DNA of 64,000 nt, taken from NCBI RefSeq assembly GCF_000281715.2, contig NZ_CP124576.1, positions 131,501-195,500 on the forward strand. Reading direction: 5' to 3'. The position numbers and the translations under genes are program-made. The notes beneath the pieces were generated by a model. The model was given only the letters and a program-made list of their open reading frames with translations, did not search any database and was not told the DNA's origin. Of this stretch, positions 1-64,000 are shown one piece after another (the first letter of the stretch is position 1; each line of letters starts with the position of its first letter). Origin of the DNA: Sphingobium sp. AP49. Its GTDB lineage: Bacteria > Pseudomonadota > Alphaproteobacteria > Sphingomonadales > Sphingomonadaceae.

Positions 1-600
1 GGCGACACCTGTTCCGATGACGGCGGCCTTGTCGGCGGATTCCATCTGGCCCCAGATTGGCAGCGCATAGCGTTCGGCGAGGCCACGGCCAAAGCTCTTG
101 AGTCGCTCATTGTCGGCCGCCTGCTCGGCGATCGTCTTGATACCGCCTTCCAGCGCACCCGTCGCCTGCTCGGCCTTGGCCTCCTGCAGCGGACCACCAT
201 TGTCCAACTGCACGGCCGGTTGGCCTGCGCCCTGTTGCAGGCTGTGCCCCAGTTCATGGCCGAGCAGCTTGCGGAACGGGGCACTGCCCGGCTGCCAATG
301 GCCGGGCGCAAAGGCGATGTCCCGGCCGGACGCCAGCGCATGGGCGCCAAGGTCGCTGACGACGCCTGCATCGCGGTGAACCCGCACAGCGGATAGGTCA
401 TGACCAAGGCGCCGCTCGAAAAAGCCTCGATCCCGAGCCGGGATGGGCTGCCCCGCACCAAGGTTGAGCCGGGGGTCGGCACGGGTCGAAGAAATATGCC
501 CGTTCGCTGGCCTTTCGCCCGTCGCCACACGATCGGCCGCCACCTCCGCGCTGGCGTCCGCCAGGATGCGCACGCGTGTCCGGGACGCACGGCTGGGCAT
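1..600 (-). CDS. DUF4157 (eCIS-core) protein with HELGH motif, C-terminus outside window
   Basis: Two hundred codons are open from an ATG at 600 to the window edge, so the C-terminus is missing. The first 60 residues are polar and low in complexity. A typical DUF4157 module follows at about residues 55-125: RGFFERRLGHDLSAVRVHRD, then GRDIAFAPGHW, then LLGHELGHSLQQ at about 113-124, which carries an HExxH zinc-protease-type motif. DUF4157 is the domain most often found in putative toxins and cargo encoded beside extracellular contractile injection systems. The ATG overlaps the TGA of the preceding gene (TGATG), so it is translationally coupled to the particle genes. I infer a cargo or cargo-associated protein. 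Any toxin domain would lie in the unseen C-terminus. Proteolytic activity is not shown, because DUF4157 often acts as a leader or packaging module. Confidence 0.85.
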   Translation of the reverse strand, partial: MPSRASRTRVRILADASAEVAADRVATGERPANGHISSTRADPRLNLGAGQPIPARDRGFFERRLGHDLSAVRVHRDAGVVSDLGAHALASGRDIAFAPGHWQPGSAPFRKLLGHELGHSLQQGAGQPAVQLDNGGPLQEAKAEQATGALEGGIKTIAEQAADNERLKSFGRGLAERYALPIWGQMESADKAAVIGTGVA

Positions 601-1457
601 CAGAACGCCCCGGCCGCCTCCTCTGCGGCCTTCACCGCGCGTGTCGCCAATCGCGCCGTTTGTTCCGCCACCGCCCTTGCCCAGTCGAGTCGCTTCTCGA
701 TGACCGCCTCTTCGGCGGCGGCCACGGCGGCAGCGGCCGATAGCCAGGCGTCGCGCGCCGTTGCCCAGTCGTCGCCAAGGCCGTTGTTGGCCAGACCGGC
801 CGCCAGACCATCGCGCAGGCGGCTATAATCGACATAGGACACTATGGCAGCATGATGGGCGGCATCGCCATCGGTCGTGGCCAAGGTGGTGGCGCGGGTC
901 AGCGCATCTTTGGCTGCGCTCAGTTGTGTGGCCAATATGCCGGCACTGCCTTCGATCATCGCAAGAAGATCGAGTGCCGCCGCCTTTTTCGTGACCAGAT
1001 CAGCTTTCTTTGTCGCTAGCGTGTCAAGCGCGGCCGTCAGGACGCTGGCTTCGTCGTCCGCCGTCGTCGCAATGTCCGTATCCAGGGTCTTCACCTTGTC
1101 GATGGCATCGTCGAGCTTGGCCTGGTCTCCCCCATTGGCATCCAGTACCGCAGCCTTAAGTGCGTTGGCGACGCTGTCCGACAGGGGTTGTCCCGCCCCC
1201 GTCTTGGCGGTCTGTACGGTTTGCAGGACGGTGGTGCGGGCATTGATTGCGGCGGTGATGCGTGAGGTGGCTGCATCCGCCGCAATCTGTTCGGCCTTGG
1301 CCCGGGCAATGGCCGAATCGATCTCTATCTGCGCTGCCCGGGTCTGGGCGGCGACCTGGCCGAATTGTGCGCCCTGCGCCATGGCCGTGGCGAGGGATGC
1401 GGTAAAGGTCGAACGGTCCTGTTCAAGGGACGCCACGGCGTCGGTGATGCTGGTCAT
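600..1457 (-). CDS. Ala-rich coiled-coil protein of the injection-system operon, function unknown
   Basis: This is a 285-residue protein made almost wholly of long amphipathic helices rich in Ala, Asp, Lys and Thr, predicted coiled coil from about residue 5 to the end. It has no signal peptide, no membrane segment, and no enzyme motif that I can recognise. It lies between the AAA+ ATPase and the DUF4157 gene and overlaps both by one or two bases (TGATG at each junction), so it belongs to the same transcript. Its place between the ATPase and a likely cargo gene makes a chaperone, cargo adaptor or structural linker plausible, but that rests on context only. Confidence 0.7.
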   Translation of the reverse strand: MTSITDAVASLEQDRSTFTASLATAMAQGAQFGQVAAQTRAAQIEIDSAIARAKAEQIAADAATSRITAAINARTTVLQTVQTAKTGAGQPLSDSVANALKAAVLDANGGDQAKLDDAIDKVKTLDTDIATTADDEASVLTAALDTLATKKADLVTKKAAALDLLAMIEGSAGILATQLSAAKDALTRATTLATTDGDAAHHAAIVSYVDYSRLRDGLAAGLANNGLGDDWATARDAWLSAAAAVAAAEEAVIEKRLDWARAVAEQTARLATRAVKAAEEAAGAF

Positions 1458-3370
1458 CAGGCGGCTCCTTCCGTTGCAATGGGCAGGAGCGGTGCAGGCC
1501 GCCCCTTTTTGGCAAATTCGGTCATGATGGCTTCCTGCAGATCGCGCGTGGTGATCCGGCGATCCTCATCGGCTGCGGCATAGGCAGCGGCGAGCGCGGC
1601 ATTGCGGATTTCGCCCCCGGTCATTTCGCAATGACGAGCCAGAAGGTCGAGCGGCAGGCGGGGGGTCAGCCGGGTTTCTGCCGGGAGATGCAATTGCCAC
1701 AGGCGCAGGCGCTGTGCCGCCGCAGGCCGGGGCATGGGAACGACGCTGTCGAGACGGCGCATGAAGGCCTCGTCGATCCCTTGGGCAAGGTTGGAGGCCA
1801 GAATGGCAATGCCATCAAAGGCCTCAAGGCGCTGCAGCAGGAAATTGACTTCGATATTCGCATAGCGATCATGGGCGTCTTCGACCGAGGTGCGTTTGCC
1901 GAACAGGGAATCGGCCTCGTCGAAAAACAGCAGCGCGCAAAAACCTTCGGCGGCGGCAAACAGCTCGGACAGATTCTTTTCCGTCTCGCCAATATATTTG
2001 GAAACGACCAGCGACAGGTCGACCTGCATCACCGGCAATCCCAGCCGGGTGGCGATGGCATCCGTGGCCAGGGTTTTGCCTACGCCAGAATCGCCCGAGA
2101 TAAGCGCGCAGAGACCACGTCGTTCGCGGTCCAGTTCCCAGTTGTTGCGAATGGGTATGCGCAGGCGATACCGCCGGATGAAATCCTCCAATCGGCTTTC
2201 TGTCGTCGCGTCGATGACCAACTGGTTCCAGGCGACTCTGGGCACGCGCAGGCTTGCCATCCGGACGGCCCGGGGCGGTACCGTCTCCATGCGCGCGGCG
2301 GCAAGGCGTTTGGGGTCGCCGCGCGCGCGCGATGCCAGCATCGCAATGTCGGTGGCGCGCATCCAGCTCTGGTTGGCGAGCATATTCACCTCCGCCTCAT
2401 CGAGATTGGGCATGGCACGGCGCCAATGTGCGATCCGTATCGCTGCATCGGGTGGCGGCAGGATGATCCGCGCAGGCGGGCGCTGGTGGGCGGTGGTGCG
2501 CAGGAATATGTCGGCTGGCGCCAGCAAGATGATCGGCGCGATCAGGTCGTCGGGCGGCATCCCCAACTCGCCACTTCCTGTCCAGGCGAGCGCGATCGGG
2601 CGCTGTTCGGCGACCGACAACATGGCCAACATGCGCCACGGGGGAACGCCGCTGCTCTGCACGACCAAGGCGGTGGGCGCGGCCATTTGCAGCAGGGCCT
2701 CGCCGCGCCAGCCTTCGCCCGCCAGATGCAGCAAGCAGCTGTCCGGTGTCGCCAGCCATGCGGACAAAGCCAACGCTGTGTCATCATCGGAGCCAGCCTC
2801 ATCGCCTATCGTCAATTCCGCGATCTCGATATCGGTTGGACGGGTGGCGTCGAGCACCGCCAACAGGGAAGTCTGCGGATCCAGGAGCCAATCGGTGGCG
2901 GGGGCGCCCGTTTCCGGCCAACGCAGCAAGCCGTGGCGCCACAGCGGACTGGCCCAAACCGCGCGGCGTGCCTCGATGGGAGCCAGCTTGTCGCCCAGCA
3001 GCAGCCGCAAGGCTACGCCTGCCGGCAGCCGGCGGGTACCGGAAAGGCCGGATATCAAGGCCGCGGCGCGATCATCCAGGGCAGGCAACAGGGCCAGACC
3101 GAGTAGATCGAGGTCGAAGGCGGACAGGGCGCAGGCGCGTGCAATGCGGCCGAGTGGTACGTCGGCAGTGGCCAGTTCCTCATACAGTATATCTGCGGCA
3201 TCGGGGATGATGATCGCGATGGCGGCCGGGTCCAGCTCATCGGTGGGCAGGATGGCGCGGGCGAGGTCCAAGAGAGGCGCGCGCGCTTCCGGGAGCCGCA
3301 GCAGCAGTCGCGCGGCGCCAATGCCGATCAGGCGCGCCAGCAGCGCGTCCGCGTCGATCGCGTCGCTCAT
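1457..3370 (-). CDS. AAA+ ATPase of contractile injection system (Pvc15/Afp15-like)
   Basis: A 637-residue protein. The first ~390 residues are a helical, Leu/Ala-rich N-terminal region. The C-terminal part is a classic AAA+ module with Walker A GDSGVGKT (about 425-432), Walker B LLFFDEADSLFG (about 475-486), and a likely arginine finger in FMRRLDS (about 535). Length and architecture match the cytoplasmic ATPase at the end of PVC and Afp loci, which is thought to act in particle maturation or cargo loading. The start was set at the ATG at 3370, whose ATGA overlaps the stop of the 169-residue gene; the open frame extends 17 codons further upstream but without family resemblance. It is not a ClpV: it has one AAA module and lacks the ClpV N-domain. 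Confidence 0.92.
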   Translation of the reverse strand: MSDAIDADALLARLIGIGAARLLLRLPEARAPLLDLARAILPTDELDPAAIAIIIPDAADILYEELATADVPLGRIARACALSAFDLDLLGLALLPALDDRAAALISGLSGTRRLPAGVALRLLLGDKLAPIEARRAVWASPLWRHGLLRWPETGAPATDWLLDPQTSLLAVLDATRPTDIEIAELTIGDEAGSDDDTALALSAWLATPDSCLLHLAGEGWRGEALLQMAAPTALVVQSSGVPPWRMLAMLSVAEQRPIALAWTGSGELGMPPDDLIAPIILLAPADIFLRTTAHQRPPARIILPPPDAAIRIAHWRRAMPNLDEAEVNMLANQSWMRATDIAMLASRARGDPKRLAAARMETVPPRAVRMASLRVPRVAWNQLVIDATTESRLEDFIRRYRLRIPIRNNWELDRERRGLCALISGDSGVGKTLATDAIATRLGLPVMQVDLSLVVSKYIGETEKNLSELFAAAEGFCALLFFDEADSLFGKRTSVEDAHDRYANIEVNFLLQRLEAFDGIAILASNLAQGIDEAFMRRLDSVVPMPRPAAAQRLRLWQLHLPAETRLTPRLPLDLLARHCEMTGGEIRNAALAAAYAAADEDRRITTRDLQEAIMTEFAKKGRPAPLLPIATEGAA

Positions 3371-3876
3371 GCCGCGTCTCCGTAACGAAAGGCGATCGTT
3401 CGACCGATGAAAGGCAGCCAACCCGGATCGATATCCCAGCCGGCCCGCCGCAGATCGATATCGGTATTTTCCATCGGCCAGACGATGGTGGCGCTCCAGG
3501 GCGTGGCGTGAAGCAAGCCGGGACGCATCACCAGTCGGGCAAGGCGCGCATGGTCAGGTTTTTCAGCGAACGGCTCCATATCGCCATAGATTCGGCGGAT
3601 GGTCGACGGTGCCCAGGCGGCTTCGGGCATATCCTCGATCAGCCGGTCAAGCCATATGTCGGCGCGGCTATCCAATGCGATGCCGTCAAGTGGTTGATCG
3701 GGCAAAGGCGTGCCGGCAAAGACCGCCAGCAACGGGCGATCCCGCTCCAGCGCCAGGCGGGCAGCCGTGGCCGGCAGGGGCAGCAGGCAGCGGCGCAATG
3801 CAGCCAGCCCGATTGCGCCAAGCATATCCGCGTTGATTTCAGCCGGCGGCAGCAACTGCAGCAAGGGGCGCAGCAT
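3367..3876 (-). CDS. Conserved small protein of the injection-system operon, function unknown
   Basis: A 169-residue protein between the tape-measure and ATPase genes. No catalytic motif is visible. The C-terminal ~60 residues look like a conserved module: MRPGLLHATPW at about 117-127, then a basic-aromatic stretch DLRRAGWDIDPGWLPFIG at about 140-157, ending in a short beta-like tail. Similar 'RRAGLDLDPGW' endings occur, as far as I remember, in uncharacterised proteins encoded in other contractile injection loci. The ATG at 3876 lies six bases past the stop of the upstream gene. An in-frame TTG lies just before it, and a run of eight G sits upstream, so a minus-one frameshift could also fuse it to the tape-measure protein. 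Confidence 0.7.
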   Translation of the reverse strand: MLRPLLQLLPPAEINADMLGAIGLAALRRCLLPLPATAARLALERDRPLLAVFAGTPLPDQPLDGIALDSRADIWLDRLIEDMPEAAWAPSTIRRIYGDMEPFAEKPDHARLARLVMRPGLLHATPWSATIVWPMENTDIDLRRAGWDIDPGWLPFIGRTIAFRYGDAA

Positions 3877-3881
3877 CAATA

Positions 3882-4829
3882 TCAGCCCCCCCCGAATATT
3901 TCGGTCAGAGGTGCAGGATCGGAGGATGTCACCGGCCCCGGGGCATTGACGCTGTTCGCCGCGGCGAGGGACTGGACTGCTCGTACCGGCTGGGCAGAGA
4001 TGATGTCCGGCGCCTGAATGGGCATGTCGGATGGCGTGGAGGCGAGCGCCATCGCACGCCCTGGCTGAGTAGCCATGACGACCGCCAGCGTAAGCAGCGC
4101 GCGCAGGCCCTCGGGCAACAAGCGAAGCCGATCGGCAAGATCGCCGTCCAGAACGGAAGCGATTTTGTCTACGAATATGGGCAGTGAACCGATGGGATCG
4201 GACGGCGGGTTCAGGGTGGTGGTGGGAGGCATGGTGCCAAGCTCGGCCAGCCGGCTGTTCAGTTGCCGGCGAAGCAGCATGGCCAGTCGCAGCGCATGTG
4301 CCTCTGGCAGGAGGTGCAGCAATGCCGGCTCCGTCATCAACAGGCGTAACAACAGGATTGTCGCGCGTGCCGGCTCGCGCTGCAGCCATCGCTCGATTAT
4401 CCCGGCCGGATCAATCTCTTCGGCCCACCATGGCATGGCGGCCTGCGTTGCGCGTGCGCGCAATATGGCGCATTCGGCGTCCCATATATCGTCATAAACC
4501 GCATCCTCACTGGAGGCGGCCGCCGCCTGCGGCCGTGCCCGCACGGCGGGCAGTTCGGCAAGAATGGCCGAGACGATCGCCTGTGCCCATGCTGCGGCGA
4601 TCGCGTCGGCCTTGGCATCGGCTGCGATCTGCAGGTTGACCTGCAGCGTTCCGATCGCGATCGCAAGATCACCATGCGATAGTGTCAGCGCGCCGGGGAG
4701 CAGAGCCTCAACTTGGGCAGGTAGGCGTACCGCAGCTTGCGCCAGCTGTGCGTCGAGCGTGGCTGCGCTTGCCACATCGTCACAAACGGCATGGATATGG
4801 GCGTGTCGAATGATCGTATCGACGCTCAT
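3882..4829 (-). CDS. Contractile injection system tape-measure protein (Pvc14/CIS_TMP-like)
   Basis: A 315-residue helical protein. The N-terminus resembles the CIS tape-measure family: an opening IIRHAHIHAVCDD beta/helix, a two-helix stretch, then the signature-like segment IAIGTLQVNLQI (about 55-66), where family members carry 'RIDRLELDLG', followed by another long helix. A PWWAEE motif (about 132-137) precedes the next helical repeats, as in the family. It is short for the family, in which members of 400 to over 1000 residues are common. In PVC-type systems this protein fixes tail length and sits in the tube lumen during assembly. It ends in Phe-Gly-Gly-Gly encoded over a G8 tract. The ATGA at its start overlaps the upstream stop. 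The assignment rests on position and N-terminal pattern. Confidence 0.72.
   Translation of the reverse strand: MSVDTIIRHAHIHAVCDDVASAATLDAQLAQAAVRLPAQVEALLPGALTLSHGDLAIAIGTLQVNLQIAADAKADAIAAAWAQAIVSAILAELPAVRARPQAAAASSEDAVYDDIWDAECAILRARATQAAMPWWAEEIDPAGIIERWLQREPARATILLLRLLMTEPALLHLLPEAHALRLAMLLRRQLNSRLAELGTMPPTTTLNPPSDPIGSLPIFVDKIASVLDGDLADRLRLLPEGLRALLTLAVVMATQPGRAMALASTPSDMPIQAPDIISAQPVRAVQSLAAANSVNAPGPVTSSDPAPLTEIFGGG
3886..3893 (-). other. G8 homopolymer at the tape-measure / small-protein junction
   Basis: Eight consecutive G on the coding strand, directly before C-TGA of the tape-measure gene. Re-reading one G (a minus-one shift) leads from Phe-Gly-Gly-Gly straight into the frame of the 169-residue gene through Leu-Ile-Leu-Met. 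This could be a programmed or phase-variable slip site, or chance in GC-rich DNA. Confidence 0.5.
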
Positions 4830-7597
4830 GTCGACCGCCGTACCAGATTGCCGGCAATGATCTGCCGGGCGATGCCGGTTCGGGTAGCCCCCAGGATATT
4901 GGTGACGGTTTCAGCACGATCGAGGAAGCGGGTGGCCTGCGCACTGGTACCACCGGCTGTGCGGGCTGCCTTGACGGCTGCAGCAGGGTCCTCATGCGCC
5001 GTTAAGGCGTCGGCCAGCGCCTTGGAAACCAGGCCGGTCGGCGCAGGCTTGCTGAAGGCCTCGGCCGCATCGGCCGATTCGGTGATCCGGGCCTTGACCA
5101 TTGCCTTGATCTTGGCGAGGGCCTCTGTCCCGCCGACCAATGCCGCCGCGTCATCGGGTGATCGGGCGAGCAGTTCGCCCACTGTCAGATCGGCAGGGAC
5201 CGTGTCTGGCATGTCCTTGCCCAGATTCTGGAGTGGCAGCGCATTGGTCGCATCGCGCATTTCAGCATAGATTGTGGCGCCGGCTGCGCTCGAAAATATT
5301 GGAGGCGGCGCAATTTTGTCCGAAAATGCGCCGGCGTTGGTGGCTGCAAGCGGAGACAGCACTGCCGGTTCGGTCGCGATGGATTTGACCAGCGCTTCGG
5401 TCGCCGCGGGCGGCTGGATAGCGCCGAACATCTGCAATATCTCGAAATCGGGATATGTGGCCGCGAAGCTGTCGGTCACTTGGTATAACGCCGCTTGGCG
5501 CCGCTCGGTCGCGTTGGGAATGGTCGATAGCAGCTTGCGATCCTGGGCCTCGACGGCTTCGCCGAAGGCCTTGGCGCGTTCGGGCGATGCGAGATCGGGG
5601 GCCACCACCGGCAGCGCCTGACGCAAGGTCGCGGTAAAGGCAGGATATTGTGCGACGGCGGCGGCGAGCTGCCGCTTCTCGGCGGGCTGGCCGGCGATGG
5701 CATCGGCTCGTTCCTTGACGGTCACCAACCGCCGTGTTTCGGTCGTCTTCGTTGGCGCAAAGACCTGGGAAACGAGCTGGATCATTTCCCAGAGGGTCAG
5801 CAACAGGTCCAACAGGACCATGCGCTGCTTGACATAGACGGTGAAATGGCGCGGCAGCATGTGAAGGTCGGCCCGTTGCGCGAGCGCCGCCATCGACCGT
5901 GCGTTAAGCTGCAGCGCTGCAGCGGCGGCATCGATCTGCCAGTCCGCCAGTTGCGACATGGCATCCTCTTCGACCACGCCCAGGATCGGATGCGTGCGTT
6001 CCAGGCCTTGGAGCGGCACGACCAGCTTCACCACCTCGATCGTGCGATTGGCCAGCTTATCCGCGCCGAACAACAAGATTAGCCGCAGCAGACGTCCGGT
6101 GCGGGTCAAGGGATTGCTGCCGATTGCGTCGATGCGCTCGGACACTGGCGCTGGCAGCCGATCGATATTGATGGGATCCTTGTCGAAGACGTTGGTCAGA
6201 TCTTCCAGGATATCGTCGTCGTGCAACGCGACGGTGGCATAGGCCAGAACGTTGGTGCGCTTGAAATAGGAAAGGCCTTGTTCCACCGCCGATCCGACCA
6301 GGCCCGATACGAGCAGGTTTTGCAGGCCAGCCGCCGCCAGATATTTGTCGAGTGTCTCGATGCCAGTGATGGCCTCGCCCCGTGGCAGGGCAGGATCGAT
6401 GGGGAGAAAGCCGATCGGCGGAATATGACGGAACCCGCGATCGAACAGGTTGACGTTCATCAGGCGCTCATCCCGGATCAGCGGTGCGACCTCGAGGCTT
6501 TCGGAAAGCATGCACTGAAATTGGTGAATACGCGCCCAGCCCGCCGATCGCGGTGGTGCGCCGAAACGGGTGCGATGCGTTTCTTCCCCTGGTGTCGCGA
6601 CGATCGTTCGCCGCGGGATCCATGGATCGACGAAGCGGGCGCTATGCTCATCAGCAAGATAGACCATGGCAAGTGCGATCGCACCGGGATCGTGCCGCCA
6701 TGGATTGGTCGGGCCGCAGAACCGGTGATCGGTTGCGAAGGGCGGGTCCCAGCGCTTGATCAGCGAATGTTCAAACACGTCGAAATAATAAGCGGACAGG
6801 ACACCGCGCAGGTCCCAGGGTGTGCGAACCAGATCGCTGGCCGGTACATCAACCGGAAAGCGGACCAGCGATAATCCGAAACCGCTGGTCCAACTGTCGC
6901 TTTCACAGGTGACGGGCTGAGCGCCTCCACATATGTCGCCATAGATTTTGGCGCTTCCGCTCGCCTTTTCGGCCGCCTCTATGATCAGCAGATAGGGGCC
7001 GGGCCGGATCGCCGGTCCGCCACCCTGGGGGCCGTCCGGTTCCGGAGCGAGACAGATGCAGGGGGCGAATTCGGTCTTGCCGGGGACGACCCGGCGCGGC
7101 CTGCGCCGGTGCAGGGTCACCAGGTCGGCGAGCGTGAAACGGAATGACTGGGGTACAAGGATCGGGCGCCCGATCATGTCGAACGCCAGACCCGGTGTCA
7201 GGATGATCTCGCGCTCTGCGGAAAAGGCCCATTGCATCCTTTGGTCATAGGGCGATGCGTTGAGCCCATCGGCTTCCAAGCCTAATCCATAGGCAATGCC
7301 GGGCGCCAGCATCTGGGCGTCGAGACGAGCGCGCTGATCGAAATAGCTATCCTGTCGGCGCAATGCCTCGGCGGTGAGGAACCGGCCGTTGAACCAGTTG
7401 GTGCGGTTCAGGCTGTTCCAGCCCTCCACGTCGCCCCCTGGTGCGACGGGTAGGCCGGCAGGGCCGATGCCGATACCGGCCAGCTTTCCGATCTCCCCTT
7501 CCTCGGCGATGGTCAGGGCTGCATGGCCATAGAGCTTCTTGGCCAGCGCGCTGAGAAGCGTAGCATTCGCCGTTTCGGATATCTCAGTGCCACTCAT
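4826..7597 (-). CDS. Large baseplate-region protein sharing an N-terminal domain with its neighbour
   Basis: A 923-residue protein. Residues about 65-170 contain NWFNGRFLTAEALRRQDSYF, then an APGIAYGLGLEA stretch and GLAFDMIGRPILVPQ. This matches, position for position, the pattern in the next upstream gene (YGQLLGAEDFTAEQKYH, HGTGVVAGLDI, GLAIDALGREIYVPE), so the two share a homologous N-terminal domain. Residues ~170-400 look beta-rich with several Cys-containing loops; ~400-900 are mostly helical. I see no signal peptide or enzyme motif. In PVC-like loci this place after the gpI-like gene usually holds the tail fibre, but the sequence has no fibre repeats. A peripheral baseplate or cage-like protein is plausible. 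It starts 11 bases after the upstream stop, with GAGG as ribosome site. Confidence 0.75.
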   Translation of the reverse strand: MSGTEISETANATLLSALAKKLYGHAALTIAEEGEIGKLAGIGIGPAGLPVAPGGDVEGWNSLNRTNWFNGRFLTAEALRRQDSYFDQRARLDAQMLAPGIAYGLGLEADGLNASPYDQRMQWAFSAEREIILTPGLAFDMIGRPILVPQSFRFTLADLVTLHRRRPRRVVPGKTEFAPCICLAPEPDGPQGGGPAIRPGPYLLIIEAAEKASGSAKIYGDICGGAQPVTCESDSWTSGFGLSLVRFPVDVPASDLVRTPWDLRGVLSAYYFDVFEHSLIKRWDPPFATDHRFCGPTNPWRHDPGAIALAMVYLADEHSARFVDPWIPRRTIVATPGEETHRTRFGAPPRSAGWARIHQFQCMLSESLEVAPLIRDERLMNVNLFDRGFRHIPPIGFLPIDPALPRGEAITGIETLDKYLAAAGLQNLLVSGLVGSAVEQGLSYFKRTNVLAYATVALHDDDILEDLTNVFDKDPINIDRLPAPVSERIDAIGSNPLTRTGRLLRLILLFGADKLANRTIEVVKLVVPLQGLERTHPILGVVEEDAMSQLADWQIDAAAAALQLNARSMAALAQRADLHMLPRHFTVYVKQRMVLLDLLLTLWEMIQLVSQVFAPTKTTETRRLVTVKERADAIAGQPAEKRQLAAAVAQYPAFTATLRQALPVVAPDLASPERAKAFGEAVEAQDRKLLSTIPNATERRQAALYQVTDSFAATYPDFEILQMFGAIQPPAATEALVKSIATEPAVLSPLAATNAGAFSDKIAPPPIFSSAAGATIYAEMRDATNALPLQNLGKDMPDTVPADLTVGELLARSPDDAAALVGGTEALAKIKAMVKARITESADAAEAFSKPAPTGLVSKALADALTAHEDPAAAVKAARTAGGTSAQATRFLDRAETVTNILGATRTGIARQIIAGNLVRRST

Positions 7598-7608
7598 CTC
7601 ATGCCTCC

Positions 7609-8895
7609 TCAGGCTGGCGAGAATGTCGCGATCCGTACGGCATCATGGCCGCGTCCGGGGGGTGGGGTGGGGTCGTCGGCGAAGCCGGCGAGCGGATGAC
7701 CGTCGAGATCCAGTATGGGTTGGGCGCCTCCGCCGGAGAGCGCGATTTGCCACAGGGTGTCGCCGGTCCAGTCTTCGCCCAATGTCAGCGTGAGAACCGC
7801 GCCTGTGATATTGCTGCTCGCCGGCGTCAGTTCGGTCCATCCGGCTGTCGGATCGAAGCGCAGAATACGGACGCTGTCGGGCGTGATCGACAGGGGTTGC
7901 AAGGGCGCAGAGAAAGTGACTGCGACACTGATCGCCGTGCCGTCCGAAGCGGCAATGGCCGATAGCGCGCGAAAATGTGCCGCTGCTGCGGGGGCTGCTG
8001 GCCCGACAAGGCGTGTCCCCAAGGCTATCTCTGCGATCGACTGCACGGGCGGCAGCAGCGCGCGGACGCTGCTGTCCAGTGCCACGACTGTCGTGCGGTC
8101 ATCGATCGTTTCGAGGTCGACCGTTGCCAGCAACAGCTTTGTATCTTCTGCATGGGCATATAATCGAGCCAGAGCCGGGGGCACATTCGTCAGCAGTGCC
8201 TGCATACGGGTACGCAGCGCGGGCGGCTCATCTATCCGTGTCCAGTCGCGGACGGTTTCAAAGGGATCTTCGGGTGCCGCCGGCTCCAGGCAGAGGCGAT
8301 AACTGTCCAAGACCCGGCTCCAGGCCAAAGCGTTGTCGGCATCGGAACAAGGGGCGGCGATGGCGGGTGTCTGGGCGGTCAGGCAGGCGCGATAGCTGAG
8401 CACGACATAACAGCGGCGGCGATCGACCGGGCTGGATGACGGCGCTGCATCCGCGTCCGCGTCCACCTCCGCCGGAGATGGCGCCTCTCCTTCCTCCGAC
8501 GGCGGCGGGTTGACCGCGGCCGGACTGGGTGAAAGGCTAGCCCAGAAGGATGCGTTGGCGGCGAGGCCCGTTATGTCGAGGCAGACGGCCTCTGGAACAT
8601 AGATTTCCCGGCCCAGCGCATCGATCGCCAGCCCCGCCGTGCAGCGCAGTTCGGTAGCAGGCGGATCGATTGTCTGCCGCGCCACGATATCCAGGCCCGC
8701 CACCACACCGGTGCCGTGGAGCAAGGCATTTCGCAGCCGTGCGCGCAGCAGGTGATATTTCTGCTCCGCCGTGAAATCCTCTGCACCCAGTAACTGGCCA
8801 TAGGAGTAGCGCACCCGGGTGAAGGGATCGCCGGGCAAGGCGGGATCGGTCCCTTCGATCGGGGCAAATGTGGCGGCGTCGACAACTTCGGTCAT
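7609..8895 (-). CDS. Baseplate-region protein with shared N-terminal domain and Ig-like C-terminus
   Basis: A 428-residue protein. Residues about 25-110 form the domain shared with the 923-residue neighbour (FTRVRYSYGQLLGAEDF, then GVVAGLDIVAR, then GLAIDALGREIYVP). An acidic Pro/Ser/Ala linker lies at ~125-160. A helical segment follows, and the last ~110 residues show alternating hydrophobic strands typical of a bacterial Ig-like domain (ISVAVTFSAPLQP, ending in IALSGGGAQPILD). The ATGA overlaps the stop of the gpI-like gene. Proteins with this N-terminal layout occur in other injection-system clusters, but I know of no assigned role. Its location suggests a baseplate-attached or surface-exposed part. 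Confidence 0.75.
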   Translation of the reverse strand: MTEVVDAATFAPIEGTDPALPGDPFTRVRYSYGQLLGAEDFTAEQKYHLLRARLRNALLHGTGVVAGLDIVARQTIDPPATELRCTAGLAIDALGREIYVPEAVCLDITGLAANASFWASLSPSPAAVNPPPSEEGEAPSPAEVDADADAAPSSSPVDRRRCYVVLSYRACLTAQTPAIAAPCSDADNALAWSRVLDSYRLCLEPAAPEDPFETVRDWTRIDEPPALRTRMQALLTNVPPALARLYAHAEDTKLLLATVDLETIDDRTTVVALDSSVRALLPPVQSIAEIALGTRLVGPAAPAAAAHFRALSAIAASDGTAISVAVTFSAPLQPLSITPDSVRILRFDPTAGWTELTPASSNITGAVLTLTLGEDWTGDTLWQIALSGGGAQPILDLDGHPLAGFADDPTPPPGRGHDAVRIATFSPA

Positions 8896-11258
8896 GCAAG
8901 ATCCCCAATCGTCTCGCGTTGAGCCTGGCCAATGCGTGTGCCTGGGCGAATTCCGAATTCAGTCTGGTGGCGGCCAAGCGTCTCTGTCCGCCCAAGCACG
9001 GCAGTGCCGAGCACACCCGGCTCGAAACAGGATACTGCGCCGAGCCGGGTAAGGCCGACCATGCTGGCTCGATCAAGTCTGTACCCGGCATCGATCCAGC
9101 AGAGGCGGTGGATCGTATGTGCGGGCTTGCTGGCGGCTATGGCATCCTCGATCACGGCCGCCAGGACATCGTTTCGGTGGCGCGAGAGGATGACGGTGAA
9201 TCGGTGCGCAAAACGGCGAACGAAGCGAGCCAGCGGGTCGCTTTCGATCGGGAAGGGAATGTCGCCAGCCGGACAGGCCGCGTTGCCGGCGGCGGTACGA
9301 CGAAGTTGAAGGGCCAGATGGCTGGCGAGCAGGGCCTGATCGGCGGCATCGTCCGGTGTGGCCATTGCGCCGTCTTCATCGCCGATCTGGAACGCCGCGC
9401 CGATGGCGTTTCCGTCGGCGCCGATAAAGGGCAGGGACCGCCGCCGCAGGCGAAATCCCTCGATAATCTGTACAGGTCCGCCGGTTAGTATTTCGAGTAG
9501 GCGTGTGAGCCCCGGCATCGTCCCTCGCCGTCGGTAGAGCCATGTGGTTTCCGCTAGCAATTGCCGCCGCACGGCTTCGTCGATCCGTTGGTCGAAGGCG
9601 AGCGCGACATGGCTGGCGAGCCAGTCTAGCGCTTCGGGCGGGACCAGCCGGGGGTCGGCGCAATGCCGCAGCGCCGTGATACGGGCATCAAGCTCGGTAT
9701 AGTTGCCCTCGAACAGAGCGAGCGCGCGATCGGTCGCATCAGCGGCCAAAGGATCGGCACGCCAATAGGCGGGTAGCAGATCGAGCAGCGAGGGCCGTTG
9801 ATGGGTAGCGCGGACAGCGAAGATCGCGGGACTGCGTCGTTCTGTACCGAATAGCCTTAGCCTCAGCCACAGATAGCGACCGGGCGGTGCCTTGATCAGC
9901 CCCTCCAGCGTCGCTTGGGGCCATCGTGTTGGGGCATCGGAACGCGCGGCGGCCAGTTCATCCCCGGACGGCCGCACGATATGCGCCGGCGGGTCGGGAA
10001 TATCCGCCATCGCGCTACGCAGATCGAGCGTGCCGATCGGGTGCCATATGCCCGGATCATTGTCGGTGCTCCCCAGGGGAGGCCAGGGATCATCGCTCGG
10101 GATGGGCACAGCGGTGCCCCCCGCTATGTCTGCCGGCGGGTGGGGTGCGCGCCAGAGGATGCGGGGTGGCAGGTCGTCGGATGTGCGGGCTTCAACCTCT
10201 ATCCGCGTAGCCGCAGGCAAGCAGACATCGAGAAAGACACGATGCCAGGCACAGGCGAAGATGTTGCTGTCGAGCGCGAAGGTTTCGACCATGCCTTCGG
10301 TGGCACCGGGCGCCTGGTCGGGATAGAGGCGTCGCGCGCCGGTCGCGGTGCTGGCGTACAGCGCATGACCATCGCGCCACAGCGCGCGTCCGTCGAATCC
10401 CCGGACGGCGAGTGCGCCCTCTTCGACCAGCCCATCGGCCGGGTCTATCCGGCAGAGGATGAAGCGTGTCTCGACAGGACTGCCCGGTACGCCGCGCGGT
10501 TCCCCGATCAGCACATGGCCGTCGCCGGTCACGAGCAGGAATGCTGGCCGGAGCAGTTCGGGAATGGCGAGGACGACAAGGGTGTCGCGCCGCAATATTG
10601 CGAGCCGCGCACCAGGCAACAGGGCGATGATGAGGTCCGTCTCCGGATCGGCTGCCAAGGCCTGGACATCGCCGGGCAACGCGATCTGCTGCCACAGGCC
10701 GCCAAAGGGCTGGACCAGAAGGCGCCGTCCCTCCGCGACTGCCACCCCCCAACTGCAGGCGACGATGGATGATCCCTGTACATTCCCGGCAGGCAGGAAA
10801 TTGTCGAGCAGTTGCAGGCCGGGCGACAAGATGAGCAGCCGACCGGTCCGGTCGAGCAGCCAGATGCGTCCGACAGGATCGCGTGCCAAATCGCGTATGG
10901 CGAGCGGTGAGCTGTCGGTGATCGGCGCCGCAAAATCAAACGGCCCCTCGGACAGGGGCGCAGGCATTCGCGCCAGCGTCGGCAGCGATACCCAGCCCGT
11001 GCTGGCTAGGGTGAAGAGCCTGCCTGATGGATCGACAAGCATCACCGTGCCGTCGGCGCACAGGTCAGGTGGACAATCGATGCGTATGGCGGCGCCACGT
11101 ACCAACGACCAGGGAGCCGGATCAGCGCCTTCGCCTTGCGGCTTGGAATTTGGTCCCAACAATATGCGCGCAGGCGATTCGGAAATGCGCGTGGCATGAT
11201 GATCGCATCGACGCCACATGTCATAACCCGTCAGATGGGCAAAGCTGGGCTGGCGCAT
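8892..11258 (-). CDS. gpI-like baseplate protein (Pvc12-like) with N-terminal beta-propeller-like region
   Basis: A 788-residue protein. The C-terminal part (about 485-680) matches phage P2 tail protein I and Pvc12: LLDLLPAYWRAD opens the domain, then the helical FEGNYTELDARITALR, the LDWLASHVALAFDQ segment, and WLYRRRGTMPGLTRLLEILT. The first ~480 residues show repeated short strands separated by DP/DRxGR turns (VDPSGRLFTL, DPVGRIWLLDRTGRLLIL), like propeller blades. The start was placed at the ATG at 11258 because AGGAGG lies 10 bases upstream; the alternative GTG at 11267 is only about one base from it. gpI proteins join wedge to hub in the baseplate. The propeller extension is unusual for P2 gpI but is seen in some injection systems. 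Confidence 0.85.
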   Translation of the reverse strand: MRQPSFAHLTGYDMWRRCDHHATRISESPARILLGPNSKPQGEGADPAPWSLVRGAAIRIDCPPDLCADGTVMLVDPSGRLFTLASTGWVSLPTLARMPAPLSEGPFDFAAPITDSSPLAIRDLARDPVGRIWLLDRTGRLLILSPGLQLLDNFLPAGNVQGSSIVACSWGVAVAEGRRLLVQPFGGLWQQIALPGDVQALAADPETDLIIALLPGARLAILRRDTLVVLAIPELLRPAFLLVTGDGHVLIGEPRGVPGSPVETRFILCRIDPADGLVEEGALAVRGFDGRALWRDGHALYASTATGARRLYPDQAPGATEGMVETFALDSNIFACAWHRVFLDVCLPAATRIEVEARTSDDLPPRILWRAPHPPADIAGGTAVPIPSDDPWPPLGSTDNDPGIWHPIGTLDLRSAMADIPDPPAHIVRPSGDELAAARSDAPTRWPQATLEGLIKAPPGRYLWLRLRLFGTERRSPAIFAVRATHQRPSLLDLLPAYWRADPLAADATDRALALFEGNYTELDARITALRHCADPRLVPPEALDWLASHVALAFDQRIDEAVRRQLLAETTWLYRRRGTMPGLTRLLEILTGGPVQIIEGFRLRRRSLPFIGADGNAIGAAFQIGDEDGAMATPDDAADQALLASHLALQLRRTAAGNAACPAGDIPFPIESDPLARFVRRFAHRFTVILSRHRNDVLAAVIEDAIAASKPAHTIHRLCWIDAGYRLDRASMVGLTRLGAVSCFEPGVLGTAVLGRTETLGRHQTEFGIRPGTRIGQAQRETIGDLA

Positions 11259-11260
11259 GC

Positions 11261-13498
11261 TCAGCACTCCTCCTGTTCGACCGGCACGGGCATGCCCTTT
11301 GGCGGTGTAGGGGGCGGTGGTGTCAGCGGAGGGGCCACGGCATTGGCGCCTATGGCGATCTCGACGGTCCTGATAACGGGCAATTGCCAGGCCCGCATGG
11401 GCACGGCGGCACTGGCCGGCGTCGCAAGGCCGGCCGCATCTATCGCCTCGCCCTGCACCACGGTTTCATTGACCAGGCGGACGCCTTGCACTCGCAATGC
11501 CGCCGCCTCCGCATCGCGGTCGCGTACGATCCGGCCAAATGGCCAGCCGCTGCCGTCGGGACCATAGGGGGGCAGTGGCGCGAAATGCTGTCGCAGGGCG
11601 AGTTCGACCCAGTGGCGCAGCGTTTCTTCGCCGGTACCCGGCTCAGGCTCGACCGCGACCGCGATGTCGACCGGCACATAGGTGGGGGGCGTCACATATA
11701 GCTCGGTTGTGATCAGCCGGCGCGGCTCGAGCCACGCACAGACCCGGCGCAGCATATCCTTGTCCGGGGTCGGCGTATCCGGCGTGATCGGGTCATAGGC
11801 TGGCAATATGATCAGCGTCACTACGCCGGCGATGCCATCGACACGCTCATGCGGCTTGTGGCGTGGCAGCACATGGGCGCGCCCTACTGCGGTACCAGGC
11901 GTTTCCAGTGCGAGGTCGACGAAATCTTCGGCGCAGACGGCACGATCGCCATGGCGCAATATCTTGGGAATGCGGGCCTGCGCCTCGGCTGGGGTCTCCG
12001 CATCCTGGCCCCCCTCGGCCGGCAATGGGTTGATGGCGCGCAATGAAGCACCGCGTACCCGCGTAATGGCGCCGGCGCCGACATTGCCGCGCACGCCGCC
12101 GCCATAGCGATAGCCTAATGTACGTATGGCCTCGCCGGGCAGCGGCATGCGTCCATGAACGCCATCGCCAAATGTGACGGTTCCGTCGGAATCCAGCGCG
12201 TAAACCGGATCGTCGGGGCCTGCCAGGGCCAGACTCTCTGCCCGTGTCCAGGTCGTCCATCCCGCACTGCTGCGGAGCTGCAGAATGGCGGTCTCGACGA
12301 TTACAGGCGATCGGGACAGTCTGACATTCTGACCCGCCCGCCCGCTTCCTGCGCCCAATATTTCCGCAGCTGCGGTCACGGCCTGTTCGGCGATCACCAT
12401 GTTGACGTCGATCAGCCGCACGCGCAGCGGCGGATCGGCAGGATCTACGCGGCTGATGCGTATCCAGGCGACGATTCGCTCGGCCAGCCTGGGATCATCG
12501 ATCCGTGGCGGCAGATCGCCGACGCCCAGCAGATCCGGATCGGGCGTCTCGAAACTGTCGGCCGTCCAGTCGCCCAGGCGTGGGGCGCCGTTGCCGTCCA
12601 TATCGGGCAAGCGCAGTCGCAGCGTGCCGGAATGGGCAAAGCCGTCCGTCTCGTCGGACGCGGCTGAAAGCCTTAGAAAGGATAGCGTATCCACGCGCTT
12701 TTGGGGCGATGTGAAACGGCCGGTGCCGATATCATATCGTACCGGAAAGCGGGTTTCGGCGGTGGTGCCGGAATCCGGACAGCGCTTGTGGTCGGTCGGG
12801 CCGCACAGTGCATCGTCGGTGCGGATGCCGATACTGATCTGCTTGCCCGAAATGCGTTGGCGTACCAGGTCCACGGCTACATCTTTGGGGGCCAGCAGGC
12901 ACAACCATAGCATGCCGTCCACGCTGCCGCCGGTGGATGTGGCGGGGGGCAGTGCCCCGCCGATCGGCGCGGGAAGCGGGGTTGCCATATAGCGCGTGAG
13001 CGCGGGGACGCTGGCCATGTGCAGATGATCCTGCAGCAAGCTGGTCACGCTGTCTTCGCCAGGAAGGGGATCGCCGGTGAAGGGAGCCTTGATCCACGCC
13101 ATGGCCTCTACCGGCAGCACGCTGATTTCGCCGGTCGGCTGGAAGAATATGTCGCCAGCGCCCAGTTGAATGCGTGGGGCCACCGGCGAAAAGTCGGGCG
13201 TGACGGGATCGGCGATGCCTTTGGGCAGATCGAGCCGGACCAGGGCGCGTGCCACCTGCGCGGCGCGCGGGGGTACGTCCAGCAATGCCAGGAAGGCCAG
13301 ACGCTGGGCTTCGGGAACGCGATTGAGACGATAAAGAAGATTGTCGCCGAGGAAGGCAAATAGTTCGATCAGAGCGATGCCGGGGTCGCCGGCATTATGA
13401 TCGGTCCATTCGGGGGCATGGACGGGGATGCGGCGGATCAGCTCCGCGCGAAGATCGTCATAGCTGCGATCATCCAGGCGAGGCGGGCGCAGGGTCAT
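11261..13498 (-). CDS. gp6/J-like baseplate assembly protein (Pvc11-like)
   Basis: A 745-residue protein of the putative baseplate assembly (gp6/J-like) family. The N-terminus has the usual wedge signature: PRLDDRSYDDLRAELIRRIP, then PEWTDHNAGDPGIALIELFA (about 30-49), followed by LLYRLNRVPE. A central region carries strand-rich inserts. The C-terminal third contains FGDGVHGRMPLPGE and YRYGGGVRGNVGAG, which are typical of the family, and then a helical domain. In contractile particles this protein forms the wedge ring that triggers sheath contraction. Length matches Pvc11-type proteins. It overlaps the gp25-like gene by four bases (ATGA). The final residues are a Pro-rich tail. Confidence 0.92.
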   Translation of the reverse strand: MTLRPPRLDDRSYDDLRAELIRRIPVHAPEWTDHNAGDPGIALIELFAFLGDNLLYRLNRVPEAQRLAFLALLDVPPRAAQVARALVRLDLPKGIADPVTPDFSPVAPRIQLGAGDIFFQPTGEISVLPVEAMAWIKAPFTGDPLPGEDSVTSLLQDHLHMASVPALTRYMATPLPAPIGGALPPATSTGGSVDGMLWLCLLAPKDVAVDLVRQRISGKQISIGIRTDDALCGPTDHKRCPDSGTTAETRFPVRYDIGTGRFTSPQKRVDTLSFLRLSAASDETDGFAHSGTLRLRLPDMDGNGAPRLGDWTADSFETPDPDLLGVGDLPPRIDDPRLAERIVAWIRISRVDPADPPLRVRLIDVNMVIAEQAVTAAAEILGAGSGRAGQNVRLSRSPVIVETAILQLRSSAGWTTWTRAESLALAGPDDPVYALDSDGTVTFGDGVHGRMPLPGEAIRTLGYRYGGGVRGNVGAGAITRVRGASLRAINPLPAEGGQDAETPAEAQARIPKILRHGDRAVCAEDFVDLALETPGTAVGRAHVLPRHKPHERVDGIAGVVTLIILPAYDPITPDTPTPDKDMLRRVCAWLEPRRLITTELYVTPPTYVPVDIAVAVEPEPGTGEETLRHWVELALRQHFAPLPPYGPDGSGWPFGRIVRDRDAEAAALRVQGVRLVNETVVQGEAIDAAGLATPASAAVPMRAWQLPVIRTVEIAIGANAVAPPLTPPPPTPPKGMPVPVEQEEC
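11269..11274 (-). promoter_or_regulatory. Strong Shine-Dalgarno for the gpI-like gene
   Basis: AGGAGG on the minus strand, 10 bases before ATG 11258 and inside the end of the gp6-like gene. It decides the start of the gpI-like protein. Confidence 0.6.
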
Positions 13499-13893
13499 GC
13501 CACGCTCTGGAGATAGAAGGGAAAGACCATGTTGCGCGGGCCGGGATCGGCGCGCAGCGAATAGGTGATGGCGATCCGTAACAGCGTGGGGGTACGTGGA
13601 TCGGGCGCGGTGACGGATATGCTGGCGAGTTGAACACGTGGTTCGTGACGCTGGATCGCCTCCTCTATGGCGCGCCTTATCTCCGCCCGCGTTTCGACCG
13701 AATTGGGCTGAAACAGGAAGCGGCGCAGTCCAGCGCCATAGGTCGGCCGGCCGATGCGTTCACCTGGCTCGGTCAACAGCAGCGCGCGCAGCGCCTGATC
13801 GACGGCGTCGGCACCCATGATCCAGTCCCAGCCGGTGGCCGTGACGAGCGGAAATCTGACCCCCCTGCCCAGTTGTGCAAATGATATGGCCAT
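13495..13893 (-). CDS. gp25-like baseplate wedge protein (Pvc9-like)
   Basis: A 132-residue protein with the gp25/lysozyme-like baseplate fold signature: an N-terminal GRGVRFPLVTATGWDWIMG, central ALLLTEPGERIGRPTYGAGL (about 45-64), FLFQPNS, then EIRRAIEEAIQRHEPRVQL and a strand-rich end. The EPGER motif is the family hallmark in phage and T6SS TssE proteins. It nucleates sheath polymerisation on the baseplate. The longer open frame upstream is not family-like; the ATG at 13893 follows the upstream stop by two bases. Confidence 0.94.
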   Translation of the reverse strand: MAISFAQLGRGVRFPLVTATGWDWIMGADAVDQALRALLLTEPGERIGRPTYGAGLRRFLFQPNSVETRAEIRRAIEEAIQRHEPRVQLASISVTAPDPRTPTLLRIAITYSLRADPGPRNMVFPFYLQSVA

Positions 13894-13895
13894 GG

Positions 13896-16286
13896 TCAGC
13901 CTCCCTTCTTGGGTGCCGGTACGGGCAGGCAGAATTTGAGGAACAGCATCCAGGCAAAGCCGGGGATGGCGATCAGGATCGAAAAGATGATCGAGAACAG
14001 AACGAAGGCGCAGATCGTGACGACCGGAATGCCGAAGCTGCAGATCCAGCCTATGCCCCAGGCACGCCGGGTGTCCTGTGGCGTCGCACCGACGCTGACG
14101 GCCGAATTGCGCGGTGTGATGAAGAAGGAATAGGGGCGCGCCCTTGCCTTGGCGATACGGGGAATGTCCCGGATCAGGCGGGGAATATCCGGCATCTGGA
14201 TCGTCACCGGCCGGGCACCCAATATGTCCGTCGGTTCGGCGATGGTGAAGGGTTCGGTGCGATTGGTCCAGATGATCTGATCCGGCTCGCAATCGCTACG
14301 GCCACTGATCCGGGCGAAGGCCCAGGCGGCATAAATGCTGTCATGGTCGAACCGCAGGCGTTTGACCCGGCTGCGTGCGCGGGCCTCGCGCCGCATGGCC
14401 GGCAGGCCCGCCGCCGCAATATAGCTGTCTGCCACGGCATCCTTCATCGCGTCGAATTGAGCCGTCGCCGGCATCGGGCCGGGAAACAGCAACAGTCCGC
14501 TGGCAGGCTGCTCAAACAGATCCAGCCCCGCCGCGCGCAGTCGCGGCACTGCCGTTCCGGCGACGCCGAAATAGGCGGCCAGTTGCGGACCGGCGATTGC
14601 ACCTGCGCGGCGTTCGATCATCGCGGGAAAGGCGCTGCCGGCCGCGCTGCCGGCTTCCTCGATCGGGCCGTACATGGTTTCGAGTGCCAGGCCTGCCTTA
14701 TGGACATCATATGCCAATGTGCTGCCGTTGATGCTGGTATCGAGTGTCGGGAAGTCGGGCGCTATATCCGCCGGGTTGCGGACTTCGTTGAGTCCGAGCA
14801 GTATCTCGATCTCCGCACCCGCGCTGCTCGCGGTCGCCCGGGGCAGCATGTAGCTTTGGCCATCGATGATCTGAGGGGCGCTGCCCAGCAGTGCGACATG
14901 CTTGATCTGCGCCTGATCCAGCAATGTGGTCAGCAACGCGATCCGACACCGGCGCAGGCGCAGCAGGGCGAGCGCCAGCAGCGCGCGTGCCTCTGCATCC
15001 TCCCCCGATGCGCCATGGGGGGCGGTCGGTCGATCAGCCAGCGCATGCAGACGGGCGATGACAAGGACGTTCCAAGGCCCTGCCAGCAGGTTGGCGAGAT
15101 TGGGCGGCAGGATGTCGAAGGCGGCGCGTGGCGCCGCCTGGTTACCGCCGCTGGCCCAGAAGATGTCGGCGGCCGCTGGGGGCGCGCCATCGACGTCGCT
15201 CGGGGCAAGCAGCGACCAGGTTCGCCGCAACGCAGCCTGGAGCATGGCCGACAGGCCGGAATCGGGATCGAAGCCTTCGCTGCCGATCGTGCTGCGCGCC
15301 ATGGCGATTGCGGCTGTGCTGGGCCGTGGCGGCAGCAGGGTCAGGTTGAGCAGATTGCGTAATGCGGGGCGCAGGCGCTGGCGGATATCGTCCGGATCTG
15401 CCCAGGCGGTGGCCAGCGTGACGCGGGCATTGTCGGCCAATGCCTGCGCCATGTCCGCGCTGCTCATGCCCGGCTCTTCATCGACCGCCTGCTCGGCAGC
15501 GGAAAAAACCGGAATGAGGCCGGCCAGCGTCAGCGCCGGCCCAGTGTCGGGCAAGGCGGCCAGTGGAGCACGGTCAAGCATCGGCATCGGTGCCGTGGCG
15601 GGCAGGCCTAGGCGGGCGCGTATCTCTGCATCATGGCCATCCCATGCGGCTGTTGCGATCGCGTCCGGGTCGGCAGGCAGGCCGCCCTTCAGCGCGAACC
15701 ACAGTCCGCGCTTGCCGTCCGTCGTGACCCAGTCTTCCCAGTGTTCGCCTTCGCTGTCCCTGACAAGCCGTCGCACGACGATGCCGGCGCTCTTCAGCCG
15801 GCTCCGCGTCACGCGAGGCAGGCCGGGGCGATGGCAGACGAGGTCGCAGGCCAGATAGGTGAAGCGCAGATGCAGCGGCAGATAAAGCTTGCGCAGCCAG
15901 GCCGGGCCGGACGGGGCGGTTGGCACGCCGTCCGGGTCGATGTCGGCCCCCGCATCCGGCTCGATCGCAAGCGGCAGACCCCGCCGGATTGCAACCGGAT
16001 CATAGCGGGGGTTACCGTTCGCCGCGATCATGCCCGATGGCGGTTCAGCCCAGTCGCGCCAAGCCAGCAGCGACGGCAGGGGCGCCGCGCCGGCCACCAG
16101 CGCGGTCAGGTCCTCGACGAAATGATCGCCCTCGAAAGACAGGAGAGGCGGTACGTCGTCGGGATGGGGCGAAGTGCCCGGCATGCGCAGAAAGGATGGC
16201 ATGCCGGCGAACAGCATTTCGCGCGTATAGCGCGGTGCCGCCGGCACGATCAGCCGCCGGCGCGGCGCCAGGACGCCACTCACCAT
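13896..16286 (-). CDS. Large injection-system protein with C-terminal membrane hairpin, function unknown
   Basis: A 796-residue protein between the spike and gp25-like genes, where PVC-type loci normally carry a small PAAR tip protein. Most of it is soluble and Ala/Pro/Arg-rich, without a family I can name. One strand-rich segment around 125-215 contains LYLPLHLRFTYLACDLVCHR and a DSEGEHWEDWVTTDG stretch. The last ~50 residues are strongly hydrophobic (from GIGWICSFGIPVVTICAF to FSILIAIPGFAWMLFLKF, about 744-787) and end in PAPKKGG, so two membrane helices are likely with both ends on the same side. There is no signal peptide. The gene overlaps the spike gene by seven bases. I infer that it ties the particle or its baseplate to the inner membrane. 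Confidence 0.75.
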   Translation of the reverse strand: MVSGVLAPRRRLIVPAAPRYTREMLFAGMPSFLRMPGTSPHPDDVPPLLSFEGDHFVEDLTALVAGAAPLPSLLAWRDWAEPPSGMIAANGNPRYDPVAIRRGLPLAIEPDAGADIDPDGVPTAPSGPAWLRKLYLPLHLRFTYLACDLVCHRPGLPRVTRSRLKSAGIVVRRLVRDSEGEHWEDWVTTDGKRGLWFALKGGLPADPDAIATAAWDGHDAEIRARLGLPATAPMPMLDRAPLAALPDTGPALTLAGLIPVFSAAEQAVDEEPGMSSADMAQALADNARVTLATAWADPDDIRQRLRPALRNLLNLTLLPPRPSTAAIAMARSTIGSEGFDPDSGLSAMLQAALRRTWSLLAPSDVDGAPPAAADIFWASGGNQAAPRAAFDILPPNLANLLAGPWNVLVIARLHALADRPTAPHGASGEDAEARALLALALLRLRRCRIALLTTLLDQAQIKHVALLGSAPQIIDGQSYMLPRATASSAGAEIEILLGLNEVRNPADIAPDFPTLDTSINGSTLAYDVHKAGLALETMYGPIEEAGSAAGSAFPAMIERRAGAIAGPQLAAYFGVAGTAVPRLRAAGLDLFEQPASGLLLFPGPMPATAQFDAMKDAVADSYIAAAGLPAMRREARARSRVKRLRFDHDSIYAAWAFARISGRSDCEPDQIIWTNRTEPFTIAEPTDILGARPVTIQMPDIPRLIRDIPRIAKARARPYSFFITPRNSAVSVGATPQDTRRAWGIGWICSFGIPVVTICAFVLFSIIFSILIAIPGFAWMLFLKFCLPVPAPKKGG

Positions 16287-16987
16287 ATGTTCCCCGCTCC
16301 CGGCGTGTAGCTTGCCGAAATTACGCTGTTGGTGATGACCGTGTCGGCCTGCACTACGCCGGAAAAGCGAGACAGCGGGGCATCGACCTGCACCATCCCG
16401 GCGGTCACCTTCAACATGGCCGGTGCGCTTATCTCGACCTGTGCATTGGCGGTCATCTTGATGTTGCCGGCCGCATCGAATTCGATCCTGGCACCATTGG
16501 AATGGGACAGGGTGATCGTCCCGCCGGCGGCGTCGTCCAGCGTCAGATGGTGGCCGCCCTGCGTCTCAAGCTGGACCTTTTCGCTGCCGCTGGTGTCGTC
16601 GAATGTCAGCACATGTCCGCTGCGGGAGGTGATGCTGCGGATATTATTATCCGCATCCATGGTTTCGGGCGGCGTATCATGGCCGTTCCACAGGGCACCG
16701 ATCACGACCGGGCGGCGCGGGTCGCCTCCGACGAACACGACCAGCACTTCATCGCCGGGCTCGGGAATGAACCATGTACCCCGGTCGCCGCCCGCCATCA
16801 TCGTCGCCAGCCTGGCCCAGGGCTGGGCGTCAGGCCCGTCGTCGCCATTGACCATCGGCAATTCGATTCGGATGCGGCCCTGTCCATCCGGGTCCTGAAC
16901 GTCGCGGACCTGGGCCGGATAGACCCCATAGAGTCGGGGGTGCGGGTCGGCCATGGGAACCATGGTGCCAGGATCGCCGGGCATCAT
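16280..16987 (-). CDS. Spike protein, gp5/VgrG-like OB-fold with beta-helix (Pvc8 C-terminal part)
   Basis: A 235-residue protein. Residues about 20-100 are the gpV/gp5-VgrG OB-fold: YGVYPAQVRDVQDPDGQGRI, then PWARLATMMAGGDRGTWFIP and EPGDEVLVVFVGGDPRRPVV. After a linker, short repeating strands (SHSNGARIEFDAAGNIKMTA and on) form the start of a triple-stranded beta-helix spike, ending in TPGAGNIW. In Afp8 and Pvc8 this part is fused to the hub; here hub and spike are separate genes, as in T4 gp27/gp5. Two ATGs in tandem (16987, 16984) overlap the hub stop; either may be used. Confidence 0.9.
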   Translation of the reverse strand: MMPGDPGTMVPMADPHPRLYGVYPAQVRDVQDPDGQGRIRIELPMVNGDDGPDAQPWARLATMMAGGDRGTWFIPEPGDEVLVVFVGGDPRRPVVIGALWNGHDTPPETMDADNNIRSITSRSGHVLTFDDTSGSEKVQLETQGGHHLTLDDAAGGTITLSHSNGARIEFDAAGNIKMTANAQVEISAPAMLKVTAGMVQVDAPLSRFSGVVQADTVITNSVISASYTPGAGNIW

Positions 16988-18075
16988 GCCGGTATGCCCA
17001 GCATGGCACGCGATGCCTCGAAATGGGTGCGATAGCCCTGCACCATGTCGAAGACATGGCGGACGGCAGTGAGCTGATATGTGCCGGAAAAGAGCGGCCC
17101 CAGCTCGACCAGTTCGACCCTACGCCCGACGCGGAGTTCCGGGTTGCCATTGGCGACGCCGCGACCGCGCACAAATTGCCGCGCGCGCGCCTTCATCCGG
17201 GATTCGGCCAGACTGCGTGCCTCTTCGGGCGTAGCGGGCATCGCATCATGGACATCTTCTGCCGCATCGGGCCATAATTGGCCCAGCAGCTCCGGTCCGG
17301 TGCGGCCCTGGGTTCCGTCGCCGACCTGCTGGGCAATATCCGCGCCAGCGCTTTCGTGGATCGCCTCCTTCTGCGCGACGTCCCAGCCATGAACATGGAC
17401 AGCCGTACGTTGGTGCGCCAGATCCGCCATGACGGTGAAGCGGATCAATTCATTGTAGCTGCTCATGGCAATAGGGGGAGCCACGAAACTGTCGCGGGCC
17501 GCCACGATCAGGTCGCGATCGTCGAGCCGGAGGATCGCATCAGCCGCTGCCGCCCGTTCGCGCATAAGCGCCAGATCGCTCTGATTGACCTGCCAGTGCT
17601 GGATATGGGCCGGGCCGGCGATGCCATTGTCTGGGATCCAGGATGTCTCGGTGGCAACCTCGCCGATGATATCGGCATCGTTGCTTCGCTCGAACAGGCG
17701 GGTGCGACGCCGGATTCGGGCGCGAGCCAGGCCGTCTTCGGCATGGATGATCAATTCGGGTTCGCGCGCCTCGGGAAAGGCGCCGCCGATGGCCATAACA
17801 AAACCCTTGAAGATACTGATCGGGTTCTCGCTCATGGTGAAGCTGATTTCGATGCTGCGTCCAAGGTCGATGCTGCGTCCATCGAAATGCAGGAAATCGA
17901 CCGCTTCGCCGGGGTGCGGATGATCCAGGTTGAGGAATACCGCTTCCAGCGTCGCCAGGCCCTGATCGGTTTCCGCGACCTCCAGTCGGAAACAGGTCCG
18001 CTCCAAAAGGTCCGATGCCGTTCCATCGATGGTGAAGCGGGGGCGGCCCGTGACAAGAAAATCTGCCTCGGCCAT
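16984..18075 (-). CDS. Baseplate hub protein, gp27/late-control-D-like (Pvc8 N-terminal part)
   Basis: A 363-residue protein of the phage late control D / gp27 hub type. It opens with strand-rich FLVTGRPRFTIDG, LLERTCFRLEVAET and FLNLDH, then GRSIEISFT and PISIFKGFVMAIGGAFPEA, typical of the first gp27 barrel. The region 110-250 carries ELIIHAEDGLARARIRRRTR and the helix SDLALMRERAAAADAILR, and the C-terminal barrel ends with VELVELGPLFSGTYQLTAVR. The hub forms the trimeric platform linking the spike to the tube. The ATG at 18075 overlaps the DUF5908 stop by one base; the longer open frame upstream is a shadow. Confidence 0.9.
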   Translation of the reverse strand: MAEADFLVTGRPRFTIDGTASDLLERTCFRLEVAETDQGLATLEAVFLNLDHPHPGEAVDFLHFDGRSIDLGRSIEISFTMSENPISIFKGFVMAIGGAFPEAREPELIIHAEDGLARARIRRRTRLFERSNDADIIGEVATETSWIPDNGIAGPAHIQHWQVNQSDLALMRERAAAADAILRLDDRDLIVAARDSFVAPPIAMSSYNELIRFTVMADLAHQRTAVHVHGWDVAQKEAIHESAGADIAQQVGDGTQGRTGPELLGQLWPDAAEDVHDAMPATPEEARSLAESRMKARARQFVRGRGVANGNPELRVGRRVELVELGPLFSGTYQLTAVRHVFDMVQGYRTHFEASRAMLGIPA

Positions 18076-18266
18076 CAATATTCTACCGCGGTCCGACGAT
18101 AGCGCTCCATTTCCTCCGCGATCAGTTCGCGGACGATGGCGCGCAATTCCTCGATCTGGACCTCCTCGGCCGGAGCCGATGCGGGGCCGGCCTGGTCTCC
18201 CCCCCTGCTGCCGGGGGCCGGATCGACACTGATCTCGGTCGACATCTGATTGATGGTCACGGGCAT
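18075..18266 (-). CDS. DUF5908 small protein (Pvc6/Afp6-like)
   Basis: A 63-residue protein that begins MPVTINQMSTEISVD and ends in an acidic/basic helix, EELRAIVRELIAEEMERYRR. This short layout (a beta-like N-terminus, a linker, a C-terminal amphipathic helix) fits DUF5908, a small family found in injection-system loci next to the tube-adaptor gene. Function is unknown. The ATG at 18266 shares a base with the stop of the adaptor gene (TAATG), so it is translationally coupled. Confidence 0.78.
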   Translation of the reverse strand: MPVTINQMSTEISVDPAPGSRGGDQAGPASAPAEEVQIEELRAIVRELIAEEMERYRRTAVEY

Positions 18267-19507
18267 TAACGGCCTCCCCCACAACAATGACGGCAACCGC
18301 AGTCCCCGGCGGAACGGTCGTGGCGCGGTTGAGCCATGGCGACCGCTGCACCCGAAGAAAGGGCGCCTTCCCAACGTGGGCGCCGCTCCTGGGCAGTCGC
18401 GTTGCTGATCGGAACCGATCGACGGCCGAACATCGCCGGCTGCTCGATCTGCGCGCGCGCAATGATGGGCGGGGGGGAACCCTGGATGGCGGCTGGGCGC
18501 ATATCCGCATCGGGCGAGCCAAAGGCATTGCGGGCGGCGAGCACTCTGCCGGCCAGTTTCGCCGCCGTGCTGCCGGCGGCTGGGCCGTCTGGTGCCCAGG
18601 CCGATGGCGGCGGTGTGATGCCGGCGTTGCTTTGGGCAGGCCCGCTGCTGCCTGGCATTTTCAGGCCGGACAGGCCAGCGTCGCCCTGGCCGATGCCACT
18701 GCTCGCAATCACCGCGCCAGGGCCGAATACAGACAGGGCCGCCTCCGCATCAAGGCGAATGCCTGCCTGGAGCGACAGGCCAAGATCGCCGTCGAGGCCC
18801 AGCGATCCCGCGAATGATGCAGACAGGCTGACGGACGCGGCAGCCGACAGCGACAGGTCGAAGTCGCCGCCGATGCCCGATCCCGGCGCGCCCGGCCCGC
18901 CGAACAGGCTGTCCTGGCCAGCGGCAGCGGCGGCGGTTCGCGCTGATGCGGAAGGCGGTGCCGCTGCCTGCCGGGCCAATTCGCCGGCATCGACCGAATA
19001 GGCGAAATCCTGTTCGCTGATCGTGATCTGCACCTTGCTGCGCAGGGGCGTGCCGTTAGGCGAAAAGAAATCGAAACTTTCCTGATAGGATGTAATGATC
19101 CCATCGAAGACGATCATGCCCCATTGGAAGCGGACCCGTCGGGGCGATTTTTCCTTGGCCGCCTTGTCTCCACCCGGCACGGCATTGGCCAGCAGGTCGG
19201 CGATGGGCTTGGTCCGTTTGCGGACGTCGAGCGCATCATCGTCGTTGCGGTCCTCCGCACGGACATCGTCGGCGGTTCGTGGACGGGAAGTGTCGAATAT
19301 AGCTTCAAAACTCAAGGTGGCCGCCGATGCGCCAACACTCTGTACCTGACCCCGACCTTTGCGTGCCTTGTCCTGCTGCTGCCCGCTGCTGACCTTGAGC
19401 GTCAAGGTTTCCGGGTTGAAGTCGAACCGGGTCATCTTGTCGGTCTGTGGCGTCGTGCCCTTCTCGTCGAAGGGGGTCAGCCGGGCGCGGGTGAGCTGTT
19501 CCGTCAT
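18266..19507 (-). CDS. Contractile injection system tube adaptor (Pvc7-like) with long low-complexity and Cys-rich tail
   Basis: A 413-residue protein. Residues 1-165 match the CIS tube N-terminal domain: RFDFNPETLTLKVSSGQQQD, then ATLSFEAIFDTSRP, RRVRFQWGMIVFDGIITSYQ and FDFFSPNGTPLRSKVQITIS. The rest is unlike the usual ~220-residue Pvc7. No clear LysM segment is visible; instead about 200 residues rich in Gly, Ala and Ser follow (for example SASFAGSLGLDGDLGLSLQA), and the protein ends with DCGCRHCCGGGR, five Cys-His type ligands in nine residues. The protein caps or starts the tube near the hub. The ATGA at 19507 overlaps the second tube gene. Confidence 0.85.
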   Translation of the reverse strand: MTEQLTRARLTPFDEKGTTPQTDKMTRFDFNPETLTLKVSSGQQQDKARKGRGQVQSVGASAATLSFEAIFDTSRPRTADDVRAEDRNDDDALDVRKRTKPIADLLANAVPGGDKAAKEKSPRRVRFQWGMIVFDGIITSYQESFDFFSPNGTPLRSKVQITISEQDFAYSVDAGELARQAAAPPSASARTAAAAAGQDSLFGGPGAPGSGIGGDFDLSLSAAASVSLSASFAGSLGLDGDLGLSLQAGIRLDAEAALSVFGPGAVIASSGIGQGDAGLSGLKMPGSSGPAQSNAGITPPPSAWAPDGPAAGSTAAKLAGRVLAARNAFGSPDADMRPAAIQGSPPPIIARAQIEQPAMFGRRSVPISNATAQERRPRWEGALSSGAAVAMAQPRHDRSAGDCGCRHCCGGGR

Positions 19508-19986
19508 GCGTCCTGCCTCCACCAGCCCTCATGGACGATGTGCAGTTCCTCGATCGGCACGTCCCGTGCGTCTCCGGCATTGAGGTCGGCGGTCTTCACC
19601 TTGGATGCAAAGCCATTGACGAAGCGGAACTCGGCGGCGTCCTCTTCCGCCGGGTTGGGACCACGCACGAAGACGGAACCGGAAATATAGGGAAGCGGAT
19701 AGCCGCCTTGCGTGCAGCGGCGGATCCAGTGCCAGAAGCCGGGATCGAGTGACAAGCCGCGCTTCAGCACCAGCGGCACGGTCGTCGTCTTGCCGGGAAG
19801 CTGGCGCGGGCCGGCATGATAGCCGCCCTCGCGGAACGTCACCGGCTCGATGGCGATCTCCAATCCCGCCACTTCGCTGAACGCACCCTTGGGATTTTCC
19901 GTCGTGCCCTGCACCAGTGCTTCGTCGCCACCCAGGCCCGACAGCACCAGCTCGACGCGGAAATTATGGCGCGTCAGCAGCGTCAT
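19504..19986 (-). CDS. Second inner-tube protein (gp19-like, Pvc1/Pvc5 paralogue)
   Basis: A 160-residue tube protein of the T4 gp19-like family: HNFRVELVLSGLGG, then AFSEVAGLEIAIEPVTFREG, TTVPLVLKRGLSLDPGFWHW, and a C-terminal DVPIEELHIVHEG. The same layout occurs in the other tube gene of the operon (AFSDVSGMSAEITHADYRTG, then ITLKRGLVAALDLFQW), so they are paralogues. PVC-type systems use such paralogues for the main tube and for the layer nearest the baseplate; this one, adjacent to the tube adaptor, is the better candidate for the baseplate-proximal layer. ATGA overlap with sheath 2. Confidence 0.9.
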   Translation of the reverse strand: MTLLTRHNFRVELVLSGLGGDEALVQGTTENPKGAFSEVAGLEIAIEPVTFREGGYHAGPRQLPGKTTTVPLVLKRGLSLDPGFWHWIRRCTQGGYPLPYISGSVFVRGPNPAEEDAAEFRFVNGFASKVKTADLNAGDARDVPIEELHIVHEGWWRQDA

Positions 19987-21938
19987 GCCGTCACCTCCAT
20001 GCGCGGATCGTCGGCACCATGGCGCACCAGGTTGAACAGCAGGAATTCGGACGGCACCGCCGGCGCGACCCCGACCAGCATGATCGCGCGTCCAAAATCC
20101 AGGTCGCTCTGGGCCATCGTGCTGCGGTCGCACCGTATGAAGAAACTGTCGCTGGCCCGTCCGCCCGCCAATGCGCCAGCATCGAGCAGTGCCAGCAGGC
20201 GCCTTTCGGCGGTGCGGATCATCGCCCGCCACAAGGCGCCGTCATTGGGTTCAAACGGCGCCCAGGCCAGGTCGATGGCAAGCTGCAGAGCTAGCCAGTC
20301 TAGCAGCCGCCGCACGCTGATATGGGTCCATTCCGCGTCAAACGCGGTGGTGCGGCTGCCCATCAGTTGCAGCCCTTTTTCCGTGGCCCGGATCTGGTCG
20401 ATCCGTTCCTCGTGCAGGAAGCCGGGGCCGGGGAGGCCCGCGTCGCCGGCCAGCGCAAAAATGCCATGCAGAGTGGTCGCGCCCGGTGATGCGAACACCC
20501 CGACATCCCGTTCTGCGCGGGCGATCAGGCCCGCGACCGCCGCAGCGGGGGGAACCGCTACGCCATCGGCGTTGTCGATGCGCAGCCAGGGGGTAAACAG
20601 CGCTGCGCGGGGCGATGCCAGCGCGCGGCGCCAGGCGATGATCTCGCCGCTGGACAGGCCGGTGGGCAGGTCGAGCAGCGCCATGCGGCGGCCATGCGCC
20701 TCGCAATGTCGGACGAAGCGCAACTGTGCCGCGCCCAGTTCCGCGCGCGAATCGGCGCCCAGCTTCGGGTAAAGCAGGGGGGATGCGGCCAGGGGAGCGG
20801 GCTGATGCAGGCAGGGTCCGAAACAGGTTTCTGCCGGGGGCGCAGCCAGCGCAATATCCGCCTCTCTCTGCGGGGGATGGACCAGGTCGGGCAGAGCGAC
20901 GAGCGCGACCGGCGCGGTTTCGCTGCGCTCGTCCCATAGTGTCAGCGCATCCAGCGCATCGATGAAATGATCGCGCGTGGTTGTCCCGGCCGCGTCGAAG
21001 CCGCGATCGTCGTCCTCCAGCGTGCGGGCATCGAAGAAAAGCCCGTCGGGCGCCAGCATCAGGGCCAATGACGGCATCAGAACATGATCGATCAGGCTCG
21101 GGTCGGGCCGCAGAAATTGCGAGCCGTACGGGGCATCGACATCGCCCGGCGCCAGCTTTTCGACCAGGGCCGCGCGGTCCAGAAGATATGGCAAATGGTC
21201 CGGGTGGAAGGGATGCAGCGCTGCGTCGGACCAGCTTTCAACCAGACTGTCATTCAATGCGATGTCGAGTTGGAGGGTCAGCGCCTCCGTCGCCGACAGG
21301 CGGATTTCCTCCACTGTGGGCGCGACAGGCGGATCGATCAGGATGGCCGTCAGTCCGCCCGTCGGCCGACCCACGTCGACGATATGGCGCACCATGTCGG
21401 GCGGGTCACCGGCCAGCGTGATGGTTGTGCCGGCCACCGCGCGGTCCATCGGGGCCAACAGCGTGCCGTCGGTCCATGGCGGCATCCCGATCGCGCGGCG
21501 CAGTGGCAGGATACGCCGATTGACCCGCAACCGCAGCGACAGCCGGTTCGCCCAACTGCCGGCCGACCGGGCAGAGACCGCCGCCAGCGGGCCAAGGCCT
21601 GGCAGCAGCAAGCGGGCGGCCCGCGCCTGGTCTGGATCGACGACCCGTATGAACAGGCATTGGCGGCCGCCATTCTCGAAGAAAAGCCGGACGGCCAGCG
21701 GCCCCTGCAGTCCCTCGATGGGCGCGCCAAATGCCGCCTGGAAGGCCGGCCAGGATTGCAGCGGAACCGGAATGCCGACAGGGCCACGCTCGGCCAGACC
21801 GACAAAGGCAGCCATGTCCAACCGCACCTGCTTTCGCTGTTCCGCGCCTGCCTGCACTTCATAGACGCCGGGGGGCAGGCCGGCGCGCCAGCGCGCTCCG
21901 GTATAGGCGTTGCCAGTCAGGGGAAGGGGCGTGGCCAT
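19983..21938 (-). CDS. Second tail sheath protein (Pvc4-like paralogue)
   Basis: A 651-residue sheath protein. The N-terminus has PPGVYEVQAG, then FVGLAERGPVGIPVPLQSWP and AVRLFFENGGRQCLFIRV, all sheath landmarks. The C-terminus has SVRRLLDWLALQLAIDLAWA, then FEPNDGALWRAMIRT, FFIRCDRSTMAQSDLDFGR and MLVGVAPAVPSEFLLFNL, aligning closely with the other sheath gene. The middle is divergent. The start was set at the ATG at 21938, preceded by GAGGGAGGG; 75 codons of open frame further upstream have no family match. This copy is likely a specialised (cap or baseplate-proximal) sheath ring. Confidence 0.92.
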   Translation of the reverse strand: MATPLPLTGNAYTGARWRAGLPPGVYEVQAGAEQRKQVRLDMAAFVGLAERGPVGIPVPLQSWPAFQAAFGAPIEGLQGPLAVRLFFENGGRQCLFIRVVDPDQARAARLLLPGLGPLAAVSARSAGSWANRLSLRLRVNRRILPLRRAIGMPPWTDGTLLAPMDRAVAGTTITLAGDPPDMVRHIVDVGRPTGGLTAILIDPPVAPTVEEIRLSATEALTLQLDIALNDSLVESWSDAALHPFHPDHLPYLLDRAALVEKLAPGDVDAPYGSQFLRPDPSLIDHVLMPSLALMLAPDGLFFDARTLEDDDRGFDAAGTTTRDHFIDALDALTLWDERSETAPVALVALPDLVHPPQREADIALAAPPAETCFGPCLHQPAPLAASPLLYPKLGADSRAELGAAQLRFVRHCEAHGRRMALLDLPTGLSSGEIIAWRRALASPRAALFTPWLRIDNADGVAVPPAAAVAGLIARAERDVGVFASPGATTLHGIFALAGDAGLPGPGFLHEERIDQIRATEKGLQLMGSRTTAFDAEWTHISVRRLLDWLALQLAIDLAWAPFEPNDGALWRAMIRTAERRLLALLDAGALAGGRASDSFFIRCDRSTMAQSDLDFGRAIMLVGVAPAVPSEFLLFNLVRHGADDPRMEVTA

Positions 21939-21949
21939 GCTTCCCTCCC

Positions 21950-22405
21950 TCACTCGTAAGCGATGTCTTCGCAGACCAGGACCAACTCCTCCATGGCCAC
22001 GTCGGAGGCGCCCTTGGCGGCGAGTGTCGGGCCGGTCCATTTCTGTGGCCGGGCATTGGTGAGCTTCCATGTCGCGACGGTTGCCGTGCGATCCTCGCTC
22101 ATCAGTTCGATCACCACGCTCGCCTTGGCGGCCAGAACGCCCTCTTTCGCGGCCTTGACCCATTGAAACAGGTCGAGTGCGGCGACCAGGCCCCGTTTCA
22201 AGGTGATGTCGCCGGTCTTGTTCATCAGCGGGATCTTGCGCACATGATTGGCGGGGTCCGTGCCGGTGCGATAATCGGCATGGGTGATTTCCGCGCTCAT
22301 GCCCGACACATCGGAAAAGGCAGCCTTGATCTCCGCACCGGTGCCCGGTGTGATCGTGACGCGGAAGTTGAACGGCCCATATGGGTCTTCACGGGTGATG
22401 GCCAT
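21950..22405 (-). CDS. Main inner-tube protein (gp19-like, Pvc1-like)
   Basis: A 151-residue gp19-like tube protein. It begins DPYGPFNFRVTITPG, followed by AAFSDVSGMSAEITHADYRT, PLMNKTGDITLKRGLVAALD and LFQWVKAAKEG, and ends VAMEELVLVCEDIAYE. Length and pattern fit the abundant hexamer-forming tube subunit. A GGAGG site eight bases before the ATG is among the best ribosome sites in the operon, as expected for a subunit needed in many copies. It lies 16 bases downstream of the sheath gene. Confidence 0.94.
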   Translation of the reverse strand: MAITREDPYGPFNFRVTITPGTGAEIKAAFSDVSGMSAEITHADYRTGTDPANHVRKIPLMNKTGDITLKRGLVAALDLFQWVKAAKEGVLAAKASVVIELMSEDRTATVATWKLTNARPQKWTGPTLAAKGASDVAMEELVLVCEDIAYE

Positions 22406-22413
22406 GTCCTTGT

Positions 22414-22418
22414 CCTCC
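22414..22418 (-). promoter_or_regulatory. Strong Shine-Dalgarno for the main tube gene
   Basis: GGAGG on the minus strand, eight bases before ATG 22405, in one of the few true intergenic gaps of the operon. Confidence 0.6.
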
Positions 22419-22421
22419 CCC

Positions 22422-24284
22422 TCAGATGATGCTGGCTTCGGCCGTCCACTGGCCGATGCGGAAGATCACGAATTCGGCAGGCTTGGTCGGTGCCACGCCG
22501 ATCAGGCAGACCAGTCGGCCATTATCCAGATCATTCTGACTCATGGTCGTTCGGTCGCACCGCACGAAATAGGCCTGTTCGGGCTTGGTCCCCATCAGTG
22601 CGCCGCTGCGCCAGCTATCGTATAGGAACGCTTCGATCGTCAGCCTGATCTTGAGCCAGAGCTGTTCGTTGTTCGGCTCGAACACCGCCCATTGGGTTCC
22701 GCGGTCGATCGAATGTTCCAGATAGATGAACAGGCGACGGACATTCACATAGATCCATTCCGGATCGCTGCTGATCGTCCGGGCACCCCAGACCAGGTTG
22801 CCCCGCCCCTCGAAGCTGCGCAGGCAATTGATGCCTTCGGGATTAAGCACATCCTGCACGCCCTTGGTGATGGCCGTGGAAAAGCGCAGCGCGCCGCGCA
22901 CGACTTCGTTTGCGGGTGCCTTGTGGACCCCCCGGCTGATGTCGGACCGGGCATAGATGCCGCATATCGCGCCCTCCGGCGACAGGGTGACCACGTCACG
23001 AGGGGCGCTGGGCGAGGCATTGGGCACGACCAGCCAGGGATGGTAGAGCGCTGCATATTTGGAGTCATGATCGGCGCGGGCTTCGCGGATCACGGCTGGA
23101 TCGGCGGTCCGTTCGGCAGCCAGCACGGCGAAGCGATATTTGAGCAACTCGCAATGGGTGATCAATGCGTCGCGGACCGACTGACGTTCATCCTCGGTCT
23201 CAAGTGCTGCCGAACCCGGCGCGGCGACGATGGCGATGTCGTCAATCTCCGCCAGGGCTTCCAGGCCAGTTGCGCTGTCGCCGGTGCCCCCGCCGCGATA
23301 TTCGATGAGGCCCGGGGTGGCCCCATCGTTGCCGCCGGCCAGGGTGAAGGCCGCGCCATCGATCAGCGCGCGCAACAAGGTTCCGGCGAAATCGGCACGC
23401 GCGGCTGGTATGTCGGGCAGCGGTGCCGGCAAGCTCAAGAAGATACGGTTGGAATTGTCCGCCGGTGGCGTGATTCCGTTCAGCGGATCGGCGGTGCGCA
23501 ACACCCGCCCCACGAACAGTTCGCTGTCGGGATGGGGCGACAGGCCAGCAATCTGGTCGACCCGGCTGCCGGTTGATCCATCGCCATTGGGTTCGACCGT
23601 CAGGGTCAGCGCGATCTTCTGCACGATCGTCGTTGCCGACAGCGTAACGCTGCCACCCGCAGAGGTCAGCGTCGGCCGCCCGGTCTGGTCGAAGGAGACC
23701 GCCGCCAGGTCGGTCGGCACCGATGACAGCGCCTCGCCTGGACCACTCGCCCCCGCCGGCGCGACCAGCCGCTGCTTCACACTGGCCGACACCTCCACCA
23801 CATCCCCTGGGCGCACGCCGGTCAGGGTAAACTGGCCGCCTTGGCTGACACATAGATTGCCGCTGCGTACCGCCTGGATCCGGATCCGGACATTGCCCGC
23901 GAGCCCCGGGAAGCGGGCGGAGATCGACACCGGACCAGCGCTGGTCAGGATGGCCGGTGAAGTTGCGATGAAATCGGCAGGTGGATTGCCGCCCAGCCCA
24001 AAGATTCGGGCGATGTAGACGCGCGCGCCACCATTTTCGAAGAAGAGTTGCACCGCGCGCGCCATATGGTTGATGGTTGGTACGCCGCCGATCAGCAGGT
24101 CCGCGTCGTCGCCGAAATAGCGCTGATACTCCTCGAAGCTGGTGACCAGGACCGGCGTGCCTTCGACCGGTCCGAAGCGGCATGCCCCCACAAAACCGGT
24201 GGTCGAGGTGGAAACGCCCTCGATCGATTTTGCCCGATAGCTGGTTTCCTCGACATAAACACCCGGAGCAAGATATTCTGGCAT
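22422..24284 (-). CDS. Main tail sheath protein (Pvc2/Pvc3-like)
   Basis: A 620-residue contractile sheath protein. The N-terminus is canonical: YLAPGVYVEETSYRAKSIEG, then TSTTGFVGACRFGPVEGTPV and EYQRYFG, MARAVQLFFENGGARVYIAR. A variable beta-rich insert occupies about 130-300. The C-terminal conserved half has GIYARSDISRGVHKAPANEV, LRSFEGRGNLVWGARTIS, VRRLFIYLEHSIDRGTQW, FEPNNEQLW, AYFVRCDRTTMSQNDLDNGR and IGVAPTKPAEF. These are the core contacts and attachment arms of the family. It sits first among the structural genes and has the best ribosome site of the cluster. The contraction of this sheath drives the inner tube. Confidence 0.96.
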   Translation of the reverse strand: MPEYLAPGVYVEETSYRAKSIEGVSTSTTGFVGACRFGPVEGTPVLVTSFEEYQRYFGDDADLLIGGVPTINHMARAVQLFFENGGARVYIARIFGLGGNPPADFIATSPAILTSAGPVSISARFPGLAGNVRIRIQAVRSGNLCVSQGGQFTLTGVRPGDVVEVSASVKQRLVAPAGASGPGEALSSVPTDLAAVSFDQTGRPTLTSAGGSVTLSATTIVQKIALTLTVEPNGDGSTGSRVDQIAGLSPHPDSELFVGRVLRTADPLNGITPPADNSNRIFLSLPAPLPDIPAARADFAGTLLRALIDGAAFTLAGGNDGATPGLIEYRGGGTGDSATGLEALAEIDDIAIVAAPGSAALETEDERQSVRDALITHCELLKYRFAVLAAERTADPAVIREARADHDSKYAALYHPWLVVPNASPSAPRDVVTLSPEGAICGIYARSDISRGVHKAPANEVVRGALRFSTAITKGVQDVLNPEGINCLRSFEGRGNLVWGARTISSDPEWIYVNVRRLFIYLEHSIDRGTQWAVFEPNNEQLWLKIRLTIEAFLYDSWRSGALMGTKPEQAYFVRCDRTTMSQNDLDNGRLVCLIGVAPTKPAEFVIFRIGQWTAEASII

Positions 24285-24292
24285 GGGTCTGG

Positions 24293-24298
24293 CCTCCT
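24293..24298 (-). promoter_or_regulatory. Consensus Shine-Dalgarno for the main sheath gene
   Basis: AGGAGG on the minus strand, spaced eight bases from ATG 24284, within the 22-base gap after the beta-sandwich gene. Confidence 0.65.
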
Positions 24299-24306
24299 AT
24301 TCGGGA

Positions 24307-25146
24307 TCAGGGCAGCAAGTGGATATCCCAGCGGCTTCGCGCCGCCGCCTGCACCGGCAGCGGCGCGGATCGGGGCGCCCCGCCGGCCGGGACGAGCGCG
24401 AAGGCGCGCGGGATGAAGGGGGAGCCGATTGCGTCGGGATCGAGCGTATCGAGATCGGCGGGCAGGGCGGAAACGAACCGCGGCATCGTCCGCAACGCGG
24501 ACGTCAGTGCGGTGCCGGGCACATGGACGCGTATCGCCCGGTCGAAAACGGATGTCAGCGTGAACGGGTCGGTCCGCTCGGCCGGCAGCGCCAATATATA
24601 GGTGCCGCTGCGGTCTGCATGGGTGACGATGCGGGTCGATGCCACGCTGTCGATCATGATGCGGGTAAGTGGCACGGGCGTCCCGTCCATCTCGCGTACC
24701 ACCCCCCAAAGGATGGTCAGACCCGGCGTTGCCGGTGCACTGATAGTGGGGCGCAGGGCAATATCGGCGATCCATGCGGGGCGACCGTCCGGTCCTGGCG
24801 GGTCGACCGGGGGCGTACCGCCGGCCGTTGCTGCGGCAAGGATCGCGGATCGATCGGGCACGATGATGTCCCGTGCCGCCGGGAACCAGCGGCCCGCCGG
24901 ATCGGTTACCTCGATCCGCGCGGACCCCGGCCGTAGTTTCAGAAAGCCATAGATGCCGGTTTCGACATGGAACCGGGCATGCTCGGCGCTATTCTGGACG
25001 TGCACATGCAGCCCAGCGATCGTCGGCCCGGCCAGTGGCTGATACTCCGCCACATAGCGCAACGGTCGCACCGCCAACCGGCCGACCGCAACGATGCGAT
25101 CGGGCGCCCGGCCATTGGCCCAGTCGATGGCGCGCTCGGCTATCAT
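24307..25146 (-). CDS. Injection-system protein with carboxypeptidase-regulatory-like beta-sandwich
   Basis: A 279-residue protein between the DUF4255 and sheath genes. It appears to hold two beta-sandwich units. The first is at ~30-95 (HVETGIYGFLKLRPG, then RIEVTDPAGRWFPAARDI). The second is at ~140-200 (ILWGVVREMDGTPVPLTRIM, then THADRSGTYILALPAE), which follows the 'G-V-x-D-x-x-G-x-P-V ... T-D-x-x-G-x-Y-x-L' pattern of carboxypeptidase regulatory-like domains. No signal peptide or catalytic motif. The ATG at 25146 forms an ATGA overlap with the DUF4255 stop; a longer in-frame start exists but reads as out-of-frame DUF4255 sequence. It may decorate the particle or help cap it; the function is unknown. 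Confidence 0.75.
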   Translation of the reverse strand: MIAERAIDWANGRAPDRIVAVGRLAVRPLRYVAEYQPLAGPTIAGLHVHVQNSAEHARFHVETGIYGFLKLRPGSARIEVTDPAGRWFPAARDIIVPDRSAILAAATAGGTPPVDPPGPDGRPAWIADIALRPTISAPATPGLTILWGVVREMDGTPVPLTRIMIDSVASTRIVTHADRSGTYILALPAERTDPFTLTSVFDRAIRVHVPGTALTSALRTMPRFVSALPADLDTLDPDAIGSPFIPRAFALVPAGGAPRSAPLPVQAAARSRWDIHLLP

Positions 25147-25712
25147 TCCGGCCGACCTTCGGCAAAGACGAGACTGCGCATATTGGTCATTGGCGCATCC
25201 TGTTCGATGCGCGGTGCCAGCCTCACGGCACGCACGACATAGCCGACCGACAGCTGATAGTCGGCGTTCATCGCATCCCAGACGCGCATCAGTTCGTCGG
25301 TTGCCAGGGGTTCCAGCGTGATCTTGAGCGCGTCGTCGCTTTCCCACCCATAGGCGTCCGACAGCAACGGCCCTGCCAGGACCGCGTTGCGGTCCAGAAT
25401 ATCCATGCACTGGCCCAGCATGACATGCTCGCCGAGTGCCGACTGCTTGCCCCAGACAACCAGTAAATAGCGCAGTTCTAGCACCATGGCTGTTCGCCGC
25501 GGTGCCATCGGATTGGCCTGGGGCAATGGGGCGTGTCGCCTGTTCGGATCGCTCTCAACCCGATATAAGATCAGCGCTATTTGATTTTCGAGGGTGGAGC
25601 TGACATCTCGAGGCGACAGAACAAAGATGGAATAATCACCAAGATTATTCCCCTCCCTGAGGCGAGACTCAAGTAGATCCTTGATAGATTGGCTGCACCC
25701 AGCAATTGACAC
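25143..25712 (-). CDS. DUF4255 protein (Pvc16/Afp16-like tail cap/terminator)
   Basis: A 189-residue protein of DUF4255. It has SQSIKDLLESRLREG near the N-terminus, VSSTLENQIALILYRVE (about 36-52), VLELRYLLVVWGKQSALGEH (about 80-99), ALKITLEPLATDELMRVWDA, and the strand LSVGYVVRAVRLAPR. In Afp and PVC this protein caps the sheath-tube top and ends tail growth. It is the first gene of the operon here, whereas it is near the end in PVC. The start is GTG 25712 with GGAAAGG upstream. The first ~60 codons are clearly richer in A and T than the rest of the operon. Confidence 0.88.
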   Translation of the reverse strand: MSIAGCSQSIKDLLESRLREGNNLGDYSIFVLSPRDVSSTLENQIALILYRVESDPNRRHAPLPQANPMAPRRTAMVLELRYLLVVWGKQSALGEHVMLGQCMDILDRNAVLAGPLLSDAYGWESDDALKITLEPLATDELMRVWDAMNADYQLSVGYVVRAVRLAPRIEQDAPMTNMRSLVFAEGRPE

Positions 25713-25987
25713 AAAGCGGCCTTTCCGGAAGTTGTGCTTCCCGATTGCGTGCTTTTAATTGTCATTATTTGGTCAACCCGACTGCAATGATAGCCATTGC
25801 TGCAAATGATTCATAGCGCAACCCGACGCAATTTGCGAACGCTTCGTCCTGACAGGAAGAGTAGGGGTAAGCAGCAAATGCCCGGAGGCACCCTGATATC
25901 GCCGCTCTCGGCAGAGCGCCGGATCGGAGCAAGCCTATTCGCCAACAGGGCCGCAAATACCTTGTCCGGTCAGGAAAACCGGGCAAG
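25713..25987. promoter_or_regulatory. AT-richer leader region upstream of the injection-system operon
   Basis: This is the only stretch that can hold the promoter of the 25 kb minus-strand operon. A possible minus-strand -35 (TTGACC, plus coordinates 25771-25776) is followed by AT-rich AAATAATGACAATTAAA, but no well-spaced -10 can be assigned. Short open frames on both strands (for example 25765-25986) show no family resemblance. I see no gene here and no clear repeat of the tRNA end. Confidence 0.4.
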
Positions 25988-26014
25988 AAAAAACCGCCGT
26001 TTCCGGCGGTTTTT
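25988..26014 (-). terminator. Rho-independent terminator for tRNA-Leu
   Basis: Stem CCGCC/GGCGG with a six-base loop, flanked by A6 and T5, so it is T-tailed on both strands. It begins 26 bases past the tRNA 3' end on the minus strand and insulates the tRNA from the injection-system operon. Confidence 0.8.
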
Positions 26015-26039
26015 GGCTTCCATTCCAGAAGGAAGGAAA

Positions 26040-26126
26040 TGGTGCCCAGAAGAGGACTCGAACCTCCACGACCTTGCGATCGCCAGCACCTGAAGCTGGT
26101 GCGTCTACCAATTCCGCCATCTGGGC
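26040..26126 (-). tRNA. tRNA-Leu (anticodon CAG)
   Basis: The reverse complement folds as an 87-base class II tRNA including an encoded CCA: acceptor stem GCCCAGA/TCTGGGC, D-arm with GGTAGACGC, anticodon stem CCAGC/GCTGG around loop TTCAGGT (CAG), a variable arm, and T-arm GGTTCGAGTCC. It decodes CUG, a very common Leu codon in this GC-rich genome. It lies directly at the edge of the injection-system locus and could have been an integration site. Confidence 0.95.
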
Positions 26127-26264
26127 ACGGGGTAGGAGGGCGCCTCTAACGGGTGCCTCCAAACCTGTCAACGCATGGTCGCGATTATTTTTCTGGCTTC
26201 GTATGAAGCGGCTATCTAGGGCGCGGGAACAGCCCCGTCGATGCGAAGGAAGCCATCTTTGGAA

Positions 26265-27011
26265 ATGATCGCTATGCCGCCTGTCCTGTTTGCGCGTACC
26301 GACGGGCCGCGCCTGGCCTATCGCTACCGGTCCGGCCGGGGACCGACGATCGTCTTCCTGCCCGGCTATATGTCCGACATGGAAGGCAGCAAGGCGATCG
26401 CGCTCGACCAGTGGGCTGCGGCACAGGGGCAGGCGATGCTGCGGTTCGACTATGCCGGTTGCGGCGCCAGCGAGGGGCGGTTCGCGGATGGCACGCTGGC
26501 CAGCTGGCGTGATGATGCGCTGGCGCTGATCGACATGCTGGTCCAGGGGCCGCTGCTGTTGGTCGGGTCGTCCATGGGCGGCTGGCTGGCATTGCTGATC
26601 GCGCTGGCGCGGCCGGACCGGGTCGCCGGGCTGGTCGGTATCGCCGCCGCGCCCGATTTCACCGATTGGGGCTTTACCGATGCGGACAAGGCGCTGCTGG
26701 CGACGGAGGGGCGGATCGAGGAACCAACCCCCTATGGCGACGCCCCCTATGTGACCACCCTGGCCTTCTGGGAATCGGGCCAGGCGCATCGGTTGCTCGA
26801 TGGCGAGATTGCGATCGATTGCCCGGTCCGGTTGCTGCAGGGGCAGTGCGATGCCGATGTTCCCTGGGGCATCGCGGTGCGCGTGGCCGAACGGCTGCGT
26901 TCATCCGATGTGCAGACGCTGCTGGTTAAGGACGGCGATCATCGCCTTTCGCGCGACGGCGACATCGCCTTGCTGATTGCTACCGTCACCGCCCTTCTGG
27001 ATAGCCTCTGA
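26265..27011 (+). CDS. Alpha/beta hydrolase, small serine esterase/thioesterase-like
   Basis: A 248-residue alpha/beta hydrolase. The oxyanion loop region is FLPGYMSDMEG, the nucleophile elbow is GSSMGG (Ser about 90 from this start), and the probable acid and base are in GQCDADVPW and KDGDHRLSRDGD. No signal peptide, so it should act in the cytoplasm. It resembles the ABHD10/palmitoyl-thioesterase-like group, but the substrate cannot be read from the sequence. Three starts are possible: 26241 (no ribosome site), 26265, or 26274 (GGAA nine bases upstream). The stop overlaps the next ATG (TGATG), forming an operon with the TPR gene. Confidence 0.85.
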   Translation: MIAMPPVLFARTDGPRLAYRYRSGRGPTIVFLPGYMSDMEGSKAIALDQWAAAQGQAMLRFDYAGCGASEGRFADGTLASWRDDALALIDMLVQGPLLLVGSSMGGWLALLIALARPDRVAGLVGIAAAPDFTDWGFTDADKALLATEGRIEEPTPYGDAPYVTTLAFWESGQAHRLLDGEIAIDCPVRLLQGQCDADVPWGIAVRVAERLRSSDVQTLLVKDGDHRLSRDGDIALLIATVTALLDSL

Positions 27012-27913
27012 TGCCCGTCATCCTGCCCCTCCTGATGTTCATGCAGGCCTATGATCCCGAGGTCGAGGCCGTGATGCGCAACAGTCGCAGGAAGAAGGAG
27101 GATGCGGCCGCTGCATCGGCGTCTGCCGCATCCGCGGCGCGTGCGGCGGCGGTACAGGCCAAACCGGCCGCTGCGGACGGCCGCATCCCGGTGCCCGCCA
27201 AATATGCCGGCCCTTTTCAGGCCTGCCTCGACCTGGCGGTGGAATCGCCGGACAAGGCGATCGCCTTTGCCGAGAAATGGCGAATCGATGGCGGCAGCTT
27301 CTATGCCAGGCACTGCATGGGCTTTGCTCTCACCCGGGCGGAACGCTGGGGCGCGGCGATCGTCGCTTTTGAACAGGCGGCGGATGAGGCCGAGCGTTCC
27401 GGCGAAATCGTTCAGAGTGCGCGACTCTGGGCGCAGGCGGGCAATGCCGCATTGGTGAGCGGCGATGCCGCGAAGGCGCGGAGCGACTTCGATGCTGCGC
27501 TTGCCCGGGGCCTGCCCGACGGTCTGGAAAAGGGCGAACTGCATCTGGATCGCGCCCGCGCACTGGTGGCGCAGGGGGATAGCGAAGCTGCGCGCGATTC
27601 GCTGGACATCGCCTTGGCCCAGGCGCCACAGGATCCGCTTGCCTGGTTGCTTTCAGCCACTTTGGCACGACGCACCGGCGAGATGGCCCTGGCCCAGGCG
27701 CACATCGCCCGCGCCGTGCAATTGTCGCCCGACGATGCCTCGGTGGCGCTGGAGGAAGGCAATATTGCCATCCTGACCGATCATGCCGACATCGCCCGTG
27801 CCGCGTGGCAGCGGGCTGCAAAGGTCGCCCCCGATTCGTCCGCCGGAAAGGCGGCGACCGACAATCTGGACCGGCTCGACCCTGCACCGCCGGCGTCCAG
27901 GCCGGCGGGCTGA
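27011..27913 (+). CDS. Tetratricopeptide repeat protein
   Basis: A 300-residue protein. A short hydrophobic N-terminus (MPVILPLLMFMQA) may be a weak signal sequence. An Ala-rich charged stretch follows (about 25-55), then helical repeats of TPR type from ~65 to 285: FAEKWRIDGGSFYARHCMGF, RLWAQAGNAALVSGDAAKAR, LHLDRARALVAQGDSEAARD, DPLAWLLSATLARRTGEMAL and SVALEEGNIAILTDHADIAR. Such proteins scaffold complexes. It is coupled to the upstream hydrolase by a one-base overlap, but nothing shows a shared task. It ends two bases before a convergent gene. Confidence 0.82.
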   Translation: MPVILPLLMFMQAYDPEVEAVMRNSRRKKEDAAAASASAASAARAAAVQAKPAAADGRIPVPAKYAGPFQACLDLAVESPDKAIAFAEKWRIDGGSFYARHCMGFALTRAERWGAAIVAFEQAADEAERSGEIVQSARLWAQAGNAALVSGDAAKARSDFDAALARGLPDGLEKGELHLDRARALVAQGDSEAARDSLDIALAQAPQDPLAWLLSATLARRTGEMALAQAHIARAVQLSPDDASVALEEGNIAILTDHADIARAAWQRAAKVAPDSSAGKAATDNLDRLDPAPPASRPAG

Positions 27914-27915
27914 CC

Positions 27916-28623
27916 CTATTTCAGGTAGAAGTCGACGGTCGTGACGACGCGCACCTTCTTGTAGGGCGTGTCGCTCGATCCGTCGCCACCTTCGCCATCG
28001 CGCGGGTCGATCGAGAAATAGCCCTGGGTCGCGCTCTTGATGCCGCCCACGCCGGCACCCGAATCCTTGGCGAACTGCTCGGCTGCTGCGCGCGCGTCCT
28101 TGGTCGCCGCCGCCACCATCGGCGGCTTGAGGCTATTCAGCCTGGTGAAGCTGTAGCGCATCCCCGATCCTTCCTGCAGCGTCACGCCGCGCCGGACCAG
28201 GTCGAACTGCTGGGCGACGGCGCGCTGGGCGCGGGCAATGTCGGTGGTGCGCAACAGCATGCGCTGGGTGATGGTGATATTGTTGATGCCGTTGTTGAGA
28301 TATTGGTTCACCCCCGCACCCACGGGCGTCAGCGCATCGGGCCTGAACCCCAGGCTGGCGAAATAGGCTTTCAATTGCTGGGTATTGGCGTCGATTTCCG
28401 CCCGTACCGTCGGCAGGTCGGTGCCGGTCGCCGAATAGCTGATCGACCAGGTGGCAAGGTCGGCGGTCACATCCTTCTCGGCCAGGCCCCGCACCGTGAC
28501 CGATCGATCCGCCGCCTTGGCGCGCTTGAGGCCATCGCCCAGCAAATACCCACCCGCGACCACGCCGATCGCCAGCAATGCCGCCGAACCCAGAAGCACC
28601 TTGTCCCGCATTTCCAGAGCCAT
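27916..28623 (-). CDS. SIMPL (DUF541) domain protein
   Basis: A 235-residue protein with an N-terminal membrane anchor or uncleaved signal (VLLGSAALLAIGVVAGGYLL, about 9-28), followed by the SIMPL domain: RSVTVRGLAEKDVTADLATW opens it, and the FASLGFRPDALTPVGAGVNQ and AAAEQFAKDSG segments are typical. It is probably a periplasmic protein held at the inner membrane. SIMPL proteins have been linked to envelope and oxidative stress, with no known enzyme activity. It is a single-gene transcript convergent with the TPR gene and divergent from gloA. Confidence 0.85.
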   Translation of the reverse strand: MALEMRDKVLLGSAALLAIGVVAGGYLLGDGLKRAKAADRSVTVRGLAEKDVTADLATWSISYSATGTDLPTVRAEIDANTQQLKAYFASLGFRPDALTPVGAGVNQYLNNGINNITITQRMLLRTTDIARAQRAVAQQFDLVRRGVTLQEGSGMRYSFTRLNSLKPPMVAAATKDARAAAEQFAKDSGAGVGGIKSATQGYFSIDPRDGEGGDGSSDTPYKKVRVVTTVDFYLK

Positions 28624-28725
28624 GATCGCTTTCCTCTTCCGCCGGGCCGGTCCCGGCCCTATTTAAGGAGCTATCTGCCCATCTACCGATGAACCGTTGC
28701 TTTATGGCGACGAACGGAGACAGCC

Positions 28726-29160
28726 TTGCTCAAATATCTGCACACGATGATCCGCGTCACGGATGTCGACAAGACCATCGCCTTTTTTGACCTGCTCGGG
28801 CTCAAGGAAGTCAAGCGCTTCGACAGCGAGGCGGGCCGCTTCACCCTGGTCTATCTCGCTGCACCGGGTGATGAGGACGCGCAGGTGGAACTGACCTATA
28901 ACTGGCCGCCAGCAGATGGCAGTCCGGCCGAAACCTATGATGGCGGCCGCAATTTCGGCCATCTCGCCTATCAGGTGGACAATATCTACGAGACCTGCCA
29001 GCGGCTGATGGACGCGGGTATCACGATCAACCGTCCGCCGCGCGACGGCCATATGGCCTTCATCCGTACCCCCGACAATATCTCGGTCGAACTGTTGCAG
29101 GACGGCCGGCTGGACCCGGCCGAACCCTGGGTATCGATGCCCAATATCGGGGCCTGGTAA
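28726..29160 (+). CDS. gloA: Lactoylglutathione lyase (glyoxalase I)
   Basis: A 144-residue glyoxalase I, which converts the methylglyoxal-glutathione hemithioacetal to S-lactoylglutathione. The four metal ligands fit the bacterial Ni/Co type: His in YLHTMIRV (residue 6), Glu in QVELTYNW (about 56), His in NFGHLAYQV (about 78), and Glu in NISVELLQ (about 125). Length is close to E. coli GloA (135). The start is TTG after a GGAGACAG ribosome site. It is followed after four bases by gloB, so the two steps of glutathione-dependent methylglyoxal removal form one operon; gshA, for glutathione, is 8 kb away. Confidence 0.94.
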   Translation: MLKYLHTMIRVTDVDKTIAFFDLLGLKEVKRFDSEAGRFTLVYLAAPGDEDAQVELTYNWPPADGSPAETYDGGRNFGHLAYQVDNIYETCQRLMDAGITINRPPRDGHMAFIRTPDNISVELLQDGRLDPAEPWVSMPNIGAW

Positions 29161-29164
29161 GCCG

Positions 29165-29887
29165 ATGCCGCAGGTCGTGCGCGTTCCCGTCCTGTCGGAC
29201 AATTATGTCTGGCTGCTGCATGACGATGCCAGTGGCCAGACCGTCGCGGTCGACCCGTCGGTGGCTGATCCGGTGCTGGCGGCCGCGGCCGAGCGCGGCT
29301 GGACCATCGACCAGATCTGGAATACCCACTGGCACCCCGATCATGTCGGCGGCAATGCTGGCATCAAGGTCGCGACCGGCTGCATCATCACCGGCCCCAT
29401 CGCCGAAGCCGCGAAGATCGATACGCTCGACCGGCAGGTGGGGGAGGGGGACAGCGTCCGCATTGGCGATCATGTCGCCATGGTGATGGCCGTTCCGGCC
29501 CACACCGCTGGCCATATCGCCTATCATCTGGCCGATGACGCCATGATTTTCGTTGGCGACACGCTGTTCGCCATGGGCTGTGGTCGCCTGTTCGAGGGTA
29601 CGGCGGCGCAGATGTTCGCCAATATGCAGCGGTTCAAGGCGCTGCCGGGCGACACGATCGTTTATTGCGCGCACGAATATACCCAGTCGAACGGGCGCTT
29701 CGCGCTCACGGTGGAGCCCGACAACAATGCGCTGCGCGATCGCATGGCGGCAGTGGACATGGCCCGTACCCGTGGAGAGGCAACGATTCCCACCACGATC
29801 GCGCTGGAACGGGATACCAATATCTTCATGCGTGCCCGCGATGTTGCCGAACTTGCGGAACGGCGCGCCGGCAAGGACGCATTTTAA
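29165..29887 (+). CDS. gloB: Hydroxyacylglutathione hydrolase (glyoxalase II)
   Basis: A 240-residue metallo-beta-lactamase-fold enzyme that hydrolyses S-lactoylglutathione to D-lactate and glutathione. The dinuclear metal site is seen in NTHWHPDHVGGN (about 56-67), HTAGHIAYH (His about 116), FVGDTLFAMGCGRLFEG (Asp about 135) and CAHEYTQSN (His about 172). The C-terminal substrate domain has the usual length. It lies four bases after gloA and shares its transcript. Confidence 0.95.
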   Translation: MPQVVRVPVLSDNYVWLLHDDASGQTVAVDPSVADPVLAAAAERGWTIDQIWNTHWHPDHVGGNAGIKVATGCIITGPIAEAAKIDTLDRQVGEGDSVRIGDHVAMVMAVPAHTAGHIAYHLADDAMIFVGDTLFAMGCGRLFEGTAAQMFANMQRFKALPGDTIVYCAHEYTQSNGRFALTVEPDNNALRDRMAAVDMARTRGEATIPTTIALERDTNIFMRARDVAELAERRAGKDAF

Positions 29888-29966
29888 CCCGCCCCTTCCA
29901 CGGATTTGGCGCTATCATGGCGTCTTGTTTGTAATTGTTTGCAAAGGCATGGCTAGGAGAATCACG

Positions 29967-30368
29967 ATGCGTGCATGGATGTGCCTTGCTCCACTGGCGC
30001 TGGCCGCCTGCGCCGGCAACTACCAGCCCCAGCCGCTGACCGAAAAGCAGACGGCGGAAATGGACAAGGCGCTTGCCGGCCTGGTTCCCGGTGAGAAGGT
30101 CAACTGCATCAACCGCGAACCGCAGACCAATTTTACCGTCATCAGCGGCAATACCTTGCTGTACCGGGTCAACCGCAAGCTCGTCTACAAGAACGACCTG
30201 ATCGGCAGCTGCGCCGGGCTGGCGCGGGGCGATACGATGATCGTGCGCACCTGGGGCTCGCAATATTGCCGCGGTGACATCACGACCAGCGCCGATCTGA
30301 TGACCGGCATCAACACCGGCAGCTGTGCCCTGGGCGATTTCACCCCATATCGCGCCCCGGCGAAATGA
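29967..30368 (+). CDS. Small lipoprotein, function unknown
   Basis: A 133-residue protein with a lipobox-type signal, MRAWMCLAPLALAACAGNYQ, with Cys 15 as the likely lipidated residue. The mature part has four Cys that could form disulfides and a pattern including KVNCINREPQTNFTVISGN and VRTWGSQYCRGDI, also found in short uncharacterised sphingomonad lipoproteins. The start ATG 29967 has AGGAGA seven bases upstream, which favours it over ATG 29949. It lies 80 bases after gloB and may have its own promoter. Confidence 0.78.
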   Translation: MRAWMCLAPLALAACAGNYQPQPLTEKQTAEMDKALAGLVPGEKVNCINREPQTNFTVISGNTLLYRVNRKLVYKNDLIGSCAGLARGDTMIVRTWGSQYCRGDITTSADLMTGINTGSCALGDFTPYRAPAK

Positions 30369-30381
30369 ACGTCGGCGCGCC

Positions 30382-32160
30382 CTACGCCTTGTAGAGCGCG
30401 TCCAGCCGATCCTGATACCGCTTGCGGATGACATGGCGCCGGATTTTCATCGACGGCGTCAGTTCCTCATTCTCGATCGTGAAGGGCTCGTCGGCCAGAA
30501 TGAAACGGCGCACCCGCTCGATCACGGACAGGTCGTCATTCACCCGGTCGACGGCCGCGCGCAGCGCCGCGTGATAGGCGGTATCCTGCATGATGCCCTG
30601 GATCGACCGGCCATTCATCGCCGCCCATTCCAGGGTCCATTCCGCGTCGGGCACGACCAGCCCGACCAGATAGGGACGTCGGTCGCCATAGACCATGGCC
30701 TGGCCGATCTCGGGCTGCAGCGTCAGCATGCCCTCGACCTTCTGCGGGGCGACATTGTCGCCCTTGTCGTTGACGATCAGATCCTTCTTGCGATCGGTGA
30801 TGCGGATGCGGCCACGATCGTCGATTTCGCCGATATCGCCGGTATGCAGCCAGCCATCCTTCAGCGCCTTCTCGGTCTCTGCCGGATTGCGCCAATAACC
30901 GTGCATCACCAGCTCGCCACGCACCAATATCTCGCCATCCTCGGCGATCTTGACCTCGACCCCGTCCAGCGGCGGGCCGACCGTATCCATGGCGATGCCG
31001 GCGGCAGGCCGGTTGCAGCTGATCACCGGACCGGCTTCGGTCTGGCCATAGCCCTGGAGCAGGGTTAGCCCCATCGCATCGAAGAACAGGCCGACATCCG
31101 GGTTCAGCGGTGCACCGCCCGATACCAGCGCCTTCATCCGCCCACCGAAGCGCGCGCGAATCTTGGGGATCAGGGTGCGCGCCAGCAGCGCCTTGATCGG
31201 CAGATCGACGAAGGACGACTTGCCCTGCTGCTCCTTGGCGGCGATGCGTAGCGCCTGGTGCAGCAGATAGGTCGGGAACTTGCCCTGTTTCTCGATCGAC
31301 TTGATGATCCGGGTGCGCAGCACCTCGAACAGGCGGGGCACGACGACCATGATCGTGGGGCGCGTTTCTTCGATATTGCTGGCCAGCTTTTCCAGTCCCT
31401 CGGCATAATAGATCTGCCCGCCCAGCAGCATCGGCAGGAACTGGCCGCCGCTATGTTCATAGGCATGGCTGAGCGGCAGGAAAGACAGGAACACTTCCTC
31501 GTCCCAGCCGAAATCCTCCAGCACCACCTGCCCTGCGCCTTCGACATTGGCCAGGATCGCGCCATGATGCTGCATCACGCCGCGCGGTGCGCCGCCGGTG
31601 CCGCTGGTATAGATGATGCACGCCTGGTCGTTGCGAACGGCGGTCTGGGCCAGGGCGCAGGCATCGACGTCGGCGGGGTGGGCGGCGATCAGGTCGGCCC
31701 ATAAATGGCATTCATAATTGCCCTGAGGCCCGCGGATCGGCTCCATCGCGATGACCTGGCTCGCCTGCGACCGCAGCACCGCCGGCATCAGCGTGGCGGC
31801 CAGCTTGGCGGTCGATACGATCACCGCGCGGGCGCCGCTGTCGGTCAGGATATGCTGATGGTCGCGCGTCGTGTTGGTGGTGTAGGTTGGCACCGTGATG
31901 CAGCCCGCCGCCATGATGGCCAGGTCGGCGATGCAGAATTCGGGGCGATTTTCGCTCACCAGCATGACCGGATCACCGGGCTTCAGCCCTTCCGCCTTCA
32001 ACCCGGCCGCTAGCGCCGCCACCTGGCGCGCGACTTCGGTCCAGCTCAGTGACTGCCACGTCCCCTGTGTCTTGCGCCACAGGAAGGGCGCGTCGCCCTT
32101 TTCCTTGGCGCGGGCAAAGAACATGGTGACCAGATTGGGGAAACGTTCGATCGCCCTCAC
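30382..32160 (-). CDS. Long-chain fatty acid-CoA ligase (AMP-binding, FadD15-like)
   Basis: A 592-residue acyl-adenylate-forming enzyme that activates fatty acids to acyl-CoA. The AMP-binding loop is IIYTSGTGGAPRGVM (about 176-190). Later motifs are QGYGQTEAGPVISCNRP, the ELVMHGYWRNPAETEKAL stretch, GWLHTGDIGEIDDRGRIRI and TDRKKDLIVNDKGDNVAPQK, whose last part holds the C-terminal catalytic Lys region. The size fits the bacterial long-chain type. I set the start at GTG 32160 because AGGAG lies eight bases upstream; the open frame to 32250 adds 30 non-family residues. It is transcribed alone, convergent with the lipoprotein gene. Confidence 0.93.
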   Translation of the reverse strand: MRAIERFPNLVTMFFARAKEKGDAPFLWRKTQGTWQSLSWTEVARQVAALAAGLKAEGLKPGDPVMLVSENRPEFCIADLAIMAAGCITVPTYTTNTTRDHQHILTDSGARAVIVSTAKLAATLMPAVLRSQASQVIAMEPIRGPQGNYECHLWADLIAAHPADVDACALAQTAVRNDQACIIYTSGTGGAPRGVMQHHGAILANVEGAGQVVLEDFGWDEEVFLSFLPLSHAYEHSGGQFLPMLLGGQIYYAEGLEKLASNIEETRPTIMVVVPRLFEVLRTRIIKSIEKQGKFPTYLLHQALRIAAKEQQGKSSFVDLPIKALLARTLIPKIRARFGGRMKALVSGGAPLNPDVGLFFDAMGLTLLQGYGQTEAGPVISCNRPAAGIAMDTVGPPLDGVEVKIAEDGEILVRGELVMHGYWRNPAETEKALKDGWLHTGDIGEIDDRGRIRITDRKKDLIVNDKGDNVAPQKVEGMLTLQPEIGQAMVYGDRRPYLVGLVVPDAEWTLEWAAMNGRSIQGIMQDTAYHAALRAAVDRVNDDLSVIERVRRFILADEPFTIENEELTPSMKIRRHVIRKRYQDRLDALYKA

Positions 32161-32338
32161 AGGCTCAACTCCTCTTACATCGGCGCGTCTGCCGCGCGCC
32201 TGTAGCGCCAGCTGGCTATAGCCCGGCCTTGCCGTAACGGCCATGCACAATAACCGGTTTCAGCGCATATCGCTGCGCCGAATCGGGAAAGCGCGTGCGA
32301 TTAGGGACGGCTGGACCGGCGTGCAAGCGCAAAAGGGG

Positions 32339-33361
32339 TCAGTCGAACAGCCCGTCCTGGGCGCCTGCAGGGGGATTGAGGCCCAGATGCTTCCAGCCCG
32401 GCCCGTTGAGGCAGCGGCCGCGGGCGGTCCGCGCGATCAGCCCCAGCTGGATCAGATAGGGTTCGACCACTTCCTCGATCGTGTCGCGCGCTTCGGACAG
32501 GCCCGCTGCCAGCGTCTCGACCCCCACCGGCCCGCCGCGATAGATGTCGGCGATCATGTGGAGATAGCGCCGGTCCATCAGGTCGAGACCCAGATGATCG
32601 ACCTCCAGCCGTTTCAGCGCTGCGTCGGCGACCTTGGCATCGACGGTCGGCGCGCCCGCGACATTGGCAAAGTCGCGCACCCGGCGCAGCAGTCGCCCGG
32701 CGATGCGCGGGGTGCCACGCGACCGGCGCGCGATCTCGACCGCGCCGTCAGGCGTGATGGGCAGGTCCAGCAGCCGCGCCGCGCGCCGCACCACCAGCTC
32801 CAGCTCCTCGACGGTGTAGAATTGCAGCCGCACCGGAATGCCGAACCGGTCGCGCAGCGGCGTCGTCAGCAGGCCCTGGCGCGTGGTCGCGCCGACCAGG
32901 GTGAAGCGCGGCAGGTCGATCCGCACCGACCGGGCCGACGGCCCCTCGCCAATCATCAGGTCGAGCGCCCGGTCCTCCATCGCCGGATAGAGCACTTCCT
33001 CGACTGCCGGATTGAGCCTGTGAATCTCGTCGACGAACAGGACGTCGCCCTCGTCCAGATTGGTGAGCAGCGCGGCCAGGTCGCCCGACTTGGCGATCAC
33101 CGGGCCGGATGTCGCGCGGAAACCCACGCCCATTTCCTTGGCGACGATCTGCGCCAACGTCGTCTTGCCGAGGCCCGGCGGGCCAAAGAACAGCACATGG
33201 TCCAGCGCCTCGCCACGGGTGCGCGCGGCCTGGATGAAGATGCGCAGATTCTCGCGCGCCGCCTGCTGCCCGACAAATTCGTCGAGCGACTTGGGCCGCA
33301 ATGCCGCGTCGACATCCTCGGCACGGCGGGCCGGCGTGATCAGGCGATCGTCTTCGCTCAC
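32339..33361 (-). CDS. ruvB: Holliday junction branch migration helicase RuvB
   Basis: A 340-residue RuvB, the AAA+ motor that drives branch migration with RuvA. It contains the RuvB signature start [11 protein letters not shown], Walker [10 protein letters not shown] (about 62-70), Walker [11 protein letters not shown] (about 107-116), sensor region [18 protein letters not shown], and the winged-helix C-terminus with [13 protein letters not shown]. Length is that of the family. It overlaps the ruvA stop by four bases (ATGA). ruvC is not adjacent. Confidence 0.98.
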
Positions 33362-33963
33362 TTCGCCGCCTTCCGCAGCGCCAGGCGGACCAGCGCGTCA
33401 AGGCTGGCGCCATCGCCCAGTTCCTCTTCGGCGGCGGCCACCGCACTGCTCGCCTCGGCCGGCTTGAAGCCCAGATTCTGCAGCGCCGACAGCGCATCGG
33501 CGGCAAAGCCACCGGCCGGTATCGCGATGATGCCCGGGATGCCCGGCGTACCGGTCGGGGCGGCGCCGATCTTGTCCTTCAGCTCGTTGACGATGCGCTG
33601 CGCCAGCTTGGGGCCGACGCCATTGGCCCGCGCGATCATCGCCTTGTCGCCCATCGCCACCGCGCGATGCAGTTCCAGGGGTTCGAGCGCCGACAATATC
33701 GCCAGCGCCACCCGTGACCCAACGCCCTGCACATGGGTCAGCAGCCTGTACCAGTCGCGCTCCTCGGCACGGGCAAAGCCGACCAGCCGGATCGAATCCT
33801 CGGCCACCAGCATTTCGGTATGGATCGTCACCGCCTCGCCCACCGGACCAAGCGCCGCCAGCGTCCGCGACGATGCGCCGACCAGATAGCCGACCCCGCC
33901 GACATCGATGATGGCATGGTCGATGCCCGTGCTGTCCAGCCGTCCTTTGAGTTTCGCGATCAT
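33358..33963 (-). CDS. ruvA: Holliday junction branch migration protein RuvA
   Basis: A 201-residue RuvA, the tetramer that binds the four-way junction. It starts [20 protein letters not shown], the usual family start (a second ATG six bases upstream is less likely). Domain I is at 1-65. The double helix-hairpin-helix domain II is at ~70-140 ([17 protein letters not shown], then [20 protein letters not shown]). A Pro/Gly/Ile-rich linker leads to the C-terminal RuvB-binding three-helix domain ([16 protein letters not shown]). In operon with ruvB. Confidence 0.98.
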
Positions 33964-34104
33964 CGCCATTGCCCCATGGTCATGATCTGTTCTTTACAGC
34001 CTCTTGCGCCCTGCGCCAGCCAAAAGCGCATGCCCGGTCGGGCACCAAATGGCGGCCCATGCGTAATGCCCGTCGACTGCCCTCTGCCAAAGGATTGAAT
34101 AGGG

Positions 34105-34680
34105 ATGTTGATGACCGCGCCGATGCTGGGTCCCAAGGATTTTGAATTTCCCGCGATCATGCTGTCGGGCGTGGTCGACCATGGCATGTATCTGCATTTC
34201 AAGAATTGCCTGTCCACCGCGCCGCAGCAGGGGCTGGTGGTGGTGGAAATTTCCACCCTCGGCGGCGATCCGGAAATCGCGCGGATGATGGGCGAGGATA
34301 TCCGCTTCCATTCCGATCTTTACCCCGAACGGCGGCTGGTCTTTCTCGGCAAGACCGCCGTCTATTCCGCCGGCGCCACCTTCATGGGCTTCTTCGCCAC
34401 CGAAAATCGCTATCTGACGCGCGGCACGCGGCTGATGATCCATGAGCGGCTGATCACCAAGAATATCCATCTCGAAGGGCCGCTTTCCACCTGTATCGCG
34501 ACATTGAAGGCCTCGCTGCACGAGATCGAGGCGTCGATCGCGATCCAGAATGAGGGCTTTGCCAATCTCATCCTGGGGTCGCAGGTAACGATGGAGGAAC
34601 TGCTACAGCGCGCGCCGGAAAACTGGTATCTGGAGGCCAATGAGGCGGCCGCGCTTGGCCTGGTCGCGGCCGTGCTCTAA
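34105..34680 (+). CDS. ClpP-like (S14/crotonase-fold) serine protease-like protein
   Basis: A 191-residue protein with a ClpP-type fold. A Gly-Gly oxyanion segment is at VEISTLGGDPEIARM (about 49-63), a probable nucleophile Ser in TAVYSAGATFMGFF (about 91), and a probable His in RLMIHERLITKN (about 114). The third catalytic residue is not clear. It lacks the ClpP N-terminal axial loop and any obvious Clp ATPase partner nearby, so it is not the housekeeping ClpP. Proteolytic activity is likely but not certain. It is divergent from ruvA, about 140 bases apart, and precedes the DUF1345 gene by 39 bases. Confidence 0.75.
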   Translation: MLMTAPMLGPKDFEFPAIMLSGVVDHGMYLHFKNCLSTAPQQGLVVVEISTLGGDPEIARMMGEDIRFHSDLYPERRLVFLGKTAVYSAGATFMGFFATENRYLTRGTRLMIHERLITKNIHLEGPLSTCIATLKASLHEIEASIAIQNEGFANLILGSQVTMEELLQRAPENWYLEANEAAALGLVAAVL

Positions 34681-34719
34681 TCCGCTTGCGCGGCGGCCCG
34701 TTCGGGCCTTTGATGCGCC

Positions 34720-35355
34720 ATGGCCAAGACGCAGAAGCGATCCACCCTCTTCCCCTGGCGCTATGGCATGTTCCTCATGCTGTTGCTGTCGATCGCGCCG
34801 CTGGCTCTGTGGCTGCCCTGGCATGAGGCGGTGATGGGCGGGTTTGACCTTGCCGCCATCGCCTTCTGCCTGGCCGCCGTGCCGCTGATCGATTCCGATC
34901 CGGCGCAGATGCGGCGCAAGGCCGTGCTCAACGACGTCAATCGCCAGTTGATGCTGCTCCTGACCGGGGTGGTCTGCATCGTCATTCTGGTCGCGGTCGG
35001 CGTCGCTGCCAGCGCGCCGGGGCATCCCGACGCCGAGAATATCGCGCTGCTGCTGGCGACCCTCATCATCGCCTGGCTCTTTTCCAACCTTGTCTATGCG
35101 ATGCACTATGCCCACGCCTTCTACCTCGCCGATGACGCGGGGAAGGATGCCGGCGGGCTCGATTTTCCGGACACGGACGAGCCGGTCTATTGGGATTTCC
35201 TCTATTTCGGCTTCACCCTGGGCATGACCTTCCAGACCTCCGACGTGTCGATCACCTCGACCGCGATGCGCCGTACCGTGACGCTCCATTGCTTCGCCGC
35301 CTTCGTCTTCAACCTCGGCATCCTGGCCTTCACCATCAATGTCTTGGGCGGCTGA
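34720..35355 (+). CDS. DUF1345 membrane protein
   Basis: A 211-residue integral membrane protein. Hydrophobic helices lie at ~13-31, ~40-58, ~75-95, ~108-127 and ~190-210. The family-like pattern YWDFLYFGFTLGMTFQTSDV (about 151-170), with the Phe/Thr/Gln run, is the DUF1345 hallmark, and YAMHYAHAFYLADD (about 126-139) is also typical. No known function. It is located 39 bases after the ClpP-like gene and may share its transcript. Confidence 0.85.
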   Translation: MAKTQKRSTLFPWRYGMFLMLLLSIAPLALWLPWHEAVMGGFDLAAIAFCLAAVPLIDSDPAQMRRKAVLNDVNRQLMLLLTGVVCIVILVAVGVAASAPGHPDAENIALLLATLIIAWLFSNLVYAMHYAHAFYLADDAGKDAGGLDFPDTDEPVYWDFLYFGFTLGMTFQTSDVSITSTAMRRTVTLHCFAAFVFNLGILAFTINVLGG

Positions 35356-35405
35356 GGCGATGGCTTCATGGCTTGCTTACCAATATCGGCTATAAGCCCG
35401 GTCCC

Positions 35406-36710
35406 ATGAGCAAGAGCGCCGATCCCTGTCCTCCATCCGCCGTCAGCCATGGCGTCGGCATCGCCGGCCTGGTCGGCCTCGGCATCTGGACGCTGGTCGC
35501 CCGCCATTATGGCATGAACGGGCCGAACGCTGGCCTTGCCGCAGTATTCGCCTGTGGCATGCCGATGGTGCTCTGGTCGCTGCTGGTGGACAAGGTGCAT
35601 CGCAATCCGTCGACCGGCATGGCCTGGGACACGCCCGCGCGCACCGTCCGCAGCATCATCGACGTCAGCATCGTCAAGATCGCCGGCCTCTGGGCGACCT
35701 GGCTTGCCATCGCCGTCTTCTATTGCATCGGCCGCTGGTACTGGACGGGCAATTATCGTCTCTCGATGGATCTGTTCATGGTGGCCGCGCCCTGGCTGCT
35801 GCTCTTTTCCATCCCCTATGTCATCTGGGTCGATCGCCGGCTGGTTGAACCGCGCGATGCCAGCTATGCGTTCGGCCAATGGGTGATCGGCGGGGCGGCG
35901 GGCCGGGCCGATCGGACCCAGGTCGCCAATCATGCGCGCGCCTGGACGGTGAAGGGCTTCTTCCTCGCCTTCATGATATCGATCGTGCCGGGCAATTTTT
36001 CCAGCGTCGTCGAATGGCGGGTGGACGGCATCCTGTCCAATCCGGTGGCGATGGTCGGCTTTCTGGTCGCGATCATGTTCATGATCGACGTCTGCATGGC
36101 GACGGTCGGTTATCTGCTGACCTGCAAGCCGCTCGATTCGCATATCCGCACGGCCAATCCCCATCTCGCCGGATGGGTCGCCGCGCTGATCTGCTATCCG
36201 CCCTTCGTGATGATGGGGGGCGGGGCGCCGCTCGACTATCATTCGGGCGGCGCGCAATGGGATATGTGGACCCAGGGCCATGGCTGGCTGCAATGGCTGC
36301 TGGGGGCCTGGCTGGTCCTGCTCACGGCCATCTACGCCTGGGCCACGGTCGCCTTCGGCATCCGTTTTTCCAACCTCACGCATCGCGGCATATTGACCCA
36401 CGGTCCCTATCGCTGGACCCGGCATCCGGCCTATCTGTCGAAGAATCTCTTCTGGTGGTTCTCGGCGCTGCCGTTCCTCACCGTGACCGGCAGCTTCACG
36501 GACATGGTACGCAATTGCGTACTGCTGGGCGTCACCAATGCGATCTATTATTGGCGGGCGAAGACGGAGGAGCAGCATCTCTCCGCCGATCCCGATTATC
36601 GCGCCTATAGCGACTGGATGGCCCGCAATGCCCCGGTGCCGCGCTTCTTTGCCTGGCTGACCGGGCGTAAGCCACTTGCCGAGGCGGAAAAGCTGCAGCC
36701 CGCCGAATGA
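35406..36710 (+). CDS. Isoprenylcysteine methyltransferase-like (ICMT/PEMT) membrane protein
   Basis: A 434-residue membrane protein with about nine or ten hydrophobic helices. The last third has the ICMT/phospholipid methyltransferase signature: LTHRGILTHGPYRWTRHPAY (about 330-349), then LSKNLFWWFSALPF, and the C-terminal WRAKTEEQHLSADPDYRAYS, which has the Glu-Glu/Tyr pattern that binds S-adenosylmethionine at the membrane face. The long N-terminal membrane domain (~300 residues) is extra relative to a plain ICMT. The natural substrate is unknown, since bacteria lack prenylated CaaX proteins. The start ATG 35406 was chosen; the open frame upstream is a shadow. Confidence 0.8.
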   Translation: MSKSADPCPPSAVSHGVGIAGLVGLGIWTLVARHYGMNGPNAGLAAVFACGMPMVLWSLLVDKVHRNPSTGMAWDTPARTVRSIIDVSIVKIAGLWATWLAIAVFYCIGRWYWTGNYRLSMDLFMVAAPWLLLFSIPYVIWVDRRLVEPRDASYAFGQWVIGGAAGRADRTQVANHARAWTVKGFFLAFMISIVPGNFSSVVEWRVDGILSNPVAMVGFLVAIMFMIDVCMATVGYLLTCKPLDSHIRTANPHLAGWVAALICYPPFVMMGGGAPLDYHSGGAQWDMWTQGHGWLQWLLGAWLVLLTAIYAWATVAFGIRFSNLTHRGILTHGPYRWTRHPAYLSKNLFWWFSALPFLTVTGSFTDMVRNCVLLGVTNAIYYWRAKTEEQHLSADPDYRAYSDWMARNAPVPRFFAWLTGRKPLAEAEKLQPAE

Positions 36711-36729
36711 CCGGCGGGCTGCGCTAAAA

Positions 36730-38103
36730 TCAGAAGCTTTCCTCGGCATAGACGCGGCTGACATCGCCGCCCCATTCGCCATGATAGCGGTCGAGCAGGC
36801 GCTCGGCCGGGGTCTTGCCGGTGGCGATCACCTCATCGAGCGCCGACAGATAGCCGGTCTCATTGTCGCCCGCCGCGTTGAACCGCTGGCGTGCGGCCAG
36901 GCCTGAGCGCGCGATGTCCAGCACCTGCGGCGCGATGTCGCGCAACGTGCGCCCACCGGATACCGGTGCGTCCAGGCCCAGCTTCGGCACGGAATCGCGC
37001 AGCACCTGCCGCTCCTCCATGCTCCAGTCCTTGACCAGATCCCAGGCGGCGTCGAGCGCGCCCTGGTCATAGAGCAGGCCGACCCACAGGGCCGGCAGCG
37101 CACAGATGCGATTCCACGGCCCACCGTCGGATCCGCGCATTTCCAGGAAGCTCTTGAGCCGCACTTCGGGGAAGGCGGTGGAGAGATGATCCTCCCAATC
37201 CTTCTCGGTCGGCTTTTCGCCGGGCAGCACCGACAGCTTGCCGTCCAGGAAGTCGCGGAACGAAAGGCCCGCCGCATCGATATATTTGCCGTCGCGATAG
37301 ACGAAATACATCGGCACATCGAGCGCATAGTCGGCATAGCGCTCGTATCCGAAGCCATCCTCGAACACGAAGGGCAGCATGCCGGTGCGCTGCGGGTCGG
37401 TGTCCGACCAGATATGGCTGCGATAGGACAGGAAGCCGTTGGGCTTGCCCTCGGTGAAGGGCGAATTGGCGAACAGCGCGGTGCCGAGCGGCTGCAGCGC
37501 CAGCGAGACACGGAACTTCTGCACCATGTCCGCCTCGCTGCCATAGTCGAGGTTGGTCTGGATGGTGCAGGTGCGCAGCATCATGTCCAGGCCCATCGAT
37601 CCCACTCGCGGCATGTGCCGCAGCATGATGTCATACCGGCCCTTGGGCATGATCGGCAGCTCGGCGCGGGTCTTGTCGGGCCACATGCCCAGGCCCAGGA
37701 AGCCCAGCCCCAGCATGTCGCCGACATATTTCACCTGTTCCAGATGGCGGCCGGTCTCGGCGCAGGTCTGGTGGAGGTTGTCGAGCGGCGCGCCGCTGAG
37801 TTCCAGCTGACCCGCCGGTTCCAGGCTGATCGTGCCGTCGGCGCCGGACAGGGCGATGATATTCTCGCCCTCGAACACCGGGCTCCAGCCATAGCGGGTC
37901 AGGCCGATCAGCAGCGTGTGGATGCCGCCCTTTTCCTCATAGGCCGGGGCATGATGGTCCTTCGTCGAATAGACGAATTTCTCGTGCTCCGTGCCGATCC
38001 GCCAGCGATCCTTGGGCTTGGCGCCCTTGGCAAAGGTCGCAATCAGCTGGTCGCGGCTTTCGATGACGGGATCATGTCCGCCTGAGTCGGTTCTGGTGCT
38101 CAT
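36730..38103 (-). CDS. gshA: Glutamate-cysteine ligase (plant/alphaproteobacterial type)
   Basis: A 457-residue enzyme catalysing the first step of glutathione synthesis. It has the class-specific WRIGTEHEKF (about 34-43), ISLEPAGQLELSGAP, RHMPRVGSMGLDMMLRTCTI, QTNLDYGSEADMV, ALQPLGTALFANSPF, and LEMRGSDGGPWNRICALPAL. These mark the type shared by alphaproteobacteria and plants rather than the E. coli GshA type. It lies 101 bases downstream of rsmE on the same strand, a common alphaproteobacterial pairing. Confidence 0.95.
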   Translation of the reverse strand: MSTRTDSGGHDPVIESRDQLIATFAKGAKPKDRWRIGTEHEKFVYSTKDHHAPAYEEKGGIHTLLIGLTRYGWSPVFEGENIIALSGADGTISLEPAGQLELSGAPLDNLHQTCAETGRHLEQVKYVGDMLGLGFLGLGMWPDKTRAELPIMPKGRYDIMLRHMPRVGSMGLDMMLRTCTIQTNLDYGSEADMVQKFRVSLALQPLGTALFANSPFTEGKPNGFLSYRSHIWSDTDPQRTGMLPFVFEDGFGYERYADYALDVPMYFVYRDGKYIDAAGLSFRDFLDGKLSVLPGEKPTEKDWEDHLSTAFPEVRLKSFLEMRGSDGGPWNRICALPALWVGLLYDQGALDAAWDLVKDWSMEERQVLRDSVPKLGLDAPVSGGRTLRDIAPQVLDIARSGLAARQRFNAAGDNETGYLSALDEVIATGKTPAERLLDRYHGEWGGDVSRVYAEESF

Positions 38104-38204
38104 GCCCCGCCCTTAATCTTTCCCCTTCGCGCGTCAAATCGAGGCGCGAATGCGACAGATAAGGCAGGCCTATCTTCGCTTCAATTGGTTGCGGAAGAAA
38201 ACCA

Positions 38205-38951
38205 TTAGTCCCAGTCGCCATTCACCGTCATCCAGGCCGCCGTGGCGGCGATCGCGGCGGTCTCTGCACGCAGGATTCGTGGGCCTAGCGATACCGGAAC
38301 GGCACCGGGCGTCGCCCGGATCGCGTCGCGCTCGACCGGATCGAATCCGCCCTCGGGTCCGACCAGAAACGCCGCCGGGCCGGGATAGGTGCGCAAGGTT
38401 TCGTCCAGCGATGCCCCGCCGGTCTCGTCGGCGAAGAACAGATGCCGCTCCGCCGACCAGCCCTTCAGTAGCGCGTCGAGCTTCACCATTTCGGTCAGCT
38501 CCGGCAGCGCGGTGCGGCCGCACTGCTCGGCGGCCTCCACCAGATGGGCGTGCAATCGGTCGAGATTGAGCTTGTCGACCACCGCCCGCCGGGTCAGCAC
38601 CGGCTGCAATCGCGCGACGCCCAGTTCGCACGCCTTTTCCGCGATCAGGTCGATCCGTCCCTTCTTGATCGGCGCGCAGCACAGCCAGAAATCGGGCACC
38701 ACCTCCGGCGGCTTGGTCTGCTGCACGCATTCCAGCACCAGGTCGCGCTTGCGGATATCGCGCGCGCGCGCAGCCCATTCGCCCGACTTGCCGTCGAACA
38801 GCAGCACGATATCGTCCGGCTTCACCCGCATCACGCTGATGAGGTAATGGGCGCCATTGCCGTCGACCGGCACGGCGACCCCTTCGCCCAGCAGCGTTTC
38901 GACATGCAGGCGCGGGGCGCTCTGCGGCGGCCAGGCGGGGGTAGCGGTCAT
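38205..38951 (-). CDS. rsmE: 16S rRNA (uracil-1498-N3)-methyltransferase RsmE
   Basis: A 248-residue SPOUT-class RNA methyltransferase that modifies U1498 in 16S rRNA. The N-terminal PUA-like part has HYLISVMRVKPDDIVLLFDG. The C-terminal knot has AFLVGPEGGFDPVERDAI and VSLGPRILRAETAAIAA, the S-adenosylmethionine pocket, and EQCGRTALPEL in between, all standard RsmE blocks. First gene of the rsmE-gshA pair, divergent from ubiA with a 95-base gap. Confidence 0.95.
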   Translation of the reverse strand: MTATPAWPPQSAPRLHVETLLGEGVAVPVDGNGAHYLISVMRVKPDDIVLLFDGKSGEWAARARDIRKRDLVLECVQQTKPPEVVPDFWLCCAPIKKGRIDLIAEKACELGVARLQPVLTRRAVVDKLNLDRLHAHLVEAAEQCGRTALPELTEMVKLDALLKGWSAERHLFFADETGGASLDETLRTYPGPAAFLVGPEGGFDPVERDAIRATPGAVPVSLGPRILRAETAAIAATAAWMTVNGDWD

Positions 38952-39046
38952 TTTGTCTCGTCCATTCCGGCCGCGCTTGTCGTCGGCCCGTTCTTCCCTA
39001 AAGAGGAAAGCGCGTTCCCGACAAGCGCGGGACGAACGGAGTTGCA

Positions 39047-39955
39047 GTGAATCAGTCGATCGTCCCCGACAGCGAAGCGCGCGGCCTGCTCGCGCGCCTG
39101 CCGGAAACCCCGCGAATCCTGGCCTCGCTGGCCCGACTCGACCGGCCGATCGGTTGGTGGCTGCTGTTCTGGCCGGGCGCCTGGGCCGTGGCGCTGGCGG
39201 GTGGCGCCTTTGTCCGCTGGCCGCTGATCCTCTGGCTGCTGCTCGGCAGCATCGCGATGCGCGGCGCGGGCTGCGTCTTCAACGATATCGTCGACCGTGA
39301 CCTCGACGCGCGGGTCGCCCGCACCGCCGCCCGGCCGCTCGCCAGCGGGGCGATGTCGGTGAAGGTCGCCTGGGTCTGGCTGCTCGCGCTCTGCCTGATC
39401 GGCCTCGTCGTCCTGTTCCAGCTCAGCGGCTATGCGCAGGTCGTGGCCTTGGGCTCGCTGGCGCTGGTCGCGGCCTATCCCTTCATGAAGCGGATCACCG
39501 GCTGGCCGCAAGTCTGGCTCGGCATCGTCTTCTCCTGGGCGGCGCTGGTCGGCTGGAGCGAGATTGCCGGCGCGCTGACCCTGCCGGGCCTGTGCCTCTA
39601 TGCCGGCTGCATCTTCTGGGTGCTGGGCTATGACACCATCTATGCGCTGCAGGACCGGGAGGATGACGCGCTGATCGGCATCGGCTCCAGCGCCTTGTCG
39701 ATGGGCCGCCATGTCCGGGGCGGGGTGACGCTCTGCTATCTCGTCGCGCTTGCGCTGTGGGCCAGCGCCATCTGGCAGGTCCGGCCGCAGCTGCTGGCGC
39801 TGGTCGCGCTGGCGCCGATGGCCGCCCATCTGCTCTGGCAGGTCGGCACGCTGAAGGAAGACGGCACCGATCCGCTCGTCAAATTCCGGTCCAATCGTTT
39901 TGCGGGATTGCTGATGTTCCTTGCCTGTCTGGTCGTCGGGAGTGCCGGCGCATGA
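39047..39955 (+). CDS. ubiA: 4-hydroxybenzoate polyprenyltransferase
   Basis: A 302-residue membrane enzyme that attaches the polyprenyl tail to 4-hydroxybenzoate in ubiquinone synthesis. It has the two Asp-rich diphosphate/Mg motifs: NDIVDRDLDARVARTAARPL (about 84-103) and ALQDREDDALIGI (about 201-213). Eight or nine hydrophobic helices. The GTG start at 39047 fits the usual N-terminal length. Overlaps the following phospholipase D gene by ATGA. Confidence 0.95.
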   Translation: MNQSIVPDSEARGLLARLPETPRILASLARLDRPIGWWLLFWPGAWAVALAGGAFVRWPLILWLLLGSIAMRGAGCVFNDIVDRDLDARVARTAARPLASGAMSVKVAWVWLLALCLIGLVVLFQLSGYAQVVALGSLALVAAYPFMKRITGWPQVWLGIVFSWAALVGWSEIAGALTLPGLCLYAGCIFWVLGYDTIYALQDREDDALIGIGSSALSMGRHVRGGVTLCYLVALALWASAIWQVRPQLLALVALAPMAAHLLWQVGTLKEDGTDPLVKFRSNRFAGLLMFLACLVVGSAGA

Positions 39956-41418
39956 GCATCACCGGCCTGCCCACCCCCGGTGAGGATTGCTGGCGCATCG
40001 AACAGGCGGTGCGCGCCAGCGTGATCGTCGATGCCGACGCCTATTTTCGTCATGCCCGTGCCGCGATGCTGAAGGCGAAGAAGCGGATCATGCTGATCGG
40101 CTGGGATTTCGACGCCGCGATCAGCCTGATCCGCGAAGACCAGGCCGATGATGGCGCGCCGGTGGTGATCGGCGACTTCATCAGCTGGCTGGTGGAACGC
40201 ACGCCGGACCTGGAAATCTATCTGCTGCGCTGGGACATGGGCGCGATGAAGTCGATGGTCCGGCCGACCAACCTCTTCACCACGCTCAAATGGATGGCGC
40301 ATCCGCGTGTCACGGTGAAGCTGGACGGCCATCATCCGCCCGCCGCCTCGCACCATCAGAAGATCGTCGTGATCGACGATTGCTTCGCCTTTTGCGGCGG
40401 CATCGACATGACCGGTGACCGCTGGGACACGCGCCATCATCGTGATGAGGATCCCGGTCGCCGCCATCCCGACGGCTCGCCCTATGGCCCCTGGCACGAT
40501 GCGACGACCGCCTTGCAGGGGCCGGTGGCGATGGCGCTGGGCGACCATGCCCGCGCCCGCTGGGTCGGTGCGGGCGGCGATGAACTGGCCCCGGTCGAGG
40601 GCGAATATGATTGCTGGCCCGATGCGCTGCCGGTCCATTTCGAGCATGTCGACGTCGCCATCGCCCGCTCCGCGCCAAAGATGGACGATCAGGAGGAACT
40701 GATCGAGATCGAGCAGCTCTATCTCCACCAGATCGGGGCCGCCCGGCACTGCATCTATGCCGAAAGCCAATATTTCGCCTCGCGCCGCATTGCCGAGGCG
40801 ATCGCCAGGCGGCTGGGTGATCCGGACGGGCCGGACATCGTCATCATCAACCCGCTCCAGGCCGATGGCTGGCTGGAACAGCAGGCGATGGACACTGCCC
40901 GAGCCCGCCTGTTCGAAGCGCTCAAGGCGCGCGACCCGCATGGCAAGCTGCGCATCTATCACCCCTTCACCACGCGCGGCGCGCCCATCTATGTCCATGC
41001 CAAGGTCTTGATCGTCGACGATCGACTGATCCGCGTCGGATCGTCCAACATGAACAACCGTTCGATGCGGCTCGACACCGAATGCGACGTGGTGATCGAC
41101 ACCGCGCTGCCCGGCAATGATGGCCGGCAGGAAACCATTCTCGCCATTCGCGACGACCTGATCGCCGAGCATCTCGATTTGCCGCGCGAGCGCGTGTCGG
41201 CGGTGATCGCCCAGCGCGGCCTGATCGCCGCGATCGAGGAATTGCGCACCAAGCCCGGCCGCACCCTGCGCCCCTATGAGGTGCCGGACCTTGCCGATGT
41301 CCAGGCCTGGCTCGCCGACAATGAGGTGCTCGATCCCGAAGGGCCGGATGAGATGTTCGAGCCGGTCAGCGAACGCGGCCTGTTCCGCCGGATGAAGGGC
41401 TGGTTCGGCCGGAGCTAG
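39952..41418 (+). CDS. Phospholipase D / cardiolipin synthase-like protein
   Basis: A 488-residue protein with both HKD motifs of the phospholipase D superfamily: SHHQKIVVIDDCFAFCGGID (about 126-145) and VHAKVLIVDDRLIRVGSSNM (about 347-366). No N-terminal membrane helices, so it is not a standard membrane cardiolipin synthase; it more closely resembles the soluble bacterial PLD group. The ATG at 39952 overlaps the ubiA stop. It may act in phospholipid remodelling, though the substrate is not shown by sequence. Confidence 0.9.
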   Translation: MSITGLPTPGEDCWRIEQAVRASVIVDADAYFRHARAAMLKAKKRIMLIGWDFDAAISLIREDQADDGAPVVIGDFISWLVERTPDLEIYLLRWDMGAMKSMVRPTNLFTTLKWMAHPRVTVKLDGHHPPAASHHQKIVVIDDCFAFCGGIDMTGDRWDTRHHRDEDPGRRHPDGSPYGPWHDATTALQGPVAMALGDHARARWVGAGGDELAPVEGEYDCWPDALPVHFEHVDVAIARSAPKMDDQEELIEIEQLYLHQIGAARHCIYAESQYFASRRIAEAIARRLGDPDGPDIVIINPLQADGWLEQQAMDTARARLFEALKARDPHGKLRIYHPFTTRGAPIYVHAKVLIVDDRLIRVGSSNMNNRSMRLDTECDVVIDTALPGNDGRQETILAIRDDLIAEHLDLPRERVSAVIAQRGLIAAIEELRTKPGRTLRPYEVPDLADVQAWLADNEVLDPEGPDEMFEPVSERGLFRRMKGWFGRS

Positions 41419-41419
41419 A

Positions 41420-41462
41420 GCATTCTGAAGTCGGCTGGAACAGCCGACGACTCGCAGAATGC
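41420..41462. repeat. Nested inverted repeat (hairpin element)
   Basis: Outer arms GCATTCTG/CAGAATGC and inner arms GTCGGCT/AGCCGAC around a five-base loop, between the phospholipase D and aminotransferase genes. It could end plus-strand transcription, though it lacks a T tail. The sequence style resembles dispersed palindromes I remember from sphingomonad intergenic regions. Confidence 0.6.
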
Positions 41463-41480
41463 GGCAATCAAAAGAAAATT

Positions 41481-41518
41481 AGAGCATCCTCCAATTCAAC
41501 CTAATCAGAGGATGCTCT
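41481..41518 (-). terminator. Terminator-like inverted repeat after the aminotransferase gene
   Basis: Arms AGAGCATCCTC/GAGGATGCTCT with a 16-base loop. On the minus strand it starts inside the TAG stop of the aminotransferase and is followed by AATTTTCTTTT. The long perfect arms suggest a terminator or a mobile palindrome used as one. Confidence 0.65.
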
Positions 41519-42623
41519 AAAGGGCGGCGAGGGCGGTGGCGATCCGCTCCGCCGCAATCGCAAACCCTTCGGCCTGCTGCGCGAAGCCCAGCCGCATATG
41601 CGCCGGCTGCCCGAAACAGTCGCCCGGCGCCAGCAGCACGCCCTGCGCCGCCAGCGCTTCGCACAGCGGCCGGCTGTCGCGCCCGTCGCCCAGCCAGGGG
41701 AAGGCGGTGGTGCCACCCTGCGGCCGCACCCATTGCAGCTTGCCATTGGCTTCCGCGATCAGCCGGTCGAGGACAGCGATGTTGACAGTCGCAACGGCCT
41801 TCAACCGATCGGTAATGGCTGCGCTGTGCTGTAGCGAATGGGTCGCCAGCCACTCCAGCAGGGGCGAACTGCTGATCGTGAAATAGCTGCGCGCGTCGAT
41901 GATCCGGGCACGCTGGGCATCGTCGGGTGCGATGATCCAGCCCATCCGCAGCCCCGGCAGCGACAGCGCCTTGGACATGTCGCTGGTGACATAGGCGTTG
42001 GGGATGCCGGCGGCCGATTGCTGCGGCGCGCCGAAATAGAGCGGATGATAGACCTCATCGACCAGCAGCGGCACGCCACGCTCGGCCAGCGCCGCCGCCA
42101 GCCGTGCGATCTCCGCGCGCGGCATCACCGATCCGCTGGGATTATGCGGCGTGTTGACCACGACGCCGGCGGTGTCGCCATCGACCAGCGCCAGGATCGC
42201 ATCCACATCCTGCGCAAAGCCGGTCTCGCGGGTCAGCGCATAGTGCCGCGTTCCCAGCCCCCAGGCCTGCGCCATCGCCGCATAGGCCGGATAGCCCGGA
42301 TCGGGCATCAGCATATGCGCGCCCGGTCGCGCGGCGAGGCAGAAGAAGATCGACAGGGCCTCCGACGATCCGGTGGTCACCACCACCCTGTCAGCTTCGC
42401 TGTCATGAAAGGCGGCGATCGCCGCGCGCAACGCCGCGCTCCCCTCCGGCGGGGCATAGCTTAGCACGGTGTCGTCGATCGCCAGCGGCGCGTCGCCCAG
42501 CGCGCAAATCTCCGCCACGCTCCAGCGCGGCCCGGTACTCGACGCCAGATTATAGGCGATCGGCGGCGTCGCGAAATCATAGGCCGACAGCCAATGGTCG
42601 AGGGCAAAGGGCGGCAGGTCCAT
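41517..42623 (-). CDS. PLP-dependent aminotransferase, class I/II
   Basis: A 368-residue fold-type I aminotransferase. The N-terminal region gives YNLASSTGPRWSVAEICALG. The cofactor-binding motifs are TGSSEALSIFFCLAARPG (about 81-98), VVNTPHNPSGSVMPRAEI (about 154-171), LLVDEVYHPLYF (Asp/Tyr about 185-190), and SDMSKALSLPGLRMGWI, where Lys about 219 should bind PLP. Arg in AHMRLGFA near the C-terminus should bind the substrate carboxylate. Substrate is unknown. The gene stands alone. Confidence 0.92.
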   Translation of the reverse strand: MDLPPFALDHWLSAYDFATPPIAYNLASSTGPRWSVAEICALGDAPLAIDDTVLSYAPPEGSAALRAAIAAFHDSEADRVVVTTGSSEALSIFFCLAARPGAHMLMPDPGYPAYAAMAQAWGLGTRHYALTRETGFAQDVDAILALVDGDTAGVVVNTPHNPSGSVMPRAEIARLAAALAERGVPLLVDEVYHPLYFGAPQQSAAGIPNAYVTSDMSKALSLPGLRMGWIIAPDDAQRARIIDARSYFTISSSPLLEWLATHSLQHSAAITDRLKAVATVNIAVLDRLIAEANGKLQWVRPQGGTTAFPWLGDGRDSRPLCEALAAQGVLLAPGDCFGQPAHMRLGFAQQAEGFAIAAERIATALAAL

Positions 42624-42699
42624 GGCACAACTCCGTGATCAGGCCACCAGCTTCGCCAGCCGCCGCGCGGGAGCAAGGACCGGTTGCGCGGCGCTGGCC

Positions 42700-43245
42700 T
42701 TAGCCGCGCTTCTTGCGCTTGCTTCTCGCTGGTACGGCATGTGCTTCGAGCTGTGCCAACAGGTCGGCCGCCGCGACTGGCTGCAGATAGCGTTTGGGGA
42801 TCACCCAATAGAGCTGCCGGGACAGATAGAGCTGCAAGACATCATCCGCGTCGTGATAGGCATGGAATTGCGTCCAAAGCATTGTCGCCTGGCTTATCTG
42901 CGATTCGAGGCGGATATGCTGTTCGTCCCAGCTATAGTGCATGGCTCCTTGCAGCCCTGCTTGTTCCTCGAATTGCCGTCGCGCAGCACGGGGGATGAAG
43001 ATCGCGTAATTGCCCCATAGGATGGCGATCCCCGCAGTAAGGCCGCCGATCGGCACGATGTTGTCCGACCAGCTTCCCAAGACCTGCGGCCCGGCCAAAA
43101 TTGCGATGGCGATGATGGCGACAATCAAGACGCTCAAGACCGGTATGAACCATTGCAAGAAGCGTAGGCTACCAAGATAATGATGACGCGCAGCGGCAGC
43201 GACATCATCGGCGGTCAACTGGACTGTTGTTTCATGTTGCATCAT
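42700..43245 (-). CDS. YcxB-like membrane protein
   Basis: A 181-residue protein. It has two membrane helices (about 31-55 and 64-82) in the N-terminal half, followed by a soluble C-terminal domain with the YcxB-like pattern: GAMHYSWDEQHIRLESQISQ, then TMLWTQFHAYHDADDVLQLY and YWVIPKRYL. The C-terminus is basic (SKRKKRG). Function unknown. It overlaps the smc stop (ATGA), so it is the last gene of the DUF721-dsbA-dsbA-smc transcript. Confidence 0.8.
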   Translation of the reverse strand: MMQHETTVQLTADDVAAAARHHYLGSLRFLQWFIPVLSVLIVAIIAIAILAGPQVLGSWSDNIVPIGGLTAGIAILWGNYAIFIPRAARRQFEEQAGLQGAMHYSWDEQHIRLESQISQATMLWTQFHAYHDADDVLQLYLSRQLYWVIPKRYLQPVAAADLLAQLEAHAVPARSKRKKRG

Positions 43246-46200
43246 TGCGCCGCCAGCAGCGCCTCGGCGCCGTGCAGGTTGACCGACACCAGCCGGCTGA
43301 CGCCGCGCTCCACCATGGTGACGCCGAACAGCCGGTGCATGCGCGCCATCGACACCGCATTATGGGTGACGATCAGGTATCGGGTCCGGGTCTGCGCGAC
43401 CATCGCGTCGAGCAGGTCGCAGAAACGCTCGACATTGGCATCGTCCAGCGGCGCGTCGACTTCGTCCAGCACGCAGATCGGCGCCGGATTGGTGAGGAAC
43501 AGGCCGAAGATCAGCGCCACCGCAGTCAGCGCCTGCTCGCCGCCCGACAACAGGGTCAGCGCCGCCAGCTTCTTGCCCGGCGGCTGGGCCATGATCTCCA
43601 GCCCCGCCTCCAGCGGATCGTCGCTGTCGATCAGTTCCAGATGCGCCTGGCCGCCATTGAACAAAGTGGTGAAGAGCCGACGGAAATGGCCGTCCACGGC
43701 CTCGAACGCGGCGAGCAGCCGCTGCCGCCCCTCGCGGTTGAGGCTGCCGATCGACCCGCGCAACTGGTTGATCGCCTGGGTCAGTTCCGCGCTTTCGGCC
43801 CGGCTGGTCGCCTGGATCGTCTCCAGCTCCTCCAGCTCCTGCGCCGCGACCAGATTGACCGGGCCGATCCGCTCCCGCTCGGCCGAGAGGCGATCATGCT
43901 CGGCCTGCTCGCTCTGGGCGATGCGGATGTCGGCGCTGGGAAAGCCCAATTTCTCCGGCAACACCGGCGGCGGGCATTCGAACCGCTCGCCCGACAGGCG
44001 ATTGGTCTCGATCCGCCGCTCGTCCGCCGCCTCTGCCCGCGCCACCGCCGTCGCCCGCGCCTCGCGCGCGCCGGCCAGTGCCTCGCCGGCGTCGGCCGCG
44101 TGCTTCTCGGTCGCCTTCAGCGTCGCTTCGGCCTCGATCTCCGCGCGGCGGGTCTGTTCGGCGCGCTCGACCTGCGCCTCGCGTTCCTCGGTCAGCGTGG
44201 CGATGCTGGTGCCCAGTGCCTCGGGCTGGCCCTCGATCGCGGCGCGCTCCTGCGCCACCGTCTCGCCGCGCGACGCCATGGCGGCGATGCGCTTTGCCGC
44301 CTCGCCGGCGCGGGTGTTCCAGCCCTTGGCCTCGGCATCGGCCGCCGCCATGCGCTCGCGGTCGCTCGACAGCGCCCGGTCGGCCAGCGCCTGGTCGGCC
44401 TGCAACTGGCTGACGGCCATGCGGGCCTTCTCGCTCGCCTGCGACAGCGCCGCCACCTGCGCGCGCGTCTCGGCGCCATCGGGCAGGGCGGCCCGCGCGG
44501 CCGACGCCTTGTCATGCTCGACCTGGGCCATTTCCTGATCGCGCCGGGCCTCGGCCAGCCGTTCCTCGATCGCCTCGCGCCTGCCGCTCAACCGCTCCAG
44601 CGCGCCCGCCGCCTCGTCCGCCGCGCGCAGGGCGGCGCGCAACCGCTGGTCCGCATCGCTCAGTTTGGTGCGGCCGGCCGCCAGCGCATCCGCCGCCGCC
44701 TTCTCGCGCCCGCCAGCCTCGGCCTGTTCCGCCTGTGCCGTCTCGACCGCCTGCGCCGCTGCCGGACGCGCAGCATCGATCGCCTCCAGCCGGTTGATCC
44801 GAATCAGCCGTTCCGCTGCCGCCGCGCCGCCCTCAACCGCGGCATAGCCGTCCCAGCGTCGCAATTGCCCATCCAGCGTCACCAGCCGCTGGCCGACCTG
44901 CAGCGCCTGACCACTGTCGTTCTCCACCACCGCCACCTGCGCCAGCCGCCGCGCCAGTGCCTCGGGCGCGGTCACATGGGCCGCCAGTGGGCTGGCGCCG
45001 TCGGGCAAGCTGGGATCATCCTTCAGTGCCGCAGCCCCCGCCCAGCGACGCGGCCCCTCGGCCCCGATAGGCGCCTCCAGATCATCGCCCAGCGCCGCCG
45101 CCAGCGCCCGCTCATAGCCCGGCGCCGCCTTCAACTGGTCGAGTGCCCGCGCCCGGCCGCTGCCACCGACATCGATCGCCTTGCGCAGCGCCGTCGCCTC
45201 GCTGTCCAGCGCCGCCAGCGCGGCCCGCGCCGATGCCAGCGCGGCTTCCGCTGATGCTCGCGCCTCGCTCGCCGCCTGCCGCTCCGTCTCGGCTGTCGCG
45301 ATCGCCGCCTCTGCCGCCTCGCGATCGGCATTGGCGCGGACCTGCGCCACCGCCGCCTCGTCGCGCTTTGCTTCCAGCGGCGCGGCATCGGGCAAGGCCG
45401 CCGCCTCCCCCTCCAGCCGCCGCATCGCCTGCTCCGCCCGGCTCAGCCGATCGCGCGCCGCCGCCAGCGCCGCTTCGGCCACGCGCAATTCGGCCTGCTC
45501 GCCCGCCTGCTTGGCCATCGCCTTGGCCAGCTCCAACTCGGCATCGCGGGCCGAATCCTCAGCCCGGGCGATCCGCGCGGCGAAATCGGGGCGCATCGCC
45601 TCGGTCTGCGCAATCCGGGCTTTCAGGTGCGCGACCTCGGCGGTCAGCCGCGCGATCGCTTCGGCCGCGTCATTGGCCAGCGTGCCCTCGCGCTCGCGAT
45701 CCTCGTCCAGTCGCGCTGCCTGCTGCGCCAGGTCATGCAGCCGCCGCACAACCCCGTCGCGCTCGGCCTTCAGCGTGTTGAGCTGGTGGCCGGATTCGCT
45801 GGCGGCATCGCGCGTCGCCAGGGCTTCGGCCCGCCGCTCGGCCAAGGCTGTCACCGCGGCACTGCTATGAACATTGGCCGCCGTCAGGGCTTCCTGCGCC
45901 GCGCCCACGGTTGCCTCGGCCAGCTTTGCCTCGGCCCGCGCCGCTTCCGCACTGGCATTGGCTTCGCGCCAGCGGGCGAAGATCACCCGGCCCTCGGCTA
46001 TGCGGATCTGTTCGGACAGGCGGATATAGCGTTCCGCCGCGCGCGCCTGTCGCCGCAAATTGCCGGCACGACTGTCCATGTCGGCCAATATCTCGTCCAG
46101 CCGGGCCAGATTGCCCTCGGCCGCGCGCAATTTCTGCTCAGCATCCTTGCGCCGGACATGCAGGCCGGCAATGCCCGCCGCCTCTTCCAGCATGGCGCGC

Positions 46201-46685
46201 CGTTCCTGCGGCCGCGCGGCGATGACGGCGGCGATCCGTCCCTGGCTGACCAGCGCCGGGCTGTGCGCGCCGGTGGCGGCATCGGCGAAGATCAGCGCCA
46301 CATCCTTGGCGCGCACATCCCGGCCATTGGCGCGATAGGCGCTGCCCGCGCCGCGCTCGATCCGGCGCGTGACCTCCAGTTCGCCATCGGCGCCGACATC
46401 GACCGCGTTGAACAGCTCGCCCTGTTCCTGGATGGTCAGCAGCGACACTTCGGCAAAGTCGCGCTGCGGCCGGCTGGTGGTGCCGGCGAAGATCACATCC
46501 TCCATGCCGCCGCCGCGCATCGACTTGGCGCTGGATTCGCCCATCACCCAGCGGATCGCTTCCAAGAGGTTGGACTTGCCGCAGCCATTGGGGCCGACAA
46601 TGCCGGTCAGGCCCGGCTCGATGCGCAATTCGGTCGCATCGACGAAGCTCTTGAAGCCCGAAAGCTTGAGCCGCTTTATCTGCAT
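43242..46685 (-). CDS. smc: Chromosome segregation protein SMC
   Basis: A 1147-residue SMC protein. Walker A GPNGCGKSNLLEAIRW is at 33-48, followed by a long coiled coil (about 165-500), a hinge around 505-640, a second coiled coil to about 980, the ABC signature LTLLSGGEQALTAVALIF (about 1050), and Walker B PICVLDEVDAPLDDANVERF (about 1074-1093). It compacts and separates chromosomes as the core of the Smc-ScpAB complex. The sequence is very Ala/Glu/Arg-rich, which opens long false frames on the other strand. It follows the first dsbA-like gene by 77 bases. Confidence 0.97.
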   Translation of the reverse strand: MQIKRLKLSGFKSFVDATELRIEPGLTGIVGPNGCGKSNLLEAIRWVMGESSAKSMRGGGMEDVIFAGTTSRPQRDFAEVSLLTIQEQGELFNAVDVGADGELEVTRRIERGAGSAYRANGRDVRAKDVALIFADAATGAHSPALVSQGRIAAVIAARPQERRAMLEEAAGIAGLHVRRKDAEQKLRAAEGNLARLDEILADMDSRAGNLRRQARAAERYIRLSEQIRIAEGRVIFARWREANASAEAARAEAKLAEATVGAAQEALTAANVHSSAAVTALAERRAEALATRDAASESGHQLNTLKAERDGVVRRLHDLAQQAARLDEDREREGTLANDAAEAIARLTAEVAHLKARIAQTEAMRPDFAARIARAEDSARDAELELAKAMAKQAGEQAELRVAEAALAAARDRLSRAEQAMRRLEGEAAALPDAAPLEAKRDEAAVAQVRANADREAAEAAIATAETERQAASEARASAEAALASARAALAALDSEATALRKAIDVGGSGRARALDQLKAAPGYERALAAALGDDLEAPIGAEGPRRWAGAAALKDDPSLPDGASPLAAHVTAPEALARRLAQVAVVENDSGQALQVGQRLVTLDGQLRRWDGYAAVEGGAAAAERLIRINRLEAIDAARPAAAQAVETAQAEQAEAGGREKAAADALAAGRTKLSDADQRLRAALRAADEAAGALERLSGRREAIEERLAEARRDQEMAQVEHDKASAARAALPDGAETRAQVAALSQASEKARMAVSQLQADQALADRALSSDRERMAAADAEAKGWNTRAGEAAKRIAAMASRGETVAQERAAIEGQPEALGTSIATLTEEREAQVERAEQTRRAEIEAEATLKATEKHAADAGEALAGAREARATAVARAEAADERRIETNRLSGERFECPPPVLPEKLGFPSADIRIAQSEQAEHDRLSAERERIGPVNLVAAQELEELETIQATSRAESAELTQAINQLRGSIGSLNREGRQRLLAAFEAVDGHFRRLFTTLFNGGQAHLELIDSDDPLEAGLEIMAQPPGKKLAALTLLSGGEQALTAVALIFGLFLTNPAPICVLDEVDAPLDDANVERFCDLLDAMVAQTRTRYLIVTHNAVSMARMHRLFGVTMVERGVSRLVSVNLHGAEALLAAQ

Positions 46686-46762
46686 GGGGAAACGCCGGGG
46701 CAGGGTGCCGCCCCGGTCTGCTTGGGCCTCAGGCCTTCAGATGTCGCCCCCCCTTGCGCCAA

Positions 46763-47512
46763 TCAGATACCCGCTTCCTTGAGCTTGTTCTTCAGCACCG
46801 GCCAGGACGAGGCATTCTCGACCACCACCCCGTTCATCAGGAAGGTCGGCGTGCCGGAGATATTATATTGGGCATTGGCCGCCTCGACGCCCTTGGCCAG
46901 CTTCTCGGCAGTCGCCGTGTCGGCCAGGCACTGCTTGGCCTGGTCCTCGGCAATGCCGCGCTGCTTGGCATAGTCGACCAGGCCCAGCGCATTGGCCAGC
47001 TGGCCGAAACGCTGCGCCGGCGGGGCCGATACCATCGCCTGATAGGGGGCGTCGCCCAGGCTCTGCGCCTTTTCGAACATCGCGCTCTGGTTGGCGAAGA
47101 ACTGTTCCGACAGCGGATAGTAGATGTCCTTGCCGCCGCAACGGGCCAGCAGTGCCGTCGTGATGTCGATCGGGTCGCGGACATAGACGCGGAATTCGTA
47201 GCTGATCTTGCCGCTATCGACCATCGCTTTGAGTTCCTGCGACGATTCATGGGCGAAGTCGCGGCAATGGCTGCAGGTGAAGGAGCCATATTCGACCAGC
47301 TTCAGCTTGGCGGCGGGATTGCCCATCACGAAATTGCCTTCGGGCGTTTCGGCGACGGTTTCCGACCAGCTGGTGCCGGTGGGGGGGGCCACGGCGGCGA
47401 TCGGCGCGGCGGCGGACGCATTGCCCTCATCCTTCTTGCCGCAACCGGCAAGCGTCAGGGACAGGGCGATAAGGGCAAGGCCGGGCAGAGCGGTGGAGGA
47501 CAGGGCTTTCAC
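46763..47512 (-). CDS. DsbA-family thiol oxidoreductase, predicted lipoprotein
   Basis: A 249-residue thioredoxin-fold protein. The N-terminal signal ends with a lipobox LTLAGCGKK (Cys about 24), so it is likely membrane-tethered in the periplasm. The active site is FTCSHCRDF (about 79-87), and the cis-Pro loop is SGTPTFLMNG (about 221-230). The helical insert between them matches the DsbA/DsbG-like class (Thioredoxin_4). It should oxidise or shuffle disulfides in exported proteins. It lies 44 bases after a second dsbA-like gene with the same CSHC site, apparently by tandem duplication. Confidence 0.9.
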   Translation of the reverse strand: MKALSSTALPGLALIALSLTLAGCGKKDEGNASAAAPIAAVAPPTGTSWSETVAETPEGNFVMGNPAAKLKLVEYGSFTCSHCRDFAHESSQELKAMVDSGKISYEFRVYVRDPIDITTALLARCGGKDIYYPLSEQFFANQSAMFEKAQSLGDAPYQAMVSAPPAQRFGQLANALGLVDYAKQRGIAEDQAKQCLADTATAEKLAKGVEAANAQYNISGTPTFLMNGVVVENASSWPVLKNKLKEAGI

Positions 47513-47556
47513 GACGGGCGACGCTCCGAATTATGGATAGTTGGGGGTGGTTTAGA

Positions 47557-48225
47557 TCAGCGGGCGGCTGCGGGCAATGCGGCCTTGAGGATCTCCCAGG
47601 TCGATCCCTGGACCAGCGTGCCGTTGACGACGAAGCCGGGGGTGCCGGTGATCTTGACCTTGTTCCACGCCTCGTCGGTCATCGCCAGGACCGCCTTTTC
47701 CGACGCCGGGTCGGCGATGCAGGCGTCGAGCTGCGCATTGGTGAAGCCGCGCTTGTTCATCAGCGTATAAAGGCCGGTCTTCTGGCCGATGTCGCGCAGC
47801 GCCGCCTTCTGCTCGGTCGGCTTGGCCGCACCTTTGTCATAGGCCATGATCTGCTCCATCCAGGCATCCTGGTTGGCGAACAGCGCCTCATGATTGCCCA
47901 TGAAGCGCTTGGCGCCGCCGCAACGGGCCAGCAGCGCGGCGGTCAGGTCATATTTGTCGCGCACTGCGTTGCGCACCTCGGCGCTGACCTTGCCGCCCTT
48001 CACATAATCGGCCTTCAGCGACGGTGTCGCCTCATTCACGAAATGGGCGCAATGGCTGCAGGTATAGCTCACATATTCGACCAGCTTGGTCGGCGCGGCG
48101 GGATTGCCCATGACATGGCCGCCGATCGGCGAACGCACCACCTGCGCGACCCAGTTGGGCGCGGCGGCGACGGCGATGGCGGGAACGGCGATCAGGGCAA
48201 GCAGGGAAAGGCGGAACTTGGTCAT
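47557..48225 (-). CDS. DsbA-family thiol oxidoreductase, periplasmic
   Basis: A 222-residue thioredoxin-fold protein with a cleavable signal peptide (FRLSLLALIAVPAIAVAAAP), active site YTCSHCAHF (about 56-64), and cis-Pro loop TGTPGFVVNG (about 196-205). Same class as its neighbour but soluble rather than lipid-anchored. It follows the DUF721 gene by 41 bases and precedes the lipoprotein paralogue. The pair probably splits substrates or positions in the envelope. Confidence 0.91.
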   Translation of the reverse strand: MTKFRLSLLALIAVPAIAVAAAPNWVAQVVRSPIGGHVMGNPAAPTKLVEYVSYTCSHCAHFVNEATPSLKADYVKGGKVSAEVRNAVRDKYDLTAALLARCGGAKRFMGNHEALFANQDAWMEQIMAYDKGAAKPTEQKAALRDIGQKTGLYTLMNKRGFTNAQLDACIADPASEKAVLAMTDEAWNKVKITGTPGFVVNGTLVQGSTWEILKAALPAAAR

Positions 48226-48266
48226 GGGATAGTCCTAAGGCATCGCCCCGGACGGGGCGGGTTGCG

Positions 48267-48809
48267 TCAACCGATCTTGGGCAGGCCATTGGAATTCGCA
48301 AGCCCCTGTGCCAGCGATTCGAGGACCTTGCGCAATTCCGGATCACCGATGTCGCGCAGGGAATCCCCCAGCTCGACCGGAATGGGTTTGAGGTTTCGGG
48401 GCGGCGGGCGCCGCTCGACCGGCGCGGGGCCGACCATGCCCTGCTTCATCGCCACCTTGACGACGGCGGCATAGCCGAAGAAGCGGTTCACCCGCTCGAT
48501 GATGTCGGGCAGCGCATGCTGGATCATCGGTGCATGGCCGCTCATCACCGTCAGTTGCAGCGTGCCGCCCGATTTCTGGCCGACCGGGAAGCGGATCGAT
48601 TCGGGCGCGGTGATCGCGGCATAGTCGACGCCGACGATATCGTTCCAGCGGGTGACGATGCTCGACTGGACGAAACCGAACTTGCGAAAGGCGGTGCGGC
48701 CGATTTCCGGCATCAGGTCGGCGATCGCGCGCGGCGCGCCGACGCGGGGGCGCTCGGCCGGCGGCGCGGCGCGGCTCGTCTTTTTCGCGGTCGGGGGGCG
48801 TTCCGTCAT
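48267..48809 (-). CDS. DUF721 (DciA-like) protein
   Basis: A 180-residue protein. A basic N-terminus is followed by the DUF721 domain at about 28-130: IADLMPEIGRTAFRKFGF, then VTRWNDIVGVDYAAITAPES, GTLQLTVMSGHAPMIQHALP and RVNRFFGYAAV. The WxxIVG motif is the family hallmark. DciA proteins of this family help load the replicative helicase in bacteria that lack DnaC, which fits an alphaproteobacterium. First gene of the dsbA-dsbA-smc run; divergent from mutY with a 26-base gap. Confidence 0.88.
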   Translation of the reverse strand: MTERPPTAKKTSRAAPPAERPRVGAPRAIADLMPEIGRTAFRKFGFVQSSIVTRWNDIVGVDYAAITAPESIRFPVGQKSGGTLQLTVMSGHAPMIQHALPDIIERVNRFFGYAAVVKVAMKQGMVGPAPVERRPPPRNLKPIPVELGDSLRDIGDPELRKVLESLAQGLANSNGLPKIG

Positions 48810-48835
48810 GGCCCGCTACATGGCATAGGGTCGCC

Positions 48836-49906
48836 ATGCGCGTCGAGATGTCGGGTTCAAAAATCGCACGGGATCTGCTGGCCCATTATGACGTCAACGC
48901 CCGGCGCCTGCCCTGGCGCGCGCCGCCGGGCGCCAATGCGGCCGATCCCTATCATGTCTGGCTGTCCGAAGTGATGCTGCAACAGACGACGGTCGCGGCG
49001 GTCGGCCCCTATTTCGAGAAGTTCACGCTGCGCTGGCCCACGGTTCAGGATCTGGCCGCCAGCGCCGACGCCGACCTGATGGCCGCCTGGGCGGGGCTGG
49101 GCTATTATGCCCGCGCCCGCAACCTGCTCGCCTGCGCCCGCGCCGTGGTGGCCGACCATGGCGGCCGCTTCCCCGACACCGAAGACGCGCTGCGTGCCCT
49201 GCCGGGGCTGGGCGCCTACACCGCCGCCGCCGTCGCCGCGATCGCCTTTGGCCGCCGCGCCGTGGTGGTCGACGCCAATGTCGAGCGGGTGGTCGCCCGG
49301 TTGTTCGCCATAGCGACGCCCTTGCCCGCCGCCCGGCCGGAAATCCGGGCTGCCGCCGACAGCATCACGCCGGACCTGCGTGCTGGCGACTTTGCCCAGG
49401 CGATGATGGATCTGGGCGCCACCATCTGCACCGCGCGCAACCCCGCCTGCGGCATCTGTCCGCTGCGCGAGGATTGCGCGGCGGTGCGCACTGCCGATCC
49501 GGCCGCCTTCCCGGTCAAGGCGCCGAAAAAGGCCAAGCCCCATCGCCTCGGCCATGCCTGGTGGATCGAACGCAGTGATGGTCATGTCTGGCTGGTGCGT
49601 CGTCCGGACAAGGGGCTGCTCGGCGGCATGCGCGCGCTGCCCAGTTCCGACTGGGGCGCCGCGCCCGACGCGACGCCGCCCTTCGCCGCGCAGTGGCGGA
49701 CGATTGATCCGCCGGTCGCCCATGTCTTCACCCATTTCTCGCTGGCGCTCAGCGTCCACACGACCCATGTGGGGCCGGATCATGTGCCGTCGGGCGCAGG
49801 CGAATGGTGGCCGCGCGACCGGATCGGGGAGGCGGGGCTGCCAACCTTGTTTGCGCGGGCGGCCGATGCGGCGATGAAGGAGATGACGGACGATGCACGG
49901 AACTGA
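48836..49906 (+). CDS. mutY: A/G-specific adenine DNA glycosylase MutY
   Basis: A 356-residue MutY that removes A opposite 8-oxoG. The HhH-GPD part has VWLSEVMLQQTTVAAVGPYF (catalytic Glu about 44), the ALPGLGAYTAAAVAAIAFGR hairpin, and VVDANVERVVARLF (catalytic Asp). The iron-sulfur cluster ligands are in CTARNPACGICPLREDC, spaced C-X6-C-X2-C-X5-C. The C-terminal NUDIX-like domain (about 240-350) recognises 8-oxoG. It overlaps nudC by 14 bases. Confidence 0.96.
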   Translation: MRVEMSGSKIARDLLAHYDVNARRLPWRAPPGANAADPYHVWLSEVMLQQTTVAAVGPYFEKFTLRWPTVQDLAASADADLMAAWAGLGYYARARNLLACARAVVADHGGRFPDTEDALRALPGLGAYTAAAVAAIAFGRRAVVVDANVERVVARLFAIATPLPAARPEIRAAADSITPDLRAGDFAQAMMDLGATICTARNPACGICPLREDCAAVRTADPAAFPVKAPKKAKPHRLGHAWWIERSDGHVWLVRRPDKGLLGGMRALPSSDWGAAPDATPPFAAQWRTIDPPVAHVFTHFSLALSVHTTHVGPDHVPSGAGEWWPRDRIGEAGLPTLFARAADAAMKEMTDDARN

Positions 49907-50813
49907 CCCAATGGCGCACGGCCTGCCCGGTTTCGTCGGCGGCACGCTTGACCGGGTCGACCATATCCGCAGCAATCCCGCGCTCCATGCACAGGCCTTT
50001 GCCGCGCCCAACGCCCGGCTGCTGATCCTCGAAGGGCTGGAGCCGGTGACGGACGATCATGGCCTGGCCCTGGCGCCGCTCGCCCCCGATGCCCGGATCG
50101 AGGAGCATGTGCTGCTCGGCGTCGATCTGCAGGACCGGCCGATCTTTGCCCATCTGGTCGAAACGCTGGCCCAAGGCCCCAATGCGACGCCGCGCTCGCG
50201 CGGCCTCGCCGATCTCGTCTCCGCGTCCGACGTCGCGCTCTACGGCACCGCGCGCAGCCTGGTCCATTGGCATGCCCGCCACCGTTTCTGCTCGGTCTGC
50301 GGCGCGCCGACCCATGCGCACAAGGCGGGCTGGGCACGCCGCTGCCAATCCTGCGCCTCCGAACATTTCCCGCGCGTCGATCCGGTCTCGATCATGCTGG
50401 CCGAACATCAGGGCCGCGTCCTGCTCGGTCGCCAGCATAGCTGGCCGCCCGGCCGCTATTCCGCGCTCGCCGGCTTCATCGAGCCGGGCGAGACGGTCGA
50501 GGAAGCGGTCGCGCGCGAGTTGAAGGAGGAAGCCGGCATCACGGTCCATTCCGTCCGCTATGTGATGAGCCAGCCCTGGCCCTTCCCGTCGTCGCTGATG
50601 ATCGCCTGCATCGCCCAGTGCGACGATCCCGCGCTCACCCTGGACGAGACCGAGATCGAACATGCCTTCTGGTGCGATGCCGATGGCGTCGCCGCGGCAT
50701 TGGCCGGCGATCCCGACGCGCCTTTCCTCGCGCCGCCGCGCATGGCGGTCGCCTGGCACCTGCTTGACCATTGGCTGCGCGGCGCGGTTGCCCCGTCCGA
50801 CGCAAGGGCGTAA
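49893..50813 (+). CDS. nudC: NAD(+) diphosphatase (NADH pyrophosphatase)
   Basis: A 306-residue NudC. The zinc ribbon is seen in FCSVCGAPTHA and RRCQSCASEHFPRVDP (four Cys), the Nudix box in GFIEPGETVEEAVARELKEE (about 195-214), and the NADH-specific SQPWPFPSSLM (about 228-238). It cleaves NADH to NMNH and AMP and may remove NAD caps from RNA. The start at 49893 overlaps mutY; ATG 49911 is an alternative. Both repair and nucleotide-pool genes share one transcript. Confidence 0.94.
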   Translation: MHGTDPMAHGLPGFVGGTLDRVDHIRSNPALHAQAFAAPNARLLILEGLEPVTDDHGLALAPLAPDARIEEHVLLGVDLQDRPIFAHLVETLAQGPNATPRSRGLADLVSASDVALYGTARSLVHWHARHRFCSVCGAPTHAHKAGWARRCQSCASEHFPRVDPVSIMLAEHQGRVLLGRQHSWPPGRYSALAGFIEPGETVEEAVARELKEEAGITVHSVRYVMSQPWPFPSSLMIACIAQCDDPALTLDETEIEHAFWCDADGVAAALAGDPDAPFLAPPRMAVAWHLLDHWLRGAVAPSDARA

Positions 50814-50853
50814 GGCCCGGGCTTCGTCTTCATTACAGGATCGATTTCCCTCT

Positions 50854-52200
50854 ATGCTCAGCCTCGAAGAAGCCCAGTCGCGCGCGCAGGATCTGGTGAC
50901 GGCGGCGCGCAAGGCAGGGGCGGACGCGGCCGACGCCATCTATGCCTGCAACGCCTCGACCACGGTGGCGGTGCGGCTCGGTGCGCTGGAGGATGTCGAA
51001 CGGTCCGAGGGCGAGGAGATCGGCCTGCGCGTCTTCATCGGCCAGCGCTCGGCCAGCATTTCCGCGTCGGACATGAACCCGGCGACGCTCGCAACCCTGA
51101 TCGACCGCAGCATCGCCATGGCGCGCGAGGCGCCGGAAGATCCCTATGCCGGCCTGGCGCCGGAAGACCGGCTGCTCCGGAAGCGTCCGCCAGCGCTCGA
51201 CCTCGTCGATGAGGAAGAGCCCGAACCCGCCGCCCTGCGCGAACGCGCGCTGGTCGCGGAGGAAGCCGCACGCAGCATCCCCGGCATCACCAACAGCGAA
51301 GGCGGTGGCGCGGCCAGCGGCCGCAGCCAGGTCGCACTCGCCACCAGCCATGGCTTTGCCGGCGCCTATGCCGCGACCAATCATTCGACCTGGGCCAGCG
51401 TGCTCGCGGGCAGCGGCGCCGACATGCAGCGCGACCATGCCAGCCATGCCAGCCGCCATCTTCAGGATCTCGACAATGCCGAAGCGGTCGGCATGCGCGC
51501 GGGCCAGCGCGCGGTCGCGCGGCTCAATCCGGGCAAGGTGGACAGCGGCGTCATGCCGGTCATCTTCGATCCGCGCATCGGCTCCAGCCTGGTCGGCCAT
51601 CTGATCGGCGGCATGGTCGGGCCGGCGATCGCCCGTCGTTCCAGCTTCCTGCTGGATTCGCTGGGCGAGACGCTGTTCGACAGCAAGATCACGATCATCG
51701 ACGATCCGTTGCTGCTGCGGGGCCTGCGCTCGCGCCCCTTCGATGGCGAAGGCCTGCCGGTGGCGCGTCGCGCGCTGATTGAAGAGGGTGTGCTGACCGG
51801 CTGGCTGATGGAAAGCGCCTCGGCTCGCCAGCTCGGCCTGGAACCGACCGGCCATGCCAGCCGGGGCGGCGCCGGTGCGCCGGGCGCGGGCATCACCAAT
51901 GTCCATATGGAAGCGGGCAGCCTGTCGGTCGGCGACCTGATGGCCGATGTGAAGCGCGGCATCTATGTCACCGAACTGATCGGCATGGGCGTGAATGGCG
52001 TTACCGGCGACTATAGCCGCGGCGCCGCCGGCTTCCTGATCGAGAATGGCGCGGTCGGCCCGGCCGTGTCGGAAATCACCATCGCCGGCAATCTGAAGGA
52101 CATGTTTCGCACCCTGGTGCCGGCCAATGACCTGATGTTCCGCTATGCCATGAACGTGCCGACCCTGCGCATCGACGGGATGACCGTTGCCGGCGGCTGA
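50854..52200 (+). CDS. pmbA: TldD/PmbA family metalloprotease component
   Basis: A 448-residue PmbA/TldE-type protein. Family landmarks include ERSEGEEIGLRVFIGQRSAS (about 50-69), EGGGAASGRSQVALATSHGF, GSSLVGHLIGGMVGPAIARR, SFLLDSLGETLF, GLRSRPFDGEGLPVARRAL and VNGVTGDYSRGAAGFLIENG. TldD/TldE heterodimers degrade unfolded or modified peptides; the active zinc site is in TldD, which is not in the window. ATG 50854 was chosen because the longer frame overlaps nudC. It overlaps the cysQ start by 14 bases. Confidence 0.93.
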   Translation: MLSLEEAQSRAQDLVTAARKAGADAADAIYACNASTTVAVRLGALEDVERSEGEEIGLRVFIGQRSASISASDMNPATLATLIDRSIAMAREAPEDPYAGLAPEDRLLRKRPPALDLVDEEEPEPAALRERALVAEEAARSIPGITNSEGGGAASGRSQVALATSHGFAGAYAATNHSTWASVLAGSGADMQRDHASHASRHLQDLDNAEAVGMRAGQRAVARLNPGKVDSGVMPVIFDPRIGSSLVGHLIGGMVGPAIARRSSFLLDSLGETLFDSKITIIDDPLLLRGLRSRPFDGEGLPVARRALIEEGVLTGWLMESASARQLGLEPTGHASRGGAGAPGAGITNVHMEAGSLSVGDLMADVKRGIYVTELIGMGVNGVTGDYSRGAAGFLIENGAVGPAVSEITIAGNLKDMFRTLVPANDLMFRYAMNVPTLRIDGMTVAGG

Positions 52201-52984
52201 GCCCCTTCTGCCGGCCGTCGTCGCGGCGGTGAGCGATGCGGCCGACCGCGCGCTGGCGCTGTGGGCCGATGGCGAGACCCGCGTGCGTCAGTGGGAAAAG
52301 GTACCCGGCCATCCGGTCTGCGAGGCGGACCTGGAGATCGACGTCATGCTGCGCGAACGGCTGGCGGCGATCGATCCGCAGGCCGGCTGGCTGTCGGAGG
52401 AGACGGCCGATACCGTGCATCGCTTGGGTGTATCGCGCGTGTGGGTGGTCGATCCGATCGACGGCACCCGCGACTATCTGCGCGGTCGGCCCGGCTGGGC
52501 CGTCTCGGTCGCCCTGGTAGAGGATGGCGCGGTCCGGCTCGGCATCTTGGCGGCGCCCGCACGCAAGGAGCTGTGGATTGCGCAGGCCGGGCAGGGGGCG
52601 ACCCGCAACGGCGTGCCGCTCCATGCCGGCAATCGCACCATGCTGCCCGGCGCCCGCGTTCCCGCCGATCAGCTACCCCGTGCCGATCGCGATCTTGTCA
52701 CCGTGCACAAGCCCAACAGTATCGCGCTGCGCATGGCGATGGTCGCCGCCGACGAGGCCGATCTGGTCGCCACCGTGCGCTGGGGCAATGAATGGGACGT
52801 CGCCGCATCCGCGCTGATCGCGCAGGAGGCGGGTGCCATCGTTACCGATGCGCTGGGCGATCGCCTGGCCTTCAATCGACCCCAGCCGGTCGCCTTCGGC
52901 CTGCTCTGCGCGGCGCCCGGAATCCATGCCGCCGCTGCCGCCCGCCTGGCGCCGCGCGCGAAGGAGATATTGGGCAAGGCCTGA
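52187..52984 (+). CDS. cysQ: 3'(2'),5'-bisphosphate nucleotidase CysQ-like (inositol monophosphatase family)
   Basis: A 265-residue lithium-sensitive phosphatase-family enzyme. The metal-binding motifs are WLSEETAD (about 66-73), VVDPIDGTRDYLRGRPGWAV (about 87-106), and the C-terminal WDVAASALIAQEAGAIVTD (about 204-222). This pattern fits CysQ, which removes the 3'-phosphate of PAP during sulfate assimilation, but a sugar or inositol phosphatase is not excluded. The start is TTG 52187, within the end of pmbA. Confidence 0.82.
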   Translation: MPAAEPLLPAVVAAVSDAADRALALWADGETRVRQWEKVPGHPVCEADLEIDVMLRERLAAIDPQAGWLSEETADTVHRLGVSRVWVVDPIDGTRDYLRGRPGWAVSVALVEDGAVRLGILAAPARKELWIAQAGQGATRNGVPLHAGNRTMLPGARVPADQLPRADRDLVTVHKPNSIALRMAMVAADEADLVATVRWGNEWDVAASALIAQEAGAIVTDALGDRLAFNRPQPVAFGLLCAAPGIHAAAAARLAPRAKEILGKA

Positions 52985-52992
52985 TACCAGCC

Positions 52993-53691
52993 TTAGCCGG
53001 TGCAGCGTTTGACCGTTTTTGCCGGCAGGGACCGGGTCAGTTCATCGCGCACGACATCGGCCCAGATGCGATAGCCCGCCTCGTTCATATGGACCCGGTC
53101 GGCCTGGTAATTGTCGCCTAGCTTGCCGTCCTTCAGCAACGGCGTGGTGATGTCGATATAATGGGTGTCGGGCATGTGCGGCAGCAGACGTATTGCGGCG
53201 GCATTCAGCAGCTTCTGGTCGGGAAACAGGTGCCAGCGTCCAGGGCTTGGCTTGGCCGACAGGACCAGGACCGGCACGTCGCCCAGTAATTCGCTGCGCA
53301 TTTCCAGAAATTGCGCCAGTTGATGCACGATCTGGCGCACCGGATGGCCGCGCGCAAGGTCGTTTTCACCGGCATAGAGGATGATGGCGTCAGGCCGGGG
53401 TGTCGTCGGATCGACATTGGCGAAGCGCGGCAATATCTCGTCGAAGGTCGCGTCGTTGATGCCGCGATTATGCGCGATCCAGGGCGCCATGTCGCGCTCC
53501 AGACTATCCCACCGGCGAATGGAGGAACTGCCGACGAACCACAGGGCGCAGGCCCCTTCCCGGCCCTGTCCGGCCGGCAACAAGGCACGGGACTCGCGAT
53601 ACTGGGTAAAGGCGAACCAGCCGCCCAGGATCAGGCAAAAGATCGACAGGGCCATCAACCGCTTGCCCCAGGCGGATTCCAGACGCTGCAA
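52993..53691 (-). CDS. SGNH/GDSL hydrolase, membrane-anchored
   Basis: A 232-residue protein with an N-terminal membrane helix (LMALSIFCLILGGWFAF, about 12-28) and an SGNH hydrolase domain. Block I is WFVGSSSIRRWDSLERDMAP (Ser about 55), block III is ILYAGENDLARG (Asn about 109), and block V is DRVHMNEAGYRIW (Asp/His about 200-203). This points to periplasmic esterase or lipase activity. It faces the next gene, an acyltransferase, divergently with a 78-base gap. Confidence 0.85.
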   Translation of the reverse strand: MQRLESAWGKRLMALSIFCLILGGWFAFTQYRESRALLPAGQGREGACALWFVGSSSIRRWDSLERDMAPWIAHNRGINDATFDEILPRFANVDPTTPRPDAIILYAGENDLARGHPVRQIVHQLAQFLEMRSELLGDVPVLVLSAKPSPGRWHLFPDQKLLNAAAIRLLPHMPDTHYIDITTPLLKDGKLGDNYQADRVHMNEAGYRIWADVVRDELTRSLPAKTVKRCTG

Positions 53692-53769
53692 GATTATGGC
53701 GACCCTTCCTGCTAACGGACCAAGCCTAAACGATATTTCGTTCTAGGAAAGAGGGGTAAAGATAAAAGG

Positions 53770-54813
53770 GTGAAGAATGGGAAAGGCTGTGTCCGTTTAC
53801 GGCTTGGCAATATTGTAACGCTATCGTTCCGACAGCTATTGAGCGAGCACCCCTTGGCCAAGAATCCGTCGATCGACCTTCTGAAAGGACTGTTGATCCT
53901 GCTTGTTATGGGCGGGCATGCGATGGAATTGACGCATCAGCAACATCTGTTGCTATGGATTGGCGCTGGTTTTCGTATGCCGCTGATGATCGGTATTTCG
54001 GGTTATCTGCTCAATGTGACCCGCACCCGAACGGCGCCCTTCGATGATCTCATGACCCGTTATGGCCGGCGTATGCTGCTGCCATGGGGGGTGGCGATGC
54101 TGATCTATGTGCTGGCCAGCGGCGTGCAGTTCAGCTGGGAATTGCCGCTCGACATGCTGCTGCGGCCGCCCTTCCATCTCTGGTATGTGCCGGCACTGTT
54201 CTTGCTGATCCTGCTCACCCGGCTGGTCCCGCTGTCTCCGCTGTTGCTGCTGGCAATCGGCACGCCCGTCAGCCTCGTCACCATGTACGCCTTCGGTCTC
54301 GATCATGGGCCGGTTGGGGGCGGGCTGCTCGCGCCTGACAGCCGCTTCCTGCGCTATCCGGTCTATTTCTTCTTCGGCATGCTGGTGGCGGAACGCAGCA
54401 TGCCGAAGCGTTATCTGGGGATCATCCTGCTGGTGGGGGCACTGGGGCTGTTCTGGTGGTCCGATCTATATGGCACCGGTGACGCGCTGGGCTTCGTGCC
54501 GGCGCGCCTGCTCATGTGTCTGGCGCTCATCGCGCTGCTCCCCAGCCTGGCGGCGACGCGCTTTCATTTTGCACCGATCAACCGCATCGGCCGCGACAGC
54601 CTGTTCTTCTATCTCTGGCATCCGCTGGTCATGGGCCTGCTGGCGATCGTCGACCCCCATGGCGGCGTGATCCTGTGCGGCGCGCTTGTGTTGCTCTATC
54701 TGGCGAGCATGGCTGCAAGCCGCAGCGCGCTCAGCCAGATATTGCTGGGCATCGCACCGCGGCGACCGCCGGTCGCGGTGCCACCGCCCGACATCCTGTC
54801 CGCTACGGCCTAA
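53770..54813 (+). CDS. Acyltransferase 3 family membrane protein
   Basis: A 347-residue integral membrane protein with about ten hydrophobic helices. It begins its conserved part with NPSIDLLKGLLILLVMGGHA (about 36-55), where His is the expected catalytic residue, and SFYLWHP-type motif SLFFYLWHPLVMG is at about 278-290. This is the acyltransferase 3 fold, which modifies sugars or glycans of the envelope (O-acetylation). GTG 53770 opens the frame; a start nearer the helix (about 53856) is possible. Shared envelope role with the divergent SGNH gene is an inference. Confidence 0.83.
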   Translation: MKNGKGCVRLRLGNIVTLSFRQLLSEHPLAKNPSIDLLKGLLILLVMGGHAMELTHQQHLLLWIGAGFRMPLMIGISGYLLNVTRTRTAPFDDLMTRYGRRMLLPWGVAMLIYVLASGVQFSWELPLDMLLRPPFHLWYVPALFLLILLTRLVPLSPLLLLAIGTPVSLVTMYAFGLDHGPVGGGLLAPDSRFLRYPVYFFFGMLVAERSMPKRYLGIILLVGALGLFWWSDLYGTGDALGFVPARLLMCLALIALLPSLAATRFHFAPINRIGRDSLFFYLWHPLVMGLLAIVDPHGGVILCGALVLLYLASMAASRSALSQILLGIAPRRPPVAVPPPDILSATA

Positions 54814-54816
54814 TTG

Positions 54817-55407
54817 TCAGAGCTTGCCATATTTCGCTTCAAAACCGGCGATATCGCCAGCGGCGAGATATCGGGCCTGGTCGATCCACTGGTCGCGGAC
54901 GGGACGGCCCTTGAAATTGCCCAGCTTCGCGTCGATCGCGGCGATGTCGTCCTCTGACCAGCCGGCGATCTGGGCATAGCGGGTCACGCCCAGTTCGGTC
55001 AGCAGCGCACCCAGCTTCGGGCCTACGCCCTTGAGCTTCAGCAGATCATCGCCGCCATCGACGGATGCGGCAACGGCGGGCGGCGTCGGGGCCGGCACCG
55101 TAACCGGCTCAACTGCGGGAGTGTCGGCAGTGGCGGGTGCCGGGGGCGAGACGGGTGCCGGCTCCACCTCGGCCGGTTCGGCCGGCCTGGCAACCGGTAT
55201 CGGATCGGGCGTCGCCACAACCGGCGCGACGGCAGGTTCGATCATGGGCTCGGCGGGAACCGGCGTCGTTACCGGAGGCGGTGTCTCGACCGCGCCGGCT
55301 TCCGACGCGGTCGATTTGCGCTTGCCCGACAGCAGGAACACGATGCCGATCACGACCAGCAGCGCGATCAGCAGCCACAGGCCATAGTCCATGAAGAATT
55401 CCTGCAT
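54817..55407 (-). CDS. Membrane protein with helix-hairpin-helix C-terminus
   Basis: A 196-residue protein. A membrane helix (DYGLWLLIALLVVIGIVFLL, about 7-26) is followed by a Pro/Ala/Val-rich linker (about 40-115) and a C-terminal domain (about 118-196): LLKLKGVGPKLGALLTELGV is a helix-hairpin-helix, then RYAQIAGWSEDDIAAIDAKL and GRPVRDQWIDQARYLAAG. Similar short domains are known in the ribosomal-protein-L21-like or NADH dehydrogenase subunit E C-terminal extensions of alphaproteobacteria. Function unknown. The long linker suggests a tethered domain in the cytoplasm. Confidence 0.82.
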   Translation of the reverse strand: MQEFFMDYGLWLLIALLVVIGIVFLLSGKRKSTASEAGAVETPPPVTTPVPAEPMIEPAVAPVVATPDPIPVARPAEPAEVEPAPVSPPAPATADTPAVEPVTVPAPTPPAVAASVDGGDDLLKLKGVGPKLGALLTELGVTRYAQIAGWSEDDIAAIDAKLGNFKGRPVRDQWIDQARYLAAGDIAGFEAKYGKL

Positions 55408-55505
55408 CGCCCTTTGCCTCCCGGAAATGATGTATCGGCCTATTTAAGGATACCGCGTAGCGCGGGACAAGGGGGACATGTCCCGATCCTGCGCCGTTTC
55501 GACCC

Positions 55506-56783
55506 TTAAAGCGCCTCGCGGGCGACCTCGCGCCAGCCAATGTCGCGGCGGCAGAAGCCGGTGGGAAAGTCGATCGCGTCGACCGCGGCATAGGCGGCGG
55601 CCTGCGCCGCGCCCACGGTATCGCCGGTCGCGGTGACGTTCAGCACGCGGCCGCCATTGGCGACGATCGCGCCGTCCTTATCCGCCGTACCGGCATGGAA
55701 GACGCGGGCGCCCTGTGCTTCGGCTGCATCGATGCCGCTGATCGCACCGCCCTTTTCCGGCGTGCCGGGATAGCCATTGGCCGCCATCACGATGGTGAGG
55801 GCCGTGCGATCCGCCAGCGCGACCGGCCCCTGCTCGGCCAGCTTGCCTTCGGCCACCGCCAGCAGCAGCTCGACCAGGTCGCCGTCGAAGCGCATCATCA
55901 GCACCTGGCATTCGGGGTCGCCGAACCTGGCATTATATTCGATCAGCTTGGGGCCTTCCTCCGTCAGCATCAGCCCGGCATAGAGCACGCCGGAATAGGG
56001 CATGCCCTCGGCCGCCAGCGTCTCGACCGTCGGCTTGATGATCCGCTCGATCACCTGCGCTTCCAGTTCGGGCGTCAGCACGCGGGCCGGGCTGTATGCG
56101 CCCATGCCGCCGGTATTGGGGCCGGTGTCGCCGTCGCCGACGCGCTTGTGATCCTGCGCCGATCCGAAGGGCAGGATCGCGCTGCCATCGGTCAGGGCAA
56201 AGAAACTGGCTTCCTCGCCCGTCATGAATTCTTCCAGCACCACTTCCTCGCCGGCCTTGCCGAACGCGCCGGAGAACATGGTGTCGAGCGCGTCCAGCGC
56301 CTCCTCCCGCGTTTCGGCGATGATCACGCCCTTGCCCGCCGCCAGGCCATCGGCCTTGATCACCACCGGCAAAGTGAAATCGTCGAGCGCGGCGATCGCG
56401 CCATCCTTGCTGGTGACGCGCTGATAGCCGGCGGTCGGGATATTGGCGCGCTGGCACAGATCCTTGGTGAAGCCCTTGGAGCCTTCCAGTTGCGCCGGCT
56501 TCTTGTTGGGGCCGAACACGGCGACGCCCATGGTACGCAGATTGTCCGCCAGGCCATCGACCAGCGGCGCTTCCGGCCCGATCACCACCAGCGCGATCGA
56601 GTTGCGGGTGCAGAAATCCAGCACCGCGCGATGATCGGTCGCGTCTAGGTCGACCAAAGTGGCATGCTGGGCTATGCCGGGGTTGCCAGGCGCCGCATAG
56701 AGCGTCGAGAGGCGTGGCGATTGTGCCAGCTTCCACGCCAGCGCATGTTCGCGGCCGCCGCCGCCAAGCAGAAGGATGTTCAT
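55506..56783 (-). CDS. purD: Phosphoribosylamine-glycine ligase
   Basis: A 425-residue ATP-grasp enzyme of purine synthesis that joins phosphoribosylamine and glycine. The start [20 protein letters not shown] is canonical. Other blocks are [73 protein letters not shown] and [20 protein letters not shown]. The ATG at 56783 fits the family; an ATG three codons earlier (56792) also exists. It is divergent from xseA, with only seven bases between start codons. Confidence 0.97.
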
Positions 56784-56790
56784 CTCGGCC

Positions 56791-58284
56791 ATGTCCCCGG
56801 AATTTGATGCCTATGACAGTTCGGGCCGCCTGTTAGCCGAGGAAAGGGCGGGGGACAACGCGCCGCCGCTCAGCGTCAGCGAATTGTCGGGCCTGCTCAA
56901 GCGCACGGTGGAGGACCAGTTCGGCCATGTCCGCCTGCGCGGCGAGATTTCCGGCTTCAAGCGCGCGGCCTCGGGCCATCTCTATCTGGCGCTGAAGGAC
57001 GACAATGCCGTGCTCGACGGGGTGATGTGGAAGGGCGGGGCGCAGCGGCTCGCTTTCCAGCCGCAGGACGGGGTCGAGGTGATCGCCACCGGCAAGCTCA
57101 CCACCTATCCGGGTCGCTCCAAATATCAGATCGTGATCGATCGGATGGAGCTGGCGGGTGAGGGCGCGCTGATGGCGCTACTCGAAAAGCTCAAGGCCAG
57201 GCTGGCGGGCGAAGGGCTGTTCGACCGCGATCGCAAGCGCCGCCTGCCCTTCCTGCCGCGCACGATCGGCGTCGTCACCTCGCCCACCGGCGCGGTGATC
57301 CGCGATATTCTCCATCGCCTGGCGGATCGCTGCCCGACCCAGGTGCTGCTCTGGCCGGTGCTGGTCCAGGGCCAGGGTGCGGCCGAACAGATTGCCCGCG
57401 CCGTGCGTGGCTTTTCCGCCATGGACGGCAGTGGCCCGCTGCCCCGGCCCGATCTCGTCATCGTCGCGCGCGGCGGCGGTTCGATCGAGGATCTGTGGAG
57501 CTTCAACGAGGAAATCGTCGTCCGCGCGGTCGCCGAATGCTCGATCCCGACCATATCGGCAGTCGGGCATGAAACCGACACGACCTTGTGCGACTATGCC
57601 GCCGACATGCGCGCGCCCACGCCCACGGCCGCCGCCGAAATGGCGGTGCCGGTCCGCGCCGAACTGCTGGCGATGCTGGGGGAAATGGGCCTGCGCTCGG
57701 GCCGGGCGGTGCGGCGCGGCGCGATGCAGGCGCGCGAGCGGCTCGACATGCAGGCGCGGCTGATGCCGACGCCCGATACCCTGCTCGCGCCGCAGCGGCA
57801 GCGGCTCGATCTCCTGTCCGACGGGCTCAATAGCGGCCTGCGCCACCGGCTGGCCGACGCCCGCGCCCATCTGGGCCAGGTCAGTGGCGCGCTGCGCCCG
57901 GCCTTGTTGCGCCAATATCTCAGCCGCGCGGCGGAGCGGGTCGACCGGTTGCGGCTGCGCCCCGACTATCTGACCCGCGTCTATCGCGATCGGGCGACCG
58001 CCTTTGACCGCCTTTCGCGGCTCTTCACCTCGGTCAATCCCGACCTGCCGCTGCAGCGCGGCTTTGCCCGGGTGATGGCGGGCGACCGGCTGGTCCGTTC
58101 GGTCGTCGATGCGCAGGCCGCAGGCCAGGTCAGCCTGCACTTCGCCGATGGCGCCGTGGCCGCCGCGATCGATGGTGCCGCACCTCTTGAGCCGGCCCCC
58201 GCGCCCGCTATATCCGCCCCATCCCGTCCCGCGCGCAAGCCGCGCGATACCGTTGAAGGCGGGCAGCAGGATCTCTTCTCCTGA
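56791..58284 (+). CDS. xseA: Exodeoxyribonuclease VII large subunit
   Basis: A 497-residue large subunit of exonuclease VII. It starts with an N-terminal OB-fold ([20 protein letters not shown], then [20 protein letters not shown]) and has the catalytic core marks [40 protein letters not shown], and [20 protein letters not shown] with [13 protein letters not shown]. The coiled-coil C-terminus follows. ATG 56791 is taken as the start because the earlier ATG 56776 would lie inside purD. It heads a run with the DUF2093 and M23 genes. Confidence 0.95.
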
Positions 58285-58315
58285 TGCGCCGCAGAAAGGC
58301 CTGATTCATGCTGTT

Positions 58316-58534
58316 ATGCCCATGCTGATGTCCAATCGCGACCGCCCGGCCCGGCTGCATTACATGCCCTACAGCTTCCGCGTGCTGCAGGCCGGCGACC
58401 ATGTGCTGTGCGCCGTGTCCGGCCAGCGCATCCCGCTGGAGGATCTGCGCTACTGGTCGATCGCCCGGCAGGAACCCTATGCCAGCGCTGCCCTGTCGGT
58501 CGAGGCAGAGCTGAAGGCGCGCGCCGCCGGATGA
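58316..58534 (+). CDS. DUF2093 protein
   Basis: A 72-residue protein that fits DUF2093: ARLHYMPYSFRVLQAGDHVL (about 12-31), then CAVSGQRIPLEDLRYWSIAR (about 32-51), then EPYASAALS. DUF2093 is a short alphaproteobacterial family of unknown function, often found right after xseA. Several ATGs in the first five codons are possible starts. Overlaps the M23 peptidase gene (ATGA). Confidence 0.87.
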   Translation: MPMLMSNRDRPARLHYMPYSFRVLQAGDHVLCAVSGQRIPLEDLRYWSIARQEPYASAALSVEAELKARAAG

Positions 58535-59385
58535 TCTGCCGCGTCGCTGTGCTGCTGGCCGTCACCGCATTGCCGCTTGCTCCGGCGATGCTGCGCGCGG
58601 CGCCGGCTGCTGTGAGCGCTGCCGATTTCATCCTGTCCGGCCCGGCGATCCAGGGCGGTACCCTGCTCGGCACCGCGCCGGCCGGTACGGTCGCGCTCCA
58701 TTTCGGCGACCAACTGGTCCCGGTCGATGCCGACGGCCGCTTCCTTATCGCCTTCGATCGTGACGCGCCACCGCCCGCCAGGCTCAGCGCGCGCCTGTCG
58801 GATGGCCGGGTCATCGACCGCGCCCTGACCGTCGCGCCGCGCGAATGGCGGCTGGAGCGGATCAACGCGCCGCTGCGGCCAACGAAAAGCAGCGAGGCCT
58901 TCCTCGCCCTGCGCAAGCCCGAACTGGAGCAGATCGCCGCCGCCCGCGACAAGCTGACGGACGCGCAGGGCTGGCGCCAGACTTTCATCTGGCCGCGCCT
59001 CGGCCGGATTTCCGGCCTGTTCGGGTCGCAGCGAATCTATCAGGGCCAGCCCGGCGCCTATCATGGCGGCGTCGATGTTGCCGGCGCGACCGGCGAGCCG
59101 GTGGTGGCGCCGGCCGATGGCGTGGTGATCCTGGCCGCCGATCATCCCTTCACGCTGGAGGGCAATCTGCTGATGATCGACCATGGCCATGGCCTCAACA
59201 GCGCCTTCCTGCATCTGTCGCGGATCGATGTGAAGCCCGGCGACCATGTGGCACAGGGGCAACGCATCGGCGCGATCGGTGCCACAGGCCGTGCCACCGG
59301 TCCGCACCTCCACTGGGGCATGAAGTGGAATGATGCCCGCATCGACCCGCTGCTGCTGGCCGGGCCGATGCCGCAGGCGCGATAG
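58531..59385 (+). CDS. M23 family metallopeptidase (LytM-type), periplasmic
   Basis: A 284-residue protein with a signal peptide (about 1-24) and a small beta domain, then the M23 peptidase: SGLFGSQRIYQGQPGAYHGG (zinc His about 180 and Asp about 184 in HGGVDVAG), VVAPADGVVILAADHPF, MIDHGHGLNSAFLHLSRIDV, and TGPHLHWGMKWND (HxH). All zinc ligands are present, so it should cut peptidoglycan cross-links or peptides in the periplasm. ATG 58531 overlaps the DUF2093 stop. Confidence 0.93.
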   Translation: MICRVAVLLAVTALPLAPAMLRAAPAAVSAADFILSGPAIQGGTLLGTAPAGTVALHFGDQLVPVDADGRFLIAFDRDAPPPARLSARLSDGRVIDRALTVAPREWRLERINAPLRPTKSSEAFLALRKPELEQIAAARDKLTDAQGWRQTFIWPRLGRISGLFGSQRIYQGQPGAYHGGVDVAGATGEPVVAPADGVVILAADHPFTLEGNLLMIDHGHGLNSAFLHLSRIDVKPGDHVAQGQRIGAIGATGRATGPHLHWGMKWNDARIDPLLLAGPMPQAR

Positions 59386-59388
59386 CTT

Positions 59389-59934
59389 TTAGCCGACCCG
59401 CTTCATGCGGACCGCCCGTCCCCCGTCGATCTTGCCCAGGAAGCTTCCCATGGCGGCACGTTTGAGTTCGATCGTGGAGCCGGGCTTGGGATCGCGCGCC
59501 GAAGCCTCGGTGGTCAGCCACTGCGCGCCATCTTCCAGCGTGATCAGCCATTTGCCATAGCCCAGGCTCTTGACCGTGGTGATCTTCGCCTCGATCCGGG
59601 ATACGCCTTCGGTTTCGGGCGCATCGGGCTTGTTCTCGTCGTCACCCAGGAAGGGGAGCTTGGGGAAGGAAAAGCCGAACAGCGTACGCCGCGTCTTGTT
59701 GAGCTCGGTTTTGTCGAGCACGACGACCTCGTCGCGCTGCGATGCGCTTGCCATCGTGGCGACCTGTTGGTCGAAGCAGGACAGGCGCGCCGCGTCTTCT
59801 GCAATATCTCTGCATTTCAGTAGATTGACGAATATTTCTGGCTTGGGCTGTTGCCGTTCTGCCGCCATGCTTCCGGTCGCGGCGAGGCACAGCGGCATGG
59901 CCAGCAACAAGCTTCGATAGGCCGTCATTTGCAT
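59389..59934 (-). CDS. Periplasmic protein of unknown function
   Basis: A 181-residue protein with a signal peptide (LLLAMPLCLAATGSMA, about 7-22). The mature part has two Cys in LLKCRDIAEDAARLSCFDQQ (about 39-58), a pattern common in uncharacterised alphaproteobacterial exported proteins, and a beta-rich C-terminal half with GVSRIEAKITTVKSLGYGKW and LITLEDGAQWLTTE. The start ATG 59934 has GGAG about nine bases upstream. It converges with the M23 gene (three-base gap). Confidence 0.8.
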   Translation of the reverse strand: MQMTAYRSLLLAMPLCLAATGSMAAERQQPKPEIFVNLLKCRDIAEDAARLSCFDQQVATMASASQRDEVVVLDKTELNKTRRTLFGFSFPKLPFLGDDENKPDAPETEGVSRIEAKITTVKSLGYGKWLITLEDGAQWLTTEASARDPKPGSTIELKRAAMGSFLGKIDGGRAVRMKRVG

Positions 59935-60322
59935 GATTCTCCATGGGTCTGGGCGTCGCGGCGTCACCATGCCTTGGCCAGAGCGAAGGTCAATAGGGAC
60001 GACGAAACGACCCTGGCATGGGGTAATGCGTCACAATCTGACATCGTTCATGCTCGCTGATGCAGCATTGATGTCAACGAATGCCATGTTGTGAAATTAT
60101 CTTGCTTTTCGGCCGTAAAACAGTCCGTTTCGCGCCTTGTTGCATTTTTGATACAGCCCCCTTCAAAAGAGGTCAGGCGCCATTTCCCGTGCTTTACAGC
60201 AGCTTTCCCTCCGCGCAGGTTCCCTAAATCCATACGGGGGATCGCTGTCGGGCACCATATCCCCTTGTAGGTGCACATGAAGGCAGGTGATCTGCCACAC
60301 TCCAGAGCAAGGGACTGGAACC
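59935..60322. promoter_or_regulatory. Intergenic region upstream of the TonB-dependent receptor
   Basis: About 390 bases without a gene between the divergent periplasmic protein and receptor genes. The middle (60,080-60,160) is clearly AT-richer and should hold promoters for both. GTTGCATTTTTGATACAG around 60,139-60,156 is a possible plus-strand element. I cannot recognise a riboswitch, a Fur box or a small RNA with confidence. Confidence 0.4.
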
Positions 60323-63277
60323 GTGAAGACTTTTTCTAAGAGGGCACTTTTGCGTGCCAGCGCCGCTCCGGCGATCCTCGGTGCGTCGCTGATCGCGACC
60401 GCCGCGTTCGCGCAGGATGCGCCGCAGGCTGCCGAAGCCGACACCAGCGATACCATCGTTGTGACCGGCTCGCTTATCAGGAACCCCAACCTGGCTCAGT
60501 CGACGCCGGTTCTGGCGACCACGTCGGACGAAATCGACCTGCGCCAGAGCAACAACGCAGAACAGCTGCTGCGTGAAATTCCGGGCGTCGTTCCCAGCAT
60601 CGGTTCGGCCGTGAACAACGGCAACGGCGGTGCATCGACCCTCAACCTGCGTGGCCTGGGCTCGAACCGCAACCTCGTCCTGATCGACGGTCGTCGCATG
60701 GTTCCCTACGGCCTGGGCGGCGTTTTCGATCTTAACAACGTCCCGCTGGCCCTGGTGGAGCGCGTCGACGTTCTGACCGGTGGTGCATCGACCACCTATG
60801 GTGCCGACGCGATCGCGGGCGTGGCCAACTTCATCCTGAAGAAGGACTTCTCGGGCTTCGAAGGTACCGTCTCGAACCAGCTGACCGACGATGGCGACGG
60901 CAATGCCTTCCGCGCCGACGTCACCATGGGTGCGAACTTCGACGACGGCCGCGGCAACGCGGTGCTCAGCATCGGCTACCAGGAAGTCGACCCCGTCTAC
61001 CAGGGCGCGCGTTCCTTCTCGAAGACCTATCTCGAATCCTATCTCGCCGAGTGCATCTCGTGCCAGGGTTCGGGCACGACCTCGCCGACCCGCATGTCGC
61101 TGCCGGGTGCCGGTACGCGCCAGATCAGCGCCGACGGCAATTCGCTGGTTCCGACCTACCAGACCTACAACTTCAACCCGTACAACATCTTCCAGACGCC
61201 GTTTAAGCGTTTCAACATGTTCGGTTCGGCCAATTACGAGATCAGCGACTCGGTCAAGGCCTACACCCGTGGCATGTTCTCGAAGAACACGGTCAACACG
61301 ATCATCGCTCCGTCGGGCGCCTTCGCCCTGGCGGTCGTGATCCCCTACAGCAACCCCTATCTGTCTGACGGCATCCGCAATCAGTTCTGTACTGCGAATG
61401 GTCTGACCACCGCGCAGTGCTCGGCTGCTGCCGGCGCGACCAGCACGACTGATCCGAACTATCGCACCTTCAACACCACGATCTCGCGTCGTGCGGTCGA
61501 AGCCGGTCCGCGTATCTCGGAATTCAAGACCACCTTCTTCGACTATGCGCTGGGCTTCCAGGGCGATATCGGCTCGCACCTGAGCTGGGATGTCGGCGGT
61601 TCCTATGGTGAATCGGAGCAGGTCCAGACGCAGCAGGGCTACACGCTCAATTCGCGCGTTAAAAACGCACTGCTGGCGACCAACACCACCACCTGCCTTG
61701 ACGGTTCCGACACTTGCGTCCCGCTGAACATCTTCGGCCCGACCGGTTCGATCACCCAGGACATGGTCGACTATCTGACTGCCAACAGCCAGATCACGAC
61801 CAAGACCACCCTCGCGCAGGCTCATGCTACGCTGAGCGGCGACTTCGGCGTGACTTCGCCGCTGGCATCGAACCCGATCGGCTTCGCCGTCGGTGGCGAA
61901 TATCGCAAGTACACGGCGATGATCCAGTCGGACGAATTGTCGAAGGCGAACGATCTGGGTGGTGCCGGTGGTGCCCAGCCTGATGTAAACGGCGGCTTCG
62001 ATGTCTATGAAGCCTATGGCGAATTGATCGCGCCGCTGATCGAAGATCGTCCGTTCGCCAAGCTGCTGTCGGTTGGCGCCGGCGTCCGCTATTCGAGCTA
62101 CACGGTCGATGCGCCGGGCAAGCCGAGCTATGATACCTGGACCTACAAGTTCGAAGGTAGCTGGGCTCCCGTCGATGATATCAAGTTCCGCGGTAACTAT
62201 TCGCGCGCCGTCCGTGCACCGAACGTTGCGGAACTGTTCACGCCGCTGACCACCGGCCTGACCAACCTGGCAACCGATCCCTGCGCCGGCAGCGCTCCGC
62301 TTGGCAACGCCAATCTGGCCGCGATCTGTCTCGCTCAGGGTGCGCCGGCTGACACCATCGGCTTCATCGAACAGCCTTCGGCTGCTCAGGCCAATGCCAG
62401 CACCGGCGGCAATCTGGACATCAAGCCGGAAACGTCGGACAGCTGGGGCGTCGGTGCGACCATCACGCCGACCTTCCTGCGCGGTTTCTACGCCACGATC
62501 GATTACTACAACATCAAGGTGAAGGACGCGATCACGACCCCGACTCCGGGCGATGCGATGAACGACTGCTTCGGCAACATCACGGCCGCCAGCGCGTCCA
62601 GCACCGCCTGTACCGTCATCGGTCGCGCCGAAGACGGCAGCCTGAACGGTACCGCCACCGGTCTGTACCTGCCGCTGTCGAACCTGGGTACGCTGAAGAC
62701 CGACGGCATCGACCTGTCGTTGAACTACAAGCATGAGTTCAACTTCGCGACGCTGACGCTGGGCTTCAACGGTAACTGGACCAACAGCTCCAAGTTCCAG
62801 GCAACCCCGACTTCGCTGAACCGCGATTGCGTTGGCTACTACTCGGTCAACTGCGCCTCGATCCAGCCGAAGTTCCAGTGGTCGCAGCGCACCACCTTCA
62901 CCTTCGGTGACGTGGATCTGTCGCTCCTGTGGCGCCATATCGACAGCGTGAAGTTCGAGCCGCAGCAGCTGGCCGACGATATCGCTTCCGGTATCGACGC
63001 GGGTTGTGAAGATCCGGCCGGTGCCGATCCGGACGGCTGCACCATCGATCCGCAGTTCCGCAAGATCAAGGCTTACGACTATTTCGACCTGACGGCTCGT
63101 GCCGCCGTGTCGGACAACGTGACCCTGACCTTCACTGTCATGAACATGTTCGACAAGAAGCCCCCGGTCGTCGGTGGTTCGGCCGGTTCGACCTCGTACA
63201 ACAGCGGCAACACCTACCCGTCGACCTACGACGCTCTGGGCCGCAAGTTCGCTGTCAGCGCGAAGATGAAGTTCTGA
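60323..63277 (+). CDS. TonB-dependent outer-membrane receptor
   Basis: A 984-residue receptor. Signal peptide RASAAPAILGASLIATAAFA (about 12-31), TonB-box-like DTIVVTGSLIRN (about 43-54), and plug domain with NAEQLLREIPGVVPSIGSAV, GASTLNLRGLGSNRNLVLID and LVERVDVLTGGASTTYGADA. The beta-barrel follows and ends with an outer-membrane signature (VSAKMKF, aromatic last residue). Several Cys pairs lie in extracellular-loop regions. It should bring a large nutrient (siderophore, glycan or peptide) across the outer membrane; the ligand is unknown. GTG 60323 fits the signal peptide. Codon use is strongly biased, suggesting high expression. It has its own terminator. Confidence 0.95.
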   Translation: MKTFSKRALLRASAAPAILGASLIATAAFAQDAPQAAEADTSDTIVVTGSLIRNPNLAQSTPVLATTSDEIDLRQSNNAEQLLREIPGVVPSIGSAVNNGNGGASTLNLRGLGSNRNLVLIDGRRMVPYGLGGVFDLNNVPLALVERVDVLTGGASTTYGADAIAGVANFILKKDFSGFEGTVSNQLTDDGDGNAFRADVTMGANFDDGRGNAVLSIGYQEVDPVYQGARSFSKTYLESYLAECISCQGSGTTSPTRMSLPGAGTRQISADGNSLVPTYQTYNFNPYNIFQTPFKRFNMFGSANYEISDSVKAYTRGMFSKNTVNTIIAPSGAFALAVVIPYSNPYLSDGIRNQFCTANGLTTAQCSAAAGATSTTDPNYRTFNTTISRRAVEAGPRISEFKTTFFDYALGFQGDIGSHLSWDVGGSYGESEQVQTQQGYTLNSRVKNALLATNTTTCLDGSDTCVPLNIFGPTGSITQDMVDYLTANSQITTKTTLAQAHATLSGDFGVTSPLASNPIGFAVGGEYRKYTAMIQSDELSKANDLGGAGGAQPDVNGGFDVYEAYGELIAPLIEDRPFAKLLSVGAGVRYSSYTVDAPGKPSYDTWTYKFEGSWAPVDDIKFRGNYSRAVRAPNVAELFTPLTTGLTNLATDPCAGSAPLGNANLAAICLAQGAPADTIGFIEQPSAAQANASTGGNLDIKPETSDSWGVGATITPTFLRGFYATIDYYNIKVKDAITTPTPGDAMNDCFGNITAASASSTACTVIGRAEDGSLNGTATGLYLPLSNLGTLKTDGIDLSLNYKHEFNFATLTLGFNGNWTNSSKFQATPTSLNRDCVGYYSVNCASIQPKFQWSQRTTFTFGDVDLSLLWRHIDSVKFEPQQLADDIASGIDAGCEDPAGADPDGCTIDPQFRKIKAYDYFDLTARAAVSDNVTLTFTVMNMFDKKPPVVGGSAGSTSYNSGNTYPSTYDALGRKFAVSAKMKF

Positions 63278-63305
63278 TCCCAACCGGATCGATCTGAAAA
63301 AAGAG

Positions 63306-63337
63306 AGAGGCGGACCTTGCGGTCCGCCTCTTTTTTT
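63306..63337 (+). terminator. Rho-independent terminator after the TonB-dependent receptor
   Basis: An 11-base perfect stem AGAGGCGGACC/GGTCCGCCTCT with loop TTGC and a T tail, beginning 28 bases past the receptor stop. Confidence 0.92.
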
Positions 63338-63417
63338 GTCTGCCGGATGTGGGGGCAGGGCATGACGCGACCCTGCGCAATGCCTTCCGGCCCGGGCATG
63401 TCGGGGTAAGGTGAGGC

Positions 63418-64000
63418 TCAGGCGGCCAGCGGGTGGGGGAGCTGCATCGGGACCTGGAAGCGGACGGCGATTTCTTCGGCCCAGCGTAGGACCATCCCGA
63501 TTTCCTCGCCATGAACCGCCATCGCGGTCTGGCGATCCTGGCTGCGGCGTTCGGCCCCGAACGCATCGCCGGTCTTGCTGTCGGTCGCGAATGCAGGGCC
63601 GGTCAGCATGGCGTCCATATCCGCGTTGGAAAGGGGCAAATCGAAATGTGCGACCAGGGCCACCATCGTCCGTCGCGGATCCTGCATCAAGGCTTCGCTG
63701 TCGAGCGACCGTGCGCGGGCCGGACCATATTCCCGCAACAGCCTTGCAAACAGCGCCTGTTGGGCCAGCCAGCCGACCGCTGCGGCTTGCAGATCGGTCA
63801 ATTCGAGATAGTCATGCTGTTCAAAGCCGAAGGGAATGCTGCCGTCGCGCATCTGCTTGACCAGCAACTCGCGTGCCCAGCGGCGGCTCCACAGGCCCTT
63901 GCGGGCAATTGAGGACAGATATTGCTCCAGTGGGGCGTGCAGGAACAGCGCGCGGGCATCGGGGCGCATCGCCATCATCGCCGGGATAAGGCCGTTGACG
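63418..64000 (-). CDS. Partial protein, sulfotransferase-like C-terminal part (N-terminus outside window)
   Basis: The open frame runs from the right edge to a TGA at 63418-63420, giving about 193 residues of a C-terminal fragment. It has helices such as ARALFLHAPLEQYLSSIARK and LWSRRWARELLVKQM, then AAAVGWLAQQALFARLLREY and SLDSEALMQDPRRTMVALVA, a pattern seen in the C-terminal part of sulfotransferase-like proteins ('D-E-x-L-x-x-x-P-x-x-T'). The 5'-PSB motif, if present, would be in the missing part, so function is not shown. It is convergent with the TonB-dependent receptor. Confidence 0.65.
   Translation of the reverse strand, partial: VNGLIPAMMAMRPDARALFLHAPLEQYLSSIARKGLWSRRWARELLVKQMRDGSIPFGFEQHDYLELTDLQAAAVGWLAQQALFARLLREYGPARARSLDSEALMQDPRRTMVALVAHFDLPLSNADMDAMLTGPAFATDSKTGDAFGAERRSQDRQTAMAVHGEEIGMVLRWAEEIAVRFQVPMQLPHPLAA

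Follow-up and report, generated by a model that had tools for sequence, protein, structure and literature searches.

Gene content and extent of the operon

The window analysed here is a stretch of 64,000 nucleotides from Sphingobium sp. AP49. Within positions 1-25712 the gene caller placed 21 contiguous minus-strand genes, whole or partial, the number counted in an earlier note made from the letters of this DNA. The operon itself comprises 22 genes and extends approximately 4 kb beyond the window edge, which g21 overruns by approximately 0.5 kb; the 22nd gene, g20, lies entirely outside. The start of the cap gene g41 was set at 25712 by comparison with its Caulobacter homologue, and this longer start agrees with the 188-aa length of that homologue. 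A chromosomal location is consistent with the single 4.5 Mb contig. From cap to DUF4157 proteins, the genes are as follows.

g41: 25143..25712, minus strand; cap/terminator, 189 aa, GTG start (Pvc16_N, DUF4255 family, E 8.5e-33)
g40: 24307..25146, minus strand; lineage protein encoded after the cap and before sheath 1, with a carboxypeptidase-regulatory-like domain (CarboxypepD_reg E 9.5e-5, under the cut-off)
g39: 22422..24284, minus strand; sheath 1, Cis2-like (Phage_sheath_1 above cut-off; PDB 9ezm E 4e-105, 8bky E 6e-105)
g38: 21950..22405, minus strand; tube 1 (Phage_T4_gp19 E 2e-32; Caulobacter counterpart 86% identical)
g37: 19983..21938, minus strand; sheath 2, diverged paralogue (PDB CIS sheaths E 2e-45)
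g36: 19504..19986, minus strand; tube 2 (Phage_T4_gp19 E 2e-21)
g35: 18266..19507, minus strand; Cis7/Afp7-like tube adaptor (CIS_tube E 6e-22)
g34: 18075..18266, minus strand; DUF5908 (E 7.5e-4, below cut-off but over the whole profile length; Caulobacter homologue present)
g33: 16984..18078, minus strand; hub, a gene distinct from the spike (Phage_GPD E 1e-11)
g32: 16280..16963, minus strand; spike (Phage_base_V OB domain, E 2e-25)
g31: 13896..16286, minus strand; unnamed protein with a hydrophobic C-terminal tail, between spike and gp25 (39 relatives found)
g30: 13495..13818, minus strand; gp25 wedge/sheath initiator (GPW_gp25 E 4e-24)
g29: 11261..13498, minus strand; gpJ/gp6 wedge, Cis11-like (Baseplate_J E 1e-13)
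g28: 8892..11258, minus strand; gpI wedge (Tail_P2_I E 6e-10 at residues 503-602, with approximately 500 residues ahead of it)
g27: 7609..8895, minus strand; fibre-like protein with a CIS13-type domain at its N-terminus (NF053767 E 2.6e-13, under the cut-off)
g26: 4826..7597, minus strand; larger protein, likewise with a CIS13-like domain at its N-terminus (NF053767 E 6e-6, under the cut-off)
g25: 3882..4829, minus strand; N-terminal half of a tape-measure-like protein (tblastn with 515-aa and 522-aa homologues)
g24: 3367..3876, minus strand; C-terminal half of the same protein, in a different frame from g25 (tblastn)
g23: 1457..3370, minus strand; AAA+ ATPase (AAA E 2e-21)
g22: 600..1457, minus strand; 285-aa lineage protein (43% over 230 aligned positions with the same slot in Caulobacter)
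g21: 1..573 and on beyond the window, minus strand; DUF4157 protein, 366 aa (eCIS_core E 3e-19)
g20: C1:127500-130976, outside the window; DUF4157 protein with a nuclease-like C-terminus, 1158 aa (eCIS_core E 2e-26)

The gene set is that of a headless phage-tail-like syringe, a kind of machine already known, though little studied; the machine type is not new. The Pfam match of sheath 2 fell under the cut-off. In a sheath tree built on the last 340 residues only, after 4 of 49 sequences had been dropped as short or doubtful, second sheaths grouped on one side (97/85). Tube 2 may be tube-initiator-like, and g23 is a putative Cis15/Pvc15-like ATPase. The Caulobacter homologue of g27 produced a Big_5 match below cut-off (E 6e-4), while g22 matched no family at E 0.1 in family profile searches.

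Assignment to the eCIS family

Ten core Pfam families were found above their curated cut-offs on eleven genes (the tube family twice), with Pvc16_N standing for Afp16. Families exceeding cut-off were Phage_sheath_1 (sheath 1), Phage_T4_gp19 (twice), CIS_tube, Phage_GPD, Phage_base_V, GPW_gp25, Baseplate_J, Tail_P2_I, AAA, Pvc16_N and eCIS_core (twice). The core-gene criterion was taken from PMC8213781, and was matched with Pfam profiles rather than that paper's own. The two DUF4157 proteins, both in the operon, were the only two genome-wide at E 0.001. Pfam scans identified no phage head, lysis or packaging family among the 22 operon genes, nor any family of the TssJLM membrane complex. The profile for the T6SS sheath VipB had no genome-wide match at E 0.001, though it was positive in an E. 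coli control, and a classical T6SS was rejected on this result; PAAR had no match in the genome either.

Given the core families, the Pvc16 cap, the DUF4157 markers, the lack of head genes in the 22 and the lack of VipB and PAAR matches, the sequence gives good support for placing the operon in the eCIS gene family, as the earlier note had done. The note's list of parts held for sheath, tube, hub, spike, wedge, ATPase, cap and DUF4157 proteins, by Pfam or PDB match, but the tape measure had no Pfam match and DUF5908 stayed below cut-off.

Genomic neighbourhood and the phage alternative

The cluster was acquired horizontally. It forms an island of approximately 30 kb between bamE and tRNA-Leu, and the empty site is kept in two congeners; eight congener loci were examined, of which six were uninformative on this point, the downstream neighbour falling outside the stretch. 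The empty site means that the cost, benefit and target of the machine could be tested by simple gene removal.

Many of the operon genes have phage-tail homology, and 9-14 kb to the left lie an integrase gene (C1:113402-114628) and a prophage tape-measure gene of the TMP_2 family (C1:116575-118485), features that would suit a defective prophage or an R-type tailocin instead of an eCIS. We regard this origin as highly improbable. Pvc16_N, DUF4157, CIS_tube and DUF5908, all eCIS markers, occur here together with an AAA+ ATPase. The sheath query matched 501 phage records, of which not one covered 80% of it; all were below 60% identity, and the 20 listed lay at 21-28%. Families of capsid, terminase or lysis proteins were absent from the neighbours scanned, which were 14 of the 20 genes called over 30 kb on the left (the integrase minus its last residues) and 10 of 36 on the right; adjacent capsid or terminase genes had been named beforehand as evidence against the eCIS assignment. 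dinB, yceD and bamE separate the operon from the left-hand integrase and TMP_2 gene. A prophage or tailocin was thus rejected on the distance of the phage sheath matches and the lack of head genes in the 22 genes or the scanned neighbours. The earlier claim that phage head, lysis and integration genes are absent stands for capsid, terminase and lysis families over this range, but an integrase gene does lie to the left of the operon.

A cap-first, two-sheath lineage

Among the closest relatives was a cluster in Caulobacter vibrioides T5M6, with the same order from cap to DUF4157 and 20 of 22 genes 43-86% identical over most of their length (sheath 1 69%, tube 1 86%, gpJ 67%). It differs in having its tape-measure gene in one frame, and a DUF4157 protein of 1717 aa upstream of the cap with no counterpart of g20. 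No description of this cluster was found in the literature searched.

Looser versions were found in eight same-family genomes, one Chromatiales MAG and four plasmids. Ten same-family clusters were examined, two of which (G204, G081) lacked the shared order, and some slots were assigned from their position alone: phmmer gave no match for the second sheath of G113, for example, and CIS_tube was uncalled in G191 and G096. The plasmid clusters (Roseomonas marmotae, Rhodococcus opacus, Cereibacter sphaeroides and Streptomyces clavuligerus) likewise carry two sheaths. They begin with cap, g40-like gene, sheath, tube and sheath, with hub and baseplate genes after, but differ in the spike-gp25 slot, the fibre genes and the cargo. 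In two of these clusters, those of Roseomonas and S. clavuligerus, the gene in the g40 slot carries a carboxypeptidase-regulatory-like annotation.

Afp/PVC systems (subtype Ia) share with the present cluster several sheaths, two tube types, cap, ATPase and fibres, but their gene order is different, and their tip is a PAAR protein, for which no match was found here. The order therefore does differ from that of these well-studied systems, as the earlier note proposed. It was rejected as a peculiarity of this genome, being common to many relatives. Found in Caulobacter, same-family genomes, the Chromatiales MAG and plasmids, the cap-first, two-sheath order is that of a widespread lineage. A near-complete, chromosomally inserted member of this little-studied two-sheath CIS lineage is now placed in a bacterium.

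Completeness and the tape-measure-like gene

The cluster had been called complete. Its core families are present, but the window cuts the operon and two frames are needed to read the tape-measure-like gene, which leaves completeness unproven. Genes g25 and g24 are two conserved halves in different frames that meet at an 8-G run (3886-3893); Caulobacter and the Chromatiales MAG encode the whole protein in one open frame. Among five homologues scanned, CIS_TMP matched weakly and below cut-off in two (E 0.0019 and 0.034), and not in the other three; weak CIS_TMP matches were those of the 515-aa and 522-aa homologues used as tblastn queries.

The split could indicate a decayed or incomplete cluster, in which working particles are no longer made. 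This appears improbable, as the remaining 20 operon genes are open, and assembly error is common at short homopolymer runs. The C-terminal half also has nine homologues that stand alone as short proteins (131-251 aa), from a search unable to list fused ones; six lie on contigs below 3.2 kb, so some may be fragments, and three on contigs of at least 60 kb.

Comparison with solved systems

The nearest solved relatives of sheath 1 in a PDB search were Streptomyces and haloarchaeal sheaths. The sheath of Halogeometricum borinquense (archaeal CIS/T6SS, PDB 9EZM) was closest by E-value, level with that of the Streptomyces coelicolor CIS (subtype IId, PDB 9GTP/9GTS; E 6e-105), 8bky and 9gtp being one shared sequence. 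The best Afp sheath scored 169 bits, against 356 for 9ezm. The S. coelicolor system resembles the present one in its cap, tube, Cis7, Cis9, Cis11 and Cis12 types. As described, it has one sheath protein and no tail fibre genes, and requires the membrane protein CisA, whereas here there are two sheaths, separate hub and spike genes, and fibre-like genes. The Halogeometricum system shares DUF4157 cargo. According to its report, it is membrane-bound, with a conserved six-helix membrane protein as candidate anchor, and its authors looked in vain for homologues of the plug (cis6), the tape measure and the crown.

The term 'extracellular-type' is drawn from the family and the fibre-like genes. Mode of action is not readable from sequence, because the closest solved sheaths belong to a cytoplasmic system (S. 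coelicolor) and a membrane-bound, contact-dependent one (H. borinquense).

The slot between spike and gp25

Residues 744-792 of g31, the hydrophobic C-terminal tail, were its most conserved 49-residue stretch (31 rows aligned). At a threshold of mean hydropathy 1.9 over 19 residues, a strongly hydrophobic stretch was present in the slot protein of 9 of 10 clusters, versus 14 of 189 other cluster genes; the single miss, G014, peaked at 1.83. Beyond these ten, a hydrophobic segment occurred in Roseomonas, Rhodococcus, Geminicoccaceae and an Actinomycetospora reading frame.

The conserved tail, the enrichment in the slot, the nearest solved sheaths (9EZM, 9GTP, 9GTS) and the lack of an obvious immunity gene nearby are consistent with a machine that acts inside the producer, docked at the cytoplasmic membrane by the g31 tail and firing there. 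Such a machine would be either a contact weapon resembling a T6SS or, as in Streptomyces, a suicidal CIS of the cytoplasm. We consider action inside the producer rather unlikely. The cluster has two fibre-like genes, with adhesin-type domains in some relatives. g31 had no match among PDB sequences and no clear fold match to a solved protein. In the S. clavuligerus plasmid cluster, which shares the order, the slot holds no gene, and no segment of the Cereibacter slot protein reaches the hydropathy threshold.

Proposed mode of action

The reading we prefer, at a probability of roughly 60%, is that of a horizontally acquired eCIS-family contractile injection system of the cap-first, two-sheath lineage, whose particle is freed and injects DNA-cutting cargo. 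The parts seen in the sequence are sheath, tube, baseplate, hub, spike, cap, ATPase, two fibre-like CIS13-type genes, two DUF4157 proteins and the island. g20 is the likely payload. Its C-terminal domain carries an E-x-K motif and is probably PD-(D/E)XK-like, a putative DNA-cutting toxin. The AAA+ ATPase (g23) may help load the DUF4157 proteins. The particle would then be freed from the cell, the fibres would bind the target, and the sheath would contract and inject the cargo, where g20 would cut DNA via this domain. Beside the spike, g31 may touch a membrane, in producer or target.

Tentatively, the slot protein could be a lineage-specific membrane-inserting part that replaces the missing PAAR tip and links spike to membrane. 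Its conserved hydrophobic C-terminal hairpin would dock the particle in the producer or open the target membrane. If true, the lineage would be a hybrid that combines fibres with a membrane device of its own. How these CIS make contact with a membrane, a question that also stands for the Streptomyces and archaeal systems, can be approached concretely through the g31 family. None of the 22 proteins has more than two hydrophobic segments. Compared by description, CisA continues into a periplasmic domain beyond its helix, whereas the hydrophobic tail of g31 lies at the extreme C-terminus.

Operon extent and family content

The genome is a single contig (C1) of 4,506,188 bases, on which the window occupies C1:131501-195500. 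The gene caller placed a compact run of 22 minus-strand genes (g41 to g20) extending about 4.0 kb past the left window edge. The earlier note had claimed 21 genes, and 21 of the 22 do lie wholly or partly inside the window. The GTG start of the cap gene (g41) at 25712 was accepted because it lets the Pvc16_N profile match over almost its whole length (E = 8.5e-33) and because the Caulobacter homologue is nearly as long.

Features of the operon
Window 25712 down to C1:127500, minus strand: the 22-gene run
Window 8892-11258, minus strand: gpI gene (g28)
Window 3886-3893, minus strand: eight-G run at the junction of g25 and g24

Profile searches recovered the core eCIS family set as described, most families above curated Pfam cut-offs: sheath 1 (g39), both tubes, CIS_tube, GPD hub, base_V spike (g32), gp25 (g30), Baseplate_J, Tail_P2_I, AAA, Pvc16_N and, twice, eCIS_core. 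Sheath 2 (g37) fell below the Pfam cut-off, yet matched PDB sheaths at E = 2e-45. Matches to DUF5908, and to CIS13 in the fibre-like genes g27 and g26, were below cut-off and consistent with these assignments; of the five homologues of the tape-measure-like protein that were scanned, two matched CIS_TMP, again below cut-off. No phage head, packaging or lysis family was found by Pfam among the 22 operon genes, in line with the absence first noticed. Genome-wide, PAAR and VipB-type T6SS sheaths gave zero matches at E 0.001, nor did any further DUF4157 gene or Phage_sheath_1 match occur at this threshold. The contractile injection system cluster is real, was well described at first reading, and is a further example of an already known type of machine. 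In gpI, about 500 residues precede Tail_P2_I, with repeats that appear beta-propeller-like by eye.

The system had also been called complete, and may be so; the tape-measure-like gene, though, is in two frames here, whereas relatives carry single open frames (515 aa in Caulobacter, 522 aa in Chromatiales). The conserved halves (g25, N-terminal; g24, C-terminal) meet at the eight-G run, within a conserved motif; the run is one of five G/C runs of at least seven bases in the window. Decay, an assembly error or a slippery or (phase-)variable tract could account for the frame change. In nine records from elsewhere (131-251 aa, five of them read) the C-terminal half stands alone; because that search was restricted to proteins of similar length and six of these records come from contigs shorter than 3.2 kb, weight is given to just the three from long contigs.

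A conserved membrane-prone protein between spike and gp25

The 796-aa protein g31, encoded between spike and gp25, returned no NCBIfam rows, nothing better than E 0.05 in Pfam or PHROG, and no match in a PDB sequence search. A database search gave a family of 40 proteins including g31 itself, 31 of which were aligned. Residues 744-792, hydrophobic with basic residues at the end, are better conserved than any other stretch as long (mean majority fraction 0.82 versus 0.57 overall). In the predicted structure the head is soluble, the linker is modelled with low confidence, and the tail contains a 26-residue helix.

Across ten clusters (eight from the same taxonomic family, plus Caulobacter and Chromatiales), a strongly hydrophobic segment occurred in the protein at this position in nine, compared with 14 of 189 other cluster genes, and lay at most 28 residues from the C-terminus in eight of the ten. 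We infer a membrane-touching role for g31, and this conserved membrane-prone protein is worth a bench test. The protein at this position is short (252-256 aa) in G011 (L049/L050), G014 (L051/L052) and Roseomonas (L116); two of these three have the segment at the threshold used, and the g31 profile did not match those of G011 and G014. The Streptomyces clavuligerus cluster has no annotated gene at this position.

Mode of action

Among solved sheaths, the nearest were those of Halogeometricum borinquense (9EZM), a system that acts at the membrane according to PMC11566945, and of the Streptomyces coelicolor CIS (9GTP/9GTS), described as cytoplasmic in PMC12237407. Membrane docking or suicide firing from the producer would fit this kinship, but the two fibre-like genes here speak against it, as do collagen, TIG or, below cut-off, Ig-like domains in four of the eight fibre-slot proteins of relatives that were scanned. 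PMC12923769 reports, for one eCIS type, fibres built from collagen and bacterial Ig parts together with a special Tail_P2_I adaptor, though it assigns that type mainly to Bacillota and Actinobacteriota. We favour particle release and fibre-directed injection, with a probability of about 0.6, over docking or suicide firing, which keep a smaller share. The island probably carries a DNase payload, and the candidate is a second point worth a bench test.

Relatives, gene order and sheath phylogeny

Gene order in the cluster of Caulobacter vibrioides T5M6 is the same, and identities of 43-86% over at least 81% of the length were obtained for 20 of the 22 genes. For g25 identity was 34% across about two thirds; for g20 the alignment was confined to the DUF4157 region; g24 and g25 together correspond to the single 515-aa gene. 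Next closest was a Chromatiales MAG (sheath 64%), which we take to be a gammaproteobacterium. Same-family clusters were more distant (sheath 1, 43-58% across aligned parts), the order being common to eight of ten fetched, where some of the slots were assigned from position alone. By annotation, plasmid clusters of Roseomonas marmotae, Rhodococcus opacus, Cereibacter sphaeroides and Streptomyces clavuligerus start cap, g40-like, sheath, tube, sheath. The cap-first order, thought to set this operon apart from well-studied systems, is thus present but not peculiar to it, being widespread among same-family clusters, Caulobacter, Chromatiales and these four plasmids.

In a tree of 45 of 49 sheath rows, built from the last 340 residues only and rooted for drawing only, sheath 1 clustered with the Caulobacter and Chromatiales sheaths (support 100/99). 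All 14 labelled second sheaths, four on branches flagged as long, fell on one side (support 97/85), so that having two sheaths seems to be long established in the lineage.

Upstream of the Caulobacter cap (L057 2440-8423), a 277-aa neighbour accompanies a DUF4157 protein of 1717 aa that includes a metallo-beta-lactamase-like domain; there the same machine carries another payload. In Rhodococcus opacus (L117 25772-30285), two DUF4157 genes lie inside the structural block, between sheath 2 and tube 2.

Distribution and insertion site

Matches to gpJ (g29) occurred in three of 94 genus genomes (full length in the genome itself, partial and weak in two others) and in 20 of 298 genomes of the family sample, where the g31 profile matched nine. 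In the class sample g31 matched one of 385 genomes, its own; Caulobacter and Roseomonas-type carriers known otherwise are missing from this sample, so the figure gauges rarity, not range.

In two congeners (G331 and G324), bamE, tRNA-Leu and an alpha/beta-hydrolase gene are consecutive, with about 115 bases where the present genome has about 30 kb; these were two of eight fetched congener loci, the remaining six being uninformative. Island genes (n = 21) had a GC3 of 0.742, flanking genes (n = 38) one of 0.809 (p = 7e-6). No flanking direct repeat of more than 12 exact bases was seen around the island. The operon is an acquired island whose insertion mechanism left no trace. A prophage remnant, comprising a tyrosine integrase (G000:C1:113402-114628) and a TMP_2 tape-measure gene (L003 2075-3985), lies 9-14 kb to its left, separated from it by core genes. 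Congeners G318 (L135) and G320 (L137) share the bamE context; in the stretches fetched the hydrolase neighbour is absent and other genes, GroEL/GroES-like by eye in G318, stand there. More than one rearrangement seems to have affected the region right of bamE.
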